Origin: Polaribacter sp. HaHaR_3_91 | Lineage (GTDB): Bacteria > Bacteroidota > Bacteroidia > Flavobacteriales > Flavobacteriaceae | DNA length: 64,000 bases | Assembly (NCBI RefSeq): GCF_019278525.1 | Contig: NZ_CP058986.1 | Coordinates: forward strand, 1,391,001-1,455,000 | Direction of reading: 5' to 3' | Shown: positions 1-64,000 of the stretch, in pieces | Position numbering within the stretch: the first letter of the stretch is position 1 | How the letters are laid out: every line of letters begins with the position of its first letter | Position numbers and translations under genes: made by a program | Notes under the pieces: generated by a model | Databases searched by the model: none | Told to the model about the DNA's origin: nothing | The model's input: only the letters and a program-made list of their open reading frames with translations

Positions 1-179
1 CATCAAGTATCTTAAGAGAAATCTTAACTGTGAAATCGGATGATGTTATGGGAAGAGCTAAAACATACGAAAGTATCGTGAAAGGTGAAGCTATGCCAGA
101 ACCAGGTTTACCAGAGTCGTTTAACGTATTAATGCATGAACTTAAAGGTTTAGGTTTAGACGTTAGATTAGAAGAATAA
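1..179 (+). CDS. rpoB: RNA polymerase beta subunit, C-terminal fragment
   Basis: The window opens inside this gene; whole codons begin at base 3 and the stop is TAA at 177-179. The 58 visible residues are the conserved extreme C-terminus of the beta subunit, including LTVKSDD, then [10 protein letters not shown] and a final acidic GLDVRLEE. This part of beta packs against beta-prime in the core enzyme. rpoC follows 79 bp downstream on the same strand, the universal rpoBC order. I am sure of the identity; the rest of the gene lies outside the window. Confidence 0.97.
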
Positions 180-193
180 ATTTTTTCAGTAAC

Positions 194-227
194 CAATTAC
201 CAGTTACAATTTTGTAACTGGTAATTG
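194..227 (+). other. Perfect 16-bp inverted repeat between rpoB and rpoC
   Basis: CAATTACCAGTTACAA at 194-209 is followed after two bases by its exact reverse complement at 212-227. Flanking CAGT (187-190) and ACTG (230-233) extend the symmetry with gaps. A short direct repeat (TGAATACT, twice) follows up to the rpoC start. There is no T-run after the stem, so it is not a standard terminator. It could be an RNA processing or stabilising hairpin in the rpoBC transcript, or a small mobile palindrome. Confidence 0.75.
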
Positions 228-258
228 AATACTGCCAACTGAATACTTATCAAAAGAC

Positions 259-3200
259 ATGGCAAGAAAACAAGAGAAATACACTGTAAAAAAGTTTAAC
301 AAAATCTCAATTGGTTTATCATCACCAGAAGCTATTTTAGAAATTTCTAAAGGTGAAGTTTTAAAACCAGAAACTATAAATTACCGTACGCACAAGCCAG
401 AAAGAGATGGTTTATTTTGTGAGCGTATTTTTGGTCCTGTAAAGGATTATGAATGTGCTTGTGGAAAGTACAAAAGAATTCGCTACAAAGGTATCGTTTG
501 TGATAGATGTGGTGTAGAAGTAACTGAAAAGAAAGTACGTAGAGAAAGAGTAGGGCATATCAACTTAGTTGTGCCTGTTGCTCATATTTGGTATTTTAGA
601 TCATTACCTAACAAAATGGGTTACCTTTTAGGTTTGCCATCTAAGAAGTTAGATATGATTATTTACTACGAACGTTATGTAGTAATTCAACCAGGTATTG
701 CAAAGAATGTGGAAGGAGAGCCATTACAAAAAATGGATTTCTTAACGGAAGAAGAATATTTAGATATTGCTGATGAGTTACCACAAGACAACCAATACTT
801 AGATGATTCTGACCCAAACAAGTTTATCGCTAAAATGGGTGCTGAATGTTTAATTGATTTATTAGCGCGCATCGATTTAGATGGGTTGTCTTTTGAATTA
901 AGACACAAAGCAAATACAGAAACGTCTAAACAACGTAAAACTGAAGCATTAAAACGTTTAAATGTTGTTGAAGCATTTAGAGACTCTCAGAAAAATAGAG
1001 AGAATCATCCAGAATGGATGATTATGAAAGCTGTACCAGTTATTCCACCAGAATTAAGACCTTTGGTTCCTTTAGATGGTGGACGTTTTGCAACTTCAGA
1101 TTTAAATGATCTTTATAGAAGAGTTATTATTAGAAACAATCGTTTAAAAAGATTGGTTGAAATAAAAGCTCCAGAAGTTATTTTACGTAATGAGAAGCGT
1201 ATGTTACAAGAGTCTGTAGATTCTTTATTTGACAACACACGTAAATCATCTGCAGTAAAAACTGAATCTAACAGACCTTTAAAATCTTTATCAGATTCAT
1301 TAAAAGGTAAACAAGGACGTTTCCGTCAGAATTTATTAGGAAAGCGTGTTGATTATTCTGCACGTTCTGTAATTGTTGTTGGACCAGAAATGAAATTATC
1401 TGAGTGTGGATTGCCAAAAGACATGGCAGCTGAACTTTACAAACCTTTTGTAATTAGAAAACTAATTGAAAGAGGAATTGTAAAAACAGTAAAATCTGCA
1501 AAGAAAATAATAGATAGAAAAGAACCAGTTGTTTGGGATATTTTAGAAAATGTAATTAAAGGACATCCAGTTTTATTAAACAGGGCTCCTACATTACACA
1601 GACTAGGTATACAAGCTTTTCAACCAAAATTAATTGAAGGAAAAGCAATCCAATTACACCCATTAGCATGTTCTGCATTTAATGCGGATTTTGATGGAGA
1701 TCAAATGGCGGTTCACTTACCATTAGGACCAGAAGCTATTTTAGAAGCACAATTATTAATGTTGGCTTCTCATAATATCTTAAATCCTGCAAATGGTGCA
1801 CCAGTAACAGTTCCTTCTCAGGATATGGTACTTGGTTTATACTATATGACTAAAGAGAGAATCTCTACTCCAGAAGTGAAAATTAAAGGAGAAGGATTAA
1901 CTTTTTATTCACCAGAAGAAGTAACGATTGCTTTTAACGAAGAAATGGTAGACTTAAATGCTGGAATTAAAGTAAGAACTTACGATGTTGATGAGAACGG
2001 AGAACAAGTTAGAAAAATAATTAAAACTACTGTTGGTAGAGTATTATTTAACGAGGTTGTTCCTGCGAAAGCTGGTTACATTAATGAGGTATTAACTAAG
2101 AAAAACTTACGTGGAATTATTGGTGGTATTTTAAAAGCTACTGATATCCCTACAACAGGAGAATTCTTAGACAATATAAAAAATATGGGATATAAATTTG
2201 CCTTCCAAGGTGGTTTATCATTCTCATTAGGGGATATTATTATTCCTAAAGAAAAACAATCTATGATTGATGAAGCCAACAAAGAGGTGGATATCATTGT
2301 AGGGAATTATAACATGGGTATGTTAACGCAAAAAGAGCGTTATAATCAGGTAATTGATATTTGGGGTAGAACCAATAACGATTTAACTGAATTATCTATG
2401 AAACGTTTACGTGAAGATCAACAAGGTTTCAACTCGGTATACATGATGCTTGATTCTGGTGCAAGGGGTTCTAAGGAGCAGATTCGTCAGTTAACAGGTA
2501 TGCGTGGATTAATGGCAAAACCTAAGAAATCTACTGCAGGTGGTGGAGAAATTATTGAGAATCCGATTCTTTCTAACTTTAAGGAAGGTTTATCAATTCT
2601 TGAATACTTTATTTCTACTCACGGTGCTCGTAAGGGACTTGCGGATACGGCGTTAAAAACGGCAGATGCTGGTTACTTAACTCGTAGATTAGTAGATGTT
2701 TCTCAAGATGTTATTATTAACGAAGAAGATTGTGGTACATTAAGAGGTTTAGAAGTAGCTCCTTTAAAGAAAAATGATGAGATTGTAGAATCTTTATCAG
2801 AGAGAATTGAAGGTAGAGTTTCATTAAACGACGTATATCACCCGTTAACAGAAGAGGTTCTTTTAAAAGCGAATCAACCAATTTCTTATCAATTAGCTGT
2901 TGCTGTTGAAAAGTCTGGTATTGATGCTGTAGAAGTAAGATCTGCTTTAACTTGTGAATCTACAAAAGGTATTTGTGCAAAATGTTACGGACAGAGTTTA
3001 TCTACCCTTAACAAAGTACAAATTGGTGAGGCAGTTGGTGTAATTGCTGCACAATCTATTGGAGAGCCAGGTACACAGTTAACATTACGTACATTCCACG
3101 TTGGTGGGGTTGCAGGTAATATTTCTGAAGAGAATAAATTAATTGCTAAGTTTGATGGTAAAGTTGTTATCGATGATTTACGTACAGTTGTTGGTAAAGA

Positions 3201-4533
3201 CAATGAAGGTAAAGATATTGACATCGTAATATCTAGAACCGCTGAGATTAAAATTATAGATAAGAAAACAGGAATTACTCAAAGTACAAATATCCTTCCT
3301 TATGGATCTATTATTTTTGATAAAGAAATAAAATCCATTAAAAAAGGAGATGCTATTGTACAATGGGATCCATTTAACGGGGTTATTGTTTCTGAATTTG
3401 GAGGAAAAGTTAAGTTTGATAATTTAATACAAGGTATCAATTACTCTGTAGAAGTAGATGAGCAAACAGGTTTCCAAGAGATTGTAATGATCGATTCGAA
3501 AAACAAAAAAATCATTCCATCTTTAATTATTGAAGATAATGACGGTAATGCTTTACGTTCTTATAGTTTACCTTTAGGTGCACACTTAATGGTTACTGAT
3601 GGAGATAAAGTAGAAAGTGGTCATACTTTAGTTAAAATACCAAGAAAATCTGGTAAAGCTGGGGATATTACAGGAGGTTTACCACGTGTAACAGAATTAT
3701 TCGAAGCACGTAATCCTTCTAATCCATCTGTTGTTTCTGAGATTGATGGTGTTGTTTCTTTCGGTAAAATTAAACGTGGAAATAGAGAAATTATCGTTGA
3801 ATCTAAAACTGGAGATATTAGTAAGTATTTAGTAAAACTTTCTAATCAAATCTTAGTTCAAGAAAATGACTTTATTAAAGCTGGTATGCCATTATCAGAC
3901 GGAGCTACAACTCCTTCAGATATTTTAAGAATTCAAGGTCCATCTGCAGTACAAATGTACTTGGTAAACGAAATTCAAGAAGTATATCGTTTACAAGGTG
4001 TAAAAATTAATGACAAGCATTTTGAGGTTGTTGTTCGTCAAATGATGCGTAAAGTTAAAATTATAGATTCTGGTGATACTTTATTATTAGAGAATCAATT
4101 AGTTCATAAAATTGACTTTATCAAAGACAACGATGATATTTTTGGAATGAAGGTTGTTGAAGACGCTGGAGATTCAGAAAACTTAAGTGCAGGTCAGATT
4201 ATTACTGCTCGTCAACTAAGAGATGAAAATTCTTTATTAAGAAGAAATGATCAGAACTTAGTAACGGCAAGAGAGGCTAAACCGGCAACGGCAGAGCAAG
4301 TTTTACAAGGTATTACAAGAGCATCACTTCAAACAAAATCGTTTATTTCTGCAGCTTCTTTCCAGGAAACTACAAAAGTATTAAACGAGGCTGCTGTTAG
4401 TGGTAAAATAGATACATTAGAAGGCTTAAAAGAAAATGTAATTGTTGGTAAGAGAATTCCAGCAGGTACAGGTATGAGAGCTTATGAAAACATTCTAGTT
4501 GGTCCTAAAGACGAAATAGAAAAAAGTTTCTAA
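259..4533 (+). CDS. rpoC: DNA-directed RNA polymerase subunit beta-prime
   Basis: This is the catalytic clamp subunit of RNA polymerase, 1424 aa, normal for Bacteroidota. The N-terminal zinc ribbon has Cys66, Cys68, Cys81 and Cys84. The magnesium-binding active-site loop NADFDGDQ is at residues 475-482. The second zinc site has Cys825, Cys899, Cys906 and Cys909. The trigger-loop and bridge-helix region ([12 protein letters not shown], then [14 protein letters not shown]) is intact, and so is the C-terminal region with [23 protein letters not shown]. The ATG at 259 gives the expected [12 protein letters not shown] flavobacterial N-terminus. It is co-transcribed with rpoB and followed by a strong hairpin terminator. 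Confidence 0.99.
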
Positions 4534-4571
4534 ATAAACGAAACGTGTAAACGTTTAAAAGTTTAATTATT

Positions 4572-4626
4572 AAAAAGTTGAATTGTTTAGGGTATCTCAG
4601 GTGCACTATTCAATTCAACTTTTTTC
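4572..4626 (+). terminator. Rho-independent terminator of rpoBC
   Basis: AAAAAGTTGAATTG (4572-4585) pairs with CAATTCAACTTTTT (4611-4624) over 14 bp around a 25-base loop, ending in a T-rich tract. It lies 38 bp past the rpoC stop. Confidence 0.8.
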
Positions 4627-4730
4627 TTTTTATACCTTTTGATAAATATAAAGGTGAAATTTTACGGGGGTAATTCAATTTTTTTTACGATTTTACATGT
4701 ACTAGAATTAACAAATACACAATTTTAATT

Positions 4731-5042
4731 ATGGAAGAAAATCAAAACAAAGACGGACAAATAAATATTGAGTTAGATCAAGAAATTGCAGAAGGAACGT
4801 ATTCTAACCTAGCAATTATTAATCATTCTATGTCAGAATTTATTGTAGATTTTATTAATATTATGCCAGGTGTACCTAAGGCAAAAGTAAAATCTAGAAT
4901 TATTTTAACTCCGCAACATGCTAAGAGGTTAACACAAGCTTTAGCAGACAATGTTAGAAAGTTTGAAGAACAACATGGTGAAATTAAAGATTACGAGCAA
5001 CCTCCAATTCCAATGAATTTTGGTCCTACAGGACAGGCTTAA
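4731..5042 (+). CDS. DUF3467 domain protein
   Basis: A 103-aa soluble protein matching the DUF3467 family of Bacteroidota: an acidic N-terminus (INIELDQEIAEGTYSNLA), then SEFIVDFINIMPG, then a basic KAKVKSRIILTPQHAKR segment. The tail is proline-rich with a conserved PMNFGPTG end. There is no signal peptide and no catalytic motif. The family has no established function that I know of. The gene stands alone after the rpoBC terminator and has its own terminator. The ATG at 4731 is preceded by an A/T-rich leader typical of the group. Confidence 0.85.
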   Translation: MEENQNKDGQINIELDQEIAEGTYSNLAIINHSMSEFIVDFINIMPGVPKAKVKSRIILTPQHAKRLTQALADNVRKFEEQHGEIKDYEQPPIPMNFGPTGQA

Positions 5043-5052
5043 TAAATAGGAT

Positions 5053-5082
5053 AAAGACTGCTTTTAAAGTGGTCTTTTTTTT
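5053..5082 (+). terminator. Hairpin terminator after the DUF3467 gene
   Basis: AAAGAC (5053-5058) pairs with GTCTTT (5072-5077), with an internal CTTTTAAAG self-complementary loop, followed by a run of T to 5083. Confidence 0.65.
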
Positions 5083-5239
5083 TGCTTATATTTCTATAGT
5101 AAGTGAATTGATTTTTTTTGTTTTATTGTTTAAAATTTAGATTAATTCATTTTAAAGTTAACGTTAATTCAGGTTAAAACTAAGTATAAAATTAGCTTTT
5201 TGTTTTTAATTAGTTAATAATGTTAAGTAAATCAAAATT

Positions 5240-5247
5240 TACTTTTG
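5240..5247 (+). promoter_or_regulatory. Flavobacterial -7 box for the receptor-phytase operon
   Basis: TACTTTTG fits the Bacteroidota -7 consensus TAnnTTTG, 20 bp before the receptor ATG. No clear TTG -33 element is visible at the right distance, so the call rests on the -7 box and its position. Confidence 0.5.
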
Positions 5248-5267
5248 CGTTATAAAAAAACTAAATA

Positions 5268-8117
5268 ATGAAACAATTTTATAATTTTAATTTATTTTTA
5301 TTAACGATGTTTCTGTCGTTAAGTGCGTTTAATTCATTTGCACAAACCAGTAAAATACAAGGTCTTATTACTGATAAAGATGGACTTTATGTGCCTGGTG
5401 CAAATGTTTTAATAGAATTGCTAAAAAAAGGTGATATTTCTAATTTTGATGGAAAGTTCACCATAGTTGGTGTACCGGCTGGTACGCACACTATAAGAAT
5501 AACTTATTTAGGTTTTAAAGATATTTTACAAGAAGTTATTGTAAAAGAAAATGAAACTACTTCCGTAAAAATAGCACTTATTTCAGAAAGTATTCTATTG
5601 GATGATGTTTTAATTACATCTTATAGCTTAGGTAGCCAATCTAAAGCATTAAATACTCAGAAAAATAATTTAAATATTACTAATGTAGTTGCTACAGATC
5701 AGATTGGTAAATTTCCGGATGCAAATATTGGGGATGCAGTTAAAAGAATTCCAGGTATTACGATGCAAGTGGATCAAGGAGAAGCTAGAAATATTATTAT
5801 TAGAGGTCTTTCTCCACAATTAAACTCAGTAACTCTAAACGGAAGTAGAATTCCGTCTGCAGAAGGAGATAACAGAAATGTACAGATGGATTTAATTCCG
5901 TCGGACATGATACAGTCTATACAAGTTAACAAAGCGGTAACGCCAGATATGGATGCAGATGCTTTAGGTGGTTCTGTTAATTTAATTACAAGAACTTCTC
6001 CGCAAGGTTTTAGGTTATCTGCTACAGCAGGTTCTGGTGTAAATACAATTACAAACAAAAGAATTTTAAATGGTTCTTTTTTAGTAGGAGATCGTTCTAA
6101 AAACAAAAAATTTGGTTGGATGATTTCTGCAACTATTAATGATAATGATTTTGGCTCTCATGATGTAGAGGCAGAATGGACTGATGAATTTGCCTATACA
6201 AATGATGCTGGAGAAGAAGTTGAAATGGAGGTAAATCCGTATGCAAATGTTTTTGAAGAACGTACCTATTTAGTACAAAGAGTTCGTAGAAGTTTTTCTG
6301 CAAATTTTGATTATCAAATTAATGATGACAATAACATCTATTTTAAATCGATGTATAACTGGAGAGACGATAGAGAAAATCGTTTTAGATTAGAACATGG
6401 TATTTTAGACGCAGAAGATATAGAACTTGGAGATTTTTCCATTACAGATAATACCCCAACAATGTTTCCTGTAGAAGTTAAAAGACAATCTAAAGGTGGT
6501 ATTGATAACGATCGAAATAAAAATAGACGCTTAGAAGATCAAAAGATGCAAAATTACACACTTGGTGGTAATCATGCTGCAGGTAAATTAAAAATCGATT
6601 GGATGACTTCTTTTGCTAAAGCATCCGAAGAAAGATTAAATGAGCGATACGCGGAGTTTGAAACTGAATATAGTATTAATAATGATATTTCTGATACTAG
6701 ATTCCCTTTGTTTACTGCTGTAAATTCATCAGATTTTAATGATCTTTCTAGTTTTGAATTCGGTGAAATCACAGAAGAAAATCAATATACAGAGGAAAAA
6801 GACTTTAATACTTTTGTTAATTTTGAATTACCATCTGATTTCTTTGGTCATGGAGACGGATTTATAAAATTTGGATTTAGAGGTCGCTTTAAAACAAAAT
6901 TAAGAGATAATGATTTTTTTGAATATGATTTAGAAGATGATTATCCTACCTTATCATCTATACCAACCAAAGATTATTCGAATTCAGATTATTTAGCAGG
7001 TAGTCAATACCAAGCAGGTTTATTTGCAGATGAGGAGTGGTTAGGTAGCTTAGATTTAACCAACGGAGAAACTATAAGTGATGAGTTTTTAAGAGCAAAT
7101 TATAATGTAAAGGAAAATGTATTTGCTGGTTACCTTATGACCAATCAAAGATTGTCTGACAAGCTAAGTGTATTGGTTGGTTTAAGATTAGAGCACACAA
7201 AATTAACGGCAACAGGAAATAATATTTTAGATGAAGATACTTTAGACGGTACTTTAACCGAAGAAAGTTCTTATTCTAACTTAATGCCAGGTGTACATTT
7301 TAAATATGATGTTTCTGATAAAACGGTAGTAAGGTTTGCTTGGACCAATACGTTGGCAAGACCAAATTACGTAGATATTACACCAACTTTGGATGTTGTA
7401 ACCGGTGATGAAGAAGTCTTCTTAGGAAATCCAGATTTAAAGCCAACAACTTCTATGAATTTTGATGTGATGGCAGAAACTTATTTTGAGAACGTAGGTA
7501 TTTTATCTGGAGGTTTATTCTACAAAAACATTAAAGATTTTACCTATACTTTTCAATCGGAAACTACTACAGATACTTTTGGACCAGGAACTACTGGTTT
7601 TGAAGTTTATCAACCTTTAAATGGAGATAAAGCAACTATTTTTGGAGCAGAATTAGCAATTCAAAGAAAATTAGATTTCTTACCAGGCTTTCTTAAAAAC
7701 TTTAGTGTGTATGCAAATTATACTTTTTTAACTTCGGATGCAAACGGAATTCGTAATGAAGACGGTGAAGAAAGAGAAGATATAGATTTACCAAATACAA
7801 CACCAAATATGGTGAATGCTTCTTTAGGATATGCAGATCAAAAATTTAATGCAAGACTTTCTGGTAATTTTTCTGATGCTTATGTAGATGAAATAGGAGG
7901 GAATGCATTTGAGGATCGTTATTACGACAAACAATTTTTCTTAGATTTTAGCACAGGTTATACCATTAATAAGAATTTAAGTATTTATGCCAGTGTAAAT
8001 AACCTTACCAACCAACCATTACGTTATTACCAAGGAGAAAGTGGTAGAACAATGCAAATGGAATACTATGGTAGAAGAATTACATTTGGTTTAAAATATG
8101 ATTTATTTAAAAAATAG
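5268..8117 (+). CDS. TonB-dependent outer-membrane receptor
   Basis: This 949-aa protein imports substrates across the outer membrane using TonB energy. It has a signal peptide of about 25 residues ending SFAQ. A carboxypeptidase-regulatory-like beta-sandwich domain follows at about residues 30-115. The plug domain is at about 140-245 (FPDANIGDAVKRIPGI, then IIIRGL). A 22-strand-type barrel runs to the C-terminal GLKYDLFKK. The plug resembles the TonB-Xanth-Caul receptor type rather than SusC, and no SusD partner follows. The phytase gene starts 6 bp downstream, so the likely substrate is phytate or inositol phosphate products. The substrate is inferred from context only. Confidence 0.92.
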   Translation: MKQFYNFNLFLLTMFLSLSAFNSFAQTSKIQGLITDKDGLYVPGANVLIELLKKGDISNFDGKFTIVGVPAGTHTIRITYLGFKDILQEVIVKENETTSVKIALISESILLDDVLITSYSLGSQSKALNTQKNNLNITNVVATDQIGKFPDANIGDAVKRIPGITMQVDQGEARNIIIRGLSPQLNSVTLNGSRIPSAEGDNRNVQMDLIPSDMIQSIQVNKAVTPDMDADALGGSVNLITRTSPQGFRLSATAGSGVNTITNKRILNGSFLVGDRSKNKKFGWMISATINDNDFGSHDVEAEWTDEFAYTNDAGEEVEMEVNPYANVFEERTYLVQRVRRSFSANFDYQINDDNNIYFKSMYNWRDDRENRFRLEHGILDAEDIELGDFSITDNTPTMFPVEVKRQSKGGIDNDRNKNRRLEDQKMQNYTLGGNHAAGKLKIDWMTSFAKASEERLNERYAEFETEYSINNDISDTRFPLFTAVNSSDFNDLSSFEFGEITEENQYTEEKDFNTFVNFELPSDFFGHGDGFIKFGFRGRFKTKLRDNDFFEYDLEDDYPTLSSIPTKDYSNSDYLAGSQYQAGLFADEEWLGSLDLTNGETISDEFLRANYNVKENVFAGYLMTNQRLSDKLSVLVGLRLEHTKLTATGNNILDEDTLDGTLTEESSYSNLMPGVHFKYDVSDKTVVRFAWTNTLARPNYVDITPTLDVVTGDEEVFLGNPDLKPTTSMNFDVMAETYFENVGILSGGLFYKNIKDFTYTFQSETTTDTFGPGTTGFEVYQPLNGDKATIFGAELAIQRKLDFLPGFLKNFSVYANYTFLTSDANGIRNEDGEEREDIDLPNTTPNMVNASLGYADQKFNARLSGNFSDAYVDEIGGNAFEDRYYDKQFFLDFSTGYTINKNLSIYASVNNLTNQPLRYYQGESGRTMQMEYYGRRITFGLKYDLFKK

Positions 8118-8123
8118 TAAATA

Positions 8124-9146
8124 ATGAAATTATCAATAAAAAATAGCATCCTATTTTTAGGAACATTAACATTGTTATCGTGTACTACTGGTAGTAAATT
8201 ACCTGCAATAGCACCAGATGTAATTACAGAAAAATCTATAAATGATACAGATGATCCTGCCATTTGGATTCATCCAACAGATGCAACAAAAAGTATTGTT
8301 TTTGGAACAGATAAAGAAACCAATGGAGCAATTTATGCGTATGATTTACAAGGTAAAATTATAGAAGATAAAACCATCAGAAATATAAAAAGACCTAACA
8401 ATGTAGATTTAGAATATGGTTTTCAGGTAAATGATTCTGTAAAAGTAGATATTTTGATCTTTACAGAAAGAGAAGAACAGCAAATTAGAATGTTTTCTGT
8501 ACCCGATATGAAGCCTTTAGATCAAGGAGGATTTCCAGTTTTTGAAGATGAAACTTTTTCAGAAAACAAATTACCAATGGGAATTGCTATCTATAAAAGT
8601 CCGATTGATGGTAGTTTTTATGCAATAGTTGGTAGAAAAACAGGACCTAAAGAAGGCTATTTATATCAATATAAATTGGTTTCAGAAAATAGTAAAGTAA
8701 CCGCTACTTTGGTTAGAAAGTTCGGGGATTTTAGTGGTGAAAAAGAAATTGAAGCCATTGCTGTTGATGCAGAAATGGGTTATGTTTATTATTCTGATGA
8801 AGGACATTGTATTCGTAAATATTATGCAGAACCTTCTAAAGGAAATAAAGAAATTGCTTGTTTTGGAAGTGAACTTTTTGAAAGAGATATAGAAGGTATT
8901 GCAATTGCTAAATTTGAGAATGAGAAAGGGTATATTATTGTTTCGGATCAACAACAGGGACAATTTAATTTGTTTGATAGGCAAACAAATGAGTTTGTAA
9001 AAGCAGTTAATCTATCAACTACTGAAACAGATGGATGTGATGTGGTTACCGTACCTTTAAACGACACTTTTAAAAGTGGGCTATTTGTAGCAATGAATGA
9101 TGCTAAAGATTTTTATTTTTATGATTTGGATAAATTATTAAAGTAA
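8124..9146 (+). CDS. Beta-propeller 3-phytase lipoprotein
   Basis: A 340-aa phytase of the beta-propeller type, which releases phosphate from calcium phytate. The N-terminus is a lipoprotein signal with Cys at the lipobox TLLSC. Family hallmarks are DDPAIWIHP near the start, then KRPNNVDLEYGF, EAIAVDAEMGYVYYSDE and ERDIEGIAI. The acidic residues of these segments usually bind the catalytic calcium ions. The gene lies 6 bp after the TonB receptor and ends at a strong terminator. The pair probably forms one phosphate-scavenging operon: phytate hydrolysed at the cell surface, products taken up by the receptor. Confidence 0.88.
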   Translation: MKLSIKNSILFLGTLTLLSCTTGSKLPAIAPDVITEKSINDTDDPAIWIHPTDATKSIVFGTDKETNGAIYAYDLQGKIIEDKTIRNIKRPNNVDLEYGFQVNDSVKVDILIFTEREEQQIRMFSVPDMKPLDQGGFPVFEDETFSENKLPMGIAIYKSPIDGSFYAIVGRKTGPKEGYLYQYKLVSENSKVTATLVRKFGDFSGEKEIEAIAVDAEMGYVYYSDEGHCIRKYYAEPSKGNKEIACFGSELFERDIEGIAIAKFENEKGYIIVSDQQQGQFNLFDRQTNEFVKAVNLSTTETDGCDVVTVPLNDTFKSGLFVAMNDAKDFYFYDLDKLLK

Positions 9147-9166
9147 AAAAATAAAAATTATAAATT

Positions 9167-9198
9167 AAAAGCGAAACTTAATAGTTTCGCTTTTTTTA
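9167..9198. terminator. Bidirectional terminator between phytase and hydrolase genes
   Basis: AAAAGCGAAACT (9167-9178) pairs with AGTTTCGCTTTT (9183-9194) around TAAT. A T-run lies on the plus side and an A-run on the other, so it can serve both convergent genes. Confidence 0.8.
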
Positions 9199-9205
9199 TA
9201 TCAAA

Positions 9206-10093
9206 TTAAAAAGTAGTTTCAATTTGCCGGTTATTTCTTTTTAAAACATCATAATATAAAAAATCTATAATTTCTTTTGTACACTCATATATGGGCTTAG
9301 AATTCCAGTTATGGCTTCCTTCCTTTATACTATATAAGTAATATGACTTATTAATAGCCTTTAGTTTATTTGCAATCGCTCTAGAACCAAACAAGTTTAA
9401 AAAACCAGGAGATGCTAACTTACAATAATGGTGAGAAGCGATATAATAAGGAACTAAATTATCTTTTACTCCATGAAATAATTGAGTAGGAATTGCATTA
9501 TCTGAAGTTATATTATCAATAGAAGTTATTGCACCAGCCATTGCAATGATACCAGCAAATTTAAAATTCTTGTTTAAAATTTTGTTATCATAAACATAGG
9601 CTAAATTTAAAATAGCTTCTGCACCAGCACTAGAACCCACCAAAATAATGTTATCTATATCTATTTTAAACTTGTTTTTATGTGCTATTAAATATTGTAC
9701 AGCATAACTTATATCTTTAGAGACTTCATTAAAAGCAGCTATTTTTAATGATGAGTTTGTAGCGCATCCAAAACCTTTACCTTTCATGGTTAACCTATAA
9801 GATATGGATGCTACAGCATAACCATATTGAACCATTTCTTCCGCAAAATCTCTAGACTTTTTATCATTTCTACTTCCTCCTGAAAATCCACCTCCATGAA
9901 CATATATTAATAATGGAGTTTTCCCTTTTGCTTTTTTAGGTTTATAAAAATTTAACTTTAAACTTTCCTCTTCTTTTAATTGATGGTAAGTGTATGTTTT
10001 CTCTTTATATTTTGAAAACTTTTCTAAATACCTTTCTTGAGAAAAACCATCGAAAAATACTAATAATAAAATTAAAGAAAGTAGCATTTTCAT
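9206..10093 (-). CDS. Secreted alpha/beta hydrolase (esterase-like)
   Basis: A 295-aa alpha/beta-hydrolase of the carboxylesterase/BD-FAE kind. A signal peptide (about residues 1-19, ending FSQ) sends it to the periplasm or beyond. The oxyanion motif HGGGF is at 66-70, the nucleophile elbow GSSAG at 153-157 with Ser155. Asp211 (GVKDNLVPY) and His261 (EGSHNW) complete a plausible triad. The acyltransferase-like membrane protein gene ends 7 bp upstream, so the two are probably co-transcribed and may act on an acylated glycan. The substrate cannot be told from sequence. Confidence 0.8.
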   Translation of the reverse strand: MKMLLSLILLLVFFDGFSQERYLEKFSKYKEKTYTYHQLKEEESLKLNFYKPKKAKGKTPLLIYVHGGGFSGGSRNDKKSRDFAEEMVQYGYAVASISYRLTMKGKGFGCATNSSLKIAAFNEVSKDISYAVQYLIAHKNKFKIDIDNIILVGSSAGAEAILNLAYVYDNKILNKNFKFAGIIAMAGAITSIDNITSDNAIPTQLFHGVKDNLVPYYIASHHYCKLASPGFLNLFGSRAIANKLKAINKSYYLYSIKEGSHNWNSKPIYECTKEIIDFLYYDVLKRNNRQIETTF

Positions 10094-10099
10094 TTTAGG

Positions 10100-11188
10100 T
10101 TATTTTTTAATTTTATTAAAAACTTTTCTCAATTTTAAATATAAAAAAGTATTTGTTTTCGCGTAATAAAAAGACAATAAGCAAACTACAATTAAGAATA
10201 GTATAGCTCCAATAATTGCTTCTGTTGGGTTTAGACTTTTACCGATAATTTTTTTTAATCCTAATCCCGTAAAGCTTCCATAAATAATAATGAAATGAAT
10301 TACATAAATGGATAATGTTTTTTGACCTATTTTTAAAATTAGGGAAGACTTTAAATATTTCTCTAAACTAAAGAAGAAAGCAAAAATTAATAATACATTT
10401 CCAAATCTAGTAAACAGATAATTATAACTAGCAGCATCCATTAATAGTTGAGAGTCTGTTAACTTTGAAAAATATACAAGTATTTTTGAAGAACAAAATA
10501 TTAGAATAAAACCAAAACATATAAAAAAAGAAATGATTATTTTTTTAAAACTTTTTTTGAATACATTTTTATGAAAAATTGTTGCTAAAAATGCACCAAA
10601 ACAGACAAAACCAGACCAGGGAATAATTGTAAATATAGATCCATTACTTTTAGAAATATAATTATTTATAAAAAGTGGAATAGCCGTTATGTTTAAACCT
10701 CTATACAGAGGTTCTGTTATAAATATAGTAATACCAAAGATGAATGTAATTATAGAAAAAAGTATTGTTTTTTTGTTACTGATAAAATAAAAACTAATAA
10801 TTAATATTAAGCTTAGGCCTATTATTTGTAGCACATCAATAGCTAAAAAAGAAGTATTAAATGTACCTGTTAACCAACTAAAAAGCGGAACTCTTAGTAA
10901 GTAACCAATAGCTATTAAAAAGCCCCCTCTGGTAATTCCTTTTATCATTCTTTCTTTTTCTAATCCTTTTTCTTTTGAATTTAACAAAAGATAGGTGAAA
11001 ATTAATCCCGAAATAGTAAAAAAAGTTGGGGCAGTAATGCCTCTAAAATAAGACCATAGCATAAAAGTAGGATCATTTAAATCTCTATACGAGTTAGCTA
11101 GTAACGTATCTATAAAGTGCCCTTGTAGCATCATTAAGATAGCAAAAGCCCTAATAATATCAATAAAATATAGTCGTTTAATATCCAC
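10100..11188 (-). CDS. Multi-pass membrane acyltransferase-like protein (DUF1624 type)
   Basis: A 362-aa integral membrane protein with about ten hydrophobic helices. The opening RLYFIDIIRAFAILMMLQGHFIDTL, described here in parts, has the D-x3-R-x10-GH pattern of the heparan-alpha-glucosaminide N-acetyltransferase/DUF1624 and acyltransferase-3 superfamily. In that fold the early His and Arg take part in acyl transfer. It lies 7 bp upstream of the secreted esterase-like gene and 75 bp downstream of aroC. Substrate and physiological role are unknown; O- or N-acetylation of a cell-envelope sugar is a reasonable guess. Confidence 0.7.
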   Translation of the reverse strand: MDIKRLYFIDIIRAFAILMMLQGHFIDTLLANSYRDLNDPTFMLWSYFRGITAPTFFTISGLIFTYLLLNSKEKGLEKERMIKGITRGGFLIAIGYLLRVPLFSWLTGTFNTSFLAIDVLQIIGLSLILIISFYFISNKKTILFSIITFIFGITIFITEPLYRGLNITAIPLFINNYISKSNGSIFTIIPWSGFVCFGAFLATIFHKNVFKKSFKKIIISFFICFGFILIFCSSKILVYFSKLTDSQLLMDAASYNYLFTRFGNVLLIFAFFFSLEKYLKSSLILKIGQKTLSIYVIHFIIIYGSFTGLGLKKIIGKSLNPTEAIIGAILFLIVVCLLSFYYAKTNTFLYLKLRKVFNKIKK

Positions 11189-11263
11189 AGAAAAAAAAGT
11201 TTTTCCGTTAAAGGTAAATAAATTTACAAGTATTCTATTTCAATCTTTTAAATAGTACGTAAA

Positions 11264-12328
11264 TTATATCTGTCTCGTTTTATTTAACAACCAAAAATCA
11301 GCTAATACTAAAGCAGTCATTGCTTCTACAATTGGTACAGCTCTAGGTACAACACAAGGGTCATGACGTCCTTTACCTGTAATCTCTGTAACTTCATATT
11401 CTGAGTTAATAGTTTGTTGAGAGCTCATAATAGTTGCAACAGGTTTAAAAGCAACTCTAAAATAGATATCCATACCATTGCTTATTCCACCTTGTATACC
11501 ACCAGATAAATTAGATTGTGTAGAACCGTCTGCATTAAAAACATCGTTATGATCTGAACCTTTCATTTTTGCGCCACAAAATCCACTACCAAATTCAAAA
11601 CCTTTTACGGCATTTATAGATAACATTGCGCTACCTAATTGTGCGTGTAATTTCTGAAATATTGGTTCTCCTAAACCTACAGGTACATTTTGAGCAACAC
11701 AAGTTACGGTACCACCAATTGTATCACCAGCTTTTCTAATTTCTTGTATTCTGTTTATCATTTTCTCTGCAGAAACTTCATCCGGACAACGAACAATATT
11801 ACTTTCTGTTTTAGAAAAATCTAAATCTTGATACGGTTTGTCTATAAAAATATCGCCAACAGAAGATGTAAAGGCATTTATATTCATGCTAGCAATTAAC
11901 TGTTTTGCTAAAGCACCAGCAACTACCCAATTGGCAGTTTCGCGGGCAGAACTTCTTCCGCCACCTCTATAATCTCTGTTTCCAAATTTCTTATCATACG
12001 TAAAATCTGCATGAGAAGGTCTATATACATTGGTATTGTGGTTGTAATCTTTAGATTTTTGATTGGTGTTTCTAATAATAAAACCAATAGAAGTACCTGT
12101 AGTTTTACCTTCAAAAATACCTGAATGAAATTCCACAGTATCTGGTTCTTTACGCTGGGTAACAATTTTAGATTGCCCAGGTTTACGTCTATCTAACTCA
12201 TTTTGAATAGCTTCAAAATCTACCTCTAATCCTGCAGGGAATCCATCTATGACGCCACCAATAGCAGTTCCGTGAGATTCTCCATACGTTGTTACTTTTA
12301 ATAAATTTCCAAAGGAATTAAATGACAT
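11264..12328 (-). CDS. aroC: Chorismate synthase
   Basis: A 354-aa enzyme of the last shikimate step, converting 5-enolpyruvylshikimate-3-phosphate to chorismate with reduced FMN. Signatures are [16 protein letters not shown] at the N-terminus, [23 protein letters not shown] motif at about residue 120, [10 protein letters not shown], and [17 protein letters not shown] near the C-terminus. Length and motifs are complete. It is transcribed alone or as the head of the run toward 9206. A minus-strand -7 box lies 26 bp before the ATG. Confidence 0.98.
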
Positions 12329-12353
12329 AATTATATAATTAGAATAATAAGGG

Positions 12354-12361
12354 CAAATATA
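12354..12361 (-). promoter_or_regulatory. -7 box upstream of aroC
   Basis: Read on the minus strand this is TATATTTG, an exact TAnnTTTG match, 26 bp before the aroC start. The only nearby TTG lies 13 bp further upstream, closer than the usual 17-23 bp, so the -33 element is uncertain. Confidence 0.5.
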
Positions 12362-12511
12362 ATGAACTACTATACAAGAATTCTTTATTTAGACTTTTTT
12401 GTGACGATTTCTAAAAAAAAAATAATAATTTAAAAGACTTGATTTATAGGGTGATATGATGTTTTATGTATGATATTCAAAAAAAAAATAAAAATAAATC
12501 GTTATTTGTTT

Positions 12512-12540
12512 TTGTAAACTAAAAAACCTTTCTATATTTG
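12512..12540 (+). promoter_or_regulatory. Promoter of tRNA-Ser(UGA)
   Basis: TTG at 12512-12514, an 18-bp spacer, then TATATTTG at 12533-12540. This is a textbook Bacteroidota sigma-ABfr promoter, 35 bp before the tRNA. Confidence 0.8.
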
Positions 12541-12575
12541 CAGCCGCAATCAGGGAATACTTGATGAGACGCACT

Positions 12576-12663
12576 GGAGAAATGGCAGAGCGGTCGAATG
12601 CGGCAGTCTTGAAAACTGTTGACTGTAACAGGTCCGGGGGTTCGAATCCCTCTTTCTCCGCCA
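12576..12663 (+). tRNA. tRNA-Ser (anticodon UGA)
   Basis: The acceptor stem GGAGAAA/TTTCTCC closes a class II tRNA with a long variable arm. The anticodon TGA is at 12610-12612 in the loop CTTGAAA, flanked by a 5-bp stem. The T-arm has GGTTCGAATCCC. The discriminator G is at 12660 and CCA is encoded at 12661-12663. The gene is flanked by its own promoter and terminator, so it is a single-gene unit. Confidence 0.97.
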
Positions 12664-12693
12664 AAAGCCTTACATTTATGTAAGGCTTTTTTT
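12663..12693 (+). terminator. Terminator of tRNA-Ser(UGA)
   Basis: AAAAGCCTTACA (12663-12674) pairs over 12 bp with TGTAAGGCTTTT (12679-12690) around TTTA, then more T. The stem begins on the last base of the encoded CCA. Confidence 0.85.
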
Positions 12694-13443
12694 ATACACC
12701 ACATTCTTGGATGGTAAAAAACCTTAAACTTTTATAAACACTGATTTCACCTGATAATTTATTAGGGTTAAGAATTTTTAGATTAAATAGATAATATCTT
12801 ATACATGTACTTAAAAACGCATGTGATAGTTACCTTATGAGTTACCCTAGTTATTTTGAGACACAATAGAGTCTCGGAAATATTGTTAAAGTATAAGATT
12901 GTGGAGTAAGCTTAAAAGGATCAATTTTAAATATAGAGAAACTTGTTGGTAAGTAAAAATTGACGTCTACCGATACATAAAGAAGTACACTTCGTTATAA
13001 TTCTGAAATGAATTTTAAAAAAGCAATTATATAGTTATTGAGGTGTTACTTTGTAGGATCTAAAAAAAACAGGTTAAATGTAAAAACTATTGTTAGTCTC
13101 TGTTCAAAATACTTTTTATCCGTTTAGAAGGGGGGATAATTTGAACTGTTTTTGTATAAAATTTTAGTTCTTCTAAATTTATATTATTTCTTTAACATGT
13201 TCTGTATTTGATATTTCCTTTTGCTAATTTTTTAACCTATGTTAGTGTGAGTTTTTAATGGTTGTAAATATATTGGGCTTGTTTTGTTGCTTTCTAAGCA
13301 ATGTAATTGTTTTCCTTGCGTTAAATTCTCTAAATGAATGATGTCTGATTTTAAATAAAATATAGGGATTCATTTATGAAAGTCAGTTGCCTTGTTTTTC
13401 AGTTAAACTTTTCTAAAGTAAAAATTTATTATCAAATTTTGTA
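12694..13443. other. 750-bp gap without a gene
   Basis: I find no open frame of useful length and no family similarity here. The clearest structure is a nested inverted repeat: ATCTTATAC at 12796-12804 and GTATAAGAT at 12891-12899 enclose GAGAC/GTCTC (12858-12862 and 12871-12875) and a GTTACC direct repeat (twice, from about 12829). TTGCTT/AAGCAA near 13288-13302 forms a small hairpin. It may be a decayed gene or an unrecognised RNA; I cannot tell which. Confidence 0.4.
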
Positions 13444-13451
13444 TACCTTTG
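13444..13451 (+). promoter_or_regulatory. -7 box before the HYC_CC_PP gene
   Basis: TACCTTTG matches TAnnTTTG and ends only 8 bp before the ATG at 13460, implying a leader of a few bases. No good -33 TTG is visible. Confidence 0.45.
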
Positions 13452-13459
13452 CCATTAAT

Positions 13460-13873
13460 ATGAAGCAAATTTCACATAAAATAATGTCAATTGTAATGGC
13501 TGTTGTAGTTCTATTTTCTACGATGTCATTCACTGTTAGTATGCATTATTGTGGTGATACTTTAGTGGAAACTGCTATGCTTCAAAAGGCAGAAGGTTGT
13601 GGCATGGATATGCAAAAACCTGCCACCAAAGACTGTTCAATTACAAAAAAAGATTGCTGTAATGATGAACAAATAGTTGTAGATGGTCAAGACGAATTAC
13701 AACTACAAGTAGATACTATTTCTTTTGAACAACAACTTTTTATAGCTTCATTTGTTTACACGTATATCAATCTTTTTGAAGGTTTAGAAAATAATGTATC
13801 TTCATACGAAGCGTATCAACCACCTCTCATAGACAAAGAACTCTTTAAGCTAGACGAGACTTATTTAATCTGA
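13460..13873 (+). CDS. HYC_CC_PP family small exported protein
   Basis: A 137-aa protein with the three marks of the Bacteroidota HYC_CC_PP family: HYC (in SMHYCGD) just after the signal-like hydrophobic stretch, CC (in KKDCCND) mid-protein and PP (in YQPPLID) near the end. The His and Cys residues suggest metal binding in the periplasm, but the function is not established. An in-frame start exists at 13376, but the ATG at 13460 gives the family-typical MKxxxHK N-terminus and sits right after a -7 box. It precedes the RND metal-efflux genes by 109 bp, which supports a copper or metal-stress role. Confidence 0.85.
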   Translation: MKQISHKIMSIVMAVVVLFSTMSFTVSMHYCGDTLVETAMLQKAEGCGMDMQKPATKDCSITKKDCCNDEQIVVDGQDELQLQVDTISFEQQLFIASFVYTYINLFEGLENNVSSYEAYQPPLIDKELFKLDETYLI

Positions 13874-13982
13874 TTTTTTTAACAATAGACTGTATTATCC
13901 TATGATTTATTTCATTAGGATGATTTCTTGTATTCGATGTTTTTCTAACATCACTTTCTAATTGTTTTAAATATCAGGCTTT

Positions 13983-16900
13983 ATGCTAAATAAGATTATT
14001 AAATATTTAATAGAAAATAAAATCGTATTGGTTTTATTATTGGCCCTTTTTATTGGATGGGGAACTGTAAACGCTCCTTTTAATTGGGATACTGGCTTTT
14101 TACCAAGCAATCCTGTGGCTGTAGATGCCATTCCGGATATTGGCGAAAATCAACAAATTGTATTCACAAAGTGGGATGGTCGTTCTCCACAAGATATTGA
14201 AGACCAAATTACCTATCCATTAACCTCTTCTTTACTTGGTATTCCTGGAGTCAAAACCATTCGTAGTTCATCGATGTTTGGCTTCTCTAGTATTTATATC
14301 ATTTTTGAAGAAGACATTGAGTTTTATTGGAGCAGAAGCCGAATTTTAGAAAAACTAAATTCGTTACCAAGTAATTTATTACCAGAAGGAATAAATCCTG
14401 CTTTAGGGCCAGATGCTACAGGTTTAGGTCAGATTTATTGGTATACTTTAGAAGGTAGAGATAAAGATGGAAACGTAACTGGTGGTTGGGATTTACAGGA
14501 ATTACGCAGCATACAAGATTACTATATAAAATACGGTTTGTCTTCTGCAAGTGGGGTTTCTGAAGTTGCTTCTATTGGTGGGTATGTGCAAGAATATCAA
14601 ATTGATGTCAACCCAGAATTGATGCGCCAATACAGCATTGGATTGAATCAAGTTGTAAAAGCGGTTAAAGAAAGCAATAAAGATATTGGTGCACAGACAT
14701 TAGAAATTAATAAAGTTGAATATTTAGTTCGTGGTTTAGGCTATGTAAAATCAATTGAAGATATAGAAAATGCAGTCGTTACTTCTAAAGATTATACGGC
14801 GATTAAAATTAAAGACATTGCTAAAGTTTCTTTAGGTCCTGCCGCTAGACGCGGGATATTAGACAAAGAAGGCGCAGAAGTTGTTGGTGGTGTTGTCGTA
14901 GCTAGATATGGCGCAAACCCTATGGAAGTGATTACGAATGTAAAAGCCCAAATAGAAGAATTAAAAGGTGGTTTACCATCTAAAGTTTTAGCAGACGGAC
15001 GTACATCTCAATTAACAATCGTTCCTTTTTATGATCGATCAGAATTAATTGTAGAAACTTTAGACACGCTTAGTGAAGCTTTAACCTTAGAAATTTTAAT
15101 TACTATTTTGGTAATTATTGTGATGGTTTTTAATTTAAGAGCTTCTATTTTAATTTCGGGCTTGTTACCTGTTGCTATTTTAATGGTGTTTGTTACCATG
15201 AAACTCTTTAATGTTGATGCCAATATAGTGGCATTATCTGGTATTGCAATCGCTATTGGTACCATGGTTGATGTTGGAGTTATTCTCGCCGAAAACATGA
15301 TTCGCCATCTCGACGAACAAGAGAATGTCATTTCGACAGAGCAAGGCACGAGCGACGAGGAATCTCATAACAAGAAACTATCCATAAACGAAGTTATTTA
15401 CAACGCTACTGCAGAAGTTTCTGGCGCTATTTTAACTGCTGTTTTAACGACTATTATCAGTTTTGTGCCTGTATTTACAATGATTGGTGCAGAAGGTAAA
15501 TTGTTTAGACCTTTAGCGTTTACTAAAACAATGGCACTATCAGCTTCTTTAGTGATTGCTTTGTTTATAATTCCGCCTTTAGCAGCTTTTTTATTCCGTA
15601 AAACAACGCTAAAAAACTCGTTTAAATACATTGTAAGTACTGCTTTAATTCTTGCAGGAATTGTAATTGTGATAAGCGGTCATTATTTAGGTCTTATAGT
15701 AATCGCTTTTGGAATTTCTGCCTTATTAGGTGTTTTAGGAAAGCTAGATGCTAAAAAAGTAAATCTTCTTAATATCATTATCTCATCAATTGCCATTGTA
15801 TTTCTATTGGCAGAATATTGGAGACCTTTAGGTTTTAATCGTAGTATTTTTATAAACTTAATTTTTGTGTCTATTATTTGCTTCGGAATTTTAGGAATAT
15901 TCTCAGTTTTTAGAAAATATTATGGCCGAATTTTACAATGGGCTTTAGCGAATAAGATGTTGTTTTTAATGGTTCCGATAACGGTTCTTATTTCTGGGTT
16001 TTGGATTATGAACAACACAGGAAAAGAATTTATGCCTTCTTTAAATGAAGGCTCTTTTCTACTCATGCCTACTTCTCTTCCGCATGCTGGAGTTGAAGAA
16101 AATAAACGTGTGTTGCAGCAATTAGATATGGCGGTTGCGACCATTCCAGAAATTGAAACAGTGGTTGGTAAAGCTGGTAGAACAGAATCTTCTTTAGATC
16201 CTGCTCCTTTGTCGATGTACGAAAACATGATTCAGTATAAACCGGAATACATGCGTAATTCCGAAGGAAAAAGACAACGTTATAAAGTAAATACTGATGG
16301 TTTTTTTGAGTTAAAAACAAAACGTTTTATTACTTCAGGAACATCCGTTGAAAACGCTCAATTAATAGAAGACAACGACGGAGAATTCTATAGAAACTGG
16401 CGACCAGAAATTAAAAGTCCAGATGATATTTGGAAAGAAATCATTAAAGTTACCAAGTTACCAGGTGTTACTTCTGCACCGAAATTACAGCCCATAGAAA
16501 CGCGATTGATCATGTTACAAACAGGTATGCGAGCGCCCATGGGAATTAAAGTAAAGGGACAAGATTTAAAACAAATTGAAGCTTTTGGGTTGCAATTAGA
16601 AAGTCTTTTAAAACAAGCCGAAGGCGTTAAAATAGAAGCTGTATTTGCGGATAGAATTGTTGGGAAGCCTTATTTATTAATTGATATTGATAGAGAAAAA
16701 ATAGCACGCTATGGCATTTCTATAGAGGATGTACAAAGTATACTAAAAGTTGCTATTGGTGGTATGGCTTTAACCCAAACGGTTGAAGGTAGAGAACGTT
16801 ACGGCGTTCGCGTACGTTACCCAAGAGAATTACGTGGCAACCCAGAAGATATTAAAGATATTTATATTCCTGTAGAAAAAGGAAGTCCTGTACCCTTAAG

Positions 16901-17729
16901 TGAATTAGCGACGATTAAATATGAACAAGGTCCGCAAGTGATTAAAAGTGAAGATACTTTTTTAGTGGGCTATGTTTTGTTTGATAAAATAGATGGTTTT
17001 GCAGAAGTAGATGTGGTAGAAAATGCGCAAGCTTTGTTTCAACAAAAAATAGATTCCGGGGAATTAACGGTTCCAAAAGGCATCAGTTATAAATTCACGG
17101 GTACTTATGAGAACCAATTACGAGCAGAAAAAACATTAGCAGTGGTAGTTCCTTTAGCATTGGCTATTATTTTCTTGATACTGTATTTTCAGTTTAAATC
17201 GGTAACCACATCATTAATGGTATTTACCGGAATTGCAGTTGCATTTGCCGGTGGTTTTATTATGATTTGGTTATACGGACAAGATTGGTTTTTCAATTTT
17301 AGCTTCTTTGGCGAGAATATGCGAGACCTTTTCAATATGAAAACCATCAATTTAAGTGTGGCCGTTTGGGTTGGTTTTATTGCCTTATTTGGTATTGCAA
17401 CAGATGACGGAGTTGTCATGGCAACTTACTTAACTCAGACTTTTGATCGTGAAAAACCATCAGATAAAATGAGTATTAGAGTTGCTGCTTTAGAAGCTGC
17501 TAAGAAACGTATTCGTCCGTGTTTAATGACAACAGTAACTACTATTTTGGCATTATTACCCGTTTTAACATCCACAGGAAAAGGAAGTGATATTATGATT
17601 CCGATGGCAATACCGATTTTTGGAGGAATGGTTATTGACATTACCTCCTACTTTATTGTTCCGGTTTTATATAGCTGGAGAGAAGAGTTTCTTTTAAAAA
17701 GAATAGAGAGAAAAGAGCTTAGAAAATAG
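13983..17729 (+). CDS. CusA/CzcA-family heavy-metal efflux RND pump
   Basis: A 1248-aa inner-membrane proton/metal antiporter of the heavy-metal RND family, probably copper/silver. It has the two large periplasmic loops and 12 or more membrane helices. The TM4 proton-relay acids are Asp430 and Glu437 (TMVDVGVILAEN). The second half carries GIATDDGVVMATYL. It is about 200 aa longer than E. coli CusA, partly from extra hydrophobic sequence at residues about 540-640 and partly from a hydrophilic insert at residues about 447-463 encoded by a genome repeat. It leads the operon pump, outer-membrane channel, adaptor and HMA lipoprotein, with 16-bp, 3-bp and 24-bp gaps. Metal specificity is inferred. 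Confidence 0.93.
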   Translation: MLNKIIKYLIENKIVLVLLLALFIGWGTVNAPFNWDTGFLPSNPVAVDAIPDIGENQQIVFTKWDGRSPQDIEDQITYPLTSSLLGIPGVKTIRSSSMFGFSSIYIIFEEDIEFYWSRSRILEKLNSLPSNLLPEGINPALGPDATGLGQIYWYTLEGRDKDGNVTGGWDLQELRSIQDYYIKYGLSSASGVSEVASIGGYVQEYQIDVNPELMRQYSIGLNQVVKAVKESNKDIGAQTLEINKVEYLVRGLGYVKSIEDIENAVVTSKDYTAIKIKDIAKVSLGPAARRGILDKEGAEVVGGVVVARYGANPMEVITNVKAQIEELKGGLPSKVLADGRTSQLTIVPFYDRSELIVETLDTLSEALTLEILITILVIIVMVFNLRASILISGLLPVAILMVFVTMKLFNVDANIVALSGIAIAIGTMVDVGVILAENMIRHLDEQENVISTEQGTSDEESHNKKLSINEVIYNATAEVSGAILTAVLTTIISFVPVFTMIGAEGKLFRPLAFTKTMALSASLVIALFIIPPLAAFLFRKTTLKNSFKYIVSTALILAGIVIVISGHYLGLIVIAFGISALLGVLGKLDAKKVNLLNIIISSIAIVFLLAEYWRPLGFNRSIFINLIFVSIICFGILGIFSVFRKYYGRILQWALANKMLFLMVPITVLISGFWIMNNTGKEFMPSLNEGSFLLMPTSLPHAGVEENKRVLQQLDMAVATIPEIETVVGKAGRTESSLDPAPLSMYENMIQYKPEYMRNSEGKRQRYKVNTDGFFELKTKRFITSGTSVENAQLIEDNDGEFYRNWRPEIKSPDDIWKEIIKVTKLPGVTSAPKLQPIETRLIMLQTGMRAPMGIKVKGQDLKQIEAFGLQLESLLKQAEGVKIEAVFADRIVGKPYLLIDIDREKIARYGISIEDVQSILKVAIGGMALTQTVEGRERYGVRVRYPRELRGNPEDIKDIYIPVEKGSPVPLSELATIKYEQGPQVIKSEDTFLVGYVLFDKIDGFAEVDVVENAQALFQQKIDSGELTVPKGISYKFTGTYENQLRAEKTLAVVVPLALAIIFLILYFQFKSVTTSLMVFTGIAVAFAGGFIMIWLYGQDWFFNFSFFGENMRDLFNMKTINLSVAVWVGFIALFGIATDDGVVMATYLTQTFDREKPSDKMSIRVAALEAAKKRIRPCLMTTVTTILALLPVLTSTGKGSDIMIPMAIPIFGGMVIDITSYFIVPVLYSWREEFLLKRIERKELRK
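15324..15371 (+). repeat. Dispersed palindromic repeat inserted in frame in the RND pump gene
   Basis: These 48 bp (starting AATGTCATTTCGACAG, ending GAATCTCATAAC) are much more GC-rich than their surroundings. They look like the GTCATTTCGAC...GAGGAATCTCAT family of imperfect palindromes that I recall from many flavobacterial intergenic regions. Here it is exactly 16 codons and stays open, adding residues 448-463 to the pump just after TM4. Family membership is from memory; the compositional break is visible directly. Confidence 0.65.
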
Positions 17730-17745
17730 AAATAAAAAATATACA

Positions 17746-18987
17746 ATGAAAAACTATAAAAATCATATAACACATAAAGTAGTCTTGTTTCTTTGTTCTT
17801 TATTCTTTGTTCTACAAGGAAATTCTCAAGAGCTAGAAACCTACATTAACATCGCTTTAGAAAATAATCTTGAAATTCAAAAATTTGAGTTACAGTATCG
17901 AATTGCTTCAGAAAAAGTAAATGAAGTAAATACCTTACCAAACACAGAATTTAGTGCTGGTTATTTTGTGTTAGAGCCAGAAACACGAACAGGAACACAG
18001 CGTTTTAAAGTATCAGCAAAACAAATGTTGCCTTGGTTTGGAACCATCACATCTCGTGAAAATTATGCGAGTTCTTTGGCCGATACAAAGTACGAAGATA
18101 TTGTAATAGCCAAACGAAAACTGATGGTTTCCGTATCTCAATCGTATTATAAATTATATGTAAATAAAGGCAAACAAGCTATTTTAGTAGAAAACAGCAA
18201 ACTGCTTAAAACTTATGAAATATTGGCATTAAAATCGATTGAAGTCGGTAAAGCTTCTGCAGTAGATGTTTTAAGATTGCAAATGCGTCAGAATGAATTA
18301 GAACAACTCAAATTGGTTTTAGAACAACAGTATTTAGCAGAACAAACCGCTTTTAATAAGCTTTTAAATAGAGAAAATACGATTAAAATTGATGTTGTTG
18401 ATGCATTAATAATGCCTTCCGAAGATTTTGAAATCAATACAAAAAACCTTGCTTTGCATCCTGAATTGCTGAAATACGACAAACTGTTTCAATCTGTAGC
18501 ACAATCCGAATTGATGAATCAAAAAGAAAGTCACCCTTCCTTTGGTTTCGGATTCGATTACATCAATATTAATGCAGGACCTGACATTACTTTTAGTGAA
18601 AAAGGAAAAGATATTTTGATGCCAACTGTGTCGTTATCTATTCCGCTTTTTAATAAGAAATATAAATCGAAAACGAAGCAAAATGAGTTGCAACAACAAG
18701 AAATTGAAGCACAAAAACAAGAACGTTTAAATACTTTAGAAACGCTATTAGATAAAGCTGTAACCGATCGAATTTCTGCAAGCATCACGTATAAAACACA
18801 AGTTAAAAATATACAGCAAGCCAAAGATGCAGAAGATATTTTAATTAGAAGTTATGAAACCGGAACGATTGATTTTAATGACGTTTTAGACATTCAAGAA
18901 TTGCAATTAAAATTTCAAATGAATCAGATTGAAGCTGTAAAGAACTATTATGTTCAAACCACAATCATCAATTATTTAATCAATTAA
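17746..18987 (+). CDS. TolC-family outer-membrane efflux protein
   Basis: A 413-aa TolC-like channel with a signal peptide ending about NSQ (residue 27), followed by LETYINIALENNLEIQ, the usual opening of outer-membrane efflux proteins. The rest is long amphipathic helix with two repeats and a conserved SIPLFNKKYKSKTKQ segment. It lies 16 bp after the RND pump and 3 bp before the adaptor, giving a full tripartite pump. It is somewhat short, like CusC-type proteins of Bacteroidota. Confidence 0.9.
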   Translation: MKNYKNHITHKVVLFLCSLFFVLQGNSQELETYINIALENNLEIQKFELQYRIASEKVNEVNTLPNTEFSAGYFVLEPETRTGTQRFKVSAKQMLPWFGTITSRENYASSLADTKYEDIVIAKRKLMVSVSQSYYKLYVNKGKQAILVENSKLLKTYEILALKSIEVGKASAVDVLRLQMRQNELEQLKLVLEQQYLAEQTAFNKLLNRENTIKIDVVDALIMPSEDFEINTKNLALHPELLKYDKLFQSVAQSELMNQKESHPSFGFGFDYININAGPDITFSEKGKDILMPTVSLSIPLFNKKYKSKTKQNELQQQEIEAQKQERLNTLETLLDKAVTDRISASITYKTQVKNIQQAKDAEDILIRSYETGTIDFNDVLDIQELQLKFQMNQIEAVKNYYVQTTIINYLIN

Positions 18988-18990
18988 ATT

Positions 18991-20769
18991 ATGAAAAAAT
19001 ATATCATTTATATAGCTGTGTTAGCTGTTGGTTTCCTTTTAGGTTGGATGTTTTTTGGAGGTAATACTACATCTACAGAGACAGTGCACAAACATAATGA
19101 AGCTACAGAAACAAATCAAATGTGGACTTGCTCCATGCATCCTCAAATTATGCAACCAGAGGCTGGAGACTGCCCTATTTGCGGAATGGATTTAATTCCT
19201 GCTGCAAGCAGTGAAGAAGGATTATTAGCAGATCAATTTAAGCTTTCTAAAAACGCGATGGCTTTGGCCAATATTCAAACATCAATAGTAGGAGAAAGTG
19301 TTTCTAATGAAAATTTAGGTTTTATTTTATCAGGAAAAATTACCGAGAATGAGGATGAAACAGCAACAATGCCTGCCCATTTTAACGGTAGAGTTGAAAA
19401 ACTGTTTGTAAATTCTTTAGGAGAACGTGTACATAAAGGACAAGCAGTTGCTCAAATTTATTCACCAGCATTAATTGCTGCACAGCAAGAATTAATTACA
19501 GCTTATAAATTAAAAGCATCGCAACCACAATTGTATAATGCCGTTAAAAACAAGTTTAAAAATTGGATGATCCATGGTAAGCAATTAGAGGAGGTAGAAC
19601 AAACCGGACAAGTAAAAAATAGCTTCACCATTTATTCGCATGTTTCTGGTGTAGTTACCGAAATCGCTATAAATGTAGGTTCTCATATTATGGACGGAAA
19701 ACCTATTTTTAAAGTATCAAATTTAAACAGCGTTTGGGCAAATTTTGATGTCTATGAAAATCAAATTAGTCAATTTAAAAAAGGGCAGAATATTGTGGTA
19801 ACCACTAAGGCATATTCTAATAAAGAATTTAAAGGCAAAGTAGATTTTATAGATCCTATTTTAGATAGTAAAACAAGAACGGTAAAATTAAGAGTCGTAT
19901 TAAATAATAAAAACGAGCTTTTTAAACCAGGCATGTTTGTAGAAGGTAAAATTAAAGCAGTTGATTCTTCTGATAAAGAAGAAGTATTAACCATACCTGC
20001 TTCGGCAATTTTATGGACAGGAAAACGCTCTGTTGTGTATCTAAAATCGAATGCAAATGAACCTGTTTTTCAAATCCAAGAAATTACATTAGGGAACCAA
20101 TTTGGAGATAATTATCAGGTTATGGAAGGTTTAAATAATGGAGATGAAATTGTAACCAACGGTACCTTTACAGTAGATGCTGCTGCTCAATTACAAGGCA
20201 AAAAATCGATGATGAATAAAAAAGGAGGCAAAGTAATGACGGGGCATGAAGGTCATTTAGGTATGAATAATAACTCTTCCGAGGTTAAAAAACCTTTAAA
20301 TAAAAATGAAAGAATAGAGGTCTCTAAGGAATTTAAAAACCAATTGCAGGTCGTTTTTAATGATTATATTAAAATAAAAAATGCGTTAGCAATAAATGAC
20401 ATTAAAGAACTTAAAAATCAATCTAAATTATTATTAAAAAATGTAACTAAAGTTGATATGAAGTTGTTAAATGATAAAAAAGCACACCAACATTGGATGT
20501 CATCAGAAAAAGAAATAAAAGCAATGGCTAATTTGATGTTAAATACTGCAGATATAACAATGCAAAGAACTTACTTTAAGCACTTATCATCTAATATGAT
20601 AAATATTTTAGAAGTTTTTGGCGTTAATAAAGAAGTATATCTTTTATTTTGCCCAATGTCTGATAATAATAAAGGTGCTTATTGGTTAAGTACAACAGAA
20701 AAAGTAGTAAACCCGTATTTTGGTGGTGCTATGTTAACTTGCGGAGACGTAAAACAAGTCATAAAATAA
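18991..20769 (+). CDS. CusB-like efflux adaptor with metal-binding and DUF3347 domains
   Basis: A 592-aa periplasmic adaptor joining pump and channel. A single N-terminal membrane helix (about residues 3-22) anchors it. A heavy-metal-binding domain follows at about 45-75 with TCSMHPQI and CPICGMDL. The membrane-fusion core (barrel-sandwich, hairpin, beta-barrel) runs to about residue 400. After a Met/His-rich linker (KVMTGHEGHLGMNN) comes a DUF3347 domain at about 440-590, with QHWMSSE, LLFCPMSDN and LTCGDV. Met, His and Cys residues at both ends suggest it delivers or senses the exported metal. Confidence 0.9.
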   Translation: MKKYIIYIAVLAVGFLLGWMFFGGNTTSTETVHKHNEATETNQMWTCSMHPQIMQPEAGDCPICGMDLIPAASSEEGLLADQFKLSKNAMALANIQTSIVGESVSNENLGFILSGKITENEDETATMPAHFNGRVEKLFVNSLGERVHKGQAVAQIYSPALIAAQQELITAYKLKASQPQLYNAVKNKFKNWMIHGKQLEEVEQTGQVKNSFTIYSHVSGVVTEIAINVGSHIMDGKPIFKVSNLNSVWANFDVYENQISQFKKGQNIVVTTKAYSNKEFKGKVDFIDPILDSKTRTVKLRVVLNNKNELFKPGMFVEGKIKAVDSSDKEEVLTIPASAILWTGKRSVVYLKSNANEPVFQIQEITLGNQFGDNYQVMEGLNNGDEIVTNGTFTVDAAAQLQGKKSMMNKKGGKVMTGHEGHLGMNNNSSEVKKPLNKNERIEVSKEFKNQLQVVFNDYIKIKNALAINDIKELKNQSKLLLKNVTKVDMKLLNDKKAHQHWMSSEKEIKAMANLMLNTADITMQRTYFKHLSSNMINILEVFGVNKEVYLLFCPMSDNNKGAYWLSTTEKVVNPYFGGAMLTCGDVKQVIK

Positions 20770-20793
20770 TAAAAACAATCAAATCTTTAAACA

Positions 20794-21225
20794 ATGAAAA
20801 AAGTAATTTTAAGTCTTGCTATAATAGCTACAATAAGTTTTACAAGTTGTAAAAATGAAGCCAAGCAAAATGTAGAAAAAACAACAATAAATAAAGGAAT
20901 TGCTAATGCTGATGTTTCTTTTGGAGTACGTGGAAACTGTGGTATGTGTAAACAAACTATAGAAAAAGCCGCAAACGCTCTTGATGGTGTTATAAATGCA
21001 AATTGGAATGTAAATAAAAAGAAAATTGATGTATCTTTTGATGATACAAAAACAGATGCTACTGCCATTCATAAAGCTATTGCAGCTTCTGGTTATGATA
21101 CAGAAAAAGAATCTGGAAGCGAAGACGCATACAAAGGTTTGCCTGCTTGTTGCAAGTATGATCACGAAATGGCTATGAATCAATCTGGAGAAGAAACAGC
21201 AGGTGGTCATACTAATCACAATTAA
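20794..21225 (+). CDS. Heavy-metal-associated (HMA) domain lipoprotein
   Basis: A 143-aa lipoprotein (lipobox SFTSC) with a ferredoxin-like HMA domain. The metal loop is GNCGMCKQTIE, the CxxC pair used to bind Cu(I) or Zn(II). The C-terminal tail has CCKYDHEM and GGHTNHN, more possible ligands. As last gene of the efflux operon it probably hands periplasmic copper to the adaptor or pump, as CusF does in E. coli with a different fold. That role is inferred. Confidence 0.85.
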   Translation: MKKVILSLAIIATISFTSCKNEAKQNVEKTTINKGIANADVSFGVRGNCGMCKQTIEKAANALDGVINANWNVNKKKIDVSFDDTKTDATAIHKAIAASGYDTEKESGSEDAYKGLPACCKYDHEMAMNQSGEETAGGHTNHN

Positions 21226-21250
21226 TCTAAAAGAGTACTTTTAGATTTTA
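21224..21250 (+). terminator. Terminator of the metal-efflux operon
   Basis: AATCTAAAAG (21224-21233) pairs with CTTTTAGATT (21238-21247) around a 4-base loop and runs into TT. The stem overlaps the stop codon of the HMA gene. Confidence 0.6.
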
Positions 21251-21317
21251 CTTCTAATATCGTCAGTTTTATATTAGATAAATTACACTCGCACTTTGCT
21301 GTGTAACTCAAAATTAC

Positions 21318-21348
21318 AGGATTAGACTTTTATCGTTTAATCCTGTTT
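21318..21348. terminator. Hairpin between convergent efflux and lut operons
   Basis: ACAGGATTA (21318-21326) pairs with TAATCCTGT (21340-21348), followed by TTT on the plus strand. A second weak stem, TTACAC/GTGTAA, lies at 21285-21308. It may back up termination in either direction. Confidence 0.4.
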
Positions 21349-21448
21349 TGATGTAATAAAGTAGAGCTAGTGTTTGTATATATTTAATTAGCTATTTTTA
21401 TTCAATAAACAGTTTTTTTTGCATGGGGAAGCCATTGTAAATTAAATT

Positions 21449-22039
21449 TTAATCTTTTAAAAATACAGTAAGGCTTAAGGCACCGTGGGCACCAATTACT
21501 AAAGATTGTTCTATATCTGCCGTTTTAGAAGGGCCTGCAATAAACACACCAAAATCGGCCTTTATGTTGGTTAATTTTTCATACGCTTGATGCATATATG
21601 GCACAATGTCTTTTTGTGAAATAACGAGCATTAAATGCTTTGTAATAAATGGTAATACACGCACAGGAATCTCTGAATCTGAGATCCAAATAGCACCATT
21701 TTCTGCAACGGCTAATTTACTTTCTAAAATTAAAATATCTAAATCTTCTAAATCATGTGGCTTCTGTAAGGTGGCTAATTTTATAGTGTTAAAAGAAGCG
21801 GTATCTGCTAAATTAGAATACTTTACTTTGGCATCTGTAAATGTTTTATCTATTTGCTCAATAATCTCTTGATTAGAGTTTACAGAAATAACGTTACCAC
21901 CAACGACTTCTACTTTTTTAGTAAATTCTTTAAGAAGATCTAAGCCTTCGTCAAAAAGAGAAATATTGATGTTTGGTAAATTGATAAGTGCCGGTTTATT
22001 GGCTTTAATTCGGTCTAATATTTGATTTCTGCTACTCAT
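21449..22039 (-). CDS. lutC: LutC-type LUD-domain protein
   Basis: A 196-aa protein of the LutC/YkgG family, part of the LutABC iron-sulfur L-lactate oxidation complex first described in Bacillus subtilis. It has SSRNQILDRIK at the start, VAENGAIWISDSE in the middle and FIAGPSKTADIEQSLVIGAHG near the end, all typical of the LUD fold. The lutB gene ends 3 bp upstream, so the two are co-transcribed. It is the last gene of the minus-strand lactate locus. Confidence 0.88.
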   Translation of the reverse strand: MSSRNQILDRIKANKPALINLPNINISLFDEGLDLLKEFTKKVEVVGGNVISVNSNQEIIEQIDKTFTDAKVKYSNLADTASFNTIKLATLQKPHDLEDLDILILESKLAVAENGAIWISDSEIPVRVLPFITKHLMLVISQKDIVPYMHQAYEKLTNIKADFGVFIAGPSKTADIEQSLVIGAHGALSLTVFLKD

Positions 22040-22042
22040 AAT

Positions 22043-23416
22043 TTAACTTTTTTTCTCGTTTTCTCTATCTTTAAACCATTGATCGAAACTTTTCTCTGGG
22101 CCCAAAGGTAAATCTCTGGTATGCCCCCAAACATTTGGTTTGGAGTTAATCATTGCTTTTGGTAAGTTTCTTAAAGACCAACGTGCAATTTTACCGACAG
22201 TTTCAAAACGATTAGGGTGTGCAAAAATATTTCCCATTGCCTTCATAGCTTGCTTTTTAACAAACGGTTGAGGTGTTTCTTTGGTGATTATTTGTCGCCA
22301 TTTATACAACTGCGAATGAATATCTATTTTTACAGGGCACACATCGGAACAAGAACCACATAAGGTGGATGCAAACGGAAGTGTACTGTGTTTTGTTAAA
22401 TCTTTTCCTGGTGATAAAATAGAACCAATTGGTCCTGGAATGGTAGCATCATAACTATGGCCGCCACTTCTTCTGTAAATAGGGCAGGTGTTCATACAAG
22501 CACCACAACGAATACAGTGTAAAGAGGCTCTAAAATCGGGTCTACTTAATTGTTCAGATCGTCCGTTGTCTACAATTACAATGTGCATTTTTGCACCTTT
22601 TCTTGGTTTTTTAAAGTGAGATGAATAGGTGGTTATTGGTTGTCCGGTTGCAGACCTTGCCAATAATCTTAAAAATACACCTAAGTGTTCTTGCTTTGGT
22701 ATTATTTTTTCTACACCCATACAAGCAATATGTACAGGAGCTAAATGTGCGCCCATATCAGCATTTCCCTCGTTGGTACAAACTACAAAGCCACCAGTTT
22801 CTGCAACAGCAAAGTTAACACCTGTAAGAGCTGCATCTGCTTGAATAAATTTGGTTCGTAAGTGTTTTCTTGCTTCACCAGTTAGGTATTGTGGGGCTCC
22901 ATCGCAAGGTTTTGTGCCTAAATGTTCTTGAAACAATTCATCTACTTCATGCCTGTTTTTATGTATGGCAGGCAATACAATATGACTTGGTGTTTCTTTT
23001 GCTAATTGTACTATGCGTTCTCCTAAATCGGTATCTATTACCTCAATTCCATCTGCCTCCAAAGTTGGATTTAAATGACATTCTTCGGTTAACATCGATT
23101 TACTTTTTACAATTTTTTTAGCATTATTGTCTTTAAGAATTTGAAGTACAATTTTATTGTGTTCTTCTGCATTTGCAGCCCAATGAACTTCTACACCGTT
23201 CTTTTTGGCATTTTCTTCGAACTGAATTAAATAGTTGTCCAAGTTGGACAGCATGTGAGCTTTAATTCCATGGCCTAGGTTTCTTAGTTCTTCCCAACCT
23301 TTTACATTATGAACAGATAGATCTCTTTTATGACGGACAAACCACAAGGCTTTGTCGTGCCAATCAACCCTTTTTTCATCTTTATTAAAAATACTTGCTA
23401 ATTTAGAATGACTCAT
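22043..23416 (-). CDS. lutB: LutB-type iron-sulfur protein (L-lactate utilisation)
   Basis: A 457-aa protein with an N-terminal LUD domain and a C-terminal ferredoxin region. Two 4Fe-4S motifs are visible: CIRCGACMNTCPIYR and CGSCSDVCPVKID. AETGGFVVCTNEGNADM and HIACMGVEKIIP mark the LutB/YkgF family. It works with LutA and LutC to oxidise L-lactate to pyruvate. The lutA gene lies 11 bp upstream and lutC 3 bp downstream. Confidence 0.93.
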   Translation of the reverse strand: MSHSKLASIFNKDEKRVDWHDKALWFVRHKRDLSVHNVKGWEELRNLGHGIKAHMLSNLDNYLIQFEENAKKNGVEVHWAANAEEHNKIVLQILKDNNAKKIVKSKSMLTEECHLNPTLEADGIEVIDTDLGERIVQLAKETPSHIVLPAIHKNRHEVDELFQEHLGTKPCDGAPQYLTGEARKHLRTKFIQADAALTGVNFAVAETGGFVVCTNEGNADMGAHLAPVHIACMGVEKIIPKQEHLGVFLRLLARSATGQPITTYSSHFKKPRKGAKMHIVIVDNGRSEQLSRPDFRASLHCIRCGACMNTCPIYRRSGGHSYDATIPGPIGSILSPGKDLTKHSTLPFASTLCGSCSDVCPVKIDIHSQLYKWRQIITKETPQPFVKKQAMKAMGNIFAHPNRFETVGKIARWSLRNLPKAMINSKPNVWGHTRDLPLGPEKSFDQWFKDRENEKKS

Positions 23417-23427
23417 TTTATAGTATT

Positions 23428-24165
23428 TTATAGGTTGCTATTTAAAATTTCTGCGATGTGCAAAACTTTTAAAGGTTGTTTGTTTCTATTAATTAATCCT
23501 TCTAAATGCATTAAGCAAGAAGTGTCTGTAGCAGTAATTACTTCTGCACCACTTTCTAAATGGTCTTTAATTTTGTCTTTTCCCATTTTAACAGAAACGG
23601 CCTCTTCTGTAACTGCAAAGGTGCCTCCAAAACCACAACATTCGTCGCTTCTTTTTAAGGTGACTAATTCTGCTCCTTTTACTTCTTGTAACAATTCTTC
23701 TATATAAGAATATTTTTTACCAACCACTTCCGAGCAAGAACCTAAACGCAAACCTCTTAATCCATGGCAACTTTTATGAACGCCAATTTTGTGAGAAAAA
23801 GTAGCACCTACGTCTTTAATTTTTAAGATATTTAAAATAAAATCGCACAATTCATATACATTGTCTCTTACTTTTGTAACTTCCGTTGTTTGAGGAATGA
23901 TATTGTAGTGTTTTTTTACATGATATGCACAACTTCCAGACGGAGTAACAATATAATCGAACTCTTTAAAATTGTCTACAAAGTTATTACATGCACCAAC
24001 AGATTCATATTCGTAACCTGAGTTTGCCATAGGTTGACCACAACAGGTTTGCCCTGACGGATATCCAACATCAACATTTAATTTTTCTAAAAGTTCTATA
24101 GTTGCAATTCCAACTTGTGGGTATAACTGATTAATGTAACAGGGGATAAATAGACCTACTTTCAT
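23428..24165 (-). CDS. lutA: LutA-type cysteine-rich (CCG domain) oxidoreductase
   Basis: A 245-aa protein with two cysteine-rich CCG domains. The first has CGQPMANSG and later SGSCAYHVK; the second has CHGLRGLRLG and DECCGFGGTF. These clusters bind unusual iron-sulfur centres in LutA, GlpC and heterodisulfide-reductase relatives. It is the first gene of the lutABC run, 253 bp below the AraC-type gene, so it probably has its own promoter. Confidence 0.92.
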   Translation of the reverse strand: MKVGLFIPCYINQLYPQVGIATIELLEKLNVDVGYPSGQTCCGQPMANSGYEYESVGACNNFVDNFKEFDYIVTPSGSCAYHVKKHYNIIPQTTEVTKVRDNVYELCDFILNILKIKDVGATFSHKIGVHKSCHGLRGLRLGSCSEVVGKKYSYIEELLQEVKGAELVTLKRSDECCGFGGTFAVTEEAVSVKMGKDKIKDHLESGAEVITATDTSCLMHLEGLINRNKQPLKVLHIAEILNSNL

Positions 24166-24311
24166 GTGGAAATGATATTAATATTTATAGATACAATAGT
24201 ACAAAAACTGATTATTGGAGTCTTCCTAAATTTTGACCATTAATGATACTTATTTTGCCTTATTATTTAGATTGATATCAGATAAAGCAAATAAAAGCAT
24301 AAATATTTAAG

Positions 24312-24339
24312 TTTTTATCTAGGATTAACTAGATAAAAA
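24312..24339. promoter_or_regulatory. Palindrome upstream of lutABC (possible operator)
   Basis: TTTTTATCTAG (24312-24322) and CTAGATAAAAA (24329-24339) form perfect 11-bp arms around GATTAA. Neither side has a terminator-type T-run beyond the stem. It sits about 150 bp upstream of the lutA start and 80 bp below the AraC-type gene. It could be a regulator-binding site or the end of the araC-like transcript. Confidence 0.45.
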
Positions 24340-24418
24340 GAGAGGGTTTTTCCTTTTAAATTTAATGTTTAACACTATATATTGTAAAAGCTAATGAAAT
24401 AACGTTAGCACTAATTAA

Positions 24419-25297
24419 TTACTGCCCGGAAATTTTGGATCTATACTTTTTTAAATAGTTAGAAGGAGTGGCATTCATCACTATTTTAAATTGACGATTA
24501 AAATTAGATATATTTTTAAAGCCAGATTCATAACAAATTCCGGCAATATTAAATTTGTCTTCCATTAACATTTTACAAGCGTATCCTATTCTTATTTCTG
24601 TAACGTATCTAGAGAACGTTTTTTTATTTATACGTTTAAAATAGCGACTAAAAGCAGCTGTATTCATGTTAGCAATAGAAGCAGCGGTTTCTAAATTAAT
24701 TTCTTTATTGAAGTTTTTAAATATGTAAGCTTGTACTTTATCTTGTATATCACTTTTAGTAGATTTAAAAGAATTAACAAACCCATCACTGGCTAATTTT
24801 TTTGTAGATGTGTGTTTTGCTAGTTTATCTAATATAATTAAAAATGAGATTGTTTTATTAAATCCTTCTAAATCAAGCATTTTTTTAATATCGGTGATAA
24901 GGCTAGTATCTACATTTAAGAACTTTATACCATACTTAGCTCTTTCAAAAAGGGCTAATATATGCTTCATTTCTGAAGCTTCAAAAAATGAATCTCCCAA
25001 ATAGTTTTGCTTAAAATGAATCGCAATAGCTTTTACTAATTTGGTGGCGTTTTGATTAAAATAATCATCACTATTCACCCACATGTGAGGTAGGTTTTTA
25101 CCAATTAGGATTACATCTCCAACATTAAACTTTTCAATACTATCACCAATGAAACAAGTACCTTCACTTTTTAAGATCACCACTAATTCGAATTCGGCAT
25201 GATAATGCCATATTTTTAAAAAATAAGGGTATTCATTTACTTTTGTAGTTAAAGAGCTATTACTAATACTGCTTCTATCTAAGCGGTGTAATTTCAT
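24419..25297 (-). CDS. AraC-family transcriptional regulator
   Basis: A 292-aa regulator. The N-terminal cupin-like ligand domain (about residues 20-110, with WHYHAEFELVVIL and KNLPHMW) is followed by a double helix-turn-helix at about 195-290. That domain has INLETAASIANMNTAAFSRYFK and ISNFNRQFKIVMNATPSNYLKKYR. It sits between the lactate dehydrogenase and lutABC on the same strand, so it is the obvious candidate to control one or both. The inducer may be a deoxysugar, lactaldehyde or lactate; sequence does not decide. Confidence 0.9.
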   Translation of the reverse strand: MKLHRLDRSSISNSSLTTKVNEYPYFLKIWHYHAEFELVVILKSEGTCFIGDSIEKFNVGDVILIGKNLPHMWVNSDDYFNQNATKLVKAIAIHFKQNYLGDSFFEASEMKHILALFERAKYGIKFLNVDTSLITDIKKMLDLEGFNKTISFLIILDKLAKHTSTKKLASDGFVNSFKSTKSDIQDKVQAYIFKNFNKEINLETAASIANMNTAAFSRYFKRINKKTFSRYVTEIRIGYACKMLMEDKFNIAGICYESGFKNISNFNRQFKIVMNATPSNYLKKYRSKISGQ

Positions 25298-25313
25298 GAA
25301 AAAAATATTTTGT

Positions 25314-25362
25314 ATAAAAAAACAGAAATTTAATACCCTAATAAAGGTACTAAATTTCTGTT
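25314..25362 (-). terminator. Terminator after the L-lactate dehydrogenase gene
   Basis: AACAGAAATTTA (25321-25332) pairs with TAAATTTCTGTT (25351-25362), with an inner ACC/GGT. On the minus strand the stem is followed by a run of seven T, so it ends the fucP-like/lactate dehydrogenase transcript before the AraC gene. Confidence 0.8.
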
Positions 25363-25415
25363 ATAATTAAAAAAATAAAATATTAGTATAAGAAAAATGT
25401 AGTCATTATTGTTTG

Positions 25416-26564
25416 CTATTTTATTAAATGGTTCGGCAAGTTTTTAACATGTTCGCAGCATAATTGCTCCATAACTTGCTGAAATTCTCGTTTCATTAAA
25501 GAAATGGTATGGTTACCACCTTCTTTTCCTAATGCACCAACACCATACATAAAACTACGTCCCATAAATGTAAATTCTGCTCCGTTAGCCATCGCTCTTG
25601 CAATATCTGGACCTCCACGCAGGCCTGAATCGACCATTATTTTTATTTCATTCTTAAACTTTTTAGCCAAATGCGTCATTGGTACAATAGAAGATTGACC
25701 AGCGTCTAGTTGCCTTCCTCCATGATTAGATACAATTAATCCATCTACACCTAAGTTAATGGCTTTTTGTGCATCCATTTCATTTACAACACCTTTTATG
25801 ACTAATTTACCTTTCCATTGGTCTCTTATAGAAGCAATTCGGTCTTCATTTAATCGACCTGAAAAAGTTACATCCATAAATTCACCTAATTTTTTTAAAT
25901 TTAATCCTTTAGGCATATACTTTTCCATGGTTTTAAAAGCAGGTTGTCCATGAATTAAAGTCTGTATAGCCCAATCTGGTTTTTTAAATACTTCAAGAAT
26001 ATTTTTTACACTCATAGATGGAGGCATTGCTAAGCCGTTTCTAACATCTCTTGGTCTATAACCAAATGTAGGTACATCTGCTAAAATAACTAAGACATCT
26101 GTTCCTGCATTTGCAGCTCTATCTAACAAATCTCTTTTAACACTTTCTTCTGCAGGATGGTATAATTGAAACCAAGATTTTCCTTCTGTTAATTCTGCTA
26201 CGCGCTCAATACTAGAAGTAGTAACAGTACTTAAGATAAAAGGAACATTATGATCAAAGGCTGCTTTTGCTAAAATTTCTGGAGAATTTGGCCACATTAG
26301 CCCTTGAAGTCCAACTGGTGAAATTCCAAAAGGGGCATCATATTCATGACCAAATAATTCTGTTTTTAAATTAGATTTATCAAACTTTGATAAATATTGA
26401 GGCATTAACTCTATTTTCTGAAGGTCAGTACGATTTTTATCTAAATTAATATCTTCGTTACATCCACCATCTAAATACTCAAAAGCAAATTTTGGCATTT
26501 TAACCATTGCTCTTTTTCTTAAATCTGTTACAGAAGGATATTTAGGGTTTATTTTTATTTCCAT
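25416..26564 (-). CDS. lldD: FMN-dependent L-lactate dehydrogenase / alpha-hydroxy-acid oxidase
   Basis: A 382-aa TIM-barrel flavoenzyme that oxidises L-2-hydroxy acids, most likely L-lactate, to the keto acid and passes electrons to quinone. Catalytic His281 and Arg284 are in SNHGGRQLD. The flavin phosphate site MVDSGLRGGPDIARAMANGA, cited in part, and the N-terminal FEYLDGG are intact. It starts 4 bp after the FucP-like transporter gene, so they are co-transcribed. With LutABC nearby the organism has two unrelated L-lactate-oxidising routes at one locus. Other 2-hydroxy acids remain possible substrates. Confidence 0.88.
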   Translation of the reverse strand: MEIKINPKYPSVTDLRKRAMVKMPKFAFEYLDGGCNEDINLDKNRTDLQKIELMPQYLSKFDKSNLKTELFGHEYDAPFGISPVGLQGLMWPNSPEILAKAAFDHNVPFILSTVTTSSIERVAELTEGKSWFQLYHPAEESVKRDLLDRAANAGTDVLVILADVPTFGYRPRDVRNGLAMPPSMSVKNILEVFKKPDWAIQTLIHGQPAFKTMEKYMPKGLNLKKLGEFMDVTFSGRLNEDRIASIRDQWKGKLVIKGVVNEMDAQKAINLGVDGLIVSNHGGRQLDAGQSSIVPMTHLAKKFKNEIKIMVDSGLRGGPDIARAMANGAEFTFMGRSFMYGVGALGKEGGNHTISLMKREFQQVMEQLCCEHVKNLPNHLIK

Positions 26565-26568
26565 TTTT

Positions 26569-27867
26569 TTATTTATAAATTTTCATTGTTCTGTATCCAT
26601 AAAGTGCTATAAAACAGAAACAGATAAAAGGTAAAATAAATGAAAAGTTGACTCCCGTAAATGGACCAATTTTTTCCATATCTATCATTGAACCTTGTAA
26701 TATTGGCATTAAAGCGCCACCTACAATTGCCATAACCAAACCTGCAGCTCCAAGAGCCGAATCCTCTTCACTTAATCCGTCTAAAGCAATTCCGTAAATT
26801 GTAGGGAACATTAAAGACATAAATGCTGAGGTTGCAACTAGCATATATAAACCAGCCATTCCTTCAATTAAAATAACTCCGGCAGTGGTAACCATTGCAC
26901 CAAGTGCGAAAATCATTAGTAGTTTTTTTGCGTTGATGTATTTCATCATAAAAGTACTTATAAACCTACTTCCTAAGAAAATAGACATGGCAACAATATT
27001 AAAGTTTTGCGCTGTAGATTTAGGGATTCCTAAGTTTCCGGCATACTGGATAATAAATGTCCAACACATAATTTGTGCTGCTACATAAAACATTTGTGCT
27101 AAAACACCTTCTTTGTATTTTCCGTTTTTAAACAATCTTTTAAAAGAATCTGCGGCACTAGAGTACGTTGCATTAGTGTTTCTTTTAGGCATTTTAGTAA
27201 CTGCAATTAAAACCAACATTGCTATTACAACAAAACCTAATATTACATATGGATTTCTAATAATAGCTAAATCGTGTGTTCTAATAATTGCTTTTTGAGC
27301 TTCATCTAGTGTACTAAAAATTAACTCACCTGCTTCATTTCTTTTATCAGAATCTAAAGCGACCAAAATAAATTTAGATGCTACAAACATTCCGAATAAA
27401 GACCCAATAGGATTAAAAGCTTGTGCTAAATTTAAACGTTGTGTAGCCGTTCTTTCATCACCCATAGAAAGGATATACGGATTTGCTGTGGTTTCTAAAA
27501 ACGCCAATCCGAATGTTAAAATATAAAGTGATCCTAAAAAGAAACCGAAGACTTCAAATTGCGCTGCCGGAAAAAATAATAAAGCTCCAATTGCGTATAA
27601 TGTTAATCCTAAAAGAATTCCTTTTTTATAGCTGTATTTTCTTACAAATAAAGCAGCAGGAATTGCCATTGTTGCGTACCCACCATAAAAGGCAAGTTGT
27701 ACTAAAGCAGCTTTTGCAGTAGATATTTCCATAACGGTACCAAACGCAGCAACCATGGGATTTGTAATATCATTGGCAAAACCCCAGAGTGAAAATAAAG
27801 AGGTAATGATGATGAAAGGAATTAAAACTTCCTTGGAAACTACGGGGATTTTTTTTGACTCAGCCAT
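26569..27867 (-). CDS. FucP-type sugar:proton symporter (MFS)
   Basis: A 432-aa, 12-helix major-facilitator protein of the FucP (L-fucose:H+) branch, with FLETTANPYILSMG in the middle, the diagnostic FucP-like motif, and WGFANDITNPMVAAF in the first helix. Lactaldehyde dehydrogenase lies upstream and lactate dehydrogenase 4 bp downstream. A 6-deoxyhexose such as L-fucose or L-rhamnose, which both give L-lactaldehyde, therefore fits well as substrate. Relatives also carry glucose/galactose, so the sugar is inferred. Confidence 0.85.
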   Translation of the reverse strand: MAESKKIPVVSKEVLIPFIIITSLFSLWGFANDITNPMVAAFGTVMEISTAKAALVQLAFYGGYATMAIPAALFVRKYSYKKGILLGLTLYAIGALLFFPAAQFEVFGFFLGSLYILTFGLAFLETTANPYILSMGDERTATQRLNLAQAFNPIGSLFGMFVASKFILVALDSDKRNEAGELIFSTLDEAQKAIIRTHDLAIIRNPYVILGFVVIAMLVLIAVTKMPKRNTNATYSSAADSFKRLFKNGKYKEGVLAQMFYVAAQIMCWTFIIQYAGNLGIPKSTAQNFNIVAMSIFLGSRFISTFMMKYINAKKLLMIFALGAMVTTAGVILIEGMAGLYMLVATSAFMSLMFPTIYGIALDGLSEEDSALGAAGLVMAIVGGALMPILQGSMIDMEKIGPFTGVNFSFILPFICFCFIALYGYRTMKIYK

Positions 27868-27890
27868 AAATAAAGTTTTGTTGTGTGTAT

Positions 27891-27950
27891 AAAAAAAGCA
27901 CTTTTAAAAGATCTATATTGGGGGGAGATCTTTAAATTAAAAGTGCTTTT
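27891..27950 (-). terminator. Long intercistronic hairpin between aldA-like and fucP-like genes
   Basis: Bases 27894-27914 pair with 27926-27950 with one small bulge (AAAAGCACTTTTA with TAAAAGTGCTTTT outside, AGATCT with AGATCT inside). The loop is C-rich on the minus strand and the stem is followed there by a T-run. It lies 24 bp before the transporter start, so it probably terminates or attenuates readthrough from the dehydrogenase gene. Confidence 0.75.
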
Positions 27951-27966
27951 GTAATATTATGAAATA

Positions 27967-29406
27967 CTACCTATATTGAGCATAGATAACTTTTGTTTGT
28001 AAATATTCTTCCATTCCATGTTTACCATCTGCACCACCTAAACCAGATTTTTTCCAACCAGCGTGGAAACCTTGAATTGCTTCAAAATGCTCTCTGTTAA
28101 TGTACGTTTCTCCGTATTGTAATTCTTCTGCAGCATGCATTACTTTGTTAAAGTTTTCTGAGAATATAGATGATGTTAATCCAAATTCACAGTCATTTGC
28201 TAAAGCAATTGCTTCGTCAAGAGTACTAAATTTCATCACAGGTAAAACTGGTCCGAAAACTTCTTCTTGAATAATTTGCATGTTTTGAGTTACGTTGGTT
28301 AATAAAGTTGGTTGGTAAAAATAACCTTTATCAAATCCAGGAGTTCTAGTTCCTCCTACAACAACTTCTGCACCTTCTTTTTTAGCATATTCTACCATTT
28401 CAGAAACTTTATCCAATTGCGCTTTAGAAACCAAAGCACTCATATCTGGGTTATTCTCAGAAAAAGCATCTTCTACTTTTAAAGTTTTCATTTTTGCTGC
28501 AACCATATCTAAAAATTGATCATGTATAGACTCTTCTACATATAAACGTTCTGCACAGTTACATACTTGTCCGCTAAAGGTAATTCTAGAAGTAACAACA
28601 GCATTAACAGCCAATTCTAAATTAGCATCTGCACATACAATAGCTGGCGCTTTACCACCTAACTCTAAAGAAACTTTAGTAATGTTTTTAGATGCAGCTT
28701 CCATAACCATTTGACCAGCACCAACACTACCTGTTAAGCTAATAATACCAGTAATAGGACTTTTAGAAAGTGCATTACCAACAATACTACCTTTACCACA
28801 AACATAGTTTAATACACCTGCAGGAAGTTGTATTGCTTCTATTAATTTAGCAAATGCCATTACCGTATTTGGTGCAATAGAACTTGGGTTTATTACACAT
28901 GTATTTCCGGTAATTAAAGAACCAGCAACTTTTCTAGCCATTACAAAGAACGGAAAGTTCCAAGGCAAAATACCTACAGCAACACCAATAGGTGCTTTGT
29001 GTAAAAAGATATGCTCTTTAGCACGGTCACTTTGTATAATTTCTCCTTCTATTCTTCTTGCAAAACCTGCATAATAGTCAAAGTAATCTGCGGTAACATC
29101 AATTTCTACTTGTGCTAAACCCATTACTTTTGCTTGCTCTGCTGCTAACGTTTTTGCCAAGAAAATTCTATTCTCACGAATTACATTAGCCATTTTATTT
29201 AAATAGTTAGCTCTTTGAATTGCTGGAAGAGATTTCCATGCATGTTGAGAAGCTTGTGCTGCTTCTAAAGCTAATTGAGCATCCTTTACACTTCCAATAG
29301 GCATTAAAGCTAACACCTCTTCGGTACAAGGATTTAAAATTTCAATTACTTCTGTAGAGGTAGATTTTACAAATTTTCCGTTGATATACTGTTCAAATTG
29401 CTGCAT
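27967..29406 (-). CDS. aldA: Aldehyde dehydrogenase, lactaldehyde-dehydrogenase type
   Basis: A 479-aa NAD(P)-dependent aldehyde dehydrogenase. Asn150 is in PWNFPFF, Glu248 in LELGGKAP, and the catalytic Cys is 282 in GQVCNC. The sequence is closest in feel to AldA, which oxidises L-lactaldehyde to L-lactate. The neighbours (FucP-like symporter, L-lactate dehydrogenase, LutABC) support that substrate. Glycolaldehyde is a common alternative. A weak minus-strand -7 box lies about 105 bp upstream. Confidence 0.85.
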   Translation of the reverse strand: MQQFEQYINGKFVKSTSTEVIEILNPCTEEVLALMPIGSVKDAQLALEAAQASQHAWKSLPAIQRANYLNKMANVIRENRIFLAKTLAAEQAKVMGLAQVEIDVTADYFDYYAGFARRIEGEIIQSDRAKEHIFLHKAPIGVAVGILPWNFPFFVMARKVAGSLITGNTCVINPSSIAPNTVMAFAKLIEAIQLPAGVLNYVCGKGSIVGNALSKSPITGIISLTGSVGAGQMVMEAASKNITKVSLELGGKAPAIVCADANLELAVNAVVTSRITFSGQVCNCAERLYVEESIHDQFLDMVAAKMKTLKVEDAFSENNPDMSALVSKAQLDKVSEMVEYAKKEGAEVVVGGTRTPGFDKGYFYQPTLLTNVTQNMQIIQEEVFGPVLPVMKFSTLDEAIALANDCEFGLTSSIFSENFNKVMHAAEELQYGETYINREHFEAIQGFHAGWKKSGLGGADGKHGMEEYLQTKVIYAQYR

Positions 29407-29848
29407 AAAATATTTTTTAGTTAATTGTTTTTATATTAAATGAAGTCAAAAAAATAAGATAATTTTTAAGCTTCTTCTGCTACTAACATATTGGTCATAA
29501 AAGACATTAAGCAAACTTATAAATATAACTGAGTAAAATTTTATCCATAATATGCAATAATATGTATAATTTAAACATAAGTATATTTAAAAAGGTGTAA
29601 TAACCCTATAATAATTACTTGTAGAGATGTTTTTTTGTGAATATTATAAAGTTGATTTTGTGTATGTTCTATGAATGTTTTTGTCTGAATTGTGTTTTTA
29701 GTTTAAATTAATATGTTACAATGTAATTCCAATTATTTATAGATAATAAAATGTGTCGAGATCATTTTTTTCTATTTTATTGATGATACTTATTCTAATT
29801 GAGAGCCTTCTTTTAAAATGTTTAATTGTTTAGTAACTATCAATTTTC
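29407..29848. other. 442-bp intergenic region upstream of aldA
   Basis: Very AT-rich, with no open frame of note. On the minus strand TAAGTTTG (29512-29519) fits the -7 consensus and would give a leader of about 100 bases for aldA. No matching -33 TTG and no clear palindrome is visible. The rest holds nothing I recognise. Confidence 0.4.
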
Positions 29849-30727
29849 TTATATAGAAGTCCAATCTAAGGTAGCATAATGGTTTTTTAGATATGCTTTT
29901 ACAATCGCAATATCATCTTTAGAAGATAAATCTGGTACGTGTTCCGAAAGCGGAATTCCTACAACTTTATTTATAGTTTCTGTAATGTAATTTAAAAGAG
30001 AGCTTTGCATTTCTTTTTCATTTCTAATAGGGTGCACGGGACAATTTTTTAAAAATGGATAAAATTCTTTGCCATCAAATTTAAAAATATTCATACTCAC
30101 TCTTAGCTTTCCGTCTCTGTCATAAAAATTAGGCACCTCTTCTTTCGAAGGTTTTTCAAGAATGTTGATGAGGTTATTTTCAGCATCTAATTTTGTCAAT
30201 GCAAATTTAGAAATTCGTTCTAACGGAAATTCTAAAGCATCTCTATTATAACTTATAAAAGCATTTTTGTGTTCAGTTTTTCTTAATGTATAAAGTGCTT
30301 CTGTAGAGTATAAATTATCGCTATTACAAACCGTATAAAATTGATTATTCAATTGGGGAAATTGTTCTACAGCTTGTAAAAGTGCGTCTGCAGTACCAAA
30401 AGGTTTTTCTCTGTTTTTAGGAACATACTGTATTGGAAAAGAAATGTTTAATCCGTTAAAATCGTTATTTTTATCTTTACTACCGTAGAACTCTTTAAAC
30501 AAACCTCCTTTTTCATTGATAACAATATAGATGTTTTTGTAACCCGCTTTTTTTGCATTATATAACAGATAATCTAATACCGGTCTCCCTGTTTTATCTA
30601 AGCTAATTAAACTTTTACTTCTGTTGTTAGCTTGTGCAGTTTCAATAGAATCTATGGTTTTAGAAGTTGCTGGTTTCTTCATTCTAGAAGAGGCTCCGCC
30701 AGCTAATATTATCAAGTTATTGTGCAT
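29849..30727 (-). CDS. NTP-transferase-fold nucleotidyltransferase
   Basis: A 292-aa protein with the nucleotide-binding start LIILAGGASSRM and a later metal-binding-type CNSDNLYS. This is the layout of sugar-1-phosphate nucleotidyltransferases and MobA-like enzymes. GKPFGTADALLQ-like sequence (EKPFGTADAL) suits a sugar-nucleotide pyrophosphorylase. It lies alone, 442 bp from the dehydrogenase locus and divergent from the AlkB-like gene. The sugar and nucleotide cannot be assigned. Confidence 0.8.
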   Translation of the reverse strand: MHNNLIILAGGASSRMKKPATSKTIDSIETAQANNRSKSLISLDKTGRPVLDYLLYNAKKAGYKNIYIVINEKGGLFKEFYGSKDKNNDFNGLNISFPIQYVPKNREKPFGTADALLQAVEQFPQLNNQFYTVCNSDNLYSTEALYTLRKTEHKNAFISYNRDALEFPLERISKFALTKLDAENNLINILEKPSKEEVPNFYDRDGKLRVSMNIFKFDGKEFYPFLKNCPVHPIRNEKEMQSSLLNYITETINKVVGIPLSEHVPDLSSKDDIAIVKAYLKNHYATLDWTSI

Positions 30728-30797
30728 GTAAATTATTGGTTTTCTTTTTTGACTTTTTAAAAGTAATCAATTCAAGTTAAAATTGTATTTTTATTTC

Positions 30798-31400
30798 ATG
30801 GATTTATTTTCTTCAGAAACAATACAAAATATTTTACCTTATGATGGAGTTACAAATTATCACGGAATAATTCTGGATAAAAAACAATGTGCGTTTTATT
30901 ATCAGAAATTAATGGAAACCATTAACTTTAAAAATGATGAAGCAATTATTTTTGGTAAAAAGATATTGACCAAAAGAAAAGTAGCTTGGTACGGAGAGTC
31001 TGAATATTCGTATACCTATTCTAAGATAACAAAAACCGCCAATATTTTTACAAAAGAATTGTTAGCTCTTAAAGAAATCGTAGAGCAGGAGAGTGGTGAA
31101 ACGTATAATTCTTGCTTGTTAAATTTATACCATTCTGGTGATGAAGGAATGGCGTATCATTCCGATGGAGAAAAAATGCTAAAGGAAAACGGAGCTATTG
31201 CTTCTTTATCTTTAGGAGCAGATCGTAAGTTTTCTTTTAAACACAAAGAGAACAAACAAAGAATAGATATTATTCTAGAAAAAGGGAGTTTATTGGTTAT
31301 GAAAAAAGGAACACAAACCAATTGGCTACACAGATTACCACCAACCAAAAAGGTAAATTCACCTAGAATTAATTTAACTTTTAGAACAATAGAATTGTAA
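30798..31400 (+). CDS. AlkB-like 2-oxoglutarate/Fe(II) dioxygenase
   Basis: A 200-aa enzyme of the AlkB family, which repairs alkylated bases by oxidative demethylation. Iron ligands are His121 and Asp123 (YHSDGE) and His178 (LHRLPP). 2-oxoglutarate is held by Arg190 and Arg196 (SPRINLTFR). A TTG at 30783 could also start the frame, but the ATG at 30798 gives the usual N-terminus (MDLFSSE). The gene is convergent with the response-regulator gene, 2 bp between stops. Confidence 0.9.
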   Translation: MDLFSSETIQNILPYDGVTNYHGIILDKKQCAFYYQKLMETINFKNDEAIIFGKKILTKRKVAWYGESEYSYTYSKITKTANIFTKELLALKEIVEQESGETYNSCLLNLYHSGDEGMAYHSDGEKMLKENGAIASLSLGADRKFSFKHKENKQRIDIILEKGSLLVMKKGTQTNWLHRLPPTKKVNSPRINLTFRTIEL

Positions 31401-31402
31401 TA

Positions 31403-32110
31403 TTAATTATCAATTTTTTTGATAAAATCGTCTCTATAATTTAATCCAATAGGTATCCAGTTATTATCAATAATAATTCTATTTCTTTGCACAGAATAAA
31501 TGTGTTTTATAGAAACAATGTAGGATTTATGAACACGGATAAAATTCACTTTACCTAATTTTTCTTCAAAACTTTTAAGACTGCTAAGTGTTAATATAGG
31601 TTTTTCTCTATGGGTATGAATTTTAATATAATCTTTTAACGACTCTATATATTTTATGTCTGCTAAGTTTATTTTTAAATTCTCATATTCAGATTTTACA
31701 AAAATAAACTCAGGAGTTGTTTCTAAGGTTGTAACAAGTGTTTCTTCTTCCGTTTTAGACTTCAATAAACTTTGTGCTCTTGTTGCCGCTTTTAAAAAAC
31801 GATGAAAAGGAATCGGTTTTACTAGGTAATCGATGGCATTTAAGTTAAAACCTTCCACGGCATAGTGCGAGTATGCAGTTGTAAAGATAAATAGTGGTTT
31901 GTTGTCTAAAGATTTTATAAAATCGATACCAGAAAAATCTGGCATTTCTATATCAGAAAAAATTAAATCTATTTTTTGTGATTGTAAAATAGTTGTTGCT
32001 TCAAATCCACTAGAGCAAGAACCTATTAATTCTAAAAACGGAACTTTAGAAATAAAGTCTTCTAATAATTCTAATGCTAGCGGTTCATCATCAATAATTA
32101 TACACTTCAT
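31403..32110 (-). CDS. LytTR-family response regulator
   Basis: A 235-aa two-component regulator. The receiver domain has the acidic pocket Asp7/Asp8, the phospho-acceptor Asp53 (FSDIEMPDFSG) and a Lys in YLVKPIPF. The C-terminal LytTR DNA-binding domain (about residues 135-235) has FIFVKSEY, IKYIESLKDYIKIHT and FIRVHKSYIV. The partner sensor gene lies 3 bp upstream, so they are co-expressed. The target genes are unknown; a Kelch lipoprotein gene lies just upstream of the pair. Confidence 0.93.
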   Translation of the reverse strand: MKCIIIDDEPLALELLEDFISKVPFLELIGSCSSGFEATTILQSQKIDLIFSDIEMPDFSGIDFIKSLDNKPLFIFTTAYSHYAVEGFNLNAIDYLVKPIPFHRFLKAATRAQSLLKSKTEEETLVTTLETTPEFIFVKSEYENLKINLADIKYIESLKDYIKIHTHREKPILTLSSLKSFEEKLGKVNFIRVHKSYIVSIKHIYSVQRNRIIIDNNWIPIGLNYRDDFIKKIDN

Positions 32111-32113
32111 TTT

Positions 32114-33157
32114 TTATTTTTTTAAGTTGATTTTTAGATTTACTTCAAATGATTTTTTAGTATTCGTAATCTCTAAAGTATGCGCGTTTGGGTACAATAA
32201 ATTCAATCTGTTTTGTATGTTTTCTAAACCAATACCAGAGTCTTTGTTTAAGGCGTTTTGTAGTGATGATAAATTATAAACATTTAAATGTAATTGATCA
32301 TCATTGGTAGAAATTTTAATAGTAATATCTGTTTTTCCTTTATAATCTGTTCCGTATTTAAATGCGTTTTCTATAAAAGAAATAAGTAGTAGAGGTTCTA
32401 TTCTGTAGTTTAAATTTCCATGCACGTTTATTTTTACACCACTAGAATCCTTTAATCGTAATAACTGTAAAGAGATATAATTTTTTATGTATTCTATTTC
32501 TTTTTCTAGGCATATATAGTTTTCATTGGCCTCATAAATCATATATCGCATGAGTTCCGAAAGAGTTACAATGGCAACGGTAGTGTCATCAGATTTCTTA
32601 TTAGCTAAAGAATAAATACTATTTAATGTATTGAATAAAAAATGAGGATTTAACTGTGCTTTTAAAAATGATAATTCAGAATTTACTTTTTGAGAAGCGG
32701 CAATAGTTCGTTCTTTTTCAGATTTATACCATTCTGCAACTAGCTTTACACAAGTACTTAAAGCAAAAAATATCAGCAGTAAAATAGGTGGTCTTAAATT
32801 GAAATTACTTTCTCTAGGTCCTCTAAATTTAGGATTAAATTGGCCTTCCGGAAAAGGTGGTCTTAAAGAAAATTTTAAACAGAATTTTATTATAAAAGTT
32901 ATAGAAAATATAATTCCTAATGAAATTAGAAGGTATAAAATAATTTTTTTATTCAGTAAAAATTTAGGGATTAACACTAAATAATTCAAATAAAAAACAG
33001 CAATAAAAGTGAAGTTTAAAATATAAAACTCATTCGGAATTGTGCTTAGTCTAGCATAAGACTGAATGGCGGTTATCACCAAAAAGAAAATCCATATAAG
33101 ACAATGGACAATTATTATGGTGTTATTTTTTTTTAATAAAGGACTCAATGTTTTCAT
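32114..33157 (-). CDS. LytS-type sensor histidine kinase
   Basis: A 347-aa membrane histidine kinase with four hydrophobic helices (about residues 12-30, 45-63, 72-92 and 124-140). A proline-rich loop with PPFPEGQ lies between the third and fourth. The His-kinase domain (PF06580 type) has phospho-acceptor His172 in LNPHFLFNTLNS. The ATPase part has PLLLISFIENAFKYG and GIGLENIQNRL. There is no periplasmic sensor domain of size, so it probably senses a membrane or intramembrane signal. Confidence 0.92.
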   Translation of the reverse strand: MKTLSPLLKKNNTIIIVHCLIWIFFLVITAIQSYARLSTIPNEFYILNFTFIAVFYLNYLVLIPKFLLNKKIILYLLISLGIIFSITFIIKFCLKFSLRPPFPEGQFNPKFRGPRESNFNLRPPILLLIFFALSTCVKLVAEWYKSEKERTIAASQKVNSELSFLKAQLNPHFLFNTLNSIYSLANKKSDDTTVAIVTLSELMRYMIYEANENYICLEKEIEYIKNYISLQLLRLKDSSGVKINVHGNLNYRIEPLLLISFIENAFKYGTDYKGKTDITIKISTNDDQLHLNVYNLSSLQNALNKDSGIGLENIQNRLNLLYPNAHTLEITNTKKSFEVNLKINLKK

Positions 33158-33226
33158 TATTTAACAAATGCAAAATTATATGAGACGTTTCTTAAAACTC
33201 TCCCAATAAACTGTTGTTTTTATCAC

Positions 33227-33279
33227 AAAAAAGGTTGAAAATTAAGTTACTAGGAATAAGTAGCTTAATTTTCAACCTT
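33227..33279 (-). terminator. Terminator of the Kelch gene
   Basis: AAGGTTGAAAATTAAG (33231-33246) pairs over 16 bp with CTTAATTTTCAACCTT (33264-33279). On the minus strand it is followed by T6. Confidence 0.85.
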
Positions 33280-33305
33280 AAATATATTTTTAAAAGTAAG
33301 AAGTG

Positions 33306-34331
33306 TTAATCATCTTCATTTTCTAATTCATAAGGTCTAAACTCCCAAACATCATCAAAATAATAACTACCGCTTCTACCCATTAATACAAATGCTTTTG
33401 TATCAAAAGTAAAAGTAGATGCGTTTTGTCTTGCAGATCCTTCAAATACAGGTAATTCTTCCCAAGTATCTGTTGCAGGGCTATATTCCCAAGCATTGGT
33501 GTTGATAGAACCAGCAATACCAGTAGTTACATATCCTTTTCCGTCTAAAGAAAATGCTGCACCACTGCTTAAAAGAATGCTATAATCGTCATCATCATCT
33601 TCGTCATCATCTAAATCTGTTAAACGTGTCCAGGTAGTTCCGTTAAAAGCATAAAAATCTTCTTCGTAACCACCATTATGAATTCCTAAACCAATATAAG
33701 CAACATCATCTATAGTAAAAACAGAGGCATTCTGACGCTTTTGTCCACCAAAACCTACAGATTGTTCCCAAGTATTAGAAGCAACATCGTATTTCCAAAA
33801 ATCTTTTTGCTCACTACCATCATACCCGGTTCCAATATATCCATCATTACCAATAGCAAAACCAATAGCACCATATCTTGCAGTACCTTCAAAATCTGCT
33901 TTTTGAGTCCAAGTGTCAGACGTTGGGTCATATTCCCAAAAATCATTTAATTTATCTACACCGTCATAACCAGTACCTAAATATCCTTTACCGTTTATAG
34001 TAAAACCAACAGCACCACTTCTTGCAGTACCAGGAAATGCAGCTTTCTTTACCCAGTAATCACTATCAGAATTATACTCCCAAGTATCAGCTAAATAATC
34101 ATCACCATCATAACCAGTTACTAAATACCCTTTAGAACCAATGGTAAAACTTACAGAATTCGCTCTAGAATCACCATCAAAAGTAGAACTCTCCACCCAG
34201 TTTCCGTACTCATCATCATCGTCATCATCACTACACCCTATAAAAAATAGAGACATTATTAATGTTGCTAAAAAGAGCATACTACTCCTTTGTATTAAAT
34301 TTGTTTTTCTCATTAGATTTAATTTATTCAT
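33306..34331 (-). CDS. Kelch-repeat surface lipoprotein
   Basis: A 341-aa lipoprotein (lipobox FFIGC, Cys at about residue 33) whose mature part is a Kelch beta-propeller of about six repeats of about 45-50 residues. Each contains GYLGTGYDG-like and DFWEYDPTSDTW-like blocks. The mature N-terminus is Cys-Ser-Asp6, matching the Ser-Asp-rich lipoprotein export signal described for Bacteroidota, so surface exposure is likely. A second Asp-rich run (DDDEDDDDD) breaks one blade. Met7 is an equally good start. Probably a binding protein. Confidence 0.85.
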   Translation of the reverse strand: MNKLNLMRKTNLIQRSSMLFLATLIMSLFFIGCSDDDDDDEYGNWVESSTFDGDSRANSVSFTIGSKGYLVTGYDGDDYLADTWEYNSDSDYWVKKAAFPGTARSGAVGFTINGKGYLGTGYDGVDKLNDFWEYDPTSDTWTQKADFEGTARYGAIGFAIGNDGYIGTGYDGSEQKDFWKYDVASNTWEQSVGFGGQKRQNASVFTIDDVAYIGLGIHNGGYEEDFYAFNGTTWTRLTDLDDDEDDDDDYSILLSSGAAFSLDGKGYVTTGIAGSINTNAWEYSPATDTWEELPVFEGSARQNASTFTFDTKAFVLMGRSGSYYFDDVWEFRPYELENEDD

Positions 34332-34539
34332 TTGCTTAATTATTAGGCAAACTTAAAAGCTAATAAATAGCTAACATTACAAAATAGACAAACAAGGGTA
34401 TTTTATAGATAAACATGTAAACCAAATGTTAATTTTCTTAAAAGGTGTTAATTATAGGGTTTAACGGTGTTTTTTAGTGGTAAGTCTATAAAAAAAGACT
34501 GTTTATATATTTTATGATTTCTGATGACGGCTCTCCTAA

Positions 34540-34547
34540 TATTTTTG
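34540..34547 (+). promoter_or_regulatory. -7 box before the DUF4270 gene
   Basis: TATTTTTG matches TAnnTTTG and ends 15 bp before the ATG, implying a very short leader. No TTG is visible at -33. Confidence 0.45.
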
Positions 34548-34561
34548 CTTGAAAAAGTAAA

Positions 34562-35881
34562 ATGAGGTATTTAATTTTTAGTATTATAGGTATGGTCTTT
34601 TTAGCGTCTTGCGCTACCGACGATACTACTTATGAAGTAGGAGGTGATTTTATTGAAAACACTATTCAGGTTAGAGTTTTAGATACATTTTCTATAAAAA
34701 CAGGGACTTTTAAATTAGATTCTATAATTACTTCTAACACTAATAGAATTTTAGTAGGTAATGTGGTAGATGAAAACTTGGGTACTTTATCTGCAAAATC
34801 TTATCTAGAATTAATAACCTCTAATTTTTCTATAAGTACAGATGCGGTGTATGATTCTATAGGGATGATTTTAAATTATGATAATTACTATTATGGAGAT
34901 ACTACAAAAGTACAAACCTATACACTACATAGAATTACAGAAACAGTAGAGCCAGAAGACGATGCTACTAGTTTTTATAATACATCTTCCTTAGAATACG
35001 ATGCTGCTATTTTAGGACAACTTTCATTTACGCCAAGACCTAATAAATCTACAGATTCTTTATTTGTTAAAATGGATGACGTTTTAGGAAAAGAAATTTT
35101 TGATAAAATTGTAGACAATGATATTAATAATACAGACGATTTTCTACAATATTTTAAAGGATTGGTAATTGCACCAGATACTTCTGTAAGTAGCCATGTT
35201 TTAGGTTTTAATGCACAAACTACAACAGGTACAGGGAATTCTATGATGCGATTGTATTATTCTATAAATGATGATGACAGTGAAGATAATGATTATTACA
35301 TAGATTTTGTAATTTCTTCAGCAGCACAGCAGTTTAATGAAATAAAATCAGATTTGTCTAGTACGGTTTTAGGTGATTTTGAAGATGGTGAAGAAATAAA
35401 ACTGAGTACAACTACAGATAATTTATTGTTTGCACAATCTGGAACAGGAATTACAGCGAGAATAGAGATGCCGTCTATTAAAAAACTTTCTGAATTGTAT
35501 GAAAATGCTGCTACTTTAAGTGCCGAATTAACCTTTAACCCGTTAAAAGGAAGTTATAGTGATGACAATCCGCTACCAGAATACTTGTCGGTTTATATTG
35601 TAGATCATAAAAATAGAATTATACAACAACTTACGGATATAGATGGTAATATAGCTTCTGCAATTTTAATAGAAGATACAGATGAATTTAATGAAGACAC
35701 TTATTACTACGTTAATTTAAGTGGATTTGTAGAGCAAATTTTATATTCAGACACCGATTTAAATTATGCCTTAATGATTCAGTCGGAAAACTATTCTAAA
35801 GAAGTAAATAACATTGTTATAGAAAATAACGCAAGTACTAATAGAGAAGTAAAGTTATCAGTAAAATATTTAAACTATTAA
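34562..35881 (+). CDS. DUF4270 lipoprotein
   Basis: A 439-aa lipoprotein (lipobox FLASC, Cys about residue 18) of the DUF4270 family found across Bacteroidota. Family features visible are the early YEVGGDFIENTIQVRVLDTFSI region (cited in part), the LVGNVVDENLG block and a C-terminal region of beta-strands with DLNYALMIQSENYS. Function is not established. The stop is 1 bp from the start of the outer-membrane protein gene, so the two are translated together and may form an envelope pair. Confidence 0.85.
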   Translation: MRYLIFSIIGMVFLASCATDDTTYEVGGDFIENTIQVRVLDTFSIKTGTFKLDSIITSNTNRILVGNVVDENLGTLSAKSYLELITSNFSISTDAVYDSIGMILNYDNYYYGDTTKVQTYTLHRITETVEPEDDATSFYNTSSLEYDAAILGQLSFTPRPNKSTDSLFVKMDDVLGKEIFDKIVDNDINNTDDFLQYFKGLVIAPDTSVSSHVLGFNAQTTTGTGNSMMRLYYSINDDDSEDNDYYIDFVISSAAQQFNEIKSDLSSTVLGDFEDGEEIKLSTTTDNLLFAQSGTGITARIEMPSIKKLSELYENAATLSAELTFNPLKGSYSDDNPLPEYLSVYIVDHKNRIIQQLTDIDGNIASAILIEDTDEFNEDTYYYVNLSGFVEQILYSDTDLNYALMIQSENYSKEVNNIVIENNASTNREVKLSVKYLNY

Positions 35882-35882
35882 G

Positions 35883-37127
35883 ATGAGAAAAAAGATATTA
35901 TTACTAGTATTAGTAGTTTCAGGACACGCTTTGTTTGCCCAAAGTAATACAAATACACCCTATTCATTATTTGGTTTAGGTGTAGAAAATAAAACAGCTA
36001 CAGGAGGTTTAACCGGTTTAGGAAACACAGGTATTGCACAAGCTAATCCGTTTGAAATAAATTTATTTAACCCAGCGAGTTTAAGTAGTATTTTACCAAA
36101 ATCTTTTTTATATGAATTTGGTTTAAATGGTACATATTCTACCTTACAAACAAATAGTGTTAGTGAAAGTAGTACCAATGGAAACATCTCTCACCTTGCT
36201 ATTGCGTTTCCTATAAAACAAGGTTGGGGTATGAGTATTGGTTTGCTTCCGTATACAAAAACAGGGTATAATATAGATGTAGAAAATGCTATTGAAGGTT
36301 CTGCAGATACTTATGTTACTAGAATTACAGGAGAAGGAGGTTTAAATAAATTTTATTTATCTACAGGTTTTAAAGTGATTAAAAATTTATCTTTAGGTGT
36401 AGATGTAGCTTTTCTTTTTGGGTCTATCAATCAAGAAAGTATAGCGTATACAGGTTCTTTAGTTTCTATCAGTGATCAAAATCATTACGGCGGAGTAAAA
36501 TTAAAAACCGGTCTTCAATATAAATTACCATCAATTAAAGGTTTAGAAAATACTATTGGAGCTACGTTAGAATTGCCTTCATCTTTAGGAGGAACACAAA
36601 CAAGAACATCTTATAAAACATCTTCTAACGGAACCTCAATAAGTATCGAAGAAGATGTAGAAAATGATTTAGAGAATTTTGAACTGCCATTTTCCTACGG
36701 AGTAGGACTTACTTCTGTGATCAATAAAAAAATTACAACAAGTTTAGATTACCGAAAATTACTTTGGAGCGATACTTCTCAACCGCAAAATAACGAAAGT
36801 TATGCAGACCAATCTATCTATGCTTTTGGAGTAGAATATGTGTCTACATCAACAAAATATAATTATTGGTCTAACGTAAAATATAGAGCAGGTATTAATT
36901 ATAATACAGGTTTTTTAAAAATTTCTAACCAACAAATAGATAGTTATTTTGTGTCTTTTGGACTAGGTTTACCAATGAAAAAATATAGTAATGATAATTT
37001 TAATATTTCTTATTCTTACGGTAGAGAAGGTACTTTAGATAGCAATTTAATTCAAGAAAACTTTCATAAAATTACTTTAAACCTAAACTTTGTTGGTCAA
37101 TGGTTTAATAAAAAGAAAATAGATTAA
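35883..37127 (+). CDS. Outer-membrane beta-barrel protein, FadL-like
   Basis: A 414-aa protein with a signal peptide ending LFAQ (about residue 20) and a mature part made of alternating beta-strands. N-terminal features are YSLFGLGVENKTATGG and the NPASLSSI motif, seen in Bacteroidota outer-membrane transporters of the FadL/PorV sort. It ends in a short NKKKID tail rather than the classical aromatic residue. It starts 1 bp after the DUF4270 gene. A transport role is inferred from fold only. Confidence 0.7.
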   Translation: MRKKILLLVLVVSGHALFAQSNTNTPYSLFGLGVENKTATGGLTGLGNTGIAQANPFEINLFNPASLSSILPKSFLYEFGLNGTYSTLQTNSVSESSTNGNISHLAIAFPIKQGWGMSIGLLPYTKTGYNIDVENAIEGSADTYVTRITGEGGLNKFYLSTGFKVIKNLSLGVDVAFLFGSINQESIAYTGSLVSISDQNHYGGVKLKTGLQYKLPSIKGLENTIGATLELPSSLGGTQTRTSYKTSSNGTSISIEEDVENDLENFELPFSYGVGLTSVINKKITTSLDYRKLLWSDTSQPQNNESYADQSIYAFGVEYVSTSTKYNYWSNVKYRAGINYNTGFLKISNQQIDSYFVSFGLGLPMKKYSNDNFNISYSYGREGTLDSNLIQENFHKITLNLNFVGQWFNKKKID

Positions 37128-37179
37128 ACAAATAGCTTTGTAATTTAAAATAAGTGCGGTAATCCCTTTAAATAATTTG

Positions 37180-37187
37180 TATTTTTG
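37180..37187 (+). promoter_or_regulatory. -7 box before the pseudouridine synthase gene
   Basis: TATTTTTG matches TAnnTTTG, 18 bp before the TTG start codon, and supports that start. No -33 TTG is visible. Confidence 0.5.
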
Positions 37188-37204
37188 CACAAAATTATTT
37201 TCTT

Positions 37205-38095
37205 TTGGATACTACAAATCAAAAATCGACAAACCTTAATAAATATATCAGTTCTTCTGGTATGTGCTCTCGTAGAGAGGCGGAAAAATTTATAAATGAA
37301 GGTAGAGTTACCATCAACGGTAAACCAACTCAATTAGGAAACCGAGTTGCTAAAAAAGATGTTGTAAAGTTAGACGGACGATTAGTAGAGCCTAAAAATG
37401 TTACGCTATATATTGCTTTAAATAAGCCAGTAGGTATTGTTTCTACTACCGATGATAGAGAACCAAATAACATTGTAAAACACGTTAATTACCCAGAAAG
37501 ATTATTTCCTATTGGCCGTTTAGATAAACCGTCTGAAGGATTAATTTTTTTAACAAATGATGGAGATATCGTTAACAAGATTCTACGTGCAGGTAACAAT
37601 CACGAGAAAGAGTACTTTGTTTCTGTAGATAAATCTATCACAGATGATTTTATTGATAAAATGGGGAGTGGAATTCCTATTTTAGGTACTATGACCAAAA
37701 AATGTTTGGTAGAAAAAGTAAGCGATAAAATTTTTAAAATCATTTTAACGCAAGGGTTAAACCGTCAAATTCGTAGAATGTGCGAATACTTAGATTACGA
37801 AGTAACTAAGTTAAAACGTACTAGAATAATGAATGTTGAACTTGGTTATCTACAATCTGGAGATTGGCGAGAATTAACAGATGAAGAAATGAAAGAAATT
37901 AATAAAATGATTTCGAGTTCATCAAAAACACAAGAAGCATCTGTAGTAAAAGAGAAGCCTAAAAAGCAAGTTTCTAAGAAAAAAGCAGCTCCTACTAAAA
38001 ACGATTTCAATAAAAAAAGTGCTTCTTTTAGAAAATCATCACCAAAAAGTAAAAGAAATAATGCTGGTGCTTCCTCTAAAAAGAAACGCTGGTAA
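37205..38095 (+). CDS. RluB/RsuA-family rRNA pseudouridine synthase
   Basis: A 296-aa enzyme that isomerises uridine in ribosomal RNA. An S4 RNA-binding domain (about residues 12-60, [18 protein letters not shown]) precedes the catalytic domain with Asp in [11 protein letters not shown] and later [20 protein letters not shown] (cited in part). A Lys/Ser-rich tail of about 60 residues ends the protein. The start is TTG at 37205: the S4 domain begins too early for the first internal ATG, and a -7 box lies just upstream. It is the RluB/RluE/RluF kind; the exact uridine is not decidable. Confidence 0.9.
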
Positions 38096-38103
38096 TCTTT
38101 TTT

Positions 38104-38210
38104 GGGCGTTACCTTGTAGGTCAGGCTTTACGCTATATCTTTTTTAATAGCATGTATGCAAAAAGCATAAATACTATTAAAAAAGGATGCCACTGCAATC
38201 CTTAACGCAC
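38104..38210 (+). repeat. Three-stem dispersed element, copy 1
   Basis: This element begins 9 bp past the pseudouridine synthase stop. Stem 1 is GCGTT (38106-38110) with AACGC (38204-38208). Stem 2 is ACCT (38111-38114) with AGGT (38118-38121). Stem 3 is TTTTTTAATAG (38140-38150) with CTATTAAAAAA (38174-38184), capped by TATGC/GCATA (38155-38169). The unpaired core GGCTTTACGCTATATC and the 3-prime block GGATGCC...CAATCC are shared with the second copy at 63521. The stems differ between copies but pairing is kept. It may be a 3-prime UTR RNA, a terminator or a mobile palindromic repeat. Confidence 0.75.
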
Positions 38211-38291
38211 ATTTTAACCAACAAAAATAAATCCTTAACTTTTTGCCTTTTTTATAACAGTTCATTTTATTTATCAATTCTTAAATAATAG

Positions 38292-38299
38292 TATCTTTG
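38292..38299 (+). promoter_or_regulatory. -7 box upstream of tgt
   Basis: TATCTTTG matches TAnnTTTG, 118 bp before the tgt start, giving a leader of about 110 bases. No convincing -33 TTG is seen. Confidence 0.5.
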
Positions 38300-38305
38300 C
38301 AGGCA

Positions 38306-38397
38306 ATGAAATGGAATTTATTTAAAAAAATAAATAAATGAGAGAACCAGATAGTTATATAGGTTCTAAAGTTTTGTAATTAATTATAGTTACAAAA
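38306..38397 (+). other. tgt leader: 11-codon mini-ORF and two small hairpins
   Basis: ATG at 38306 opens an 11-residue frame (MKWNLFKKINK) closed by TGA at 38339-38341. Two hairpins follow: AGAACC (38343-38348) with GGTTCT (38362-38367), and TTTTGTAA (38372-38379) with TTACAAAA (38390-38397). This could be a regulatory leader for tgt, but small frames arise by chance in AT-rich DNA. Confidence 0.3.
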
Positions 38398-38416
38398 ATC
38401 ATCAAAAATTAAACGA

Positions 38417-39547
38417 TTGAAATTCGACTTAAAAATTACCGACCCAAAAAGTAAGGCAAGAGCAGGAGTAATAACTACTGATCACGGAGTAATAGAAACT
38501 CCTATTTTTATGCCTGTGGGAACTGTTGGAACCGTAAAGGGAGTACATCAAACAGAATTAAAAAACGACATAAATCCTGATATTATTTTAGGAAATACAT
38601 ATCACTTATACTTACGTCCTGGTTTAGATATTTTAGAAAAAGCAGGTGGTTTGCACAAGTTTATGAATTGGGATAGAAATATTCTTACAGATTCTGGTGG
38701 TTACCAAGTATATTCTCTTTCTGGAAGAAGGAAAATAAACGAAGAAGGAGTAAAGTTTAAAAGTCATATAGATGGTTCTACGCATCATTTTACACCAGAA
38801 AATGTAATGGAAACGCAAAGAACTATTGGTGCAGACATTATTATGGCATTTGATGAGTGTACTCCATATCCTTGTGATTATAATTACGCAAAACGATCTA
38901 TGCATATGACACATAGATGGTTAACGAGATGTATCAACCACTTAGATAAATTACCTTATAAATACGGTTTCGAGCAAACTTTTATGCCAATTGTACAAGG
39001 TAGTACGTATAAAGATTTACGTAGACAATCTGCAGAATATATTGCAAATTCCGGTCAGCAAGCAAATGCAATTGGCGGACTTTCAGTAGGGGAACCTGCG
39101 GAAGAAATGTATGCAATGACGGAGGTTGTTACAGAAATTTTACCAGAAGATAAGCCAAGGTATTTAATGGGAGTTGGTACTCCAATTAACATTTTAGAGA
39201 ATATTGCTTTAGGTATCGATATGTTCGATTGTGTAATGCCAACAAGAAATGCTAGAAACGGAATGTTGTTTACAGCACACGGTTCTATCAATATTAAAAA
39301 TAAAAAATGGGCAGAAGATTTTAGTCCAATAGACGATATGGGAATTACAGGAGTAGACACCATGTATTCTAAAGCCTATTTACGCCATTTATTTGCAGCA
39401 AAAGAAATGTTAGGAAAACAGATTGCCTCAATTCATAATTTAGGTTTCTATGTTTGGTTAACACGCGAAGCAAGAAAACATATCTTAGCAGGAGATTTTA
39501 GAGAGTGGAAAGATATGATGGTAAAACAAATGGATAAACGTTTGTAA
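38417..39547 (+). CDS. tgt: Queuine/preQ1 tRNA-guanine transglycosylase
   Basis: A 376-aa enzyme that swaps guanine-34 for preQ1 in tRNAs with GUN anticodons. Asp92 (LTDSGGYQ) and the nucleophile Asp271 (FDCVMPTRNARNG) are present. The TTG start gives the normal MKFDL-type N-terminus. Oddly, the C-terminal zinc site is gone: the positions of the three E. coli Cys ligands (302, 304, 307) align without gaps to Gly309, Thr311 and Asp314, while the His ligand is kept as His340. The fold otherwise looks whole, so the enzyme is probably active without that zinc. The permease gene begins 39 bp downstream. Confidence 0.96.
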   Translation: MKFDLKITDPKSKARAGVITTDHGVIETPIFMPVGTVGTVKGVHQTELKNDINPDIILGNTYHLYLRPGLDILEKAGGLHKFMNWDRNILTDSGGYQVYSLSGRRKINEEGVKFKSHIDGSTHHFTPENVMETQRTIGADIIMAFDECTPYPCDYNYAKRSMHMTHRWLTRCINHLDKLPYKYGFEQTFMPIVQGSTYKDLRRQSAEYIANSGQQANAIGGLSVGEPAEEMYAMTEVVTEILPEDKPRYLMGVGTPINILENIALGIDMFDCVMPTRNARNGMLFTAHGSINIKNKKWAEDFSPIDDMGITGVDTMYSKAYLRHLFAAKEMLGKQIASIHNLGFYVWLTREARKHILAGDFREWKDMMVKQMDKRL

Positions 39548-39586
39548 TTATTTACATATTCTAAATTACAAAATAAAGCTACGCTT

Positions 39587-40684
39587 TTGAAAATAATAGA
39601 CTGGTACATATTAAAACGATTTTTGGTAACTTTCTTGTTCACCTTATTAATCTTGATTCCTATTGCTATTGCCATAGATATATCAGAAAAGATTGATAAC
39701 TTTTTAGAGCATGCAGATTTAGGATTGTACCAAATTATAGATGAATATTACAAGAATTTTATCATCTATTATGCCAATACATTTATGCCTTTGGCATTAT
39801 TTATTGCTGTAATTTTATTTACTTCTAAACTATCTAATAATACCGAAATTATTGCCATTACAAATGCAAGAGTTTCATTTACACGTTTTTTATATCCTTA
39901 TTTTGTTGGAGCTAGTTTAGTAACAATTATTTCTTTAGGAATGAATCATTTTGTGGTTCCTAATAGTAGTAAGGAAAGAAAAAAGTTTGAAAGAGAGTAT
40001 ATTAAAAGTAACAGGCAAAAGCACGAGTTAAAATATGTAAGAGAATTTAGTTTGCAACTTACAGATAGCACCTACATCTTTATACGTAGTTTTGATACAG
40101 AATCTAATTCAGGTTATGATTTTACATCAGAAGTATATGATGGTATAGAAATGAAATCGAAACTAGTTGCTGATAGAATAAGTTATAAAAAAACCGATTC
40201 TACTTCTACTTTTACCTTATCTAATTGGAAATTACGTAAAATTTTTAAAGACAGAGATAGTATATTTTCAGGGAGTAAAATAGATACTGTTTTTAACTTT
40301 ACACCAAGAGATTTAATTTATAAATCTGCCTTAGCACAAGAAATGCCTTCTGGAGAATTACAAGAATTTATTGGTGTTTCTAAAAAGAGAGGTGTTAAAA
40401 ACTTAAATGCATATCTAGTAGAGTTTTATAAAAGAACAAGCTTACCAATAGCTTCTTATATTTTAACAATTATTGCTGTTGCTTTGGCTTTTAGAAAAAG
40501 AAGAGGTGGTACTGGAGTCAATTTGGCTATAGGAATTGGGCTCATGTTTATGTACGTTTTCTTAATGAAAATAGCTGAGGTTTTAGGTGCTGTTGCTGGT
40601 GTTAACTCTCTACTGTATGTTTGGCTTCCGAATATTGTTTTTGGCTGCGTAGCTATTTATCTCTACTATAATGCAAGAAAATAA
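39587..40684 (+). CDS. LptF/LptG-family lipopolysaccharide export permease
   Basis: A 365-aa inner-membrane protein of the LptF/LptG family, part of the LptBFG transporter that extracts lipopolysaccharide. Helices lie at about residues 13-30, 57-75 and 100-120, then a periplasmic domain of about 150 residues, then three C-terminal helices (about 285-360). YILKRFLVTFLFT at the start and YKRTSLPIASYILTI near the C-terminal helices are typical. The start is TTG at 39587, giving MKIIDWYILKRF. Its last 14 bp overlap the next gene, implying coupling. Confidence 0.88.
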   Translation: MKIIDWYILKRFLVTFLFTLLILIPIAIAIDISEKIDNFLEHADLGLYQIIDEYYKNFIIYYANTFMPLALFIAVILFTSKLSNNTEIIAITNARVSFTRFLYPYFVGASLVTIISLGMNHFVVPNSSKERKKFEREYIKSNRQKHELKYVREFSLQLTDSTYIFIRSFDTESNSGYDFTSEVYDGIEMKSKLVADRISYKKTDSTSTFTLSNWKLRKIFKDRDSIFSGSKIDTVFNFTPRDLIYKSALAQEMPSGELQEFIGVSKKRGVKNLNAYLVEFYKRTSLPIASYILTIIAVALAFRKRRGGTGVNLAIGIGLMFMYVFLMKIAEVLGAVAGVNSLLYVWLPNIVFGCVAIYLYYNARK

Positions 40685-41585
40685 GTTAAACAATTATTTA
40701 CAGTTACACCTTATCGTTTTTATTTGGGGGTTTACTGCAATTTTAGGCGCATTAATTAGCTTAGATGCCATACCGTTAGTTTGGTACAGAATGTCTTTAG
40801 CGGTACTTTTTATTGTACTTTATTTTATTATCAAAAAAAAATCATTTAAAGTTGACAAAAAAGGACTTTTAAAGTTCTTTGTAACAGGAGTTATCATTGC
40901 CCTACATTGGATTTTTTTCTTTAAAGCCATAAAGGTTTCTAATGTTTCTGTTGCGCTAGTAACTATAAGTACTGGTGCATTTTTTGCCGCTTTAATAGAA
41001 CCTATTTTCTATAAAAGAAGAATTAATCCATTAGAAATGGTGTTGGGCTTAATTGTTATTTTTGGGCTTTATATCATCTTTAATTTTGAGAGTCAATATA
41101 AATTAGGAATTATCTATGCGTTAATTGCATCTTTTTTAAGTGCATTGTTCTCTGTGTTTAATGGTCTTTTTATTAAAGAATATGCTGCAAATACAATATC
41201 ATTATATCAATTAGTTTTTGGGGTGCTTTTTATAACTGTTTATCTTTTAGTTACAAATGGTTTCTCTGTCTCTTTTTTTATAATTCCAACTTCAGATTGG
41301 ATATACCTTTTAATTTTAAGTAGTATCTGTACGGCGTATGCATTTATAGCTTCTGTTAAAATAATGAAATATATATCGCCATATACGGTAATGCTAACCA
41401 TTAATTTAGAACCTATTTATGCAATTGTTTTAGCATTATTTATATTTGGTGAAAAAGAAAAAATGAATCCAGAATTTTATTTTGGAGCATTTATAGTACT
41501 CTTTGTAGTTTTATTAAACGGAATTATAAAGAATAAAACGGTGATAAGAAATAAAATTAAAGCAAAGACTGTTAGAAAAAAGTAA
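40671..41585 (+). CDS. EamA/DMT-family transporter
   Basis: A 304-aa membrane protein with ten predicted helices in two EamA repeats (about residues 8-135 and 145-285). FIWGFTAILGALISLDAIPLVWYRM, quoted in part, matches the first repeat, and LEPIYAIVLALFIFGE the second. The drug/metabolite transporter superfamily exports amino acids or other small metabolites. It overlaps the LptF/G-like gene by 14 bp. The substrate is unknown. Confidence 0.88.
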   Translation: MQENKLNNYLQLHLIVFIWGFTAILGALISLDAIPLVWYRMSLAVLFIVLYFIIKKKSFKVDKKGLLKFFVTGVIIALHWIFFFKAIKVSNVSVALVTISTGAFFAALIEPIFYKRRINPLEMVLGLIVIFGLYIIFNFESQYKLGIIYALIASFLSALFSVFNGLFIKEYAANTISLYQLVFGVLFITVYLLVTNGFSVSFFIIPTSDWIYLLILSSICTAYAFIASVKIMKYISPYTVMLTINLEPIYAIVLALFIFGEKEKMNPEFYFGAFIVLFVVLLNGIIKNKTVIRNKIKAKTVRKK

Positions 41586-41617
41586 CTTCTTTTTAAAAAA
41601 AACAACTAATTTTATAG

Positions 41618-41625
41618 TATGTTTG
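41618..41625 (+). promoter_or_regulatory. -7 box upstream of accA
   Basis: TATGTTTG matches TAnnTTTG, 34 bp before the accA ATG. The -33 region is T/A-rich without a clean TTG. Confidence 0.5.
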
Positions 41626-41659
41626 TCTATTCAAACAACTAAAATCAAATAATTACAAT

Positions 41660-42613
41660 ATGGAATATTTAGATTTTGAAATGCCTATTAAAGAGCTTTT
41701 AGATCAACTAGATAAATGCCAAATAATTGGTAAAGAAAGTGATGTAGATGTAAGTGCTACTTGTAAGAAAATCGAAAAGAAATTAGACAAAGCTAAGAAA
41801 GATATATATAAGAACTTAACACCTTGGCAAAGAGTTCAATTATCTAGACACCCTAATAGACCTTATACTTTAGATTATATTAAAGCTATTTGCGGAAACA
41901 CCTTTATGGAGCTTCATGGAGATAGAAATGTAAAGGATGATAAAGCCATGATTGGTGGTTTGGGTAAAATTGGAGATCAGTCTTTTATGTTTATTGGTCA
42001 ACAAAAAGGGTACAATACAAAAACGCGTCAGTATAGAAACTTTGGGATGGCAAACCCTGAAGGTTACAGAAAAGCGTTGCGTTTAATGAAAATGGCAGAG
42101 AAGTTTGGTATTCCTGTGGTTACTTTATTAGATACACCTGGTGCATATCCTGGTTTAGAAGCAGAAGAGCGTGGACAAGGAGAAGCTATTGCTAGAAATA
42201 TTTTAGAAATGACTCGTTTAAAAACACCAATTATTACAGTTGTTATTGGAGAAGGAGCTTCTGGTGGTGCTGTAGGTATTGGAGTAGGTGATAGAGTTTA
42301 TATGATGGAAAATACTTGGTATACTGTTATTTCTCCGGAATCTTGTTCTTCTATTTTATGGAGAAGTTGGGAATATAAAGAACAAGCTGCTGCTGCATTA
42401 AAGTTAACAGGTACAGATATGAAGAAGTTAAAATTAATTGACGGAATTATAGCTGAACCAATAGGTGGAGCGCATACTGATAGAGAAGGAGCTTTTAAAG
42501 CGGTACAAGAACAAATTCTTACTGCATTTGATGAGTTAAAAGATTTAAATGATACGGATTTAGTTTCTCAAAGAATGGATAAATATGCTGCAATGGGAGT
42601 TTACAAAGAGTAA
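41660..42613 (+). CDS. accA: Acetyl-CoA carboxylase carboxyltransferase subunit alpha
   Basis: A 317-aa subunit of the heteromeric acetyl-CoA carboxylase, which makes malonyl-CoA for fatty-acid synthesis. Hallmarks are [43 protein letters not shown], here in two pieces of the same motif, and [15 protein letters not shown]. Length is normal. It has its own promoter and ends at a strong two-way terminator. Confidence 0.98.
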
Positions 42614-42631
42614 TCTCTTATTACTAAGCAC

Positions 42632-42670
42632 AAAAAAAGGCGAAATCTACATGTAGATTTCGCCTTTTTT
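42632..42670. terminator. Bidirectional terminator between accA and the TlpA-like gene
   Basis: A near-perfect palindrome centred at 42651/42652: AAAAAAGGCGAAATCTACA followed by its reverse complement to 42670. The A-run and T-run suit both convergent transcripts. Confidence 0.9.
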
Positions 42671-42686
42671 AGGAATTTATATTTAA

Positions 42687-43718
42687 TTATATATTATCTA
42701 AAGACTCTAATAAAGATTTTAATCTAGGATCTGAAGGTCTTGGTGCATTTGCTTCTACAATATTTCCTTGTGGATCAATTAAAATAAATCTTGGAATACC
42801 AGAAATTTGATACGCTTGCTGAAAACTAAAATCTTGTCCTGCCCAAAGTTGAACACCACTTAATTCTTTGTCTTTTACAAAGTCTCTCCATTTTTTTTCT
42901 GCAGCTTCCCAAGAACCACCACTTCTTCTAGACTCGTCAGTAGAAATACTAACAAATTCTATATTTTTATTATGAAATTCTTTTTCTATACTTTTTAAAG
43001 AAGGTATTTCTCTAATACAAGGTCCGCACCAAGTAGCCCAAACATCTATATATACATATTTTCCTTTAAAAGAATCTAAAGATTTTTTACCACCTTTAAC
43101 ATCTACATAATTTTCAAATTTAGGAGAAACGTTTCCTTTTCCCATACTTTTATTTGATACATACGTTTTTTCAAAGTACTCAAACATTTGTGTGTTTTGT
43201 TTAGAAGCCATATCTACTAAAGAACTATCTAAATCATCATAAGACGATAAAATACTATCAAAATCTTTTTTTAATGAGGTCATTTTAGCTTCGAAAGCTT
43301 CTTGGTCTAAAGCAAAAAGATCTGCAGGGTTTCCTATATTCTCACTTTGTTCTAATTGTGCAATGATAAAATTAGAGTTAGAAGATCCAGCTCCTGAATA
43401 CTTGAAACTTTTCATGAATTCTTCAGAATCACCTTTTACCGTAATGTCAAACCCATTTTTTAAATATAATGGAGCTCTTTTTTGAGCACTAGTTTGAAAT
43501 GTATAAACATCTACTTTTGGCACTTTTAAGGTGTCTTTAAAAGAACCATCTTTATTAATTGTAATTGTTTTAAGGATACCTGTTCTACTAGAAATTGTTA
43601 GAATAGAATCTGTGTTATTTTCTAATTTACCAGATAAAGAAACGTATTCTTTAGAATGTTCTTTTGTACAAGAAGCAATTGCTAATAGTGTAAAAAGTGC
43701 AAGTGTTAATTTTTTCAT
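42687..43718 (-). CDS. TlpA-like thioredoxin-fold lipoprotein
   Basis: A 343-aa lipoprotein (lipobox AIASC, Cys about residue 17). An N-terminal beta-rich DUF4369-like domain precedes a C-terminal TlpA/AhpC-TSA thioredoxin domain with the redox pair WCGPC (in VWATWCGPCIREIPSL) and the cis-Pro in SGIPRFIL. It probably reduces or handles disulfides of envelope proteins, as TlpA/ResA relatives do in cytochrome c maturation. The partner is unknown. A minus-strand -7 box lies 25 bp before the ATG. Confidence 0.9.
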   Translation of the reverse strand: MKKLTLALFTLLAIASCTKEHSKEYVSLSGKLENNTDSILTISSRTGILKTITINKDGSFKDTLKVPKVDVYTFQTSAQKRAPLYLKNGFDITVKGDSEEFMKSFKYSGAGSSNSNFIIAQLEQSENIGNPADLFALDQEAFEAKMTSLKKDFDSILSSYDDLDSSLVDMASKQNTQMFEYFEKTYVSNKSMGKGNVSPKFENYVDVKGGKKSLDSFKGKYVYIDVWATWCGPCIREIPSLKSIEKEFHNKNIEFVSISTDESRRSGGSWEAAEKKWRDFVKDKELSGVQLWAGQDFSFQQAYQISGIPRFILIDPQGNIVEANAPRPSDPRLKSLLESLDNI

Positions 43719-43742
43719 TTTTTTTATGCTTAAATTTAATTA

Positions 43743-43750
43743 CAAATATA
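43743..43750 (-). promoter_or_regulatory. -7 box for the TlpA-like gene
   Basis: On the minus strand this reads TATATTTG, an exact TAnnTTTG match, 25 bp before the start codon. No -33 TTG is visible. Confidence 0.55.
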
Positions 43751-43941
43751 TGGTATATGTGTAAATAAAATAGTTAAATAATTTACAAGAATGCAATCGA
43801 AATTACTTTTAGAATAGCAATTAAAAAAATTAGCAACCTTTTTATTTAAATTCTCTTCTATTAGATTTTACTAAAATTAAAGATTTTTTTCTTCGGATAA
43901 AAAAGTTGGCACTTTTGAATACTGAAATGAAAAGAATAAAA

Positions 43942-43983
43942 AAAAACTCTAGTTCTTATTTAGTTGATAAGATCTAGAGTTTT
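43942..43983 (-). terminator. Terminator of the NYN-LOTUS gene
   Basis: AAAACTCTAG (43943-43952) pairs with CTAGAGTTTT (43974-43983), with an inner CTTAT/ATAAG. On the minus strand a run of about nine T follows. The rest of the 369-bp gap (43751-44087) holds nothing else I recognise. Confidence 0.75.
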
Positions 43984-44087
43984 ATAGTAGAAGAAAAGGT
44001 GCTTTATAATATGATATTATTGCAATTTCTTAATTTGTTGCTTTTTTAATTATTGGTTTAAGGCAATTGCTTAAGTAAAACCTTAAA

Positions 44088-44825
44088 CTATTTATTTTTT
44101 ACAAAAATTAATTTGTGTCTGCTCTTGGAGTTTTCTCTTTGGTCTAAGTCAAATTTACCAATAGACTTAATAAGCGGAGTTAATTTGTCAAAACCATAAT
44201 TTCTTGAATCGAAATTAGGTTGTTTTTTCTGAAGTAAACTACCTACATCACCAAGAAATGCCCAACCTTCTTCATCAGATAAATCTGAAATAGTAGAAGA
44301 GATTAGTTTAATTACTTTTGACGTTATTTTGTCAACGCTATCTTTTTCATTTTCTTTTGTGCTAACACTTTCTTTCTTTTCGGTTTGCTTTCTAAGAATT
44401 TCTATATAGATAAATTTATCACAAGCAACAATAAAGGGCGTTGGAGTTTTTTTCTCTCCAATACCAATAACTTGCTGACCTGCTTCTCTTAATCGAGTTG
44501 CTAGTTTTGTAAAATCGCTATCACTAGAAACTAAGCAAAAACCATTTACTTTTTCTGAATATAGAATATCCATCGCATCAATGATCATGGCAGAGTCGGT
44601 GGCATTTTTTCCGGTAGTATATGCGTATTGCTGTATAGGAGTAATAGCATTTTGTAACAGTAAATTTTTCCATTTAGACAAATGCGGACTCGTCCAATCT
44701 CCATAAATTCTTTTAATAGTTGGGTTGCCATACTTTGCAATTTCTTCCATCATTTCCTTAACGTGAGCAGACGGTATGTTGTCTCCGTCTATAAGTACTG
44801 CTAAATTTATATTGTTTTGGGCCAT
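44088..44825 (-). CDS. NYN-domain nuclease-like protein with C-terminal LOTUS/OST-HTH domain
   Basis: A 245-aa protein. The N-terminal NYN (PIN-like) domain spans about residues 6-145, with the acidic metal site residues in VLIDGDNIPS, KNATDSAMIIDAMD and SSDSDFTKL. The C-terminal part (about 165-245, VIKLISSTISDLSDEEGW then FDKLTPLIKSIGKFDL) fits the OST-HTH/LOTUS RNA-binding domain. Together they suggest an RNA- or G-quadruplex-binding ribonuclease of the limkain-like kind. The biological target is unknown. It has its own terminator. Confidence 0.85.
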   Translation of the reverse strand: MAQNNINLAVLIDGDNIPSAHVKEMMEEIAKYGNPTIKRIYGDWTSPHLSKWKNLLLQNAITPIQQYAYTTGKNATDSAMIIDAMDILYSEKVNGFCLVSSDSDFTKLATRLREAGQQVIGIGEKKTPTPFIVACDKFIYIEILRKQTEKKESVSTKENEKDSVDKITSKVIKLISSTISDLSDEEGWAFLGDVGSLLQKKQPNFDSRNYGFDKLTPLIKSIGKFDLDQRENSKSRHKLIFVKNK

Positions 44826-44973
44826 TTTTTTATTTTGTAATTACAAAGAACAGAAGTACATCCTGTATTTTTTTTATTCTATTAATTATTAGTAAAAAGT
44901 AAAGTTAGTTTTTTGAGGTGATAAAATCAACAAGTACTAAATATTTGTTTTTTGTCATAATTGAACAATAAAA

Positions 44974-46134
44974 CTAATTTAAAGTTTTCATTTTTACTTT
45001 AAACATTTTTGCAGCAGATGTGTAGCCTCCTTCTGTACCATCTACAAAGTGTGCGTGTTTTGTTTTTCTATCTAACACGTAACAAGACATTACGGAAGCG
45101 TGTGTTACATGGATGCCATAAATAATTTTATTTTCTTTTTCTAGTTGATTTAGGTAGGTTGTAAAAAGATCTATTTTAGGTTGTTCTGCTGTAAATATTG
45201 TATTAATCATGCCGTCTAACATAAAAGTATGTGATAATTGACCAATTTGATTTAAGTATTGCTTTCCATCTTCAGACATGTTAAAGTACCATTTACCAAT
45301 CAAAGTTTTAAACCAATTTTTTAATAAATATTTAAAGTTATTATTGGCAAGTGTAACTTTCATTTCTTCCCATATTTTAGAAATGCTAAAATTTAATTTT
45401 AAATTTTTCGATTTTATAGGTTGCCTATTGTTGAAGGTGCCAAAAATAGTATCCATTTTTATAAGTACATCTCTATAAATAGCTCTTTGATCATTTTCGT
45501 TTACCGTATCTAACAATAAACAAATCACTTTCTTTTGGGTTTGTCTTGGGTTTATTTCTTTCCACCTACATTCCATCCCTTCTAAGTTTAAAAGGTCTTT
45601 TTTAAAATCAATATCTTCTATTTTTGTAAAAGTACTTTTAATGATTTCTTCTGCTTTTTTTAAACCGTTTCCTAAAATAATAGGAATTGCTAATTGATCT
45701 GTTAGTTGGTGTTTTACTATTTTTAGATTAGCTTTTTTTTCTGATAATTCTTCTATAGAAATATGTCCAACCCTAAGTATTAAATCGATGTTTTTTTTAA
45801 TATGAAGACTGTAATTTTCTAAAACCAAGGTAATTTTATTTAGAAGTAACGCTGGTATAATAAAAGTAGCGCCATCTCCTCCAAAAAAATATGGGATTTC
45901 TATGTTTTTCTTCTCTTTTCTAATGGTGTTTAATACAGAAATTATTGCTCCGGTTGCTGTTAAGTTTATTTGATGATGTTTTCCTTCATCAACAGCTTTG
46001 GTAGAATTTTTAATATCAACAACTACTACATGCCAAGTATTTGGTAATTCTGAGAAATCAGATTCATCTGCTAATAAATCAACGAGTGTTTTACTAGAAC
46101 TTTTTAATTGGGTGTAATATTTTATATTTTCCAT
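44974..46134 (-). CDS. DUF3095 family protein, cyclase-like
   Basis: A 386-aa soluble protein of the DUF3095 family. The first half resembles the class III nucleotide cyclase fold: WHVVVVDIKNST places Asp40 where the first metal-binding Asp of cyclases lies, and FGGDGAT (residues 84-90) resembles the second metal/turn motif. The C-terminal half (about 245-386) is a separate conserved domain with HVTHASVMSCYV. No product is known for the family to my knowledge. Cyclase activity is an inference from the two motifs. Confidence 0.75.
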   Translation of the reverse strand: MENIKYYTQLKSSSKTLVDLLADESDFSELPNTWHVVVVDIKNSTKAVDEGKHHQINLTATGAIISVLNTIRKEKKNIEIPYFFGGDGATFIIPALLLNKITLVLENYSLHIKKNIDLILRVGHISIEELSEKKANLKIVKHQLTDQLAIPIILGNGLKKAEEIIKSTFTKIEDIDFKKDLLNLEGMECRWKEINPRQTQKKVICLLLDTVNENDQRAIYRDVLIKMDTIFGTFNNRQPIKSKNLKLNFSISKIWEEMKVTLANNNFKYLLKNWFKTLIGKWYFNMSEDGKQYLNQIGQLSHTFMLDGMINTIFTAEQPKIDLFTTYLNQLEKENKIIYGIHVTHASVMSCYVLDRKTKHAHFVDGTEGGYTSAAKMFKVKMKTLN

Positions 46135-46252
46135 TATTGTAAATACAGATTAATGAGATATATGTGTCGTTTGCTAAGTTAGTTTTTTTTAAAATAAATA
46201 AGAAGTTAAATAAGATGTGGGTTTGTTAGTATAATGAAAAGGTTGAAACAAA

Positions 46253-46286
46253 AAAAAATCTCAAAATGTATATTTTGAGATTTTTT
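46253..46286. terminator. Terminator of the M64 peptidase side of the gap
   Basis: AAAAAATCTCAAAAT (46253-46267) pairs over 15 bp with ATTTTGAGATTTTTT (46272-46286) around GTAT. It lies 34 bp past the peptidase stop on the minus strand and has a T-run there. Confidence 0.85.
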
Positions 46287-46320
46287 GAAACTAATTTTAT
46301 GTTTTAAAAAAGGAACGTTT

Positions 46321-47703
46321 TTATTCTTTAATTATTTTCTTAGAGATATGTAATCCGTTTGCAAACGTAAAGTTGATAAAATATACTCCAGAATGCAATG
46401 CACCTATTCGAATGTTTTGATTTTCGCCTACGTTATTCATTTTTTTCTGAATCAATTGCTTTCCAGAAATATCACTAATAAACACGTTATAGTCTTCATT
46501 ATTGTAGGTAACATCAAAATATAAAATATCCTGAGTTGGGTTTGGAAATAGTTTGATGTCAAAATTGTTTGTAGAGATATCATCGATACTTAAAGTACTA
46601 GAATTGATATTCCAAAGTGTCGTAGAAAAATGTACGGTTTCATGATTGTCAACTTTAAGTAATGTAGTTTTATCTTCAATAGTTGCTAGTAGTTGATTAT
46701 TTTCACTCGTTAAATCTTCTTTTGAAATAGAGACCGTATAGTCTTCACTATTTATTACTGTTCCGTTTAAAGTCCATGAAATGTCTAAGGTGTTTGGAAG
46801 TGGATTTATAGTGTTTATTGTAAAATCTATAGGTGTAGATAAATCTATAGAACCTGTATTTTGTGGTGAATAGTTTTCTATTACCGAAGTTAAAGAGTGT
46901 ATTTGCTCTATAGTTCCCTCTGTACAAACTGAACAAAAAGGACTATTTAAAGATTCCATTTTACAATTTTGATGAGGCTTATACCAGCTTGCAGCCGTTC
47001 CGGATGTGCCATGCGGATAAATGCCAACTCCATTTAGGTTCATCCAATTTTTCCATTTTACATTTGTAGGGTTCGTCTCTTGGGTCATGTTTATGCCTTC
47101 TCTTACATAAATATCTCCGGGGTAATATTCATCAATAAGATTTGCAAAAGAGTGTCCTAGTTCATGTATAGCAATTTGGTTAGCTGACGCATGTAAGGAT
47201 GCTACTGCAATTTCACCACCACTACCACCATAATACGGACTGTTTACTAACACTAAAACAATGTCGTAATTAGGGAAATTATTAGCTAAAACAGTGTTTA
47301 CTTTAGCGTTGTTAGCAACCAAAAGTCGATGAACGTCATATGCATCAAAAGTCGATTCAAAATAATTATCTATAGTAGCTGCAGGTTGATTGTTAGAAGT
47401 AGCTTCATCTGATGCTGTACGAGGGTGTTTTGCGCCACTCTCATTAGATGGTACTTTTATGGCATGCACATTAAAATAATTTTTATATTCTTTATAAGGT
47501 GTTTCTGCAAATAGAGCATTTGAAAAATTAGTAGCATCTGTTATAAATTGATTCAGTTCTGTACTTTGATATCCGTCTGATAGAATTACAACATTAATTC
47601 TACTATCATTAGAGCCAGATTGTGTAATTGTTGTTACATCAAAAGTTTGTGCGGTAACAGATGCGCACAAAAATAGAATAGATAAGAGTAGTGTTTTTTT
47701 CAT
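46321..47703 (-). CDS. M64-family metallopeptidase with type IX secretion signal
   Basis: A 460-aa secreted zinc protease of the IgA-peptidase M64 family. After a signal peptide ending VTAQ (about residue 19), the catalytic domain runs to about residue 280 with HELGH at 180-184 followed by LIDEYY. A beta-domain follows. The last 75 residues form a type A type IX secretion sorting domain (LFPNPTQDILYFDV, then SGKQLIQKK and GVYFINF). It should be exported by the T9SS and attached to or released from the surface. The start ATG overlaps the stop of the upstream lipoprotein gene (ATGA). Substrate unknown. Confidence 0.88.
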   Translation of the reverse strand: MKKTLLLSILFLCASVTAQTFDVTTITQSGSNDSRINVVILSDGYQSTELNQFITDATNFSNALFAETPYKEYKNYFNVHAIKVPSNESGAKHPRTASDEATSNNQPAATIDNYFESTFDAYDVHRLLVANNAKVNTVLANNFPNYDIVLVLVNSPYYGGSGGEIAVASLHASANQIAIHELGHSFANLIDEYYPGDIYVREGINMTQETNPTNVKWKNWMNLNGVGIYPHGTSGTAASWYKPHQNCKMESLNSPFCSVCTEGTIEQIHSLTSVIENYSPQNTGSIDLSTPIDFTINTINPLPNTLDISWTLNGTVINSEDYTVSISKEDLTSENNQLLATIEDKTTLLKVDNHETVHFSTTLWNINSSTLSIDDISTNNFDIKLFPNPTQDILYFDVTYNNEDYNVFISDISGKQLIQKKMNNVGENQNIRIGALHSGVYFINFTFANGLHISKKIIKE

Positions 47704-48170
47704 AATTGTATTTTTAAAAGACTGTTATTGGTTTCTCTTAGTAATTTAAGTGTTATAAATTTTGTTTGTGGTTTTAAATCCATTCGAATAGATAGGGTAG
47801 TGCTGTCTAATTCGATTGTTTTTCGACTTAATTTACCAGAATCATCTGCGTACTCGAAGTTTTTTATTAATGGATTTTCTATCTGAATACTATCAATAGC
47901 TACAGAATTTACATCTTGTTGAATACAGATTAAATCTCCAGGACTACTACTAGTTCTTTTTTTGAAATTCTTTTTAAGACTTCCTGCTGTAATTATTTTA
48001 TCAATAAAAGTAAGTTCTATATTTTTATCCTTAGAAACTTTATAAGTTAAGAAAATAATTTGAGAGTCTATAGGTTTAGTTTCCTTAATGGTAGAATTGT
48101 TCGTAGTATTCTTTTTTATAGAAGTACAACTTGCTAAAACTAGAAATAAAAGTAAGTAAATAGATTTCAT
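47700..48170 (-). CDS. Small lipoprotein of unknown function
   Basis: A 156-aa lipoprotein with lipobox LVLASC (Cys about residue 15) and a Ser/Thr/Asn/Lys-rich stretch, then a mostly beta-strand domain. No family is recognised. Its stop overlaps the start of the M64 peptidase by ATGA, so the two are translationally coupled and may act together, for instance as tether, inhibitor or chaperone. That link is inferred from gene order only. Confidence 0.75.
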   Translation of the reverse strand: MKSIYLLLFLVLASCTSIKKNTTNNSTIKETKPIDSQIIFLTYKVSKDKNIELTFIDKIITAGSLKKNFKKRTSSSPGDLICIQQDVNSVAIDSIQIENPLIKNFEYADDSGKLSRKTIELDSTTLSIRMDLKPQTKFITLKLLRETNNSLLKIQL

Positions 48171-48240
48171 TTTAATTATAAATAAGCAAAGTTAGCCTAT
48201 TTCAATTAAAAGACAATAGAGAGTAAAATGTTCTTTTATA

Positions 48241-48274
48241 GAAAAAAGAAATCCCAAACTTTCGTTTGGGATTT
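48241..48274 (-). terminator. Terminator of clpC
   Basis: AAATCCCAAAC (48249-48259) pairs with GTTTGGGATTT (48264-48274) around a 4-base loop. On the minus strand it runs into T-rich sequence, 10 bp past the clpC stop. Confidence 0.8.
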
Positions 48275-48283
48275 TTATAGTTT

Positions 48284-50848
48284 TTAAGATTCCTTTTCGG
48301 TCTCTGTCCTTGTTTCAGGTTTCTTTTCACCTTTTTCAATGGTAATGGTGAGTTTGTTTTCCTTCTCATCCAAATCCATATTTATAGTGTCACCTTCATA
48401 GAGTTTAGAGTTTACAATTTCTTCTGCTAAAGCATCTTCAATGTATTTCTGTATAGCTCTTTTAAGTGGTCTTGCTCCATATTTTTTATCAAAACCTTTG
48501 TCTGCAATGTAATCTTTTGCTTTTTCGCTTAAATTTAAAGTGTAGCCTAAATCTGATATTCTATGTAATAATTTATCTAACTCGATATCTATAATTTTAT
48601 GAATATCATCTCTTTCTAAAGCGTTAAATACAATTACGTCGTCTATTCTGTTTAAAAACTCCGGAGCAAAAGACTTCTTTAAAGCACCTTCTAGTACGGA
48701 TTTTGCGTGTTCATCTGCTTGTGCTGCTTTAGTAGCTGTACCAAAACCTACACCACCACCAAAGTCTTTTAATTGACGTGCACCAATGTTAGAAGTCATA
48801 ATAATTATGGTATTTCTAAAATCGATTTTTCTACCTAAACTATCGGTAATGTGACCGTCATCTAAAATTTGTAGCAACATATTAAACACATCTGGATGCG
48901 CTTTTTCTATCTCGTCTAACAAAACTACAGAATATGGTTTTCTTCTCACTTTTTCAGTTAACTGTCCGCCTTCTTCATAACCAACATATCCTGGAGGCGC
49001 TCCAATTAAACGAGAGATAGCAAACTTCTCCATGTATTCACTCATGTCAATTCTAATTAAAGAATCGTCAGAATCAAATAATTCACGAGCTAAAACTTTA
49101 GCTAATTGTGTTTTACCAACACCAGTTTGTCCTAAGAAAATAAAAGAACCAATTGGTTTGTTAGGGTCTTTTAACCCAACTCTATTACGCTGTATTGCTT
49201 TTACTACTTTGGTAACCGCTTCATTTTGTCCAATTACTTTTCCTTTAATTAAGGCAGGTAATTCGTGTAATCTATTAGTTTCTGCTTCTGCAACTCTATT
49301 TACAGGAATTCCTGTCATCATAGAAACAACTTCTGCAACATTATCTTCAGTTACAATTTCTCTATTTAATTTAGAATCTTCTTCCCATTGGTTTTGAGCA
49401 GAATTTAAAGCAGCTTCCATGTTTTTTTCATCGTCACGTAACTTAGCAGCTTCTTCATATTTCTGTCCGTTTACAGCTTTGGTTTTTTGATCTCTAATAA
49501 TTTCTAACTTAGATTCTAACTCTAAAACTTGTTGCGGAACAACGATGTTTGTAATATGAATTCTAGATCCGGCCTCATCTAAAGCATCAATAGCTTTGTC
49601 TGGTAGGTATCTATCGGTCATGTATCTGTTTGTTAATTTTACACAAGCTTCAATAGCATCATCTGTATAATTTACATGGTGATGTTCTTCATATTTATTT
49701 TTTATATTTTGTAAAATCTGTATTGTTTCTTCAACTGAAGTTGGATCTACAATTACCTTTTGAAAACGACGTTCTAACGCGCCATCTTTTTCGATATTCG
49801 TTCTAAATTCATCCAACGTAGTTGCACCAATACATTGTATTTCTCCTCTAGCTAAAGCAGGTTTTAGCATATTAGATGCATCTAAAGAACCGGTTGCTCC
49901 ACCAGCACCAACAATGGTGTGAATTTCATCTATAAAAAGAATGATATCATCATTTTTTTCAAGTTCATTCATTAAGGCTTTCATGCGTTCTTCAAACTGA
50001 CCACGGTATTTTGTGCCAGCAACTAAGCTTGCTAAATCTAAAGAAACAATACGTTTGTCAAATAAAATTCTTGACACTTTTCTTTCAATAATTCGCAAAG
50101 CTAAACCTTCTGCAATGGCAGATTTACCAACACCTGGTTCTCCAATTAACATTGGATTGTTTTTCTTTCTACGACTTAAAATTTGAGAAACTCGTTCTAT
50201 TTCTTTTTGTCTACCAACTACCGGATCTAATTTTCCTTTTTCTGCTAAATCTGTTAAATCTCTACCGAAATTATCTAATACCGGAGTCTTCGATTTTTTT
50301 ACAGTTTTTCCCTTTTGAGGTTGGTCAAAAGGATTCGATCTTTCTGAAGCAAATTCATCATCAGAAGGCGTTTCTGCAATAGGGTTTGTCGGTAAATCTA
50401 TATCATCTACATGTAGTTGTTTGTAAAGCGTTTTAGCTTCATCATAATTTACATGGTATTTGTGAATTAACTTTGTAGTTGGGTCGTTTTCATTTCTTAA
50501 AATACAAAGTAATAAATGTGCCGTATCTATAGATTCGCTCTGATATAATTTAGCTTCTAAAAAAGTTGTTTTTAAGGCTTTTTCAGCTTGTCTTGTTAAT
50601 CGTAAACTCGGCTTATCTGTGCTTTCTGTAAACGTTGGGGTTACAGGGTTTAATTGTTCTAATTTTTTACGCAATAAAACAAAATCAACATCAAATGCTG
50701 TTAATATTTCTATTGCTTTTCCTTCTCCTTGTCTTATTAAACCTAGTAAAAGATGTTCTGTTCCAATAAATTCTTGCCCTAAACGTAGCGCTTCTTCTTT
50801 ACTGAAAGTAATTACATCTCTAACCTTTGGTGAAAAATTATCGTCCAT
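48284..50848 (-). CDS. clpC: ATP-dependent Clp protease ATP-binding subunit ClpC
   Basis: An 854-aa Hsp100 unfoldase that feeds ClpP. Two N-terminal Clp repeats (about residues 1-150) precede AAA-1 (Walker [10 protein letters not shown]). An M-domain with a UVR-like segment ([16 protein letters not shown]) follows. AAA-2 has [12 protein letters not shown] and the Walker [19 protein letters not shown] in AAA-2 fits the ClpP-binding loop. The C-terminal tail is acidic/Lys-rich. It diverges from gyrA across a 274-bp gap. Confidence 0.97.
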
Positions 50849-51122
50849 ATTTCTATCTGTCTATTATTGATGTGTTGTAAATTTAGTCCTTTTTTTTGTA
50901 GATAATTACAAAAAAGATGCCAATGCTAAAAAAACTGACAGTTTGACTAAGATACCAAGGTAGAAAACTCTTGTAAATCAAGCAAATAAATTCTTGTTAA
51001 AAATTATGAAATAATGTTGATAACTCTACTGAATTACAAGTGCTAAAACCTTTGTAAAAACAAGTAAAAATAGTAACTTGCCTTGTTTTAAAAAAATGAC
51101 GTAAAATTAATCAAATATAAAT

Positions 51123-53654
51123 ATGGCAGACGGAGAAAAGTTAATTCCGATTAACATTGAAGAACAGATGAAAGCTGCGTACATCGATTACTCGATGTCA
51201 GTAATTGTTTCAAGAGCATTACCAGATGTAAGAGATGGTTTAAAGCCAGTTCATAGAAGGGTTTTGTTTGGTATGCACGAGTTAGGGATTAAAGCTACAG
51301 GTTCATATAAGAAATCCGCAAGAATTGTTGGGGAAGTTTTAGGTAAGTATCACCCACATGGAGATACTTCTGTATATGATTCTATGGTACGTATGGCACA
51401 AAGTTGGAGTGTACGTTATATGATGGTAGATGGTCAAGGGAACTTTGGTTCTGTAGATGGAGATTCGCCAGCAGCAATGCGTTATACTGAGGTTCGAATG
51501 CAAAAAATATCAGAAGACATGTTGGCTGATATTGAAAAAGAAACTGTAGATCATCGATTAAATTTTGATGATACTTTGCAAGAACCAACCGTTTTACCAA
51601 CTCGTATTCCTAATTTATTAGTAAACGGAGCTTCTGGTATTGCAGTAGGTATGGCAACAAATATGGCACCACATAACTTAACAGAAGTTATAAATGGTAC
51701 CATGGCATATATTGATAATAGAGATATTGAGATCGATGAATTAATGCAGCACATTACCGCACCAGATTTTCCTACAGGAGGAATTATCTATGGTTATGAT
51801 GGTGTAAGAGATGCATTTCATACAGGTCGTGGACGTATTGTAATGCGTGCTAAAGCTATTATTGAAGAGGTTAAAGGACGTGAGTGCATTGTTATTACAG
51901 AAATCCCTTACCAAGTGAATAAAGCAGAAATGATTAAAAAAACTGCTGATCTTGTAAATGAAAAAAAATTAGAAGGAATTGCGAATATTCGTGATGAGTC
52001 TGATAGAAACGGAATGCGTATTGTGTACATTTTAAAACGTGATGCAATACCTAACATCGTTTTAAATAAATTATTTAAGTACACACAGTTACAAACTTCT
52101 TTTAGTGTTAATAATATTGCTTTGGTTAATGGTAGACCAGAACAATTAAACTTAAAAGAGTTAATTCATTATTTTGTAGAACATAGACATGAAGTAATTG
52201 TTCGTAGAACTGAGTTTTTACTTAAAAAAGCAGAAGCTAGAGCACATATCTTAGAAGGATTAATTATTGCTTCGGATAATATAGATGAAGTAATTAAAAT
52301 TATTAGAGCTTCTAATAATGCAGATGAAGCTAGAGAAAGTTTAATTGAGCGTTTTGAGTTGTCTGAAATTCAAGCGAAAGCAATTGTAGAAATGCGTTTG
52401 CGTCAATTAACAGGACTAGAGCAAGATAAATTACGTGCTGAGTATGATGAAATTATGTTAACCATCACTGATTTAAAAGATATTTTAGCAAACGAACCAA
52501 GACGATACGATATTATAAAAGAAGAATTAGCACTTATTAAAGATAAATATGGTGATGAGCGTAGATCTGTAATAGAGTTTGCTGGTGGAGATATGCGTAT
52601 AGAAGATATGATACCTGATACGAAAGTTGTGGTTACTATTTCTAACGCAGGATATTTAAAACGTACAAACTTAGAAGAATATAAGGTTCAGAATAGAGGA
52701 GGTAGAGGTCAAAAAGGTGCAACTACAAGAAATGAAGATTTCTTAGAGCATTTATTTGTTGGTACAAACCACCAATATATGATGTTCTTTACTCAAAAAG
52801 GAAAAGTATTCTGGATGCGAGTATATGAAATTCCAGAAGGTGGTAAAAACACCAAAGGTAGAGCAATGCAAAACCTTATTAATATAGAGCAAGATGATAG
52901 TGTAAAGGCATTTTTAGTAACTCAAGATTTAAAAGATGAAGAGTATGTAAATAACCATTATGTTATTATGGCAACAAAGAAAGGTCAGGTTAAAAAGACT
53001 TCTTTGGAGCAGTATTCTAGACCAAGAACAAATGGTATTAATGCAATTACTATTAAGGATGGAGATGAATTGTTAGAAGCAAAGTTAACTACTGGAGACA
53101 GTCAAGTAATGTTAGCATTAGCGTCTGGTAAATCTATTCGTTTCGAAGAAGCAAAAACGCGCCCAATGGGAAGAACTGCTTCTGGAGTAAGAGGTATTAC
53201 TTTACAGCATGAAAATGATGAAGTAATAGGTATGGTTGCTGTAAATGATATGGAGAGCAATATACTTGTAGTTTCTGAAAAAGGGTACGGTAAACGTTCT
53301 AAATTAGAAGATTATAGAATTACCAATAGAGGTGGTAAAGGTGTTAAAACTTTAAATATTTCTGAAAAAACAGGTAATTTAGTAGCTATTAAAAATGTAG
53401 ATGATTCTAACGATTTAATGATTATCAATAAATCTGGATTAACGATTAGAATGGCTGTAGAAGATTTAAGAGTAATGGGACGTGCAACGCAAGGAGTTCG
53501 TTTAATTAATATTAAAGATTCAGATAGTATTGCTGCAGTTGCTAAAGTTGCTCATGAAGAAGAGGTCGTAGAAGAGCTTGAAGGAGATGAACTTGAAGGC
53601 GAAACAGAGAATGGCACGGAAATTGAAAATGATTCAAATGAAAATCAAGAATAA
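51123..53654 (+). CDS. gyrA: DNA gyrase subunit A
   Basis: An 843-aa topoisomerase II subunit that cuts and rejoins DNA for negative supercoiling. Catalytic Tyr121 is in AMRYTEVRM. The quinolone-pocket region [16 protein letters not shown] has Thr82 where E. coli has Ser83, and Asp86 for its Asp87. The C-terminal beta-pinwheel carries the GyrA box QNRGGRG (about residue 525-531) and repeats like [13 protein letters not shown] and [13 protein letters not shown]. An acidic tail closes the protein. The TPR-protein gene follows 22 bp later. Confidence 0.98.
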
Positions 53655-53676
53655 CAATAAATTAATAATTAGTAAA

Positions 53677-54921
53677 ATGAAAAATCAAATATTAGCGTTA
53701 ACAGTTGGTTTCTTATCAATAGCTTCTTTTGCGCAAAAAGATGAAATTAAAGCTGCTGAAAAGGCAATAAAAAAAGGTCAATTTAAAGAAGCAAAAGCAG
53801 CATTGGCTGGTTTAGAGGCTACAGAAGATTCAATGGATTCAAAATATAAAGCAAAATATTTCTTTTTAAAGGGATCTGCTTATGGTAAATCGAATGCAGA
53901 GAAAGCGGCGGCAGCTTATAATAAATTAATTGCTTACGAAAAGGAAATAGGGAAGCAGAAATACACTAAGGAAGCAGAGCCTAAGTTAAATGAATTGGTA
54001 CAGTTTGTTTCTAAAAATGCAATTAAAGCATACAACGAGCAAGACTATAAAAATGCAACAAGTGATTTTTATTTAACATACAAATTAAGCCCTAAAGATA
54101 CTTCTTTCTTATATAATGCGGCTTTAAGTTCTTCTTTAGCTAAGGATTATGATGGGGCTTTAAAGTATTATAAAGAGTTACAAGATATTAACTATACAGG
54201 TATTTCAACTCAATATATTGCTGTTAATAAAGAAACAGGTGAAGAGGAAGATTTAGGAACTAAGGCTAATAGAGATGCAATGATTAAGTTTGGGAAATAT
54301 ACAAACCCAAGTGATAAAAATACCGAGTCTAAGCAAGCAGAAATCATTAAAAATATTGGTTACATATACGTAAATCAAGGTAAACCAGAATTGGCTGTTG
54401 AAGCTTTAGAAGAAGCTAGAAAATCTAATCCTAAAGACATCAATTTATTATTAAACCAAGCTCAAATGTACATTGAACTTGAAAAAATGGATAAATTTGG
54501 AGAGTTAATGAAAGAGGCTGTAGAAATTGATCCTACAAACCCAACGTTGTTTTTTAACTTAGGTGTTGTAAATGCTCAGGAAGATCATATTGAAGAAGCA
54601 ATTGGATTTTATGAAAAAGCGATTGAATTAGATCCAGAATACGGAGATGCTTATTTAAATTTAGGAGTTACTATTTTAAATAAAAGAATAGCTGTTATTA
54701 ATGAGATGAATGAGAATTTATCGAATGAAAAGAAATATACAGAATTAGAAGGTGAGTTAAAAGTTATTTGTAAAGAAGCTTTACCTTACATTATTAAAGC
54801 AGATAAGCTTGATAGAACAGAAGGAACTGTAAGTTCTTTATTAAATATTTATGATACTTTAGAGATGACTGCTGAAGCAGATGCTTTAAGACCAGTTTAT
54901 AAAGAGATGAGAGGTCAATAA
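53677..54921 (+). CDS. Exported tetratricopeptide-repeat protein
   Basis: A 414-aa protein with a signal peptide (MKNQILALTVGFLSIASFAQ) and a mature part built of TPR helices. Clear repeats are DTSFLYNAALSSSLAKDYDGALKYYK, cited only by its edges (about residue 140-165), GYIYVNQGKPELAVEALEEA and NLGVVNAQEDHIEEAIGFYEKAIEL. An in-frame ATG at 53578 lies inside gyrA; the one at 53677 gives the signal peptide and is preferred. It probably scaffolds envelope proteins. The gene is co-transcribed with gyrA or nearly so. Confidence 0.88.
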   Translation: MKNQILALTVGFLSIASFAQKDEIKAAEKAIKKGQFKEAKAALAGLEATEDSMDSKYKAKYFFLKGSAYGKSNAEKAAAAYNKLIAYEKEIGKQKYTKEAEPKLNELVQFVSKNAIKAYNEQDYKNATSDFYLTYKLSPKDTSFLYNAALSSSLAKDYDGALKYYKELQDINYTGISTQYIAVNKETGEEEDLGTKANRDAMIKFGKYTNPSDKNTESKQAEIIKNIGYIYVNQGKPELAVEALEEARKSNPKDINLLLNQAQMYIELEKMDKFGELMKEAVEIDPTNPTLFFNLGVVNAQEDHIEEAIGFYEKAIELDPEYGDAYLNLGVTILNKRIAVINEMNENLSNEKKYTELEGELKVICKEALPYIIKADKLDRTEGTVSSLLNIYDTLEMTAEADALRPVYKEMRGQ

Positions 54922-54941
54922 TTAAGACTTTTAATTTTATA

Positions 54942-54980
54942 AAAAAAAACCGAAACTAATTTTAGTTTCGGTTTTTTTTT
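54942..54980. terminator. Bidirectional terminator between the TPR and NlpC/P60 genes
   Basis: CCGAAACTAA (54950-54959) pairs with TTAGTTTCGG (54962-54971). It is flanked by an A9 run on the left and a T9 run on the right, suitable for both convergent genes. Confidence 0.85.
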
Positions 54981-55749
54981 ATATCATTTTTTTTATGATT
55001 CTTAACTTATGTGTATGTTTTTGAAGTTCGGCATTAAAAATACCACTATGATCTAAAGTGTCTATTCTTACTTTGCCATGGGCGTGTATAATATGGTAGT
55101 CACTTAAAATAATACCAACATGAATAATTTCTCCTTCTTCATTATCAAAAAAAGCCAAATCACCAGCTTCACTTTCTTCTATAAAACTTAAAACTTCACC
55201 TTGTGTAGCTTGTTGATTAGCATCTCTTAAAAGTCGGTATCCACAAAGCTTATATACCATTTGTGTAAAACCAGAACAATCAATACCAAAAGGTGTTTTT
55301 CCTCCCCATAAAAAAGGGGTATTTAAATAATTAAAAGCAGTTTGTGCAATTTTATGTTTAGATTCTTCTTCTGATAAAATAGCACCTTCATATGTGTATA
55401 ATTCTGAGTTTATTTGAAGCTTACCTGCATTGTAGAAAGGCAAATTAGATCCTAAAGGAATGGTGGTTAACTCATTTTTACTATTGGTGATAAAATCAAT
55501 CATTTCACCTGAAAAATATTGTTTCTCAGTTTTTAGTTTTGAATAGAAATCAGCAGAGATTTCTGTATACTGTTTATTATCTATAAATCCTTCATAGTTG
55601 TCAAAAGTCAAACGAATTTTACTCCATTCTTTCTGTTTTCCAGTCACTTCAAAAACTTCACCAAATAAAACTTGGCTAGTCATTTCTGATTGGTTTGATT
55701 CTTCTGCTCTTAAAGGAACAATGCTTAAATTACAAATGCCGTATAACAA
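54979..55749 (-). CDS. NlpC/P60-family peptidoglycan hydrolase
   Basis: A 256-aa cell-wall peptidase. Two SH3-like regions (about residues 1-60 and 60-125) precede the NlpC/P60 domain with catalytic Cys in GIDCSGFTQMVYK and His in IIHVGIIL. Such enzymes cut the D-Glu/diaminopimelate bond of muropeptides. The start codon is TTG at 55749 and gives the family-typical LLYGICNLSIVPLR. No signal peptide is obvious, so it may act on recycled muropeptides in the cytoplasm. Confidence 0.88.
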   Translation of the reverse strand: MLYGICNLSIVPLRAEESNQSEMTSQVLFGEVFEVTGKQKEWSKIRLTFDNYEGFIDNKQYTEISADFYSKLKTEKQYFSGEMIDFITNSKNELTTIPLGSNLPFYNAGKLQINSELYTYEGAILSEEESKHKIAQTAFNYLNTPFLWGGKTPFGIDCSGFTQMVYKLCGYRLLRDANQQATQGEVLSFIEESEAGDLAFFDNEEGEIIHVGIILSDYHIIHAHGKVRIDTLDHSGIFNAELQKHTHKLRIIKKMI

Positions 55750-55786
55750 GTTCTGGGTTTTGGTTTTTAATGTTAAATTAAATTTT

Positions 55787-56965
55787 TTACGAAATTCGCT
55801 CTATAACGAATGCACTTGCTCCACCACCACCATTACAAATAGCTGCAGCGCCAATTTTAGCATTATTTTGTTTTAATATAGAAGTTAAAGCAATTACTAT
55901 TCTAGCTCCAGAAACTCCTAACGGATGTCCTAAAGAAACAGCACCACCATTTACATTTACTTTATCATCTGTAATACCTAAAATTTTCATATTTGCTAAA
56001 CCAACAATAGAAAAAGCTTCGTTTAATTCAAAATAATCTACATCACCTATAGAAATATTTGCTTTTGCTAAGGCTTTTGGCAGTGCTTTGGCTGGTGCAG
56101 TTGTAAACCACTCTGGCTCATGTGCCGCATCTGCATAACTAATTACTTTAGCTAGAGGTGTAATGTTTAATTCTTTTGCTTTTTCTGCAGACATTAATAC
56201 TAGTGCAGCGCCACCATCATTAATTGTAGAGGCATTGGCTGCAGTAACAGTTCCGTCTTTTGTAAAAGCAGCTCTTAAGGTTGGAATTTTATCCATTCTT
56301 ACATTGCTGTATTCTTCATCCTCAGAAAAAATAATTGGTTCTCCTCGTCTTTGAGGAATTTCAACAGATACAATTTCATCAGCATATTTTCCATCACTCC
56401 AAGCTTTTGCAGAACGGTTATAAGATTGTATCGCAAATGCATCTTGATCTTCTCTAGAGAAACTATATTCAGTAGCACAAGTATCTGCGCAAACACCCAT
56501 TGCAACATTGTTATAAGCATCTACTAAACCATCTTTTTGAAGTCCATCCTCCATTGTTATAGCTCCAAACTTAGATCCTCTTCTTGCATGTTGGTAGTGC
56601 GGAATAGAACTCATGTTTTCCATACCACCTGCAACAACAATATCAGAATCACCTAAAGCAATGGTTTGTGCTGCTAACATAATAGATTTCATACCAGAAG
56701 CACATACTTTATTTACGGTAGTACAAGGCACTGTATTAGGTATTCCTGCAAAAATGGCCGCTTGTCTTGCAGGCGCCTGACCTAAGCCAGCAGAAACAAC
56801 ATTACCCATAAAAACTTCTTCAACCAAATTAGGGTTTAAGTTTATTTTCTCTAAAGCTCCTTTTATAGCAATTGCCCCTAATTTAGGAGCAGGAATGGTA
56901 GATAAACTTCCCATAAAGCTTCCTATTGGAGTTCTAGCTACAGATACAATTACGACTTCTTTCAT
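55787..56965 (-). CDS. Acetyl-CoA C-acyltransferase (thiolase)
   Basis: A 392-aa thiolase, which condenses two acetyl-CoA or cleaves 3-ketoacyl-CoA. The acyl-accepting Cys88 is in NKVCASGMKS. The His of NEAF and GHPLGVSGAR and the second Cys of AICNGGGGASA are present near the C-terminus. Closest to AtoB/PhaA-type acetyl-CoA acetyltransferases. It stands alone, 37 bp from the NlpC gene on the same strand, and diverges from the PgpH-type gene. Confidence 0.93.
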   Translation of the reverse strand: MKEVVIVSVARTPIGSFMGSLSTIPAPKLGAIAIKGALEKINLNPNLVEEVFMGNVVSAGLGQAPARQAAIFAGIPNTVPCTTVNKVCASGMKSIMLAAQTIALGDSDIVVAGGMENMSSIPHYQHARRGSKFGAITMEDGLQKDGLVDAYNNVAMGVCADTCATEYSFSREDQDAFAIQSYNRSAKAWSDGKYADEIVSVEIPQRRGEPIIFSEDEEYSNVRMDKIPTLRAAFTKDGTVTAANASTINDGGAALVLMSAEKAKELNITPLAKVISYADAAHEPEWFTTAPAKALPKALAKANISIGDVDYFELNEAFSIVGLANMKILGITDDKVNVNGGAVSLGHPLGVSGARIVIALTSILKQNNAKIGAAAICNGGGGASAFVIERIS

Positions 56966-57051
56966 AAATATAGTGTTTATTTTGAGTAAGATTTGTTGTG
57001 CTAAATTAACTATTTTTAATCAATTTAGGTTTTATTATTCAACTTGAATTT

Positions 57052-57080
57052 TTGAGCTTAACTTTTTTATGGTAAGTTTG
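57052..57080 (+). promoter_or_regulatory. Promoter of the PgpH-type gene
   Basis: TTG at 57052-57054, an 18-bp spacer, then TAAGTTTG at 57073-57080. This is an excellent Bacteroidota promoter, 19 bp before the ATG. Confidence 0.75.
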
Positions 57081-57099
57081 TAGTAAGAAGATATGTTCT

Positions 57100-59163
57100 A
57101 TGAGTAATATAGTTAATAAACTTTACCAAAACAATGCCATTATTTATAAGGTAATTTTGTTTTTAGTTGCCACTATTGCAATTGTTTATTTGTTTCCAAA
57201 AGGAGGACAATTTAAATACGATTTTAATAATGGGCAACTTTGGAAATATGATAATTTATATGCGCCTTTTGATTTTTCTATTCAAAAAACTGCAGAAGAA
57301 ATTGCATTAGAAAAGAAACAAATTTCAGAGAACTCAAAAGTTTATTTTTTACAAGATTTTGATGTTGAAAAGAGTGTAAAATCAAATTATAAAAGAAGGA
57401 TTTCGCTATTAAAACAATCCGATTCTTTAAGTTCAGATGAAATTGTAAACATATCTAAAATTGGTCAAAATGTTATAGATAATATCTATAAACGAGGTTT
57501 TTTAGAGGTAGTAAGTCAAGAAAAGGTATCAAATAAAAACGAAATAGTTGCGCTTAGAAAAGGGAATGAGGTAGAAGATATATTGTTTAAAAACCTGTTA
57601 ACGTCTAAAGAGGTTTTAGAAATAATTAGGAGTAATTTAGAAGCAGAAAGATCTTTTTATGGTAAAAAAATATTATTAGATTTATTATCAGAAATTATAA
57701 AACCCAACATCTATTTAGATACAATTTATACCGATAAAGTAAATGAAAATGCCATAAAAAATATTTCTTATACGAAAGGAATTGTAGAAGCTGGTAAATT
57801 AATTATCTTAAAAGGAGATATTGTAGAGGGAAAAAAATTAGCCATCCTAAATTCTTTAAAAACTGAATCTGAATCTCAGGTTTGGACGGACTCAAATTAT
57901 AATTGGATTATTTTAGGGTATACAATCTTGGTTTCTCTTGCTTTATTGATGCTTTTATTATTCTTAAAAAAGTATAGAGTAGAAATATATGACAATAATA
58001 ACCAGGTAACCTTTATCTTTTTCAATGTTTTTTTGATGATTTTTATACAAACGTTGGTTATTAAATATAATGCAGATTATTTGTATGTTGTTCCTTTAAG
58101 TGTACTTCCTATAGTTTTAAAAGCTTTTTTTGATGCGCGTTTAGGCTTGTTTACACACGTTTTAACAGTATTGCTTTTAGGGTATATTGTACCAAATAGT
58201 TTTGAGTTTATATATTTACATATCATTGCAGGTATGGTTACGATACTTACGGTTTCTGAGTTGTATAAAAGAGGTAACTTGTTTATTTCTGTAGCGCAAA
58301 TTACGCTTATTTATATGGTAACTTATTTTGCTTTTTCTATCATTAAAGAAGGAAATGCCTCTCAAATAAATTGGAATTATTTTATGCTTTTTGCTGCCAA
58401 TGGTTTGTTGTCCTTTTTGTCAATAATTATTATATATATGTATGAAAAGGTTTTTGGTTTGGTGTCTGATATTACTTTACTAGAGCTTTCTAATACAAAT
58501 GCTAAGCTTTTAAGAGAGTTAAATGAAAAAGCTCCAGGTACGTTTCAGCATTCCATGCAAGTAGCTAATTTAGCAGAGGCAGCAGCTAATGAAATAGGAG
58601 CGAACTCTATGTTGGTTAGAACAGGTGCTTTGTATCATGATATTGGTAAAATATTAAACCCAATGTATTTTACAGAGAATCAATCTACAGGTGTTAATCC
58701 TCACAACGATTTATCTGCAAGAGATAGTTCTAAAATAATTACAGATCACGTTATTAAAGGAGTAGAGCTAGCTAAAAAGTATAAGTTACCAGATCGAATA
58801 ATCGATTTTATAAGAACGCATCATGGTACAAGTTCTACCTATTACTTTTATAAGAAGGAACAAGAATTGAATCCAGATACAAAAGTAGATATAAAGAAGT
58901 TTCAATACCAAGGACCTATTCCTTTTTCAAAAGAGACAGCGATCTTAATGATGTGTGATGCATCGGAGGCAGCGTCTAAAAGTTTAACAAAACCAACAGC
59001 TTTGTCTATTAGTAATTTGATAGATAAAATTATAAGTAAACAAATGGCTGATAATCAGTTTTTGAACTCTAATATAACCTTTAGGGAGATAGAGATTATT
59101 AAGAAAGTGATCAAGAAAAAGCTGATGAATATCTATCATTTAAGGGTAGAATATCCAGAATAA
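57100..59163 (+). CDS. PgpH-type membrane HD-domain phosphodiesterase
   Basis: A 687-aa membrane protein with the layout of PgpH, which degrades cyclic di-AMP. One N-terminal helix (about residues 17-32) is followed by an extracytoplasmic 7TMR-HDED domain to about 265. A bundle of seven helices (about 268-465) and a cytoplasmic HD domain follow. The HD motif is His513-Asp514 (LYHDIGK), with HSMQVANLAEAA before it and RTHHGTSSTYYF after. A strong promoter lies just upstream. Cyclic di-AMP as substrate is family knowledge, not visible here. Confidence 0.92.
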   Translation: MSNIVNKLYQNNAIIYKVILFLVATIAIVYLFPKGGQFKYDFNNGQLWKYDNLYAPFDFSIQKTAEEIALEKKQISENSKVYFLQDFDVEKSVKSNYKRRISLLKQSDSLSSDEIVNISKIGQNVIDNIYKRGFLEVVSQEKVSNKNEIVALRKGNEVEDILFKNLLTSKEVLEIIRSNLEAERSFYGKKILLDLLSEIIKPNIYLDTIYTDKVNENAIKNISYTKGIVEAGKLIILKGDIVEGKKLAILNSLKTESESQVWTDSNYNWIILGYTILVSLALLMLLLFLKKYRVEIYDNNNQVTFIFFNVFLMIFIQTLVIKYNADYLYVVPLSVLPIVLKAFFDARLGLFTHVLTVLLLGYIVPNSFEFIYLHIIAGMVTILTVSELYKRGNLFISVAQITLIYMVTYFAFSIIKEGNASQINWNYFMLFAANGLLSFLSIIIIYMYEKVFGLVSDITLLELSNTNAKLLRELNEKAPGTFQHSMQVANLAEAAANEIGANSMLVRTGALYHDIGKILNPMYFTENQSTGVNPHNDLSARDSSKIITDHVIKGVELAKKYKLPDRIIDFIRTHHGTSSTYYFYKKEQELNPDTKVDIKKFQYQGPIPFSKETAILMMCDASEAASKSLTKPTALSISNLIDKIISKQMADNQFLNSNITFREIEIIKKVIKKKLMNIYHLRVEYPE

Positions 59164-59195
59164 AAAAAATAATTTAAAAAAAAATCAAAAAAGGC

Positions 59196-59225
59196 TTGTG
59201 TAATCCTTTTAATGTCTTAAATTTG
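59196..59225 (+). promoter_or_regulatory. Promoter of the three-tRNA operon
   Basis: TTG at 59196-59198, a 19-bp spacer, then TAAATTTG at 59218-59225, 42 bp before the first tRNA. Confidence 0.8.
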
Positions 59226-59267
59226 CACTCGCAATTTCAAGGTTATGTTTTTAACGTAACGCCGAAA

Positions 59268-59349
59268 GGAGAGATGGCAGAGTGGTAATGCAGCAGATTG
59301 CTAATCTGTCGACCTTAGGGTCGCCAGGGTTCGAGTCCCTGTCTCTCCG
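59268..59349 (+). tRNA. tRNA-Ser (anticodon GCU)
   Basis: Acceptor stem GGAGAGA/TCTCTCC, a long class II variable arm, anticodon GCT at 59300-59302 in the loop TTGCTAA. The T-arm has GGTTCGAGTCCC. The discriminator is G at 59349; CCA is not encoded. Confidence 0.97.
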
Positions 59350-59364
59350 CTAAGAAATTGCACT

Positions 59365-59439
59365 CGGGGTGTAGCGTAGCCCGGTCATCGCGCCTCGTTT
59401 GGGACGAGGAGGTCGCAGGTTCGAATCCTGCCACCCCGA
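59365..59439 (+). tRNA. tRNA-Pro (anticodon UGG)
   Basis: Acceptor stem CGGGGTG/CACCCCG, anticodon TGG at 59400-59402 in the loop TTTGGGA, flanked by CCTCG/CGAGG. The discriminator is A; CCA is not encoded. It lies 15 bp after tRNA-Ser. Confidence 0.97.
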
Positions 59440-59469
59440 CACAGTTGGTCGTAACAACTTAAAAATTAC

Positions 59470-59543
59470 GGGCTCTTAGCTCAGCTGGATAGAGCACCTC
59501 CCTTCTAAGGAGGCGGTCGAAGGTTCGAATCCTTCAGGGCTCA
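59470..59543 (+). tRNA. tRNA-Arg (anticodon UCU)
   Basis: Anticodon TCT at 59504-59506, with stem CCTCC/GGAGG and loop CTTCTAA. The acceptor GGGCTCT pairs with AGGGCTC using two G-U pairs. The T-arm has GGTTCGAATCC. The discriminator is A; CCA is not encoded. It is the last tRNA of the operon. Confidence 0.95.
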
Positions 59544-59546
59544 CTT

Positions 59547-59575
59547 AAACCTTACTAGAAATAGTAAGGTTTTTT
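59547..59575 (+). terminator. Terminator of the tRNA operon
   Basis: AAACCTTACTA (59547-59557) pairs with TAGTAAGGTTT (59562-59572) around a GAAA tetraloop, then T. Confidence 0.9.
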
Positions 59576-59798
59576 GTTTTATATAGGTTTTGTATAATTA
59601 TAGGATCCACTTAATATTTTAGGATGAAACTTCAAATAAAAGGATTATTATAATTAATAGCTTAGCCTTCAATAACTAAGAATACAACCTTATTTTTATC
59701 ATTAATTATAGCAACTATTTCATCAAGATTAAACAACGAAAAGTATATATTCGCACTCCATTTTTTTAATTTACTAACCTAGAATTCTAAATATATAC

Positions 59799-62774
59799 AT
59801 GAGCAACGTAAAAAACTGGTTAAATTATTATAAAAACAGTTTAACAGACAGTGAAAACTTAGCAGTAGACATTTCTAGAATTAAAAACTTATTTCATCAA
59901 AATTATTGCGATTTAAGCAAAGCAACCATTAGTGCTAAAAATGCTACTGAAATGCTTGATGTAGAAGAGAAAAGAATTAATAGGTTAAAAGGAGTTACTA
60001 AAAAAGATAGCGATAATTGGCATCAAGTATTTGATGCCGAAATTATTATAGCACCTTTTCAGTTAGATTTTCAAACAGACGATCCTAATTTTAAACAAAA
60101 AACAATTCACCCCTTTTGGATTACGGCAAGAGTAAACCGTTTAGGTCAATTATCTGCCCCAAGAGAAATATTTCCATTAATAGTTCGTAATTATTTAGAC
60201 CCGATAGCGGAGGTTGGTAACGATTTTATTTTTTCATCCATAGAAACAATCGCAGAAGCTAGAGATTTAGAACAACCAGAAGTAGAGGAGGAAGAAGAGT
60301 TAGATTGGGCTTCTTATTGGGAGTATATTAGTTTAGTTTTTTCAGAAATTACTGGTATCGGTATAGAGGATTATAGGGCAGAAGGATATAAAACCAATAA
60401 CAAAGTCACTTATTTTGCACGAAGTTCTAAAATATCAGCAGCAAAAAGCATTCTGTTTCTGTATGAGAATTTAATAAATGAAACAGAAGAACTTCCGTTA
60501 ATTTCAAAAATAATAAACCCAAGAAACAGAGAGCGAAGAGATCCAATTACCGATAAAGGCTTTTTAGATTACAATCATTTGCATTTAGGGCAAATGTCTA
60601 ACGAATTTCCGCTTTCTATTAGTCAGCGTAAAACTTTGTTGTCTTATTTAACAGCAGAAGAAAATGGAATTACAGCTGTAAACGGACCTCCAGGAACCGG
60701 AAAAACTACTTTATTGCAAAGTTTGGTGGCCACGGAAGTGGTGCGAGCTGCAATTAATGGAGAAGAAGCTCCTGTTATTTTGGCATGTTCAACAAATAAC
60801 CAGGCGGTAACCAATATTATAGATAGTTTTATAAATTCTAAAAGTACTATGGGGAATTTAGCTGAACGCTGGATTCCTGGTTTTAATGGCTATGCTACGT
60901 ATTTGCCATCAAGCTCTAAAAGTGAAAAATCTTTAAAAGATATTAATTATCTTAAAGGAAACATGTTTGGTAATGAAGGTACTTTGTGTGATTTAGAAAA
61001 TGAGAATTATATACACGATGCCAAGAATTTCTTTTATAGTAGATATTTAGATTATTTTGGTTTCGGAGCTAATTCATTAGAAGATATCTGTAATCACCTG
61101 CAAGAAGAAATTTCGGTGATAGAAGATAATTTAATGGAGGGCGTTCAAATCTCTCAAGATTATTTATCCTCTATAGAAAAGGTGAATAATTTACTACTCA
61201 ATAAGGAAAATCACATTAAAAAAAATGTAATTAAAATCTCAAAATTACAAGAGTGGAGAGATATTATTGTCAAGATAAAGTCGCTAGCTAAAGAAGGTAA
61301 TTTTATCAACGAAATAAAACGTTATTTTAAAGTAGATTCAGAAGAAAATAGCAAAGACCAAGAACATCTTTTTATTATAAGTAAAGAAACTCTTACAGAT
61401 GATAAAACAGCACTAGCCTTTATAAAAAAATGTATTACAGATTTTAATTTAGCGTTGTCATCAAACTTAAGGTTAAAAAACTGGAAATACTTAAATGAGA
61501 TTACAGGCTATCCCTTTATTTCAGAAGAACAAATGTGGGAGTTCGAATATGAAAAAATGGATTCTAAAGATAAAACACATCGATTTTTTTATGATGAAAT
61601 AGATTTAAGTTTACGTCACAAAGCGTTTTTATTAGCAACGCATTATTGGGAGGCAAGGTGGATTCTAGAAACAGAAGATGTTTTAGAAAATGAAACGGAA
61701 AAGGGAACTGGAGAAAAAACGGTCATTGCAAAATGGAAACGAAGAGCAATGTTAACGCCTTGTTTTGTGGCAACGTTATATACAGCACCAACACATTTTT
61801 TATTCAGCCAATTTCAAGGAGAGAATGAAAACGGAAAACCAATTTTCGAATACCTGCCGTTATTTAATTTTTTAGATTTATTAATTATTGATGAAGCTGG
61901 TCAAGTAACACCAGAAGTCAGTATTCCAATATTTTCATTAGCTCAAAAAGCAATTGTAGTAGGAGATTTAAAACAAATAGAACCAATTTGGTCTATTCCT
62001 CCAAAAATCGATTACGGAAATTTAACCGATCAAAATATTGTTACAGATCTAGCGCAAAAAGAATATCTAAATAACATTGGGTTTTTAGCATCAAGCGGAA
62101 GTATCATGAAAATGGCTCAAAATGCCTGCGAATATGAAACTCCATTAGTTACTACAAAAGAAAATGGATTATTGTTGTTAGAGCACAGAAGGTGTAATGA
62201 TGAGATAATAGGATTTTGTAATGAACTAGCCTATGATGGTATTTTAAAACCGATGAAAGGGAAAGCGCATGAGGATCAGGTTTTTGCGTCCATGATGGCG
62301 TACCATGTAGAAGGTTATAGCGAGCGAAAGTTTAATAGTCGTCATAATATGAATGAGGTAAAAGCCATCATTTTATGGATCAATAGACACAAAGAAGATA
62401 TACAAAAAGCGTATAATGTAGATAAAATAGAAAGTGTTTTAGGAATCATTACGCCTTTTGCTAGTCAGAAAACAGAACTTTCAAAAGCATTAATAGAATC
62501 TGGTTTTAAGGTAAACGAGATAAAACTAGGAACCGTTCATGCTTTGCAAGGAGCAGAGCGCAACATTGTCTTATTTAGTTCTGTATACACTAATGAAGAC
62601 GAAGGTGTCCTGTTTTTCGATAGAGATAATAAACCAAACATGTTAAATGTAGCGGTATCCAGAGCAAGAGATAGTTTTATTCTCTTTGGAGATACCAGAA
62701 TTTTTGATGAAACAAAAAGCACACCATCCGGAATTTTGAAAAAGCATTTAAATATGTTCGAAATGCCTACTTAA
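59799..62774 (+). CDS. Upf1-like superfamily 1 helicase/ATPase
   Basis: A 991-aa protein with all SF1B helicase motifs. Walker A is GPPGTGKT at 296-303, Walker B is Asp698-Glu699 (LIIDEAGQ), motif III is GDLKQIEPIW, motif V is GTVHALQGAERNIV and motif VI is AVSRARDSF with Arg955. The first 290 residues and the insert between motifs I and II (about 310-690) match nothing I know; both may be substrate or partner domains. Upf1-like bacterial helicases occur both in housekeeping and in phage defence. This one has no obvious partner and lies just after a tRNA operon. Confidence 0.85.
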   Translation: MSNVKNWLNYYKNSLTDSENLAVDISRIKNLFHQNYCDLSKATISAKNATEMLDVEEKRINRLKGVTKKDSDNWHQVFDAEIIIAPFQLDFQTDDPNFKQKTIHPFWITARVNRLGQLSAPREIFPLIVRNYLDPIAEVGNDFIFSSIETIAEARDLEQPEVEEEEELDWASYWEYISLVFSEITGIGIEDYRAEGYKTNNKVTYFARSSKISAAKSILFLYENLINETEELPLISKIINPRNRERRDPITDKGFLDYNHLHLGQMSNEFPLSISQRKTLLSYLTAEENGITAVNGPPGTGKTTLLQSLVATEVVRAAINGEEAPVILACSTNNQAVTNIIDSFINSKSTMGNLAERWIPGFNGYATYLPSSSKSEKSLKDINYLKGNMFGNEGTLCDLENENYIHDAKNFFYSRYLDYFGFGANSLEDICNHLQEEISVIEDNLMEGVQISQDYLSSIEKVNNLLLNKENHIKKNVIKISKLQEWRDIIVKIKSLAKEGNFINEIKRYFKVDSEENSKDQEHLFIISKETLTDDKTALAFIKKCITDFNLALSSNLRLKNWKYLNEITGYPFISEEQMWEFEYEKMDSKDKTHRFFYDEIDLSLRHKAFLLATHYWEARWILETEDVLENETEKGTGEKTVIAKWKRRAMLTPCFVATLYTAPTHFLFSQFQGENENGKPIFEYLPLFNFLDLLIIDEAGQVTPEVSIPIFSLAQKAIVVGDLKQIEPIWSIPPKIDYGNLTDQNIVTDLAQKEYLNNIGFLASSGSIMKMAQNACEYETPLVTTKENGLLLLEHRRCNDEIIGFCNELAYDGILKPMKGKAHEDQVFASMMAYHVEGYSERKFNSRHNMNEVKAIILWINRHKEDIQKAYNVDKIESVLGIITPFASQKTELSKALIESGFKVNEIKLGTVHALQGAERNIVLFSSVYTNEDEGVLFFDRDNKPNMLNVAVSRARDSFILFGDTRIFDETKSTPSGILKKHLNMFEMPT

Positions 62775-62856
62775 ATTAATGTTGAATTACTTTTGTAGAG
62801 TAAGCTGTCTTGTTAAAGAAAAATAGTAAATTTTTAGTATTATAATAATATTTAGA

Positions 62857-63486
62857 ATGAAAAAAGAAGTTGTAATTCTGTTTATACTTTTGATAACTAG
62901 TTCATATAATTTCGGACAATCTTCAATAAGATATTTTGTAAAAGGAGGTTTAAACCTTTCCAATACAAATTTTAAAGTGATTGAAAAAGGAGTGTCCTCA
63001 AGTAGAGAATTCGATAATCGAAAATCTTTTTATGTAGCAGCGGGAATTAATTTTCCATTAACAGAAGAAAAAGACAATATTTTATTACAAGTTCAATTGG
63101 CGTATTCAGAACAAGGATGGGTTTATAATTATACTGAACCAGGAGATTTTACCACGCACGAAATCAATCAAATTAATTTACCTATTTATTTAAAAGCAAG
63201 AGTTCATCATAATTTTTATTTTAACATCGGAACTTATTTAGGATATGTTGTACATTCGAAAGAGAAAAGCAGCCATAACCCTAATAGATTTGAAGTGGAT
63301 GACTATAAAAATTTTGATTCGGGTTTACTGGCAGGTTTAGAATATCATTTTAATTTTGGATTATTTTTAGAAACTAAATATATGTTTGGTCTATCAGATA
63401 TCTCTAAGGTCGCTTATCCTTCTTCGTTTATAGAGCATTCATATAAAAATAGAGTACTACAAATAGGTTTAGGTTACACGTTTTAA
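62857..63486 (+). CDS. Outer-membrane beta-barrel protein (PorT-like)
   Basis: A 209-aa protein with a signal peptide ending NFGQ (about residue 21) and an eight-strand-type barrel ending in aromatic GLGYTF. It has YFVKGGLNLSN at the start and AGLEYHFNFGLFLETKY near the end, typical of the OMP_b-brl_2/PorT family of Bacteroidota. It is 82 bp after the helicase. Function unknown. The three-stem element follows 34 bp past its stop. Confidence 0.82.
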   Translation: MKKEVVILFILLITSSYNFGQSSIRYFVKGGLNLSNTNFKVIEKGVSSSREFDNRKSFYVAAGINFPLTEEKDNILLQVQLAYSEQGWVYNYTEPGDFTTHEINQINLPIYLKARVHHNFYFNIGTYLGYVVHSKEKSSHNPNRFEVDDYKNFDSGLLAGLEYHFNFGLFLETKYMFGLSDISKVAYPSSFIEHSYKNRVLQIGLGYTF

Positions 63487-63520
63487 ATTTTAATATTACA
63501 TTTTTAGAGTGATTTTTTTG

Positions 63521-63637
63521 GGGTGTTCCCACGCCGAAAAAAGCGTGGTCGGGCTTTGCACTATATCTTTTTGTATGCTTATTTCTGCTATCGCATCAAT
63601 AATCATATAAAAAGGATGCCGTTTCAATCCCTAACAC
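63521..63637 (+). repeat. Three-stem dispersed element, copy 2
   Basis: Same architecture as the copy at 38104. Stem 1 is GTGTT (63523-63527) with AACAC (63633-63637). Stem 2 is CCACGC (63529-63534) with GCGTGG (63543-63548). Stem 3 is TTTTTGTATG (63568-63577) with CATATAAAAA (63604-63613). The conserved core TCGGGCTTTGCACTATATC and the block GGATGCCGTTTCAATCC match copy 1 closely. Compared with copy 1, stem 1 shows a C-to-T change on one arm balanced by G-to-A on the other. Again it follows a plus-strand gene stop at short distance. Confidence 0.75.
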
Positions 63638-63753
63638 AACAAATTTGCAGAATGAAGTTCCTTTTGAAGGTTTCCTCTTTAATATAAGTACTGGCTTAAT
63701 ACGCAAGAAACATTATAGATTACTTTTGCAATATTTAAGCAGAACTATTACCA

Positions 63754-63785
63754 AGACCTCACAGTTTTTAAAACCTGTGAGGTCT
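63754..63785. repeat. Palindromic repeat, AGACCTCACAG family
   Basis: AGACCTCACAG (63754-63764) and CTGTGAGGTCT (63775-63785) are perfect 11-bp arms around a 10-base loop that is itself nearly self-complementary. From memory this CCTCACAGG/CCTGTGAGG palindrome recurs in many flavobacterial genomes. The rest of 63487-64000 holds no gene I can support. Confidence 0.6.
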
Positions 63786-64000
63786 ATTAGTTTTAATGAA
63801 CTGACAATAAGTGTTTTCTTTTTAGGAGCTGTTAGTTTTCATATAGATTATATATAAGTCTCAACCAAATTCATCTTATTCGATACTATTTACCCAAACA
63901 AAATACCATAAACTACGTTCCTATGTATTAAAAAAACTTGCTTAATCGTTTTTTTAGAGTAGTAAGATGATAATGATCCTTTTTTTACCATTTGTAAAGC

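Follow-up and report, generated by a model that had tools for sequence, protein, structure and literature searches.

Flavo-1 (Rfam RF01705) is a bacterial family that goes back to a table by Weinberg et al. (2010; PMC2864571) and carries the Rfam type 'Gene; sRNA'. A review of sRNAs counts it among the most abundant bacterial sRNA families and, in its accessible text, gives no function for it (PMC9029176). In the accessible part of an RNA-seq study of Flavobacterium psychrophilum, Flavo-1 matches were reported in sense or antisense orientation with no preference, and many of them lay outside transcribed regions (PMC9723704). A description of Flavo-1 as an inserting or modular element, or an account of its copy number, its insertion or its frames and cassettes, was not found in the accessible text of the open literature, to which the search was confined (subscription papers were outside its scope).

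Other described systems resemble Flavo-1 in part. With REP and BIME sequences and their RAYT enzymes it shares the general character of short folded intergenic repeats, present in many copies and apparently with one active strand, but it differs from them in having no RAYT partner, a larger size (about 80-150 bases), a variable tip and two interchangeable modules. With MITEs it would share the non-autonomous insertion of short palindromic DNA; however, neither a clear target-site duplication (by eye) nor a parent transposon was found for Flavo-1, and its internal loops are strongly conserved. A 5-bp closing repeat stands at the ends of those elements that have frame B, one of the two outer frames described below. 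In integron attC sites, the folded strand is antisense to the upstream gene, the site often lies just past the stop codon and has a variable terminal hairpin, and the boxes at its ends read RYYYAAC...GTTRRRY (AAC...GTT). Flavo-1 is alike in outline, with a bottom strand that folds behind a gene stop (45/67 matches in the genome studied here) and a variable terminal hairpin. Its ends, however, read GCGTT...AACGC or GAAGC...TTGTTTGC (by eye) and do not conform to the attC boxes, the order in frame B (GTT...AAC) being the reverse of that in attC. Moreover, Flavo-1 was seen without arrays, and at the sites compared the greA, prfB and pseudouridine synthase genes stay in place and only the element comes and goes.

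Two Flavo-1 elements in the window

The window, that is the whole stretch of 64,000 nucleotides from Polaribacter sp. HaHaR_3_91 that was analysed, contains two elements for which a first-pass annotation had known no named RNA family. Both match RF01705 on the minus strand with 53.9 bits each over all 76 positions, above the Rfam gathering score of 42 bits, and are members of the known family Flavo-1. The two segments had been placed at 38104-38210 and 63521-63637; both are present, with exact spans of 38104-38208 and 63520-63637. In the following, the R strand is the strand read in that annotation (plus in the window) and the Rfam strand is its complement. The elements, their parts and their neighbours are as follows.

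37205..38095, plus strand: RNA pseudouridine synthase gene (S4 + PseudoU_synth_2), upstream of copy 1
38098..38103, plus strand: T-run following the stop codon (38093-38095) and preceding copy 1
38104..38208, minus strand: copy 1, Flavo-1 element with frame B and cassette 1; Rfam match 38115-38227
38106..38110, plus strand: copy 1 closing stem, left arm GCGTT, pairing with AACGC at 38204-38208
38111..38121, plus strand: copy 1 frame-B side hairpin ACCT/AGGT (arms 38111-38114 and 38118-38121)
38125..38139, plus strand: copy 1 conserved left box GCTTT-AC-[GC]-TATATC, bracketed bases pairing with 38192-38193
38140..38184, no strand assigned: copy 1 variable tip hairpin; tips vary among orthologous copies
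38185..38200, plus strand: copy 1 conserved right box GGATGCC-[AC]-TGCAATC
38204..38208, plus strand: copy 1 closing stem, right arm AACGC
38417..39547, plus strand: tgt, queuine tRNA-ribosyltransferase gene, downstream of copy 1
62857..63486, plus strand: outer-membrane beta-barrel protein gene, upstream of copy 2
63513..63519, plus strand: T-run immediately 5' of copy 2
63520..63637, minus strand: copy 2, Flavo-1 element with frame B and cassette 1; Rfam match 63543-63639
63523..63527, plus strand: copy 2 closing stem, left arm GTGTT, pairing with AACAC at 63633-63637
63529..63548, plus strand: copy 2 frame-B side hairpin CCACGC/GCGTGG (arms 63529-63534 and 63543-63548)
63553..63567, plus strand: copy 2 conserved left box GCTTT-GC-[AC]-TATATC, bracketed bases pairing with GT at 63621-63622
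63568..63613, no strand assigned: copy 2 variable tip hairpin
63614..63629, plus strand: copy 2 conserved right box GGATGCC-[GT]-TTCAATC
63633..63637, plus strand: copy 2 closing stem, right arm AACAC

The stems described earlier, GCGTT/AACGC against GTGTT/AACAC for the first and ACCT/AGGT against CCACGC/GCGTGG for the second, could be read in the sequence, as could the single-stranded blocks common to both copies and the short distance behind plus-strand stops (at 38095 and 63486). Within the internal loop, each copy also has a two-base pair that had been overlooked. It is GC/AC in copy 1 (38132-38133, 38192-38193), where one of the two pairs is C-A on the R strand and G-U on the complement, and AC/GT in copy 2 (63560-63561, 63621-63622). 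The three-way junction that had been proposed holds for part of the frame-B elements, which have the side hairpin, and does not extend to other copies, which have the form of rods with internal loops (by eye).

Some 115 extra bases, which include a hairpin (38306-38420; GAACC...GGTTC, with GAACG...CGTTC in genome G021), stand ahead of the tgt start. A like insert occurs at the same place in G021 and G011, bounded by short repeats (TGAAA; TGGAA/TGAAA in G011), and is absent from G001, which is 97% alike to G021 there. A search with the motif of this insert gave matches at these 3 places only, among the loci compared, and the tgt start is TTG or GTG where the insert is present (by eye).

Copy number and distribution

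The genome of the window (G000; 4.2 Mb, one contig) does not hold merely the two copies first noted: at least 69 Flavo-1 matches were found with E values up to 0.001, of which 49 were over the gathering score, the figure being a lower bound as 150 of 1144 candidates were scored. A Flavo-1 match was present in 33 of 59 genomes, the own genome included. Among 36 genomes of the same genus (again with the own genome, and with at most 66 candidates scored per genome), copy number ranged from 0 to at least 66, the latter in G018. In this survey G001, G008, G021 and G029 had 53 to 59 copies each, and there was no match in, for example, G002, G003 and G034, each of which is 99% complete. Rescoring of G029, G001 and G021 gave 69, 63 and 59 copies, respectively. 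When one genome per species was scanned with a pattern, at least 120 stretches matched; the 120 listed all come from Bacteroidota, mostly Flavobacteriia, with a few Pedobacter relatives, one member of the Saprospiraceae and gut Bacteroidales.

Plasmid and phage records gave no match to one 103-base frame-A query. Two contigs of a viral collection each contained a Flavo-1 copy. In the first, which is phage-like, a gene for a protein of 573 aa has the copy about 20 bases behind it; PHROGs of unknown function were matched by 3 of the 4 proteins tried, and an S49 peptidase and a RadC-like protein were also present. The second contig had one PHROG match along with host-like genes (by eye). Within G000 the copies cluster, with 10 neighbours under 4 kb against 4.3 expected (p 0.01) and opposite strands in 9 of the 10 close pairs. 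Special genes between the close pairs were considered and rejected, the translations looking like ordinary host genes (by eye).

Flavo-1 elements consist of frames and cassettes

Flavo-1 is modular, which is new here: each element pairs an outer frame with an inner cassette, both of them matched within themselves, and the two combine freely. There are two outer frames, A (AGAAGCTATTTCC...GGGCTAAACTTGTTTGC) and B (GGGCGTT...AACGC, with an optional side hairpin), and four inner cassettes, termed 1, 1b, 2 and 3. Across 131 elements the outer halves were A/A in 68 and B/B in 63, with no mixed element, and wherever both inner halves could be typed (125 elements) they matched; in five more only one side was typed, and in one neither. 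Of the eight possible combinations of frame and cassette this set contains seven, A with 1b once and A with 3 never. These figures, like those given below for the two-base pair, the core pairs and the orthologous copies, are pattern-based and cover only elements fitting the patterns. Cassettes 2 and 3 extend the family. In G000, cassette 2 copies have Rfam scores of about 32-48 bits and cassette 3 copies of about 31-36 bits, so that many of them miss the 42-bit cut-off.

In some copies (L010, L012, L014, L015, L017 and L050) the tip contains stretches found again in other copies (CTGTCAGTTCGAG...TATCGAGAACAG; GTCATTGCGAA...), a pattern suggestive of other dispersed repeats having entered the tip by insertion or capture.

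Fold, covariation and folding strand

The fold was examined in 48 distinct relatives of equal length, taken from 136 cassette-1 elements sorted by tip length, and compared with 500 shuffles. Pairing was found in 94.7% of 864 cells against 81.4% (sd 0.8) in the shuffles, the covariation score was 0.343 against 0.098, and 123 cells showed changes on both sides against 45, which supports the earlier proposal that the fold is under constraint. When partners were slid by 1 to 3 columns, pairing fell to 39.5-66.1%. Neither the number of pairs with a both-side change (7 against 6.0, with 21/500 shuffles as high) nor that of further pair types (15 against 18.3, with 499/500 shuffles as high) stood out from the shuffles. 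Pairing is lost at the outermost proposed position in 28 of the 48 sequences and at the innermost position of the tip in 16.

The two-base inner pair was untouched by any search pattern. In two scans that left it free, both of its bases were Watson-Crick paired in 115 of 122 elements, against a mean of 37 and a maximum of 58 elements with both bases paired in shuffles of the same set; wobbles at this pair numbered 6 on the Rfam strand and 0 on the other. The count was similar in form over 181 elements, a set whose rows overlap with those of the 122. Specifically, the four core pairs gave 699 Watson-Crick cells, 19 wobbles on the Rfam strand, 0 wobbles on the R strand and 6 mismatches. Fifteen of the 19 wobbles, against 0 on the R strand, belong to the two-base pair; the other four were not counted, because the frame-A filter partly restricts one base in the outermost of the four pairs, and the 15 do not stand for 15 events, since related sequences share some of them. 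This imbalance (15 against 0) points to a single strand, the Rfam strand, as the one that folds, whether as RNA or as DNA, and says that the functional form would be one strand in the single-stranded state. A function as a symmetric cruciform is disfavoured because the wobbles are one-sided. The 1426 pairs of the tip arms include 9 wobbles on the Rfam strand and 3 on the R strand; as these arms were counted inwards only to the first mismatch, their pairing is no evidence by itself. Folding energies did not tell the strands apart, the Rfam strand being the more stable in 111/214 elements as RNA and in 127/214 as DNA.

Gain and siting of the elements

A comparison of loci gave 82 candidate pairs of filled and empty sites. 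These gave 18 distinct filled elements. For 15 of them, spread over 11 sites, a relative lacked any element; for the other 3, both sides of the comparison had one. Sites with and without the element were likewise found behind greA and behind prfB. At one convergent junction, two stop codons abut in G005, and the elements of G009 and G001 are oppositely oriented, each lying behind the stop of a different gene. This arrangement would be best explained by two separate gains. In G001, two copies do not differ over 81 bases. Inspection by eye of the filled/empty comparison, where flanks are only about 72-87% alike, revealed no consistent target-site duplication. Exact empty sites were also sought between G001 and G021, which are 97% alike at one locus, and little was shared over the 400 kb taken from each.

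In G000, the upstream gene was in the R sense for 45 of 67 matches outside genes and in the other sense for 22. In other genomes, with one locus each, it was in the R sense at 17 of 21 loci (some at shared sites), these being drawn from 29 such loci. By simple ORF calls, 14 of the 45 R-sense matches in G000 start 2 to 13 bases past the stop. The left border is T-rich on the R strand in the copies profiled, and some copies lie after the T-run of a terminator (by eye). Empty sites behind greA often already have a T-run past the stop, which argues that the run is at least partly target. As to replication, the R strand is the leading direction in 45 of 69 matches in G000 (47 with another choice of origin and terminus, both set from a rough GC skew) and in 88 of the 150 best matches of three other genomes, none of which is significant alone and for which the GC skew is noisy; the orientation bias is weak and, if anything, opposite to that of a lagging-strand ssDNA transposon.

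Ageing at orthologous sites

Copies whose two flanks are both orthologous formed 25 groups with 71 members in all, including copies from different genera, and 274 of their 284 cells were Watson-Crick paired. The frame-A filter mentioned above acts on the outermost pair in this count as well. Relative to the commonest pair in each group, 23 both-side changes keep pairing, 2 one-side changes lead to another Watson-Crick pair and 2 give mismatches; one-side wobbles numbered 6 on the Rfam strand and 0 on the other. Pairing that is kept at orthologous sites goes beyond junk DNA and leaves room for a host function. Compared with random pairs of the same frame, orthologues were more alike in the left (0.87 against 0.60) and right (0.77 against 0.65) parts of the frame; the difference was less marked in the inner boxes (0.89 against 0.82) and slight in the tip (0.71 against 0.64), with identical tips in 6 of 78 orthologue pairs.

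The cassette was the same in 93 of 99 ortholog-like pairs, and the other 6 came from two sites; in-place cassette replacement is not frequent. At the site between the pseudouridine synthase gene and tgt, cassette 1 is found in G000 and G004 and cassette 1b in G029, G001, G021 and G013, all within the same frame, with what look like decayed remains in G032 and G016 and nothing in other genomes. Differing cassettes at one site were also seen behind greA and at the loci L067/L261 and L115/L218/L242. Such differences in cassette or tip may reflect in-place conversion, loss followed by a new insertion, or fast compensation in the tip.

Flavo-1 as a probable insertion element

Dozens of copies per genome, a nearly always intergenic position and absence from related species at the same site are best explained if Flavo-1 is a non-autonomous interspersed insertion element and not a classical sRNA gene, and we consider this reading probable. 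An enzyme supplied in trans would recognise the folded single strand, be it displaced DNA or an RNA copy, and would join it behind oligo-T, just past stop codons or terminators. Once settled, copies would evolve by compensatory steps; some sites would also see the inner cassette replaced, through gene conversion from another copy or through loss and a new insertion, the frame being mostly inherited meanwhile. Should this reading hold, the sRNA annotation of a large family is wrong, and an agent that has gone unrecognised adds DNA behind genes in many marine and some gut Bacteroidota. The two-module design provides a handle toward the enzyme, by way of the sites that differ in cassette and of a defined single strand as bait.

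A more specific proposal is made tentatively and is, as a whole, open to considerable doubt. It holds that Flavo-1 is a new folded-strand mobile element of Bacteroidota with a mover that is neither a Y1/HUH enzyme nor a reverse transcriptase, that a cassette can be exchanged in situ within a frame that stays at its site, and that a recombination system recognises the two as separate modules.

The classification in Rfam as 'Gene; sRNA' agrees with a different explanation, in which the Rfam strand of every copy is expressed as a small or antisense RNA, regulatory or protein-binding, and the copies are kept for this function. The restriction of core wobbles to the Rfam strand and the preserved pairing at orthologous sites, with 23 pairing-keeping changes in 25 groups, are also in its favour. 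We nevertheless regard it as unlikely in view of copy numbers that vary between 0 and dozens inside a single genus and of the empty sites in relatives, and the Flavobacterium psychrophilum matches, in the part of that study accessible, were indifferent to strand and often outside transcribed regions (PMC9723704).

A REP-like repeat moved by a Y1 enzyme (RAYT or IS200/IS605) that is now lost, rare or too divergent is more improbable still, although a hairpin with one active strand, intergenic and in many copies, is in keeping with it. The accessible text of one study reports subclass 2.6 Y1 enzymes of Bacteroidetes beside 'atypical secondary structures', without naming Flavo-1 (PMC6006769), and in G018, where at least 66 copies were counted, about 0.5 kb separates a Y1-type gene from a Flavo-1 copy (a match to RVT_1 is present there as well). 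Against this, neither PF01797 (Y1) nor a relative of the G018 Y1-type protein was found in the copy-rich genomes G001, G008, G021 and G029, or in G004, and the RAYT of the window's own genome has no relative in G001, G004, G008 or G021. That RAYT gene (185 aa) is flanked on both sides by direct repeats of its own, 93 bases long, 97% alike and unlike Flavo-1 (L099:1317-1409, 2053-2145). Flavo-1 was within the flank of 2 of 30 Y1 loci, a count from which cassettes 2 and 3 may be missing, given the Rfam model used, and the Flavo-1 consensus lacks, by eye, the GT[AG]G foot, though single copies such as L212 read GTAG there. The earlier suggestion of transposable palindromes moved by a RAYT or Y1 enzyme agrees with the filled and empty sites as regards insertion and is not supported as regards the mover, the enzyme being missing from copy-rich genomes and Y1 loci being rarely beside Flavo-1.

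It is very improbable that Flavo-1 is a retroposon, in which an RNA copy of the Rfam strand with an A-rich 3' end is reverse transcribed into T-rich sites. The T-rich left border on the R strand does mean that the Rfam strand ends A-rich, and RVT_1 is present in G000, G001, G008 and G018; yet the empty greA sites already have T-runs, so that the run may be target, and RVT_1 was not found in G004, G009, G013, G021, G026 or G029, which have 22 to 53 copies in the 36-genome survey. A reverse transcriptase was rejected as the mover because the presence of RVT_1 does not track copy number. Least probable of all is a 3'-UTR element of the upstream gene (a stabiliser, a terminator or a source of sRNA) folded on the R strand, as the first-pass annotation had suggested from its position: the 3'-side preference (45/67 and 17/21) fits, but the strand that folds is the complement, antisense to the upstream gene, the core pairs show no R-strand wobble in 181 elements, some copies lie past a terminator T-run and the upstream gene has the other orientation for 22/67.

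To return to the insertion element that we favour, no autonomous long version, with the frame halves far apart, was found among 198 left halves plus right halves; the 91 unpartnered halves listed from these are, on reading the list, chance matches or elements whose other half missed the pattern. The mover may be no longer resident, or may be of a kind other than those tried. The search for Y1-type proteins also turned up an open reading frame in G005 (L102:1429-2991) that combines a Y1-type domain with a coproporphyrinogen oxidase-like part (by eye), and the Y1-type matches in G015, G019 and G026 likewise lie within frames of 520-529 aa.
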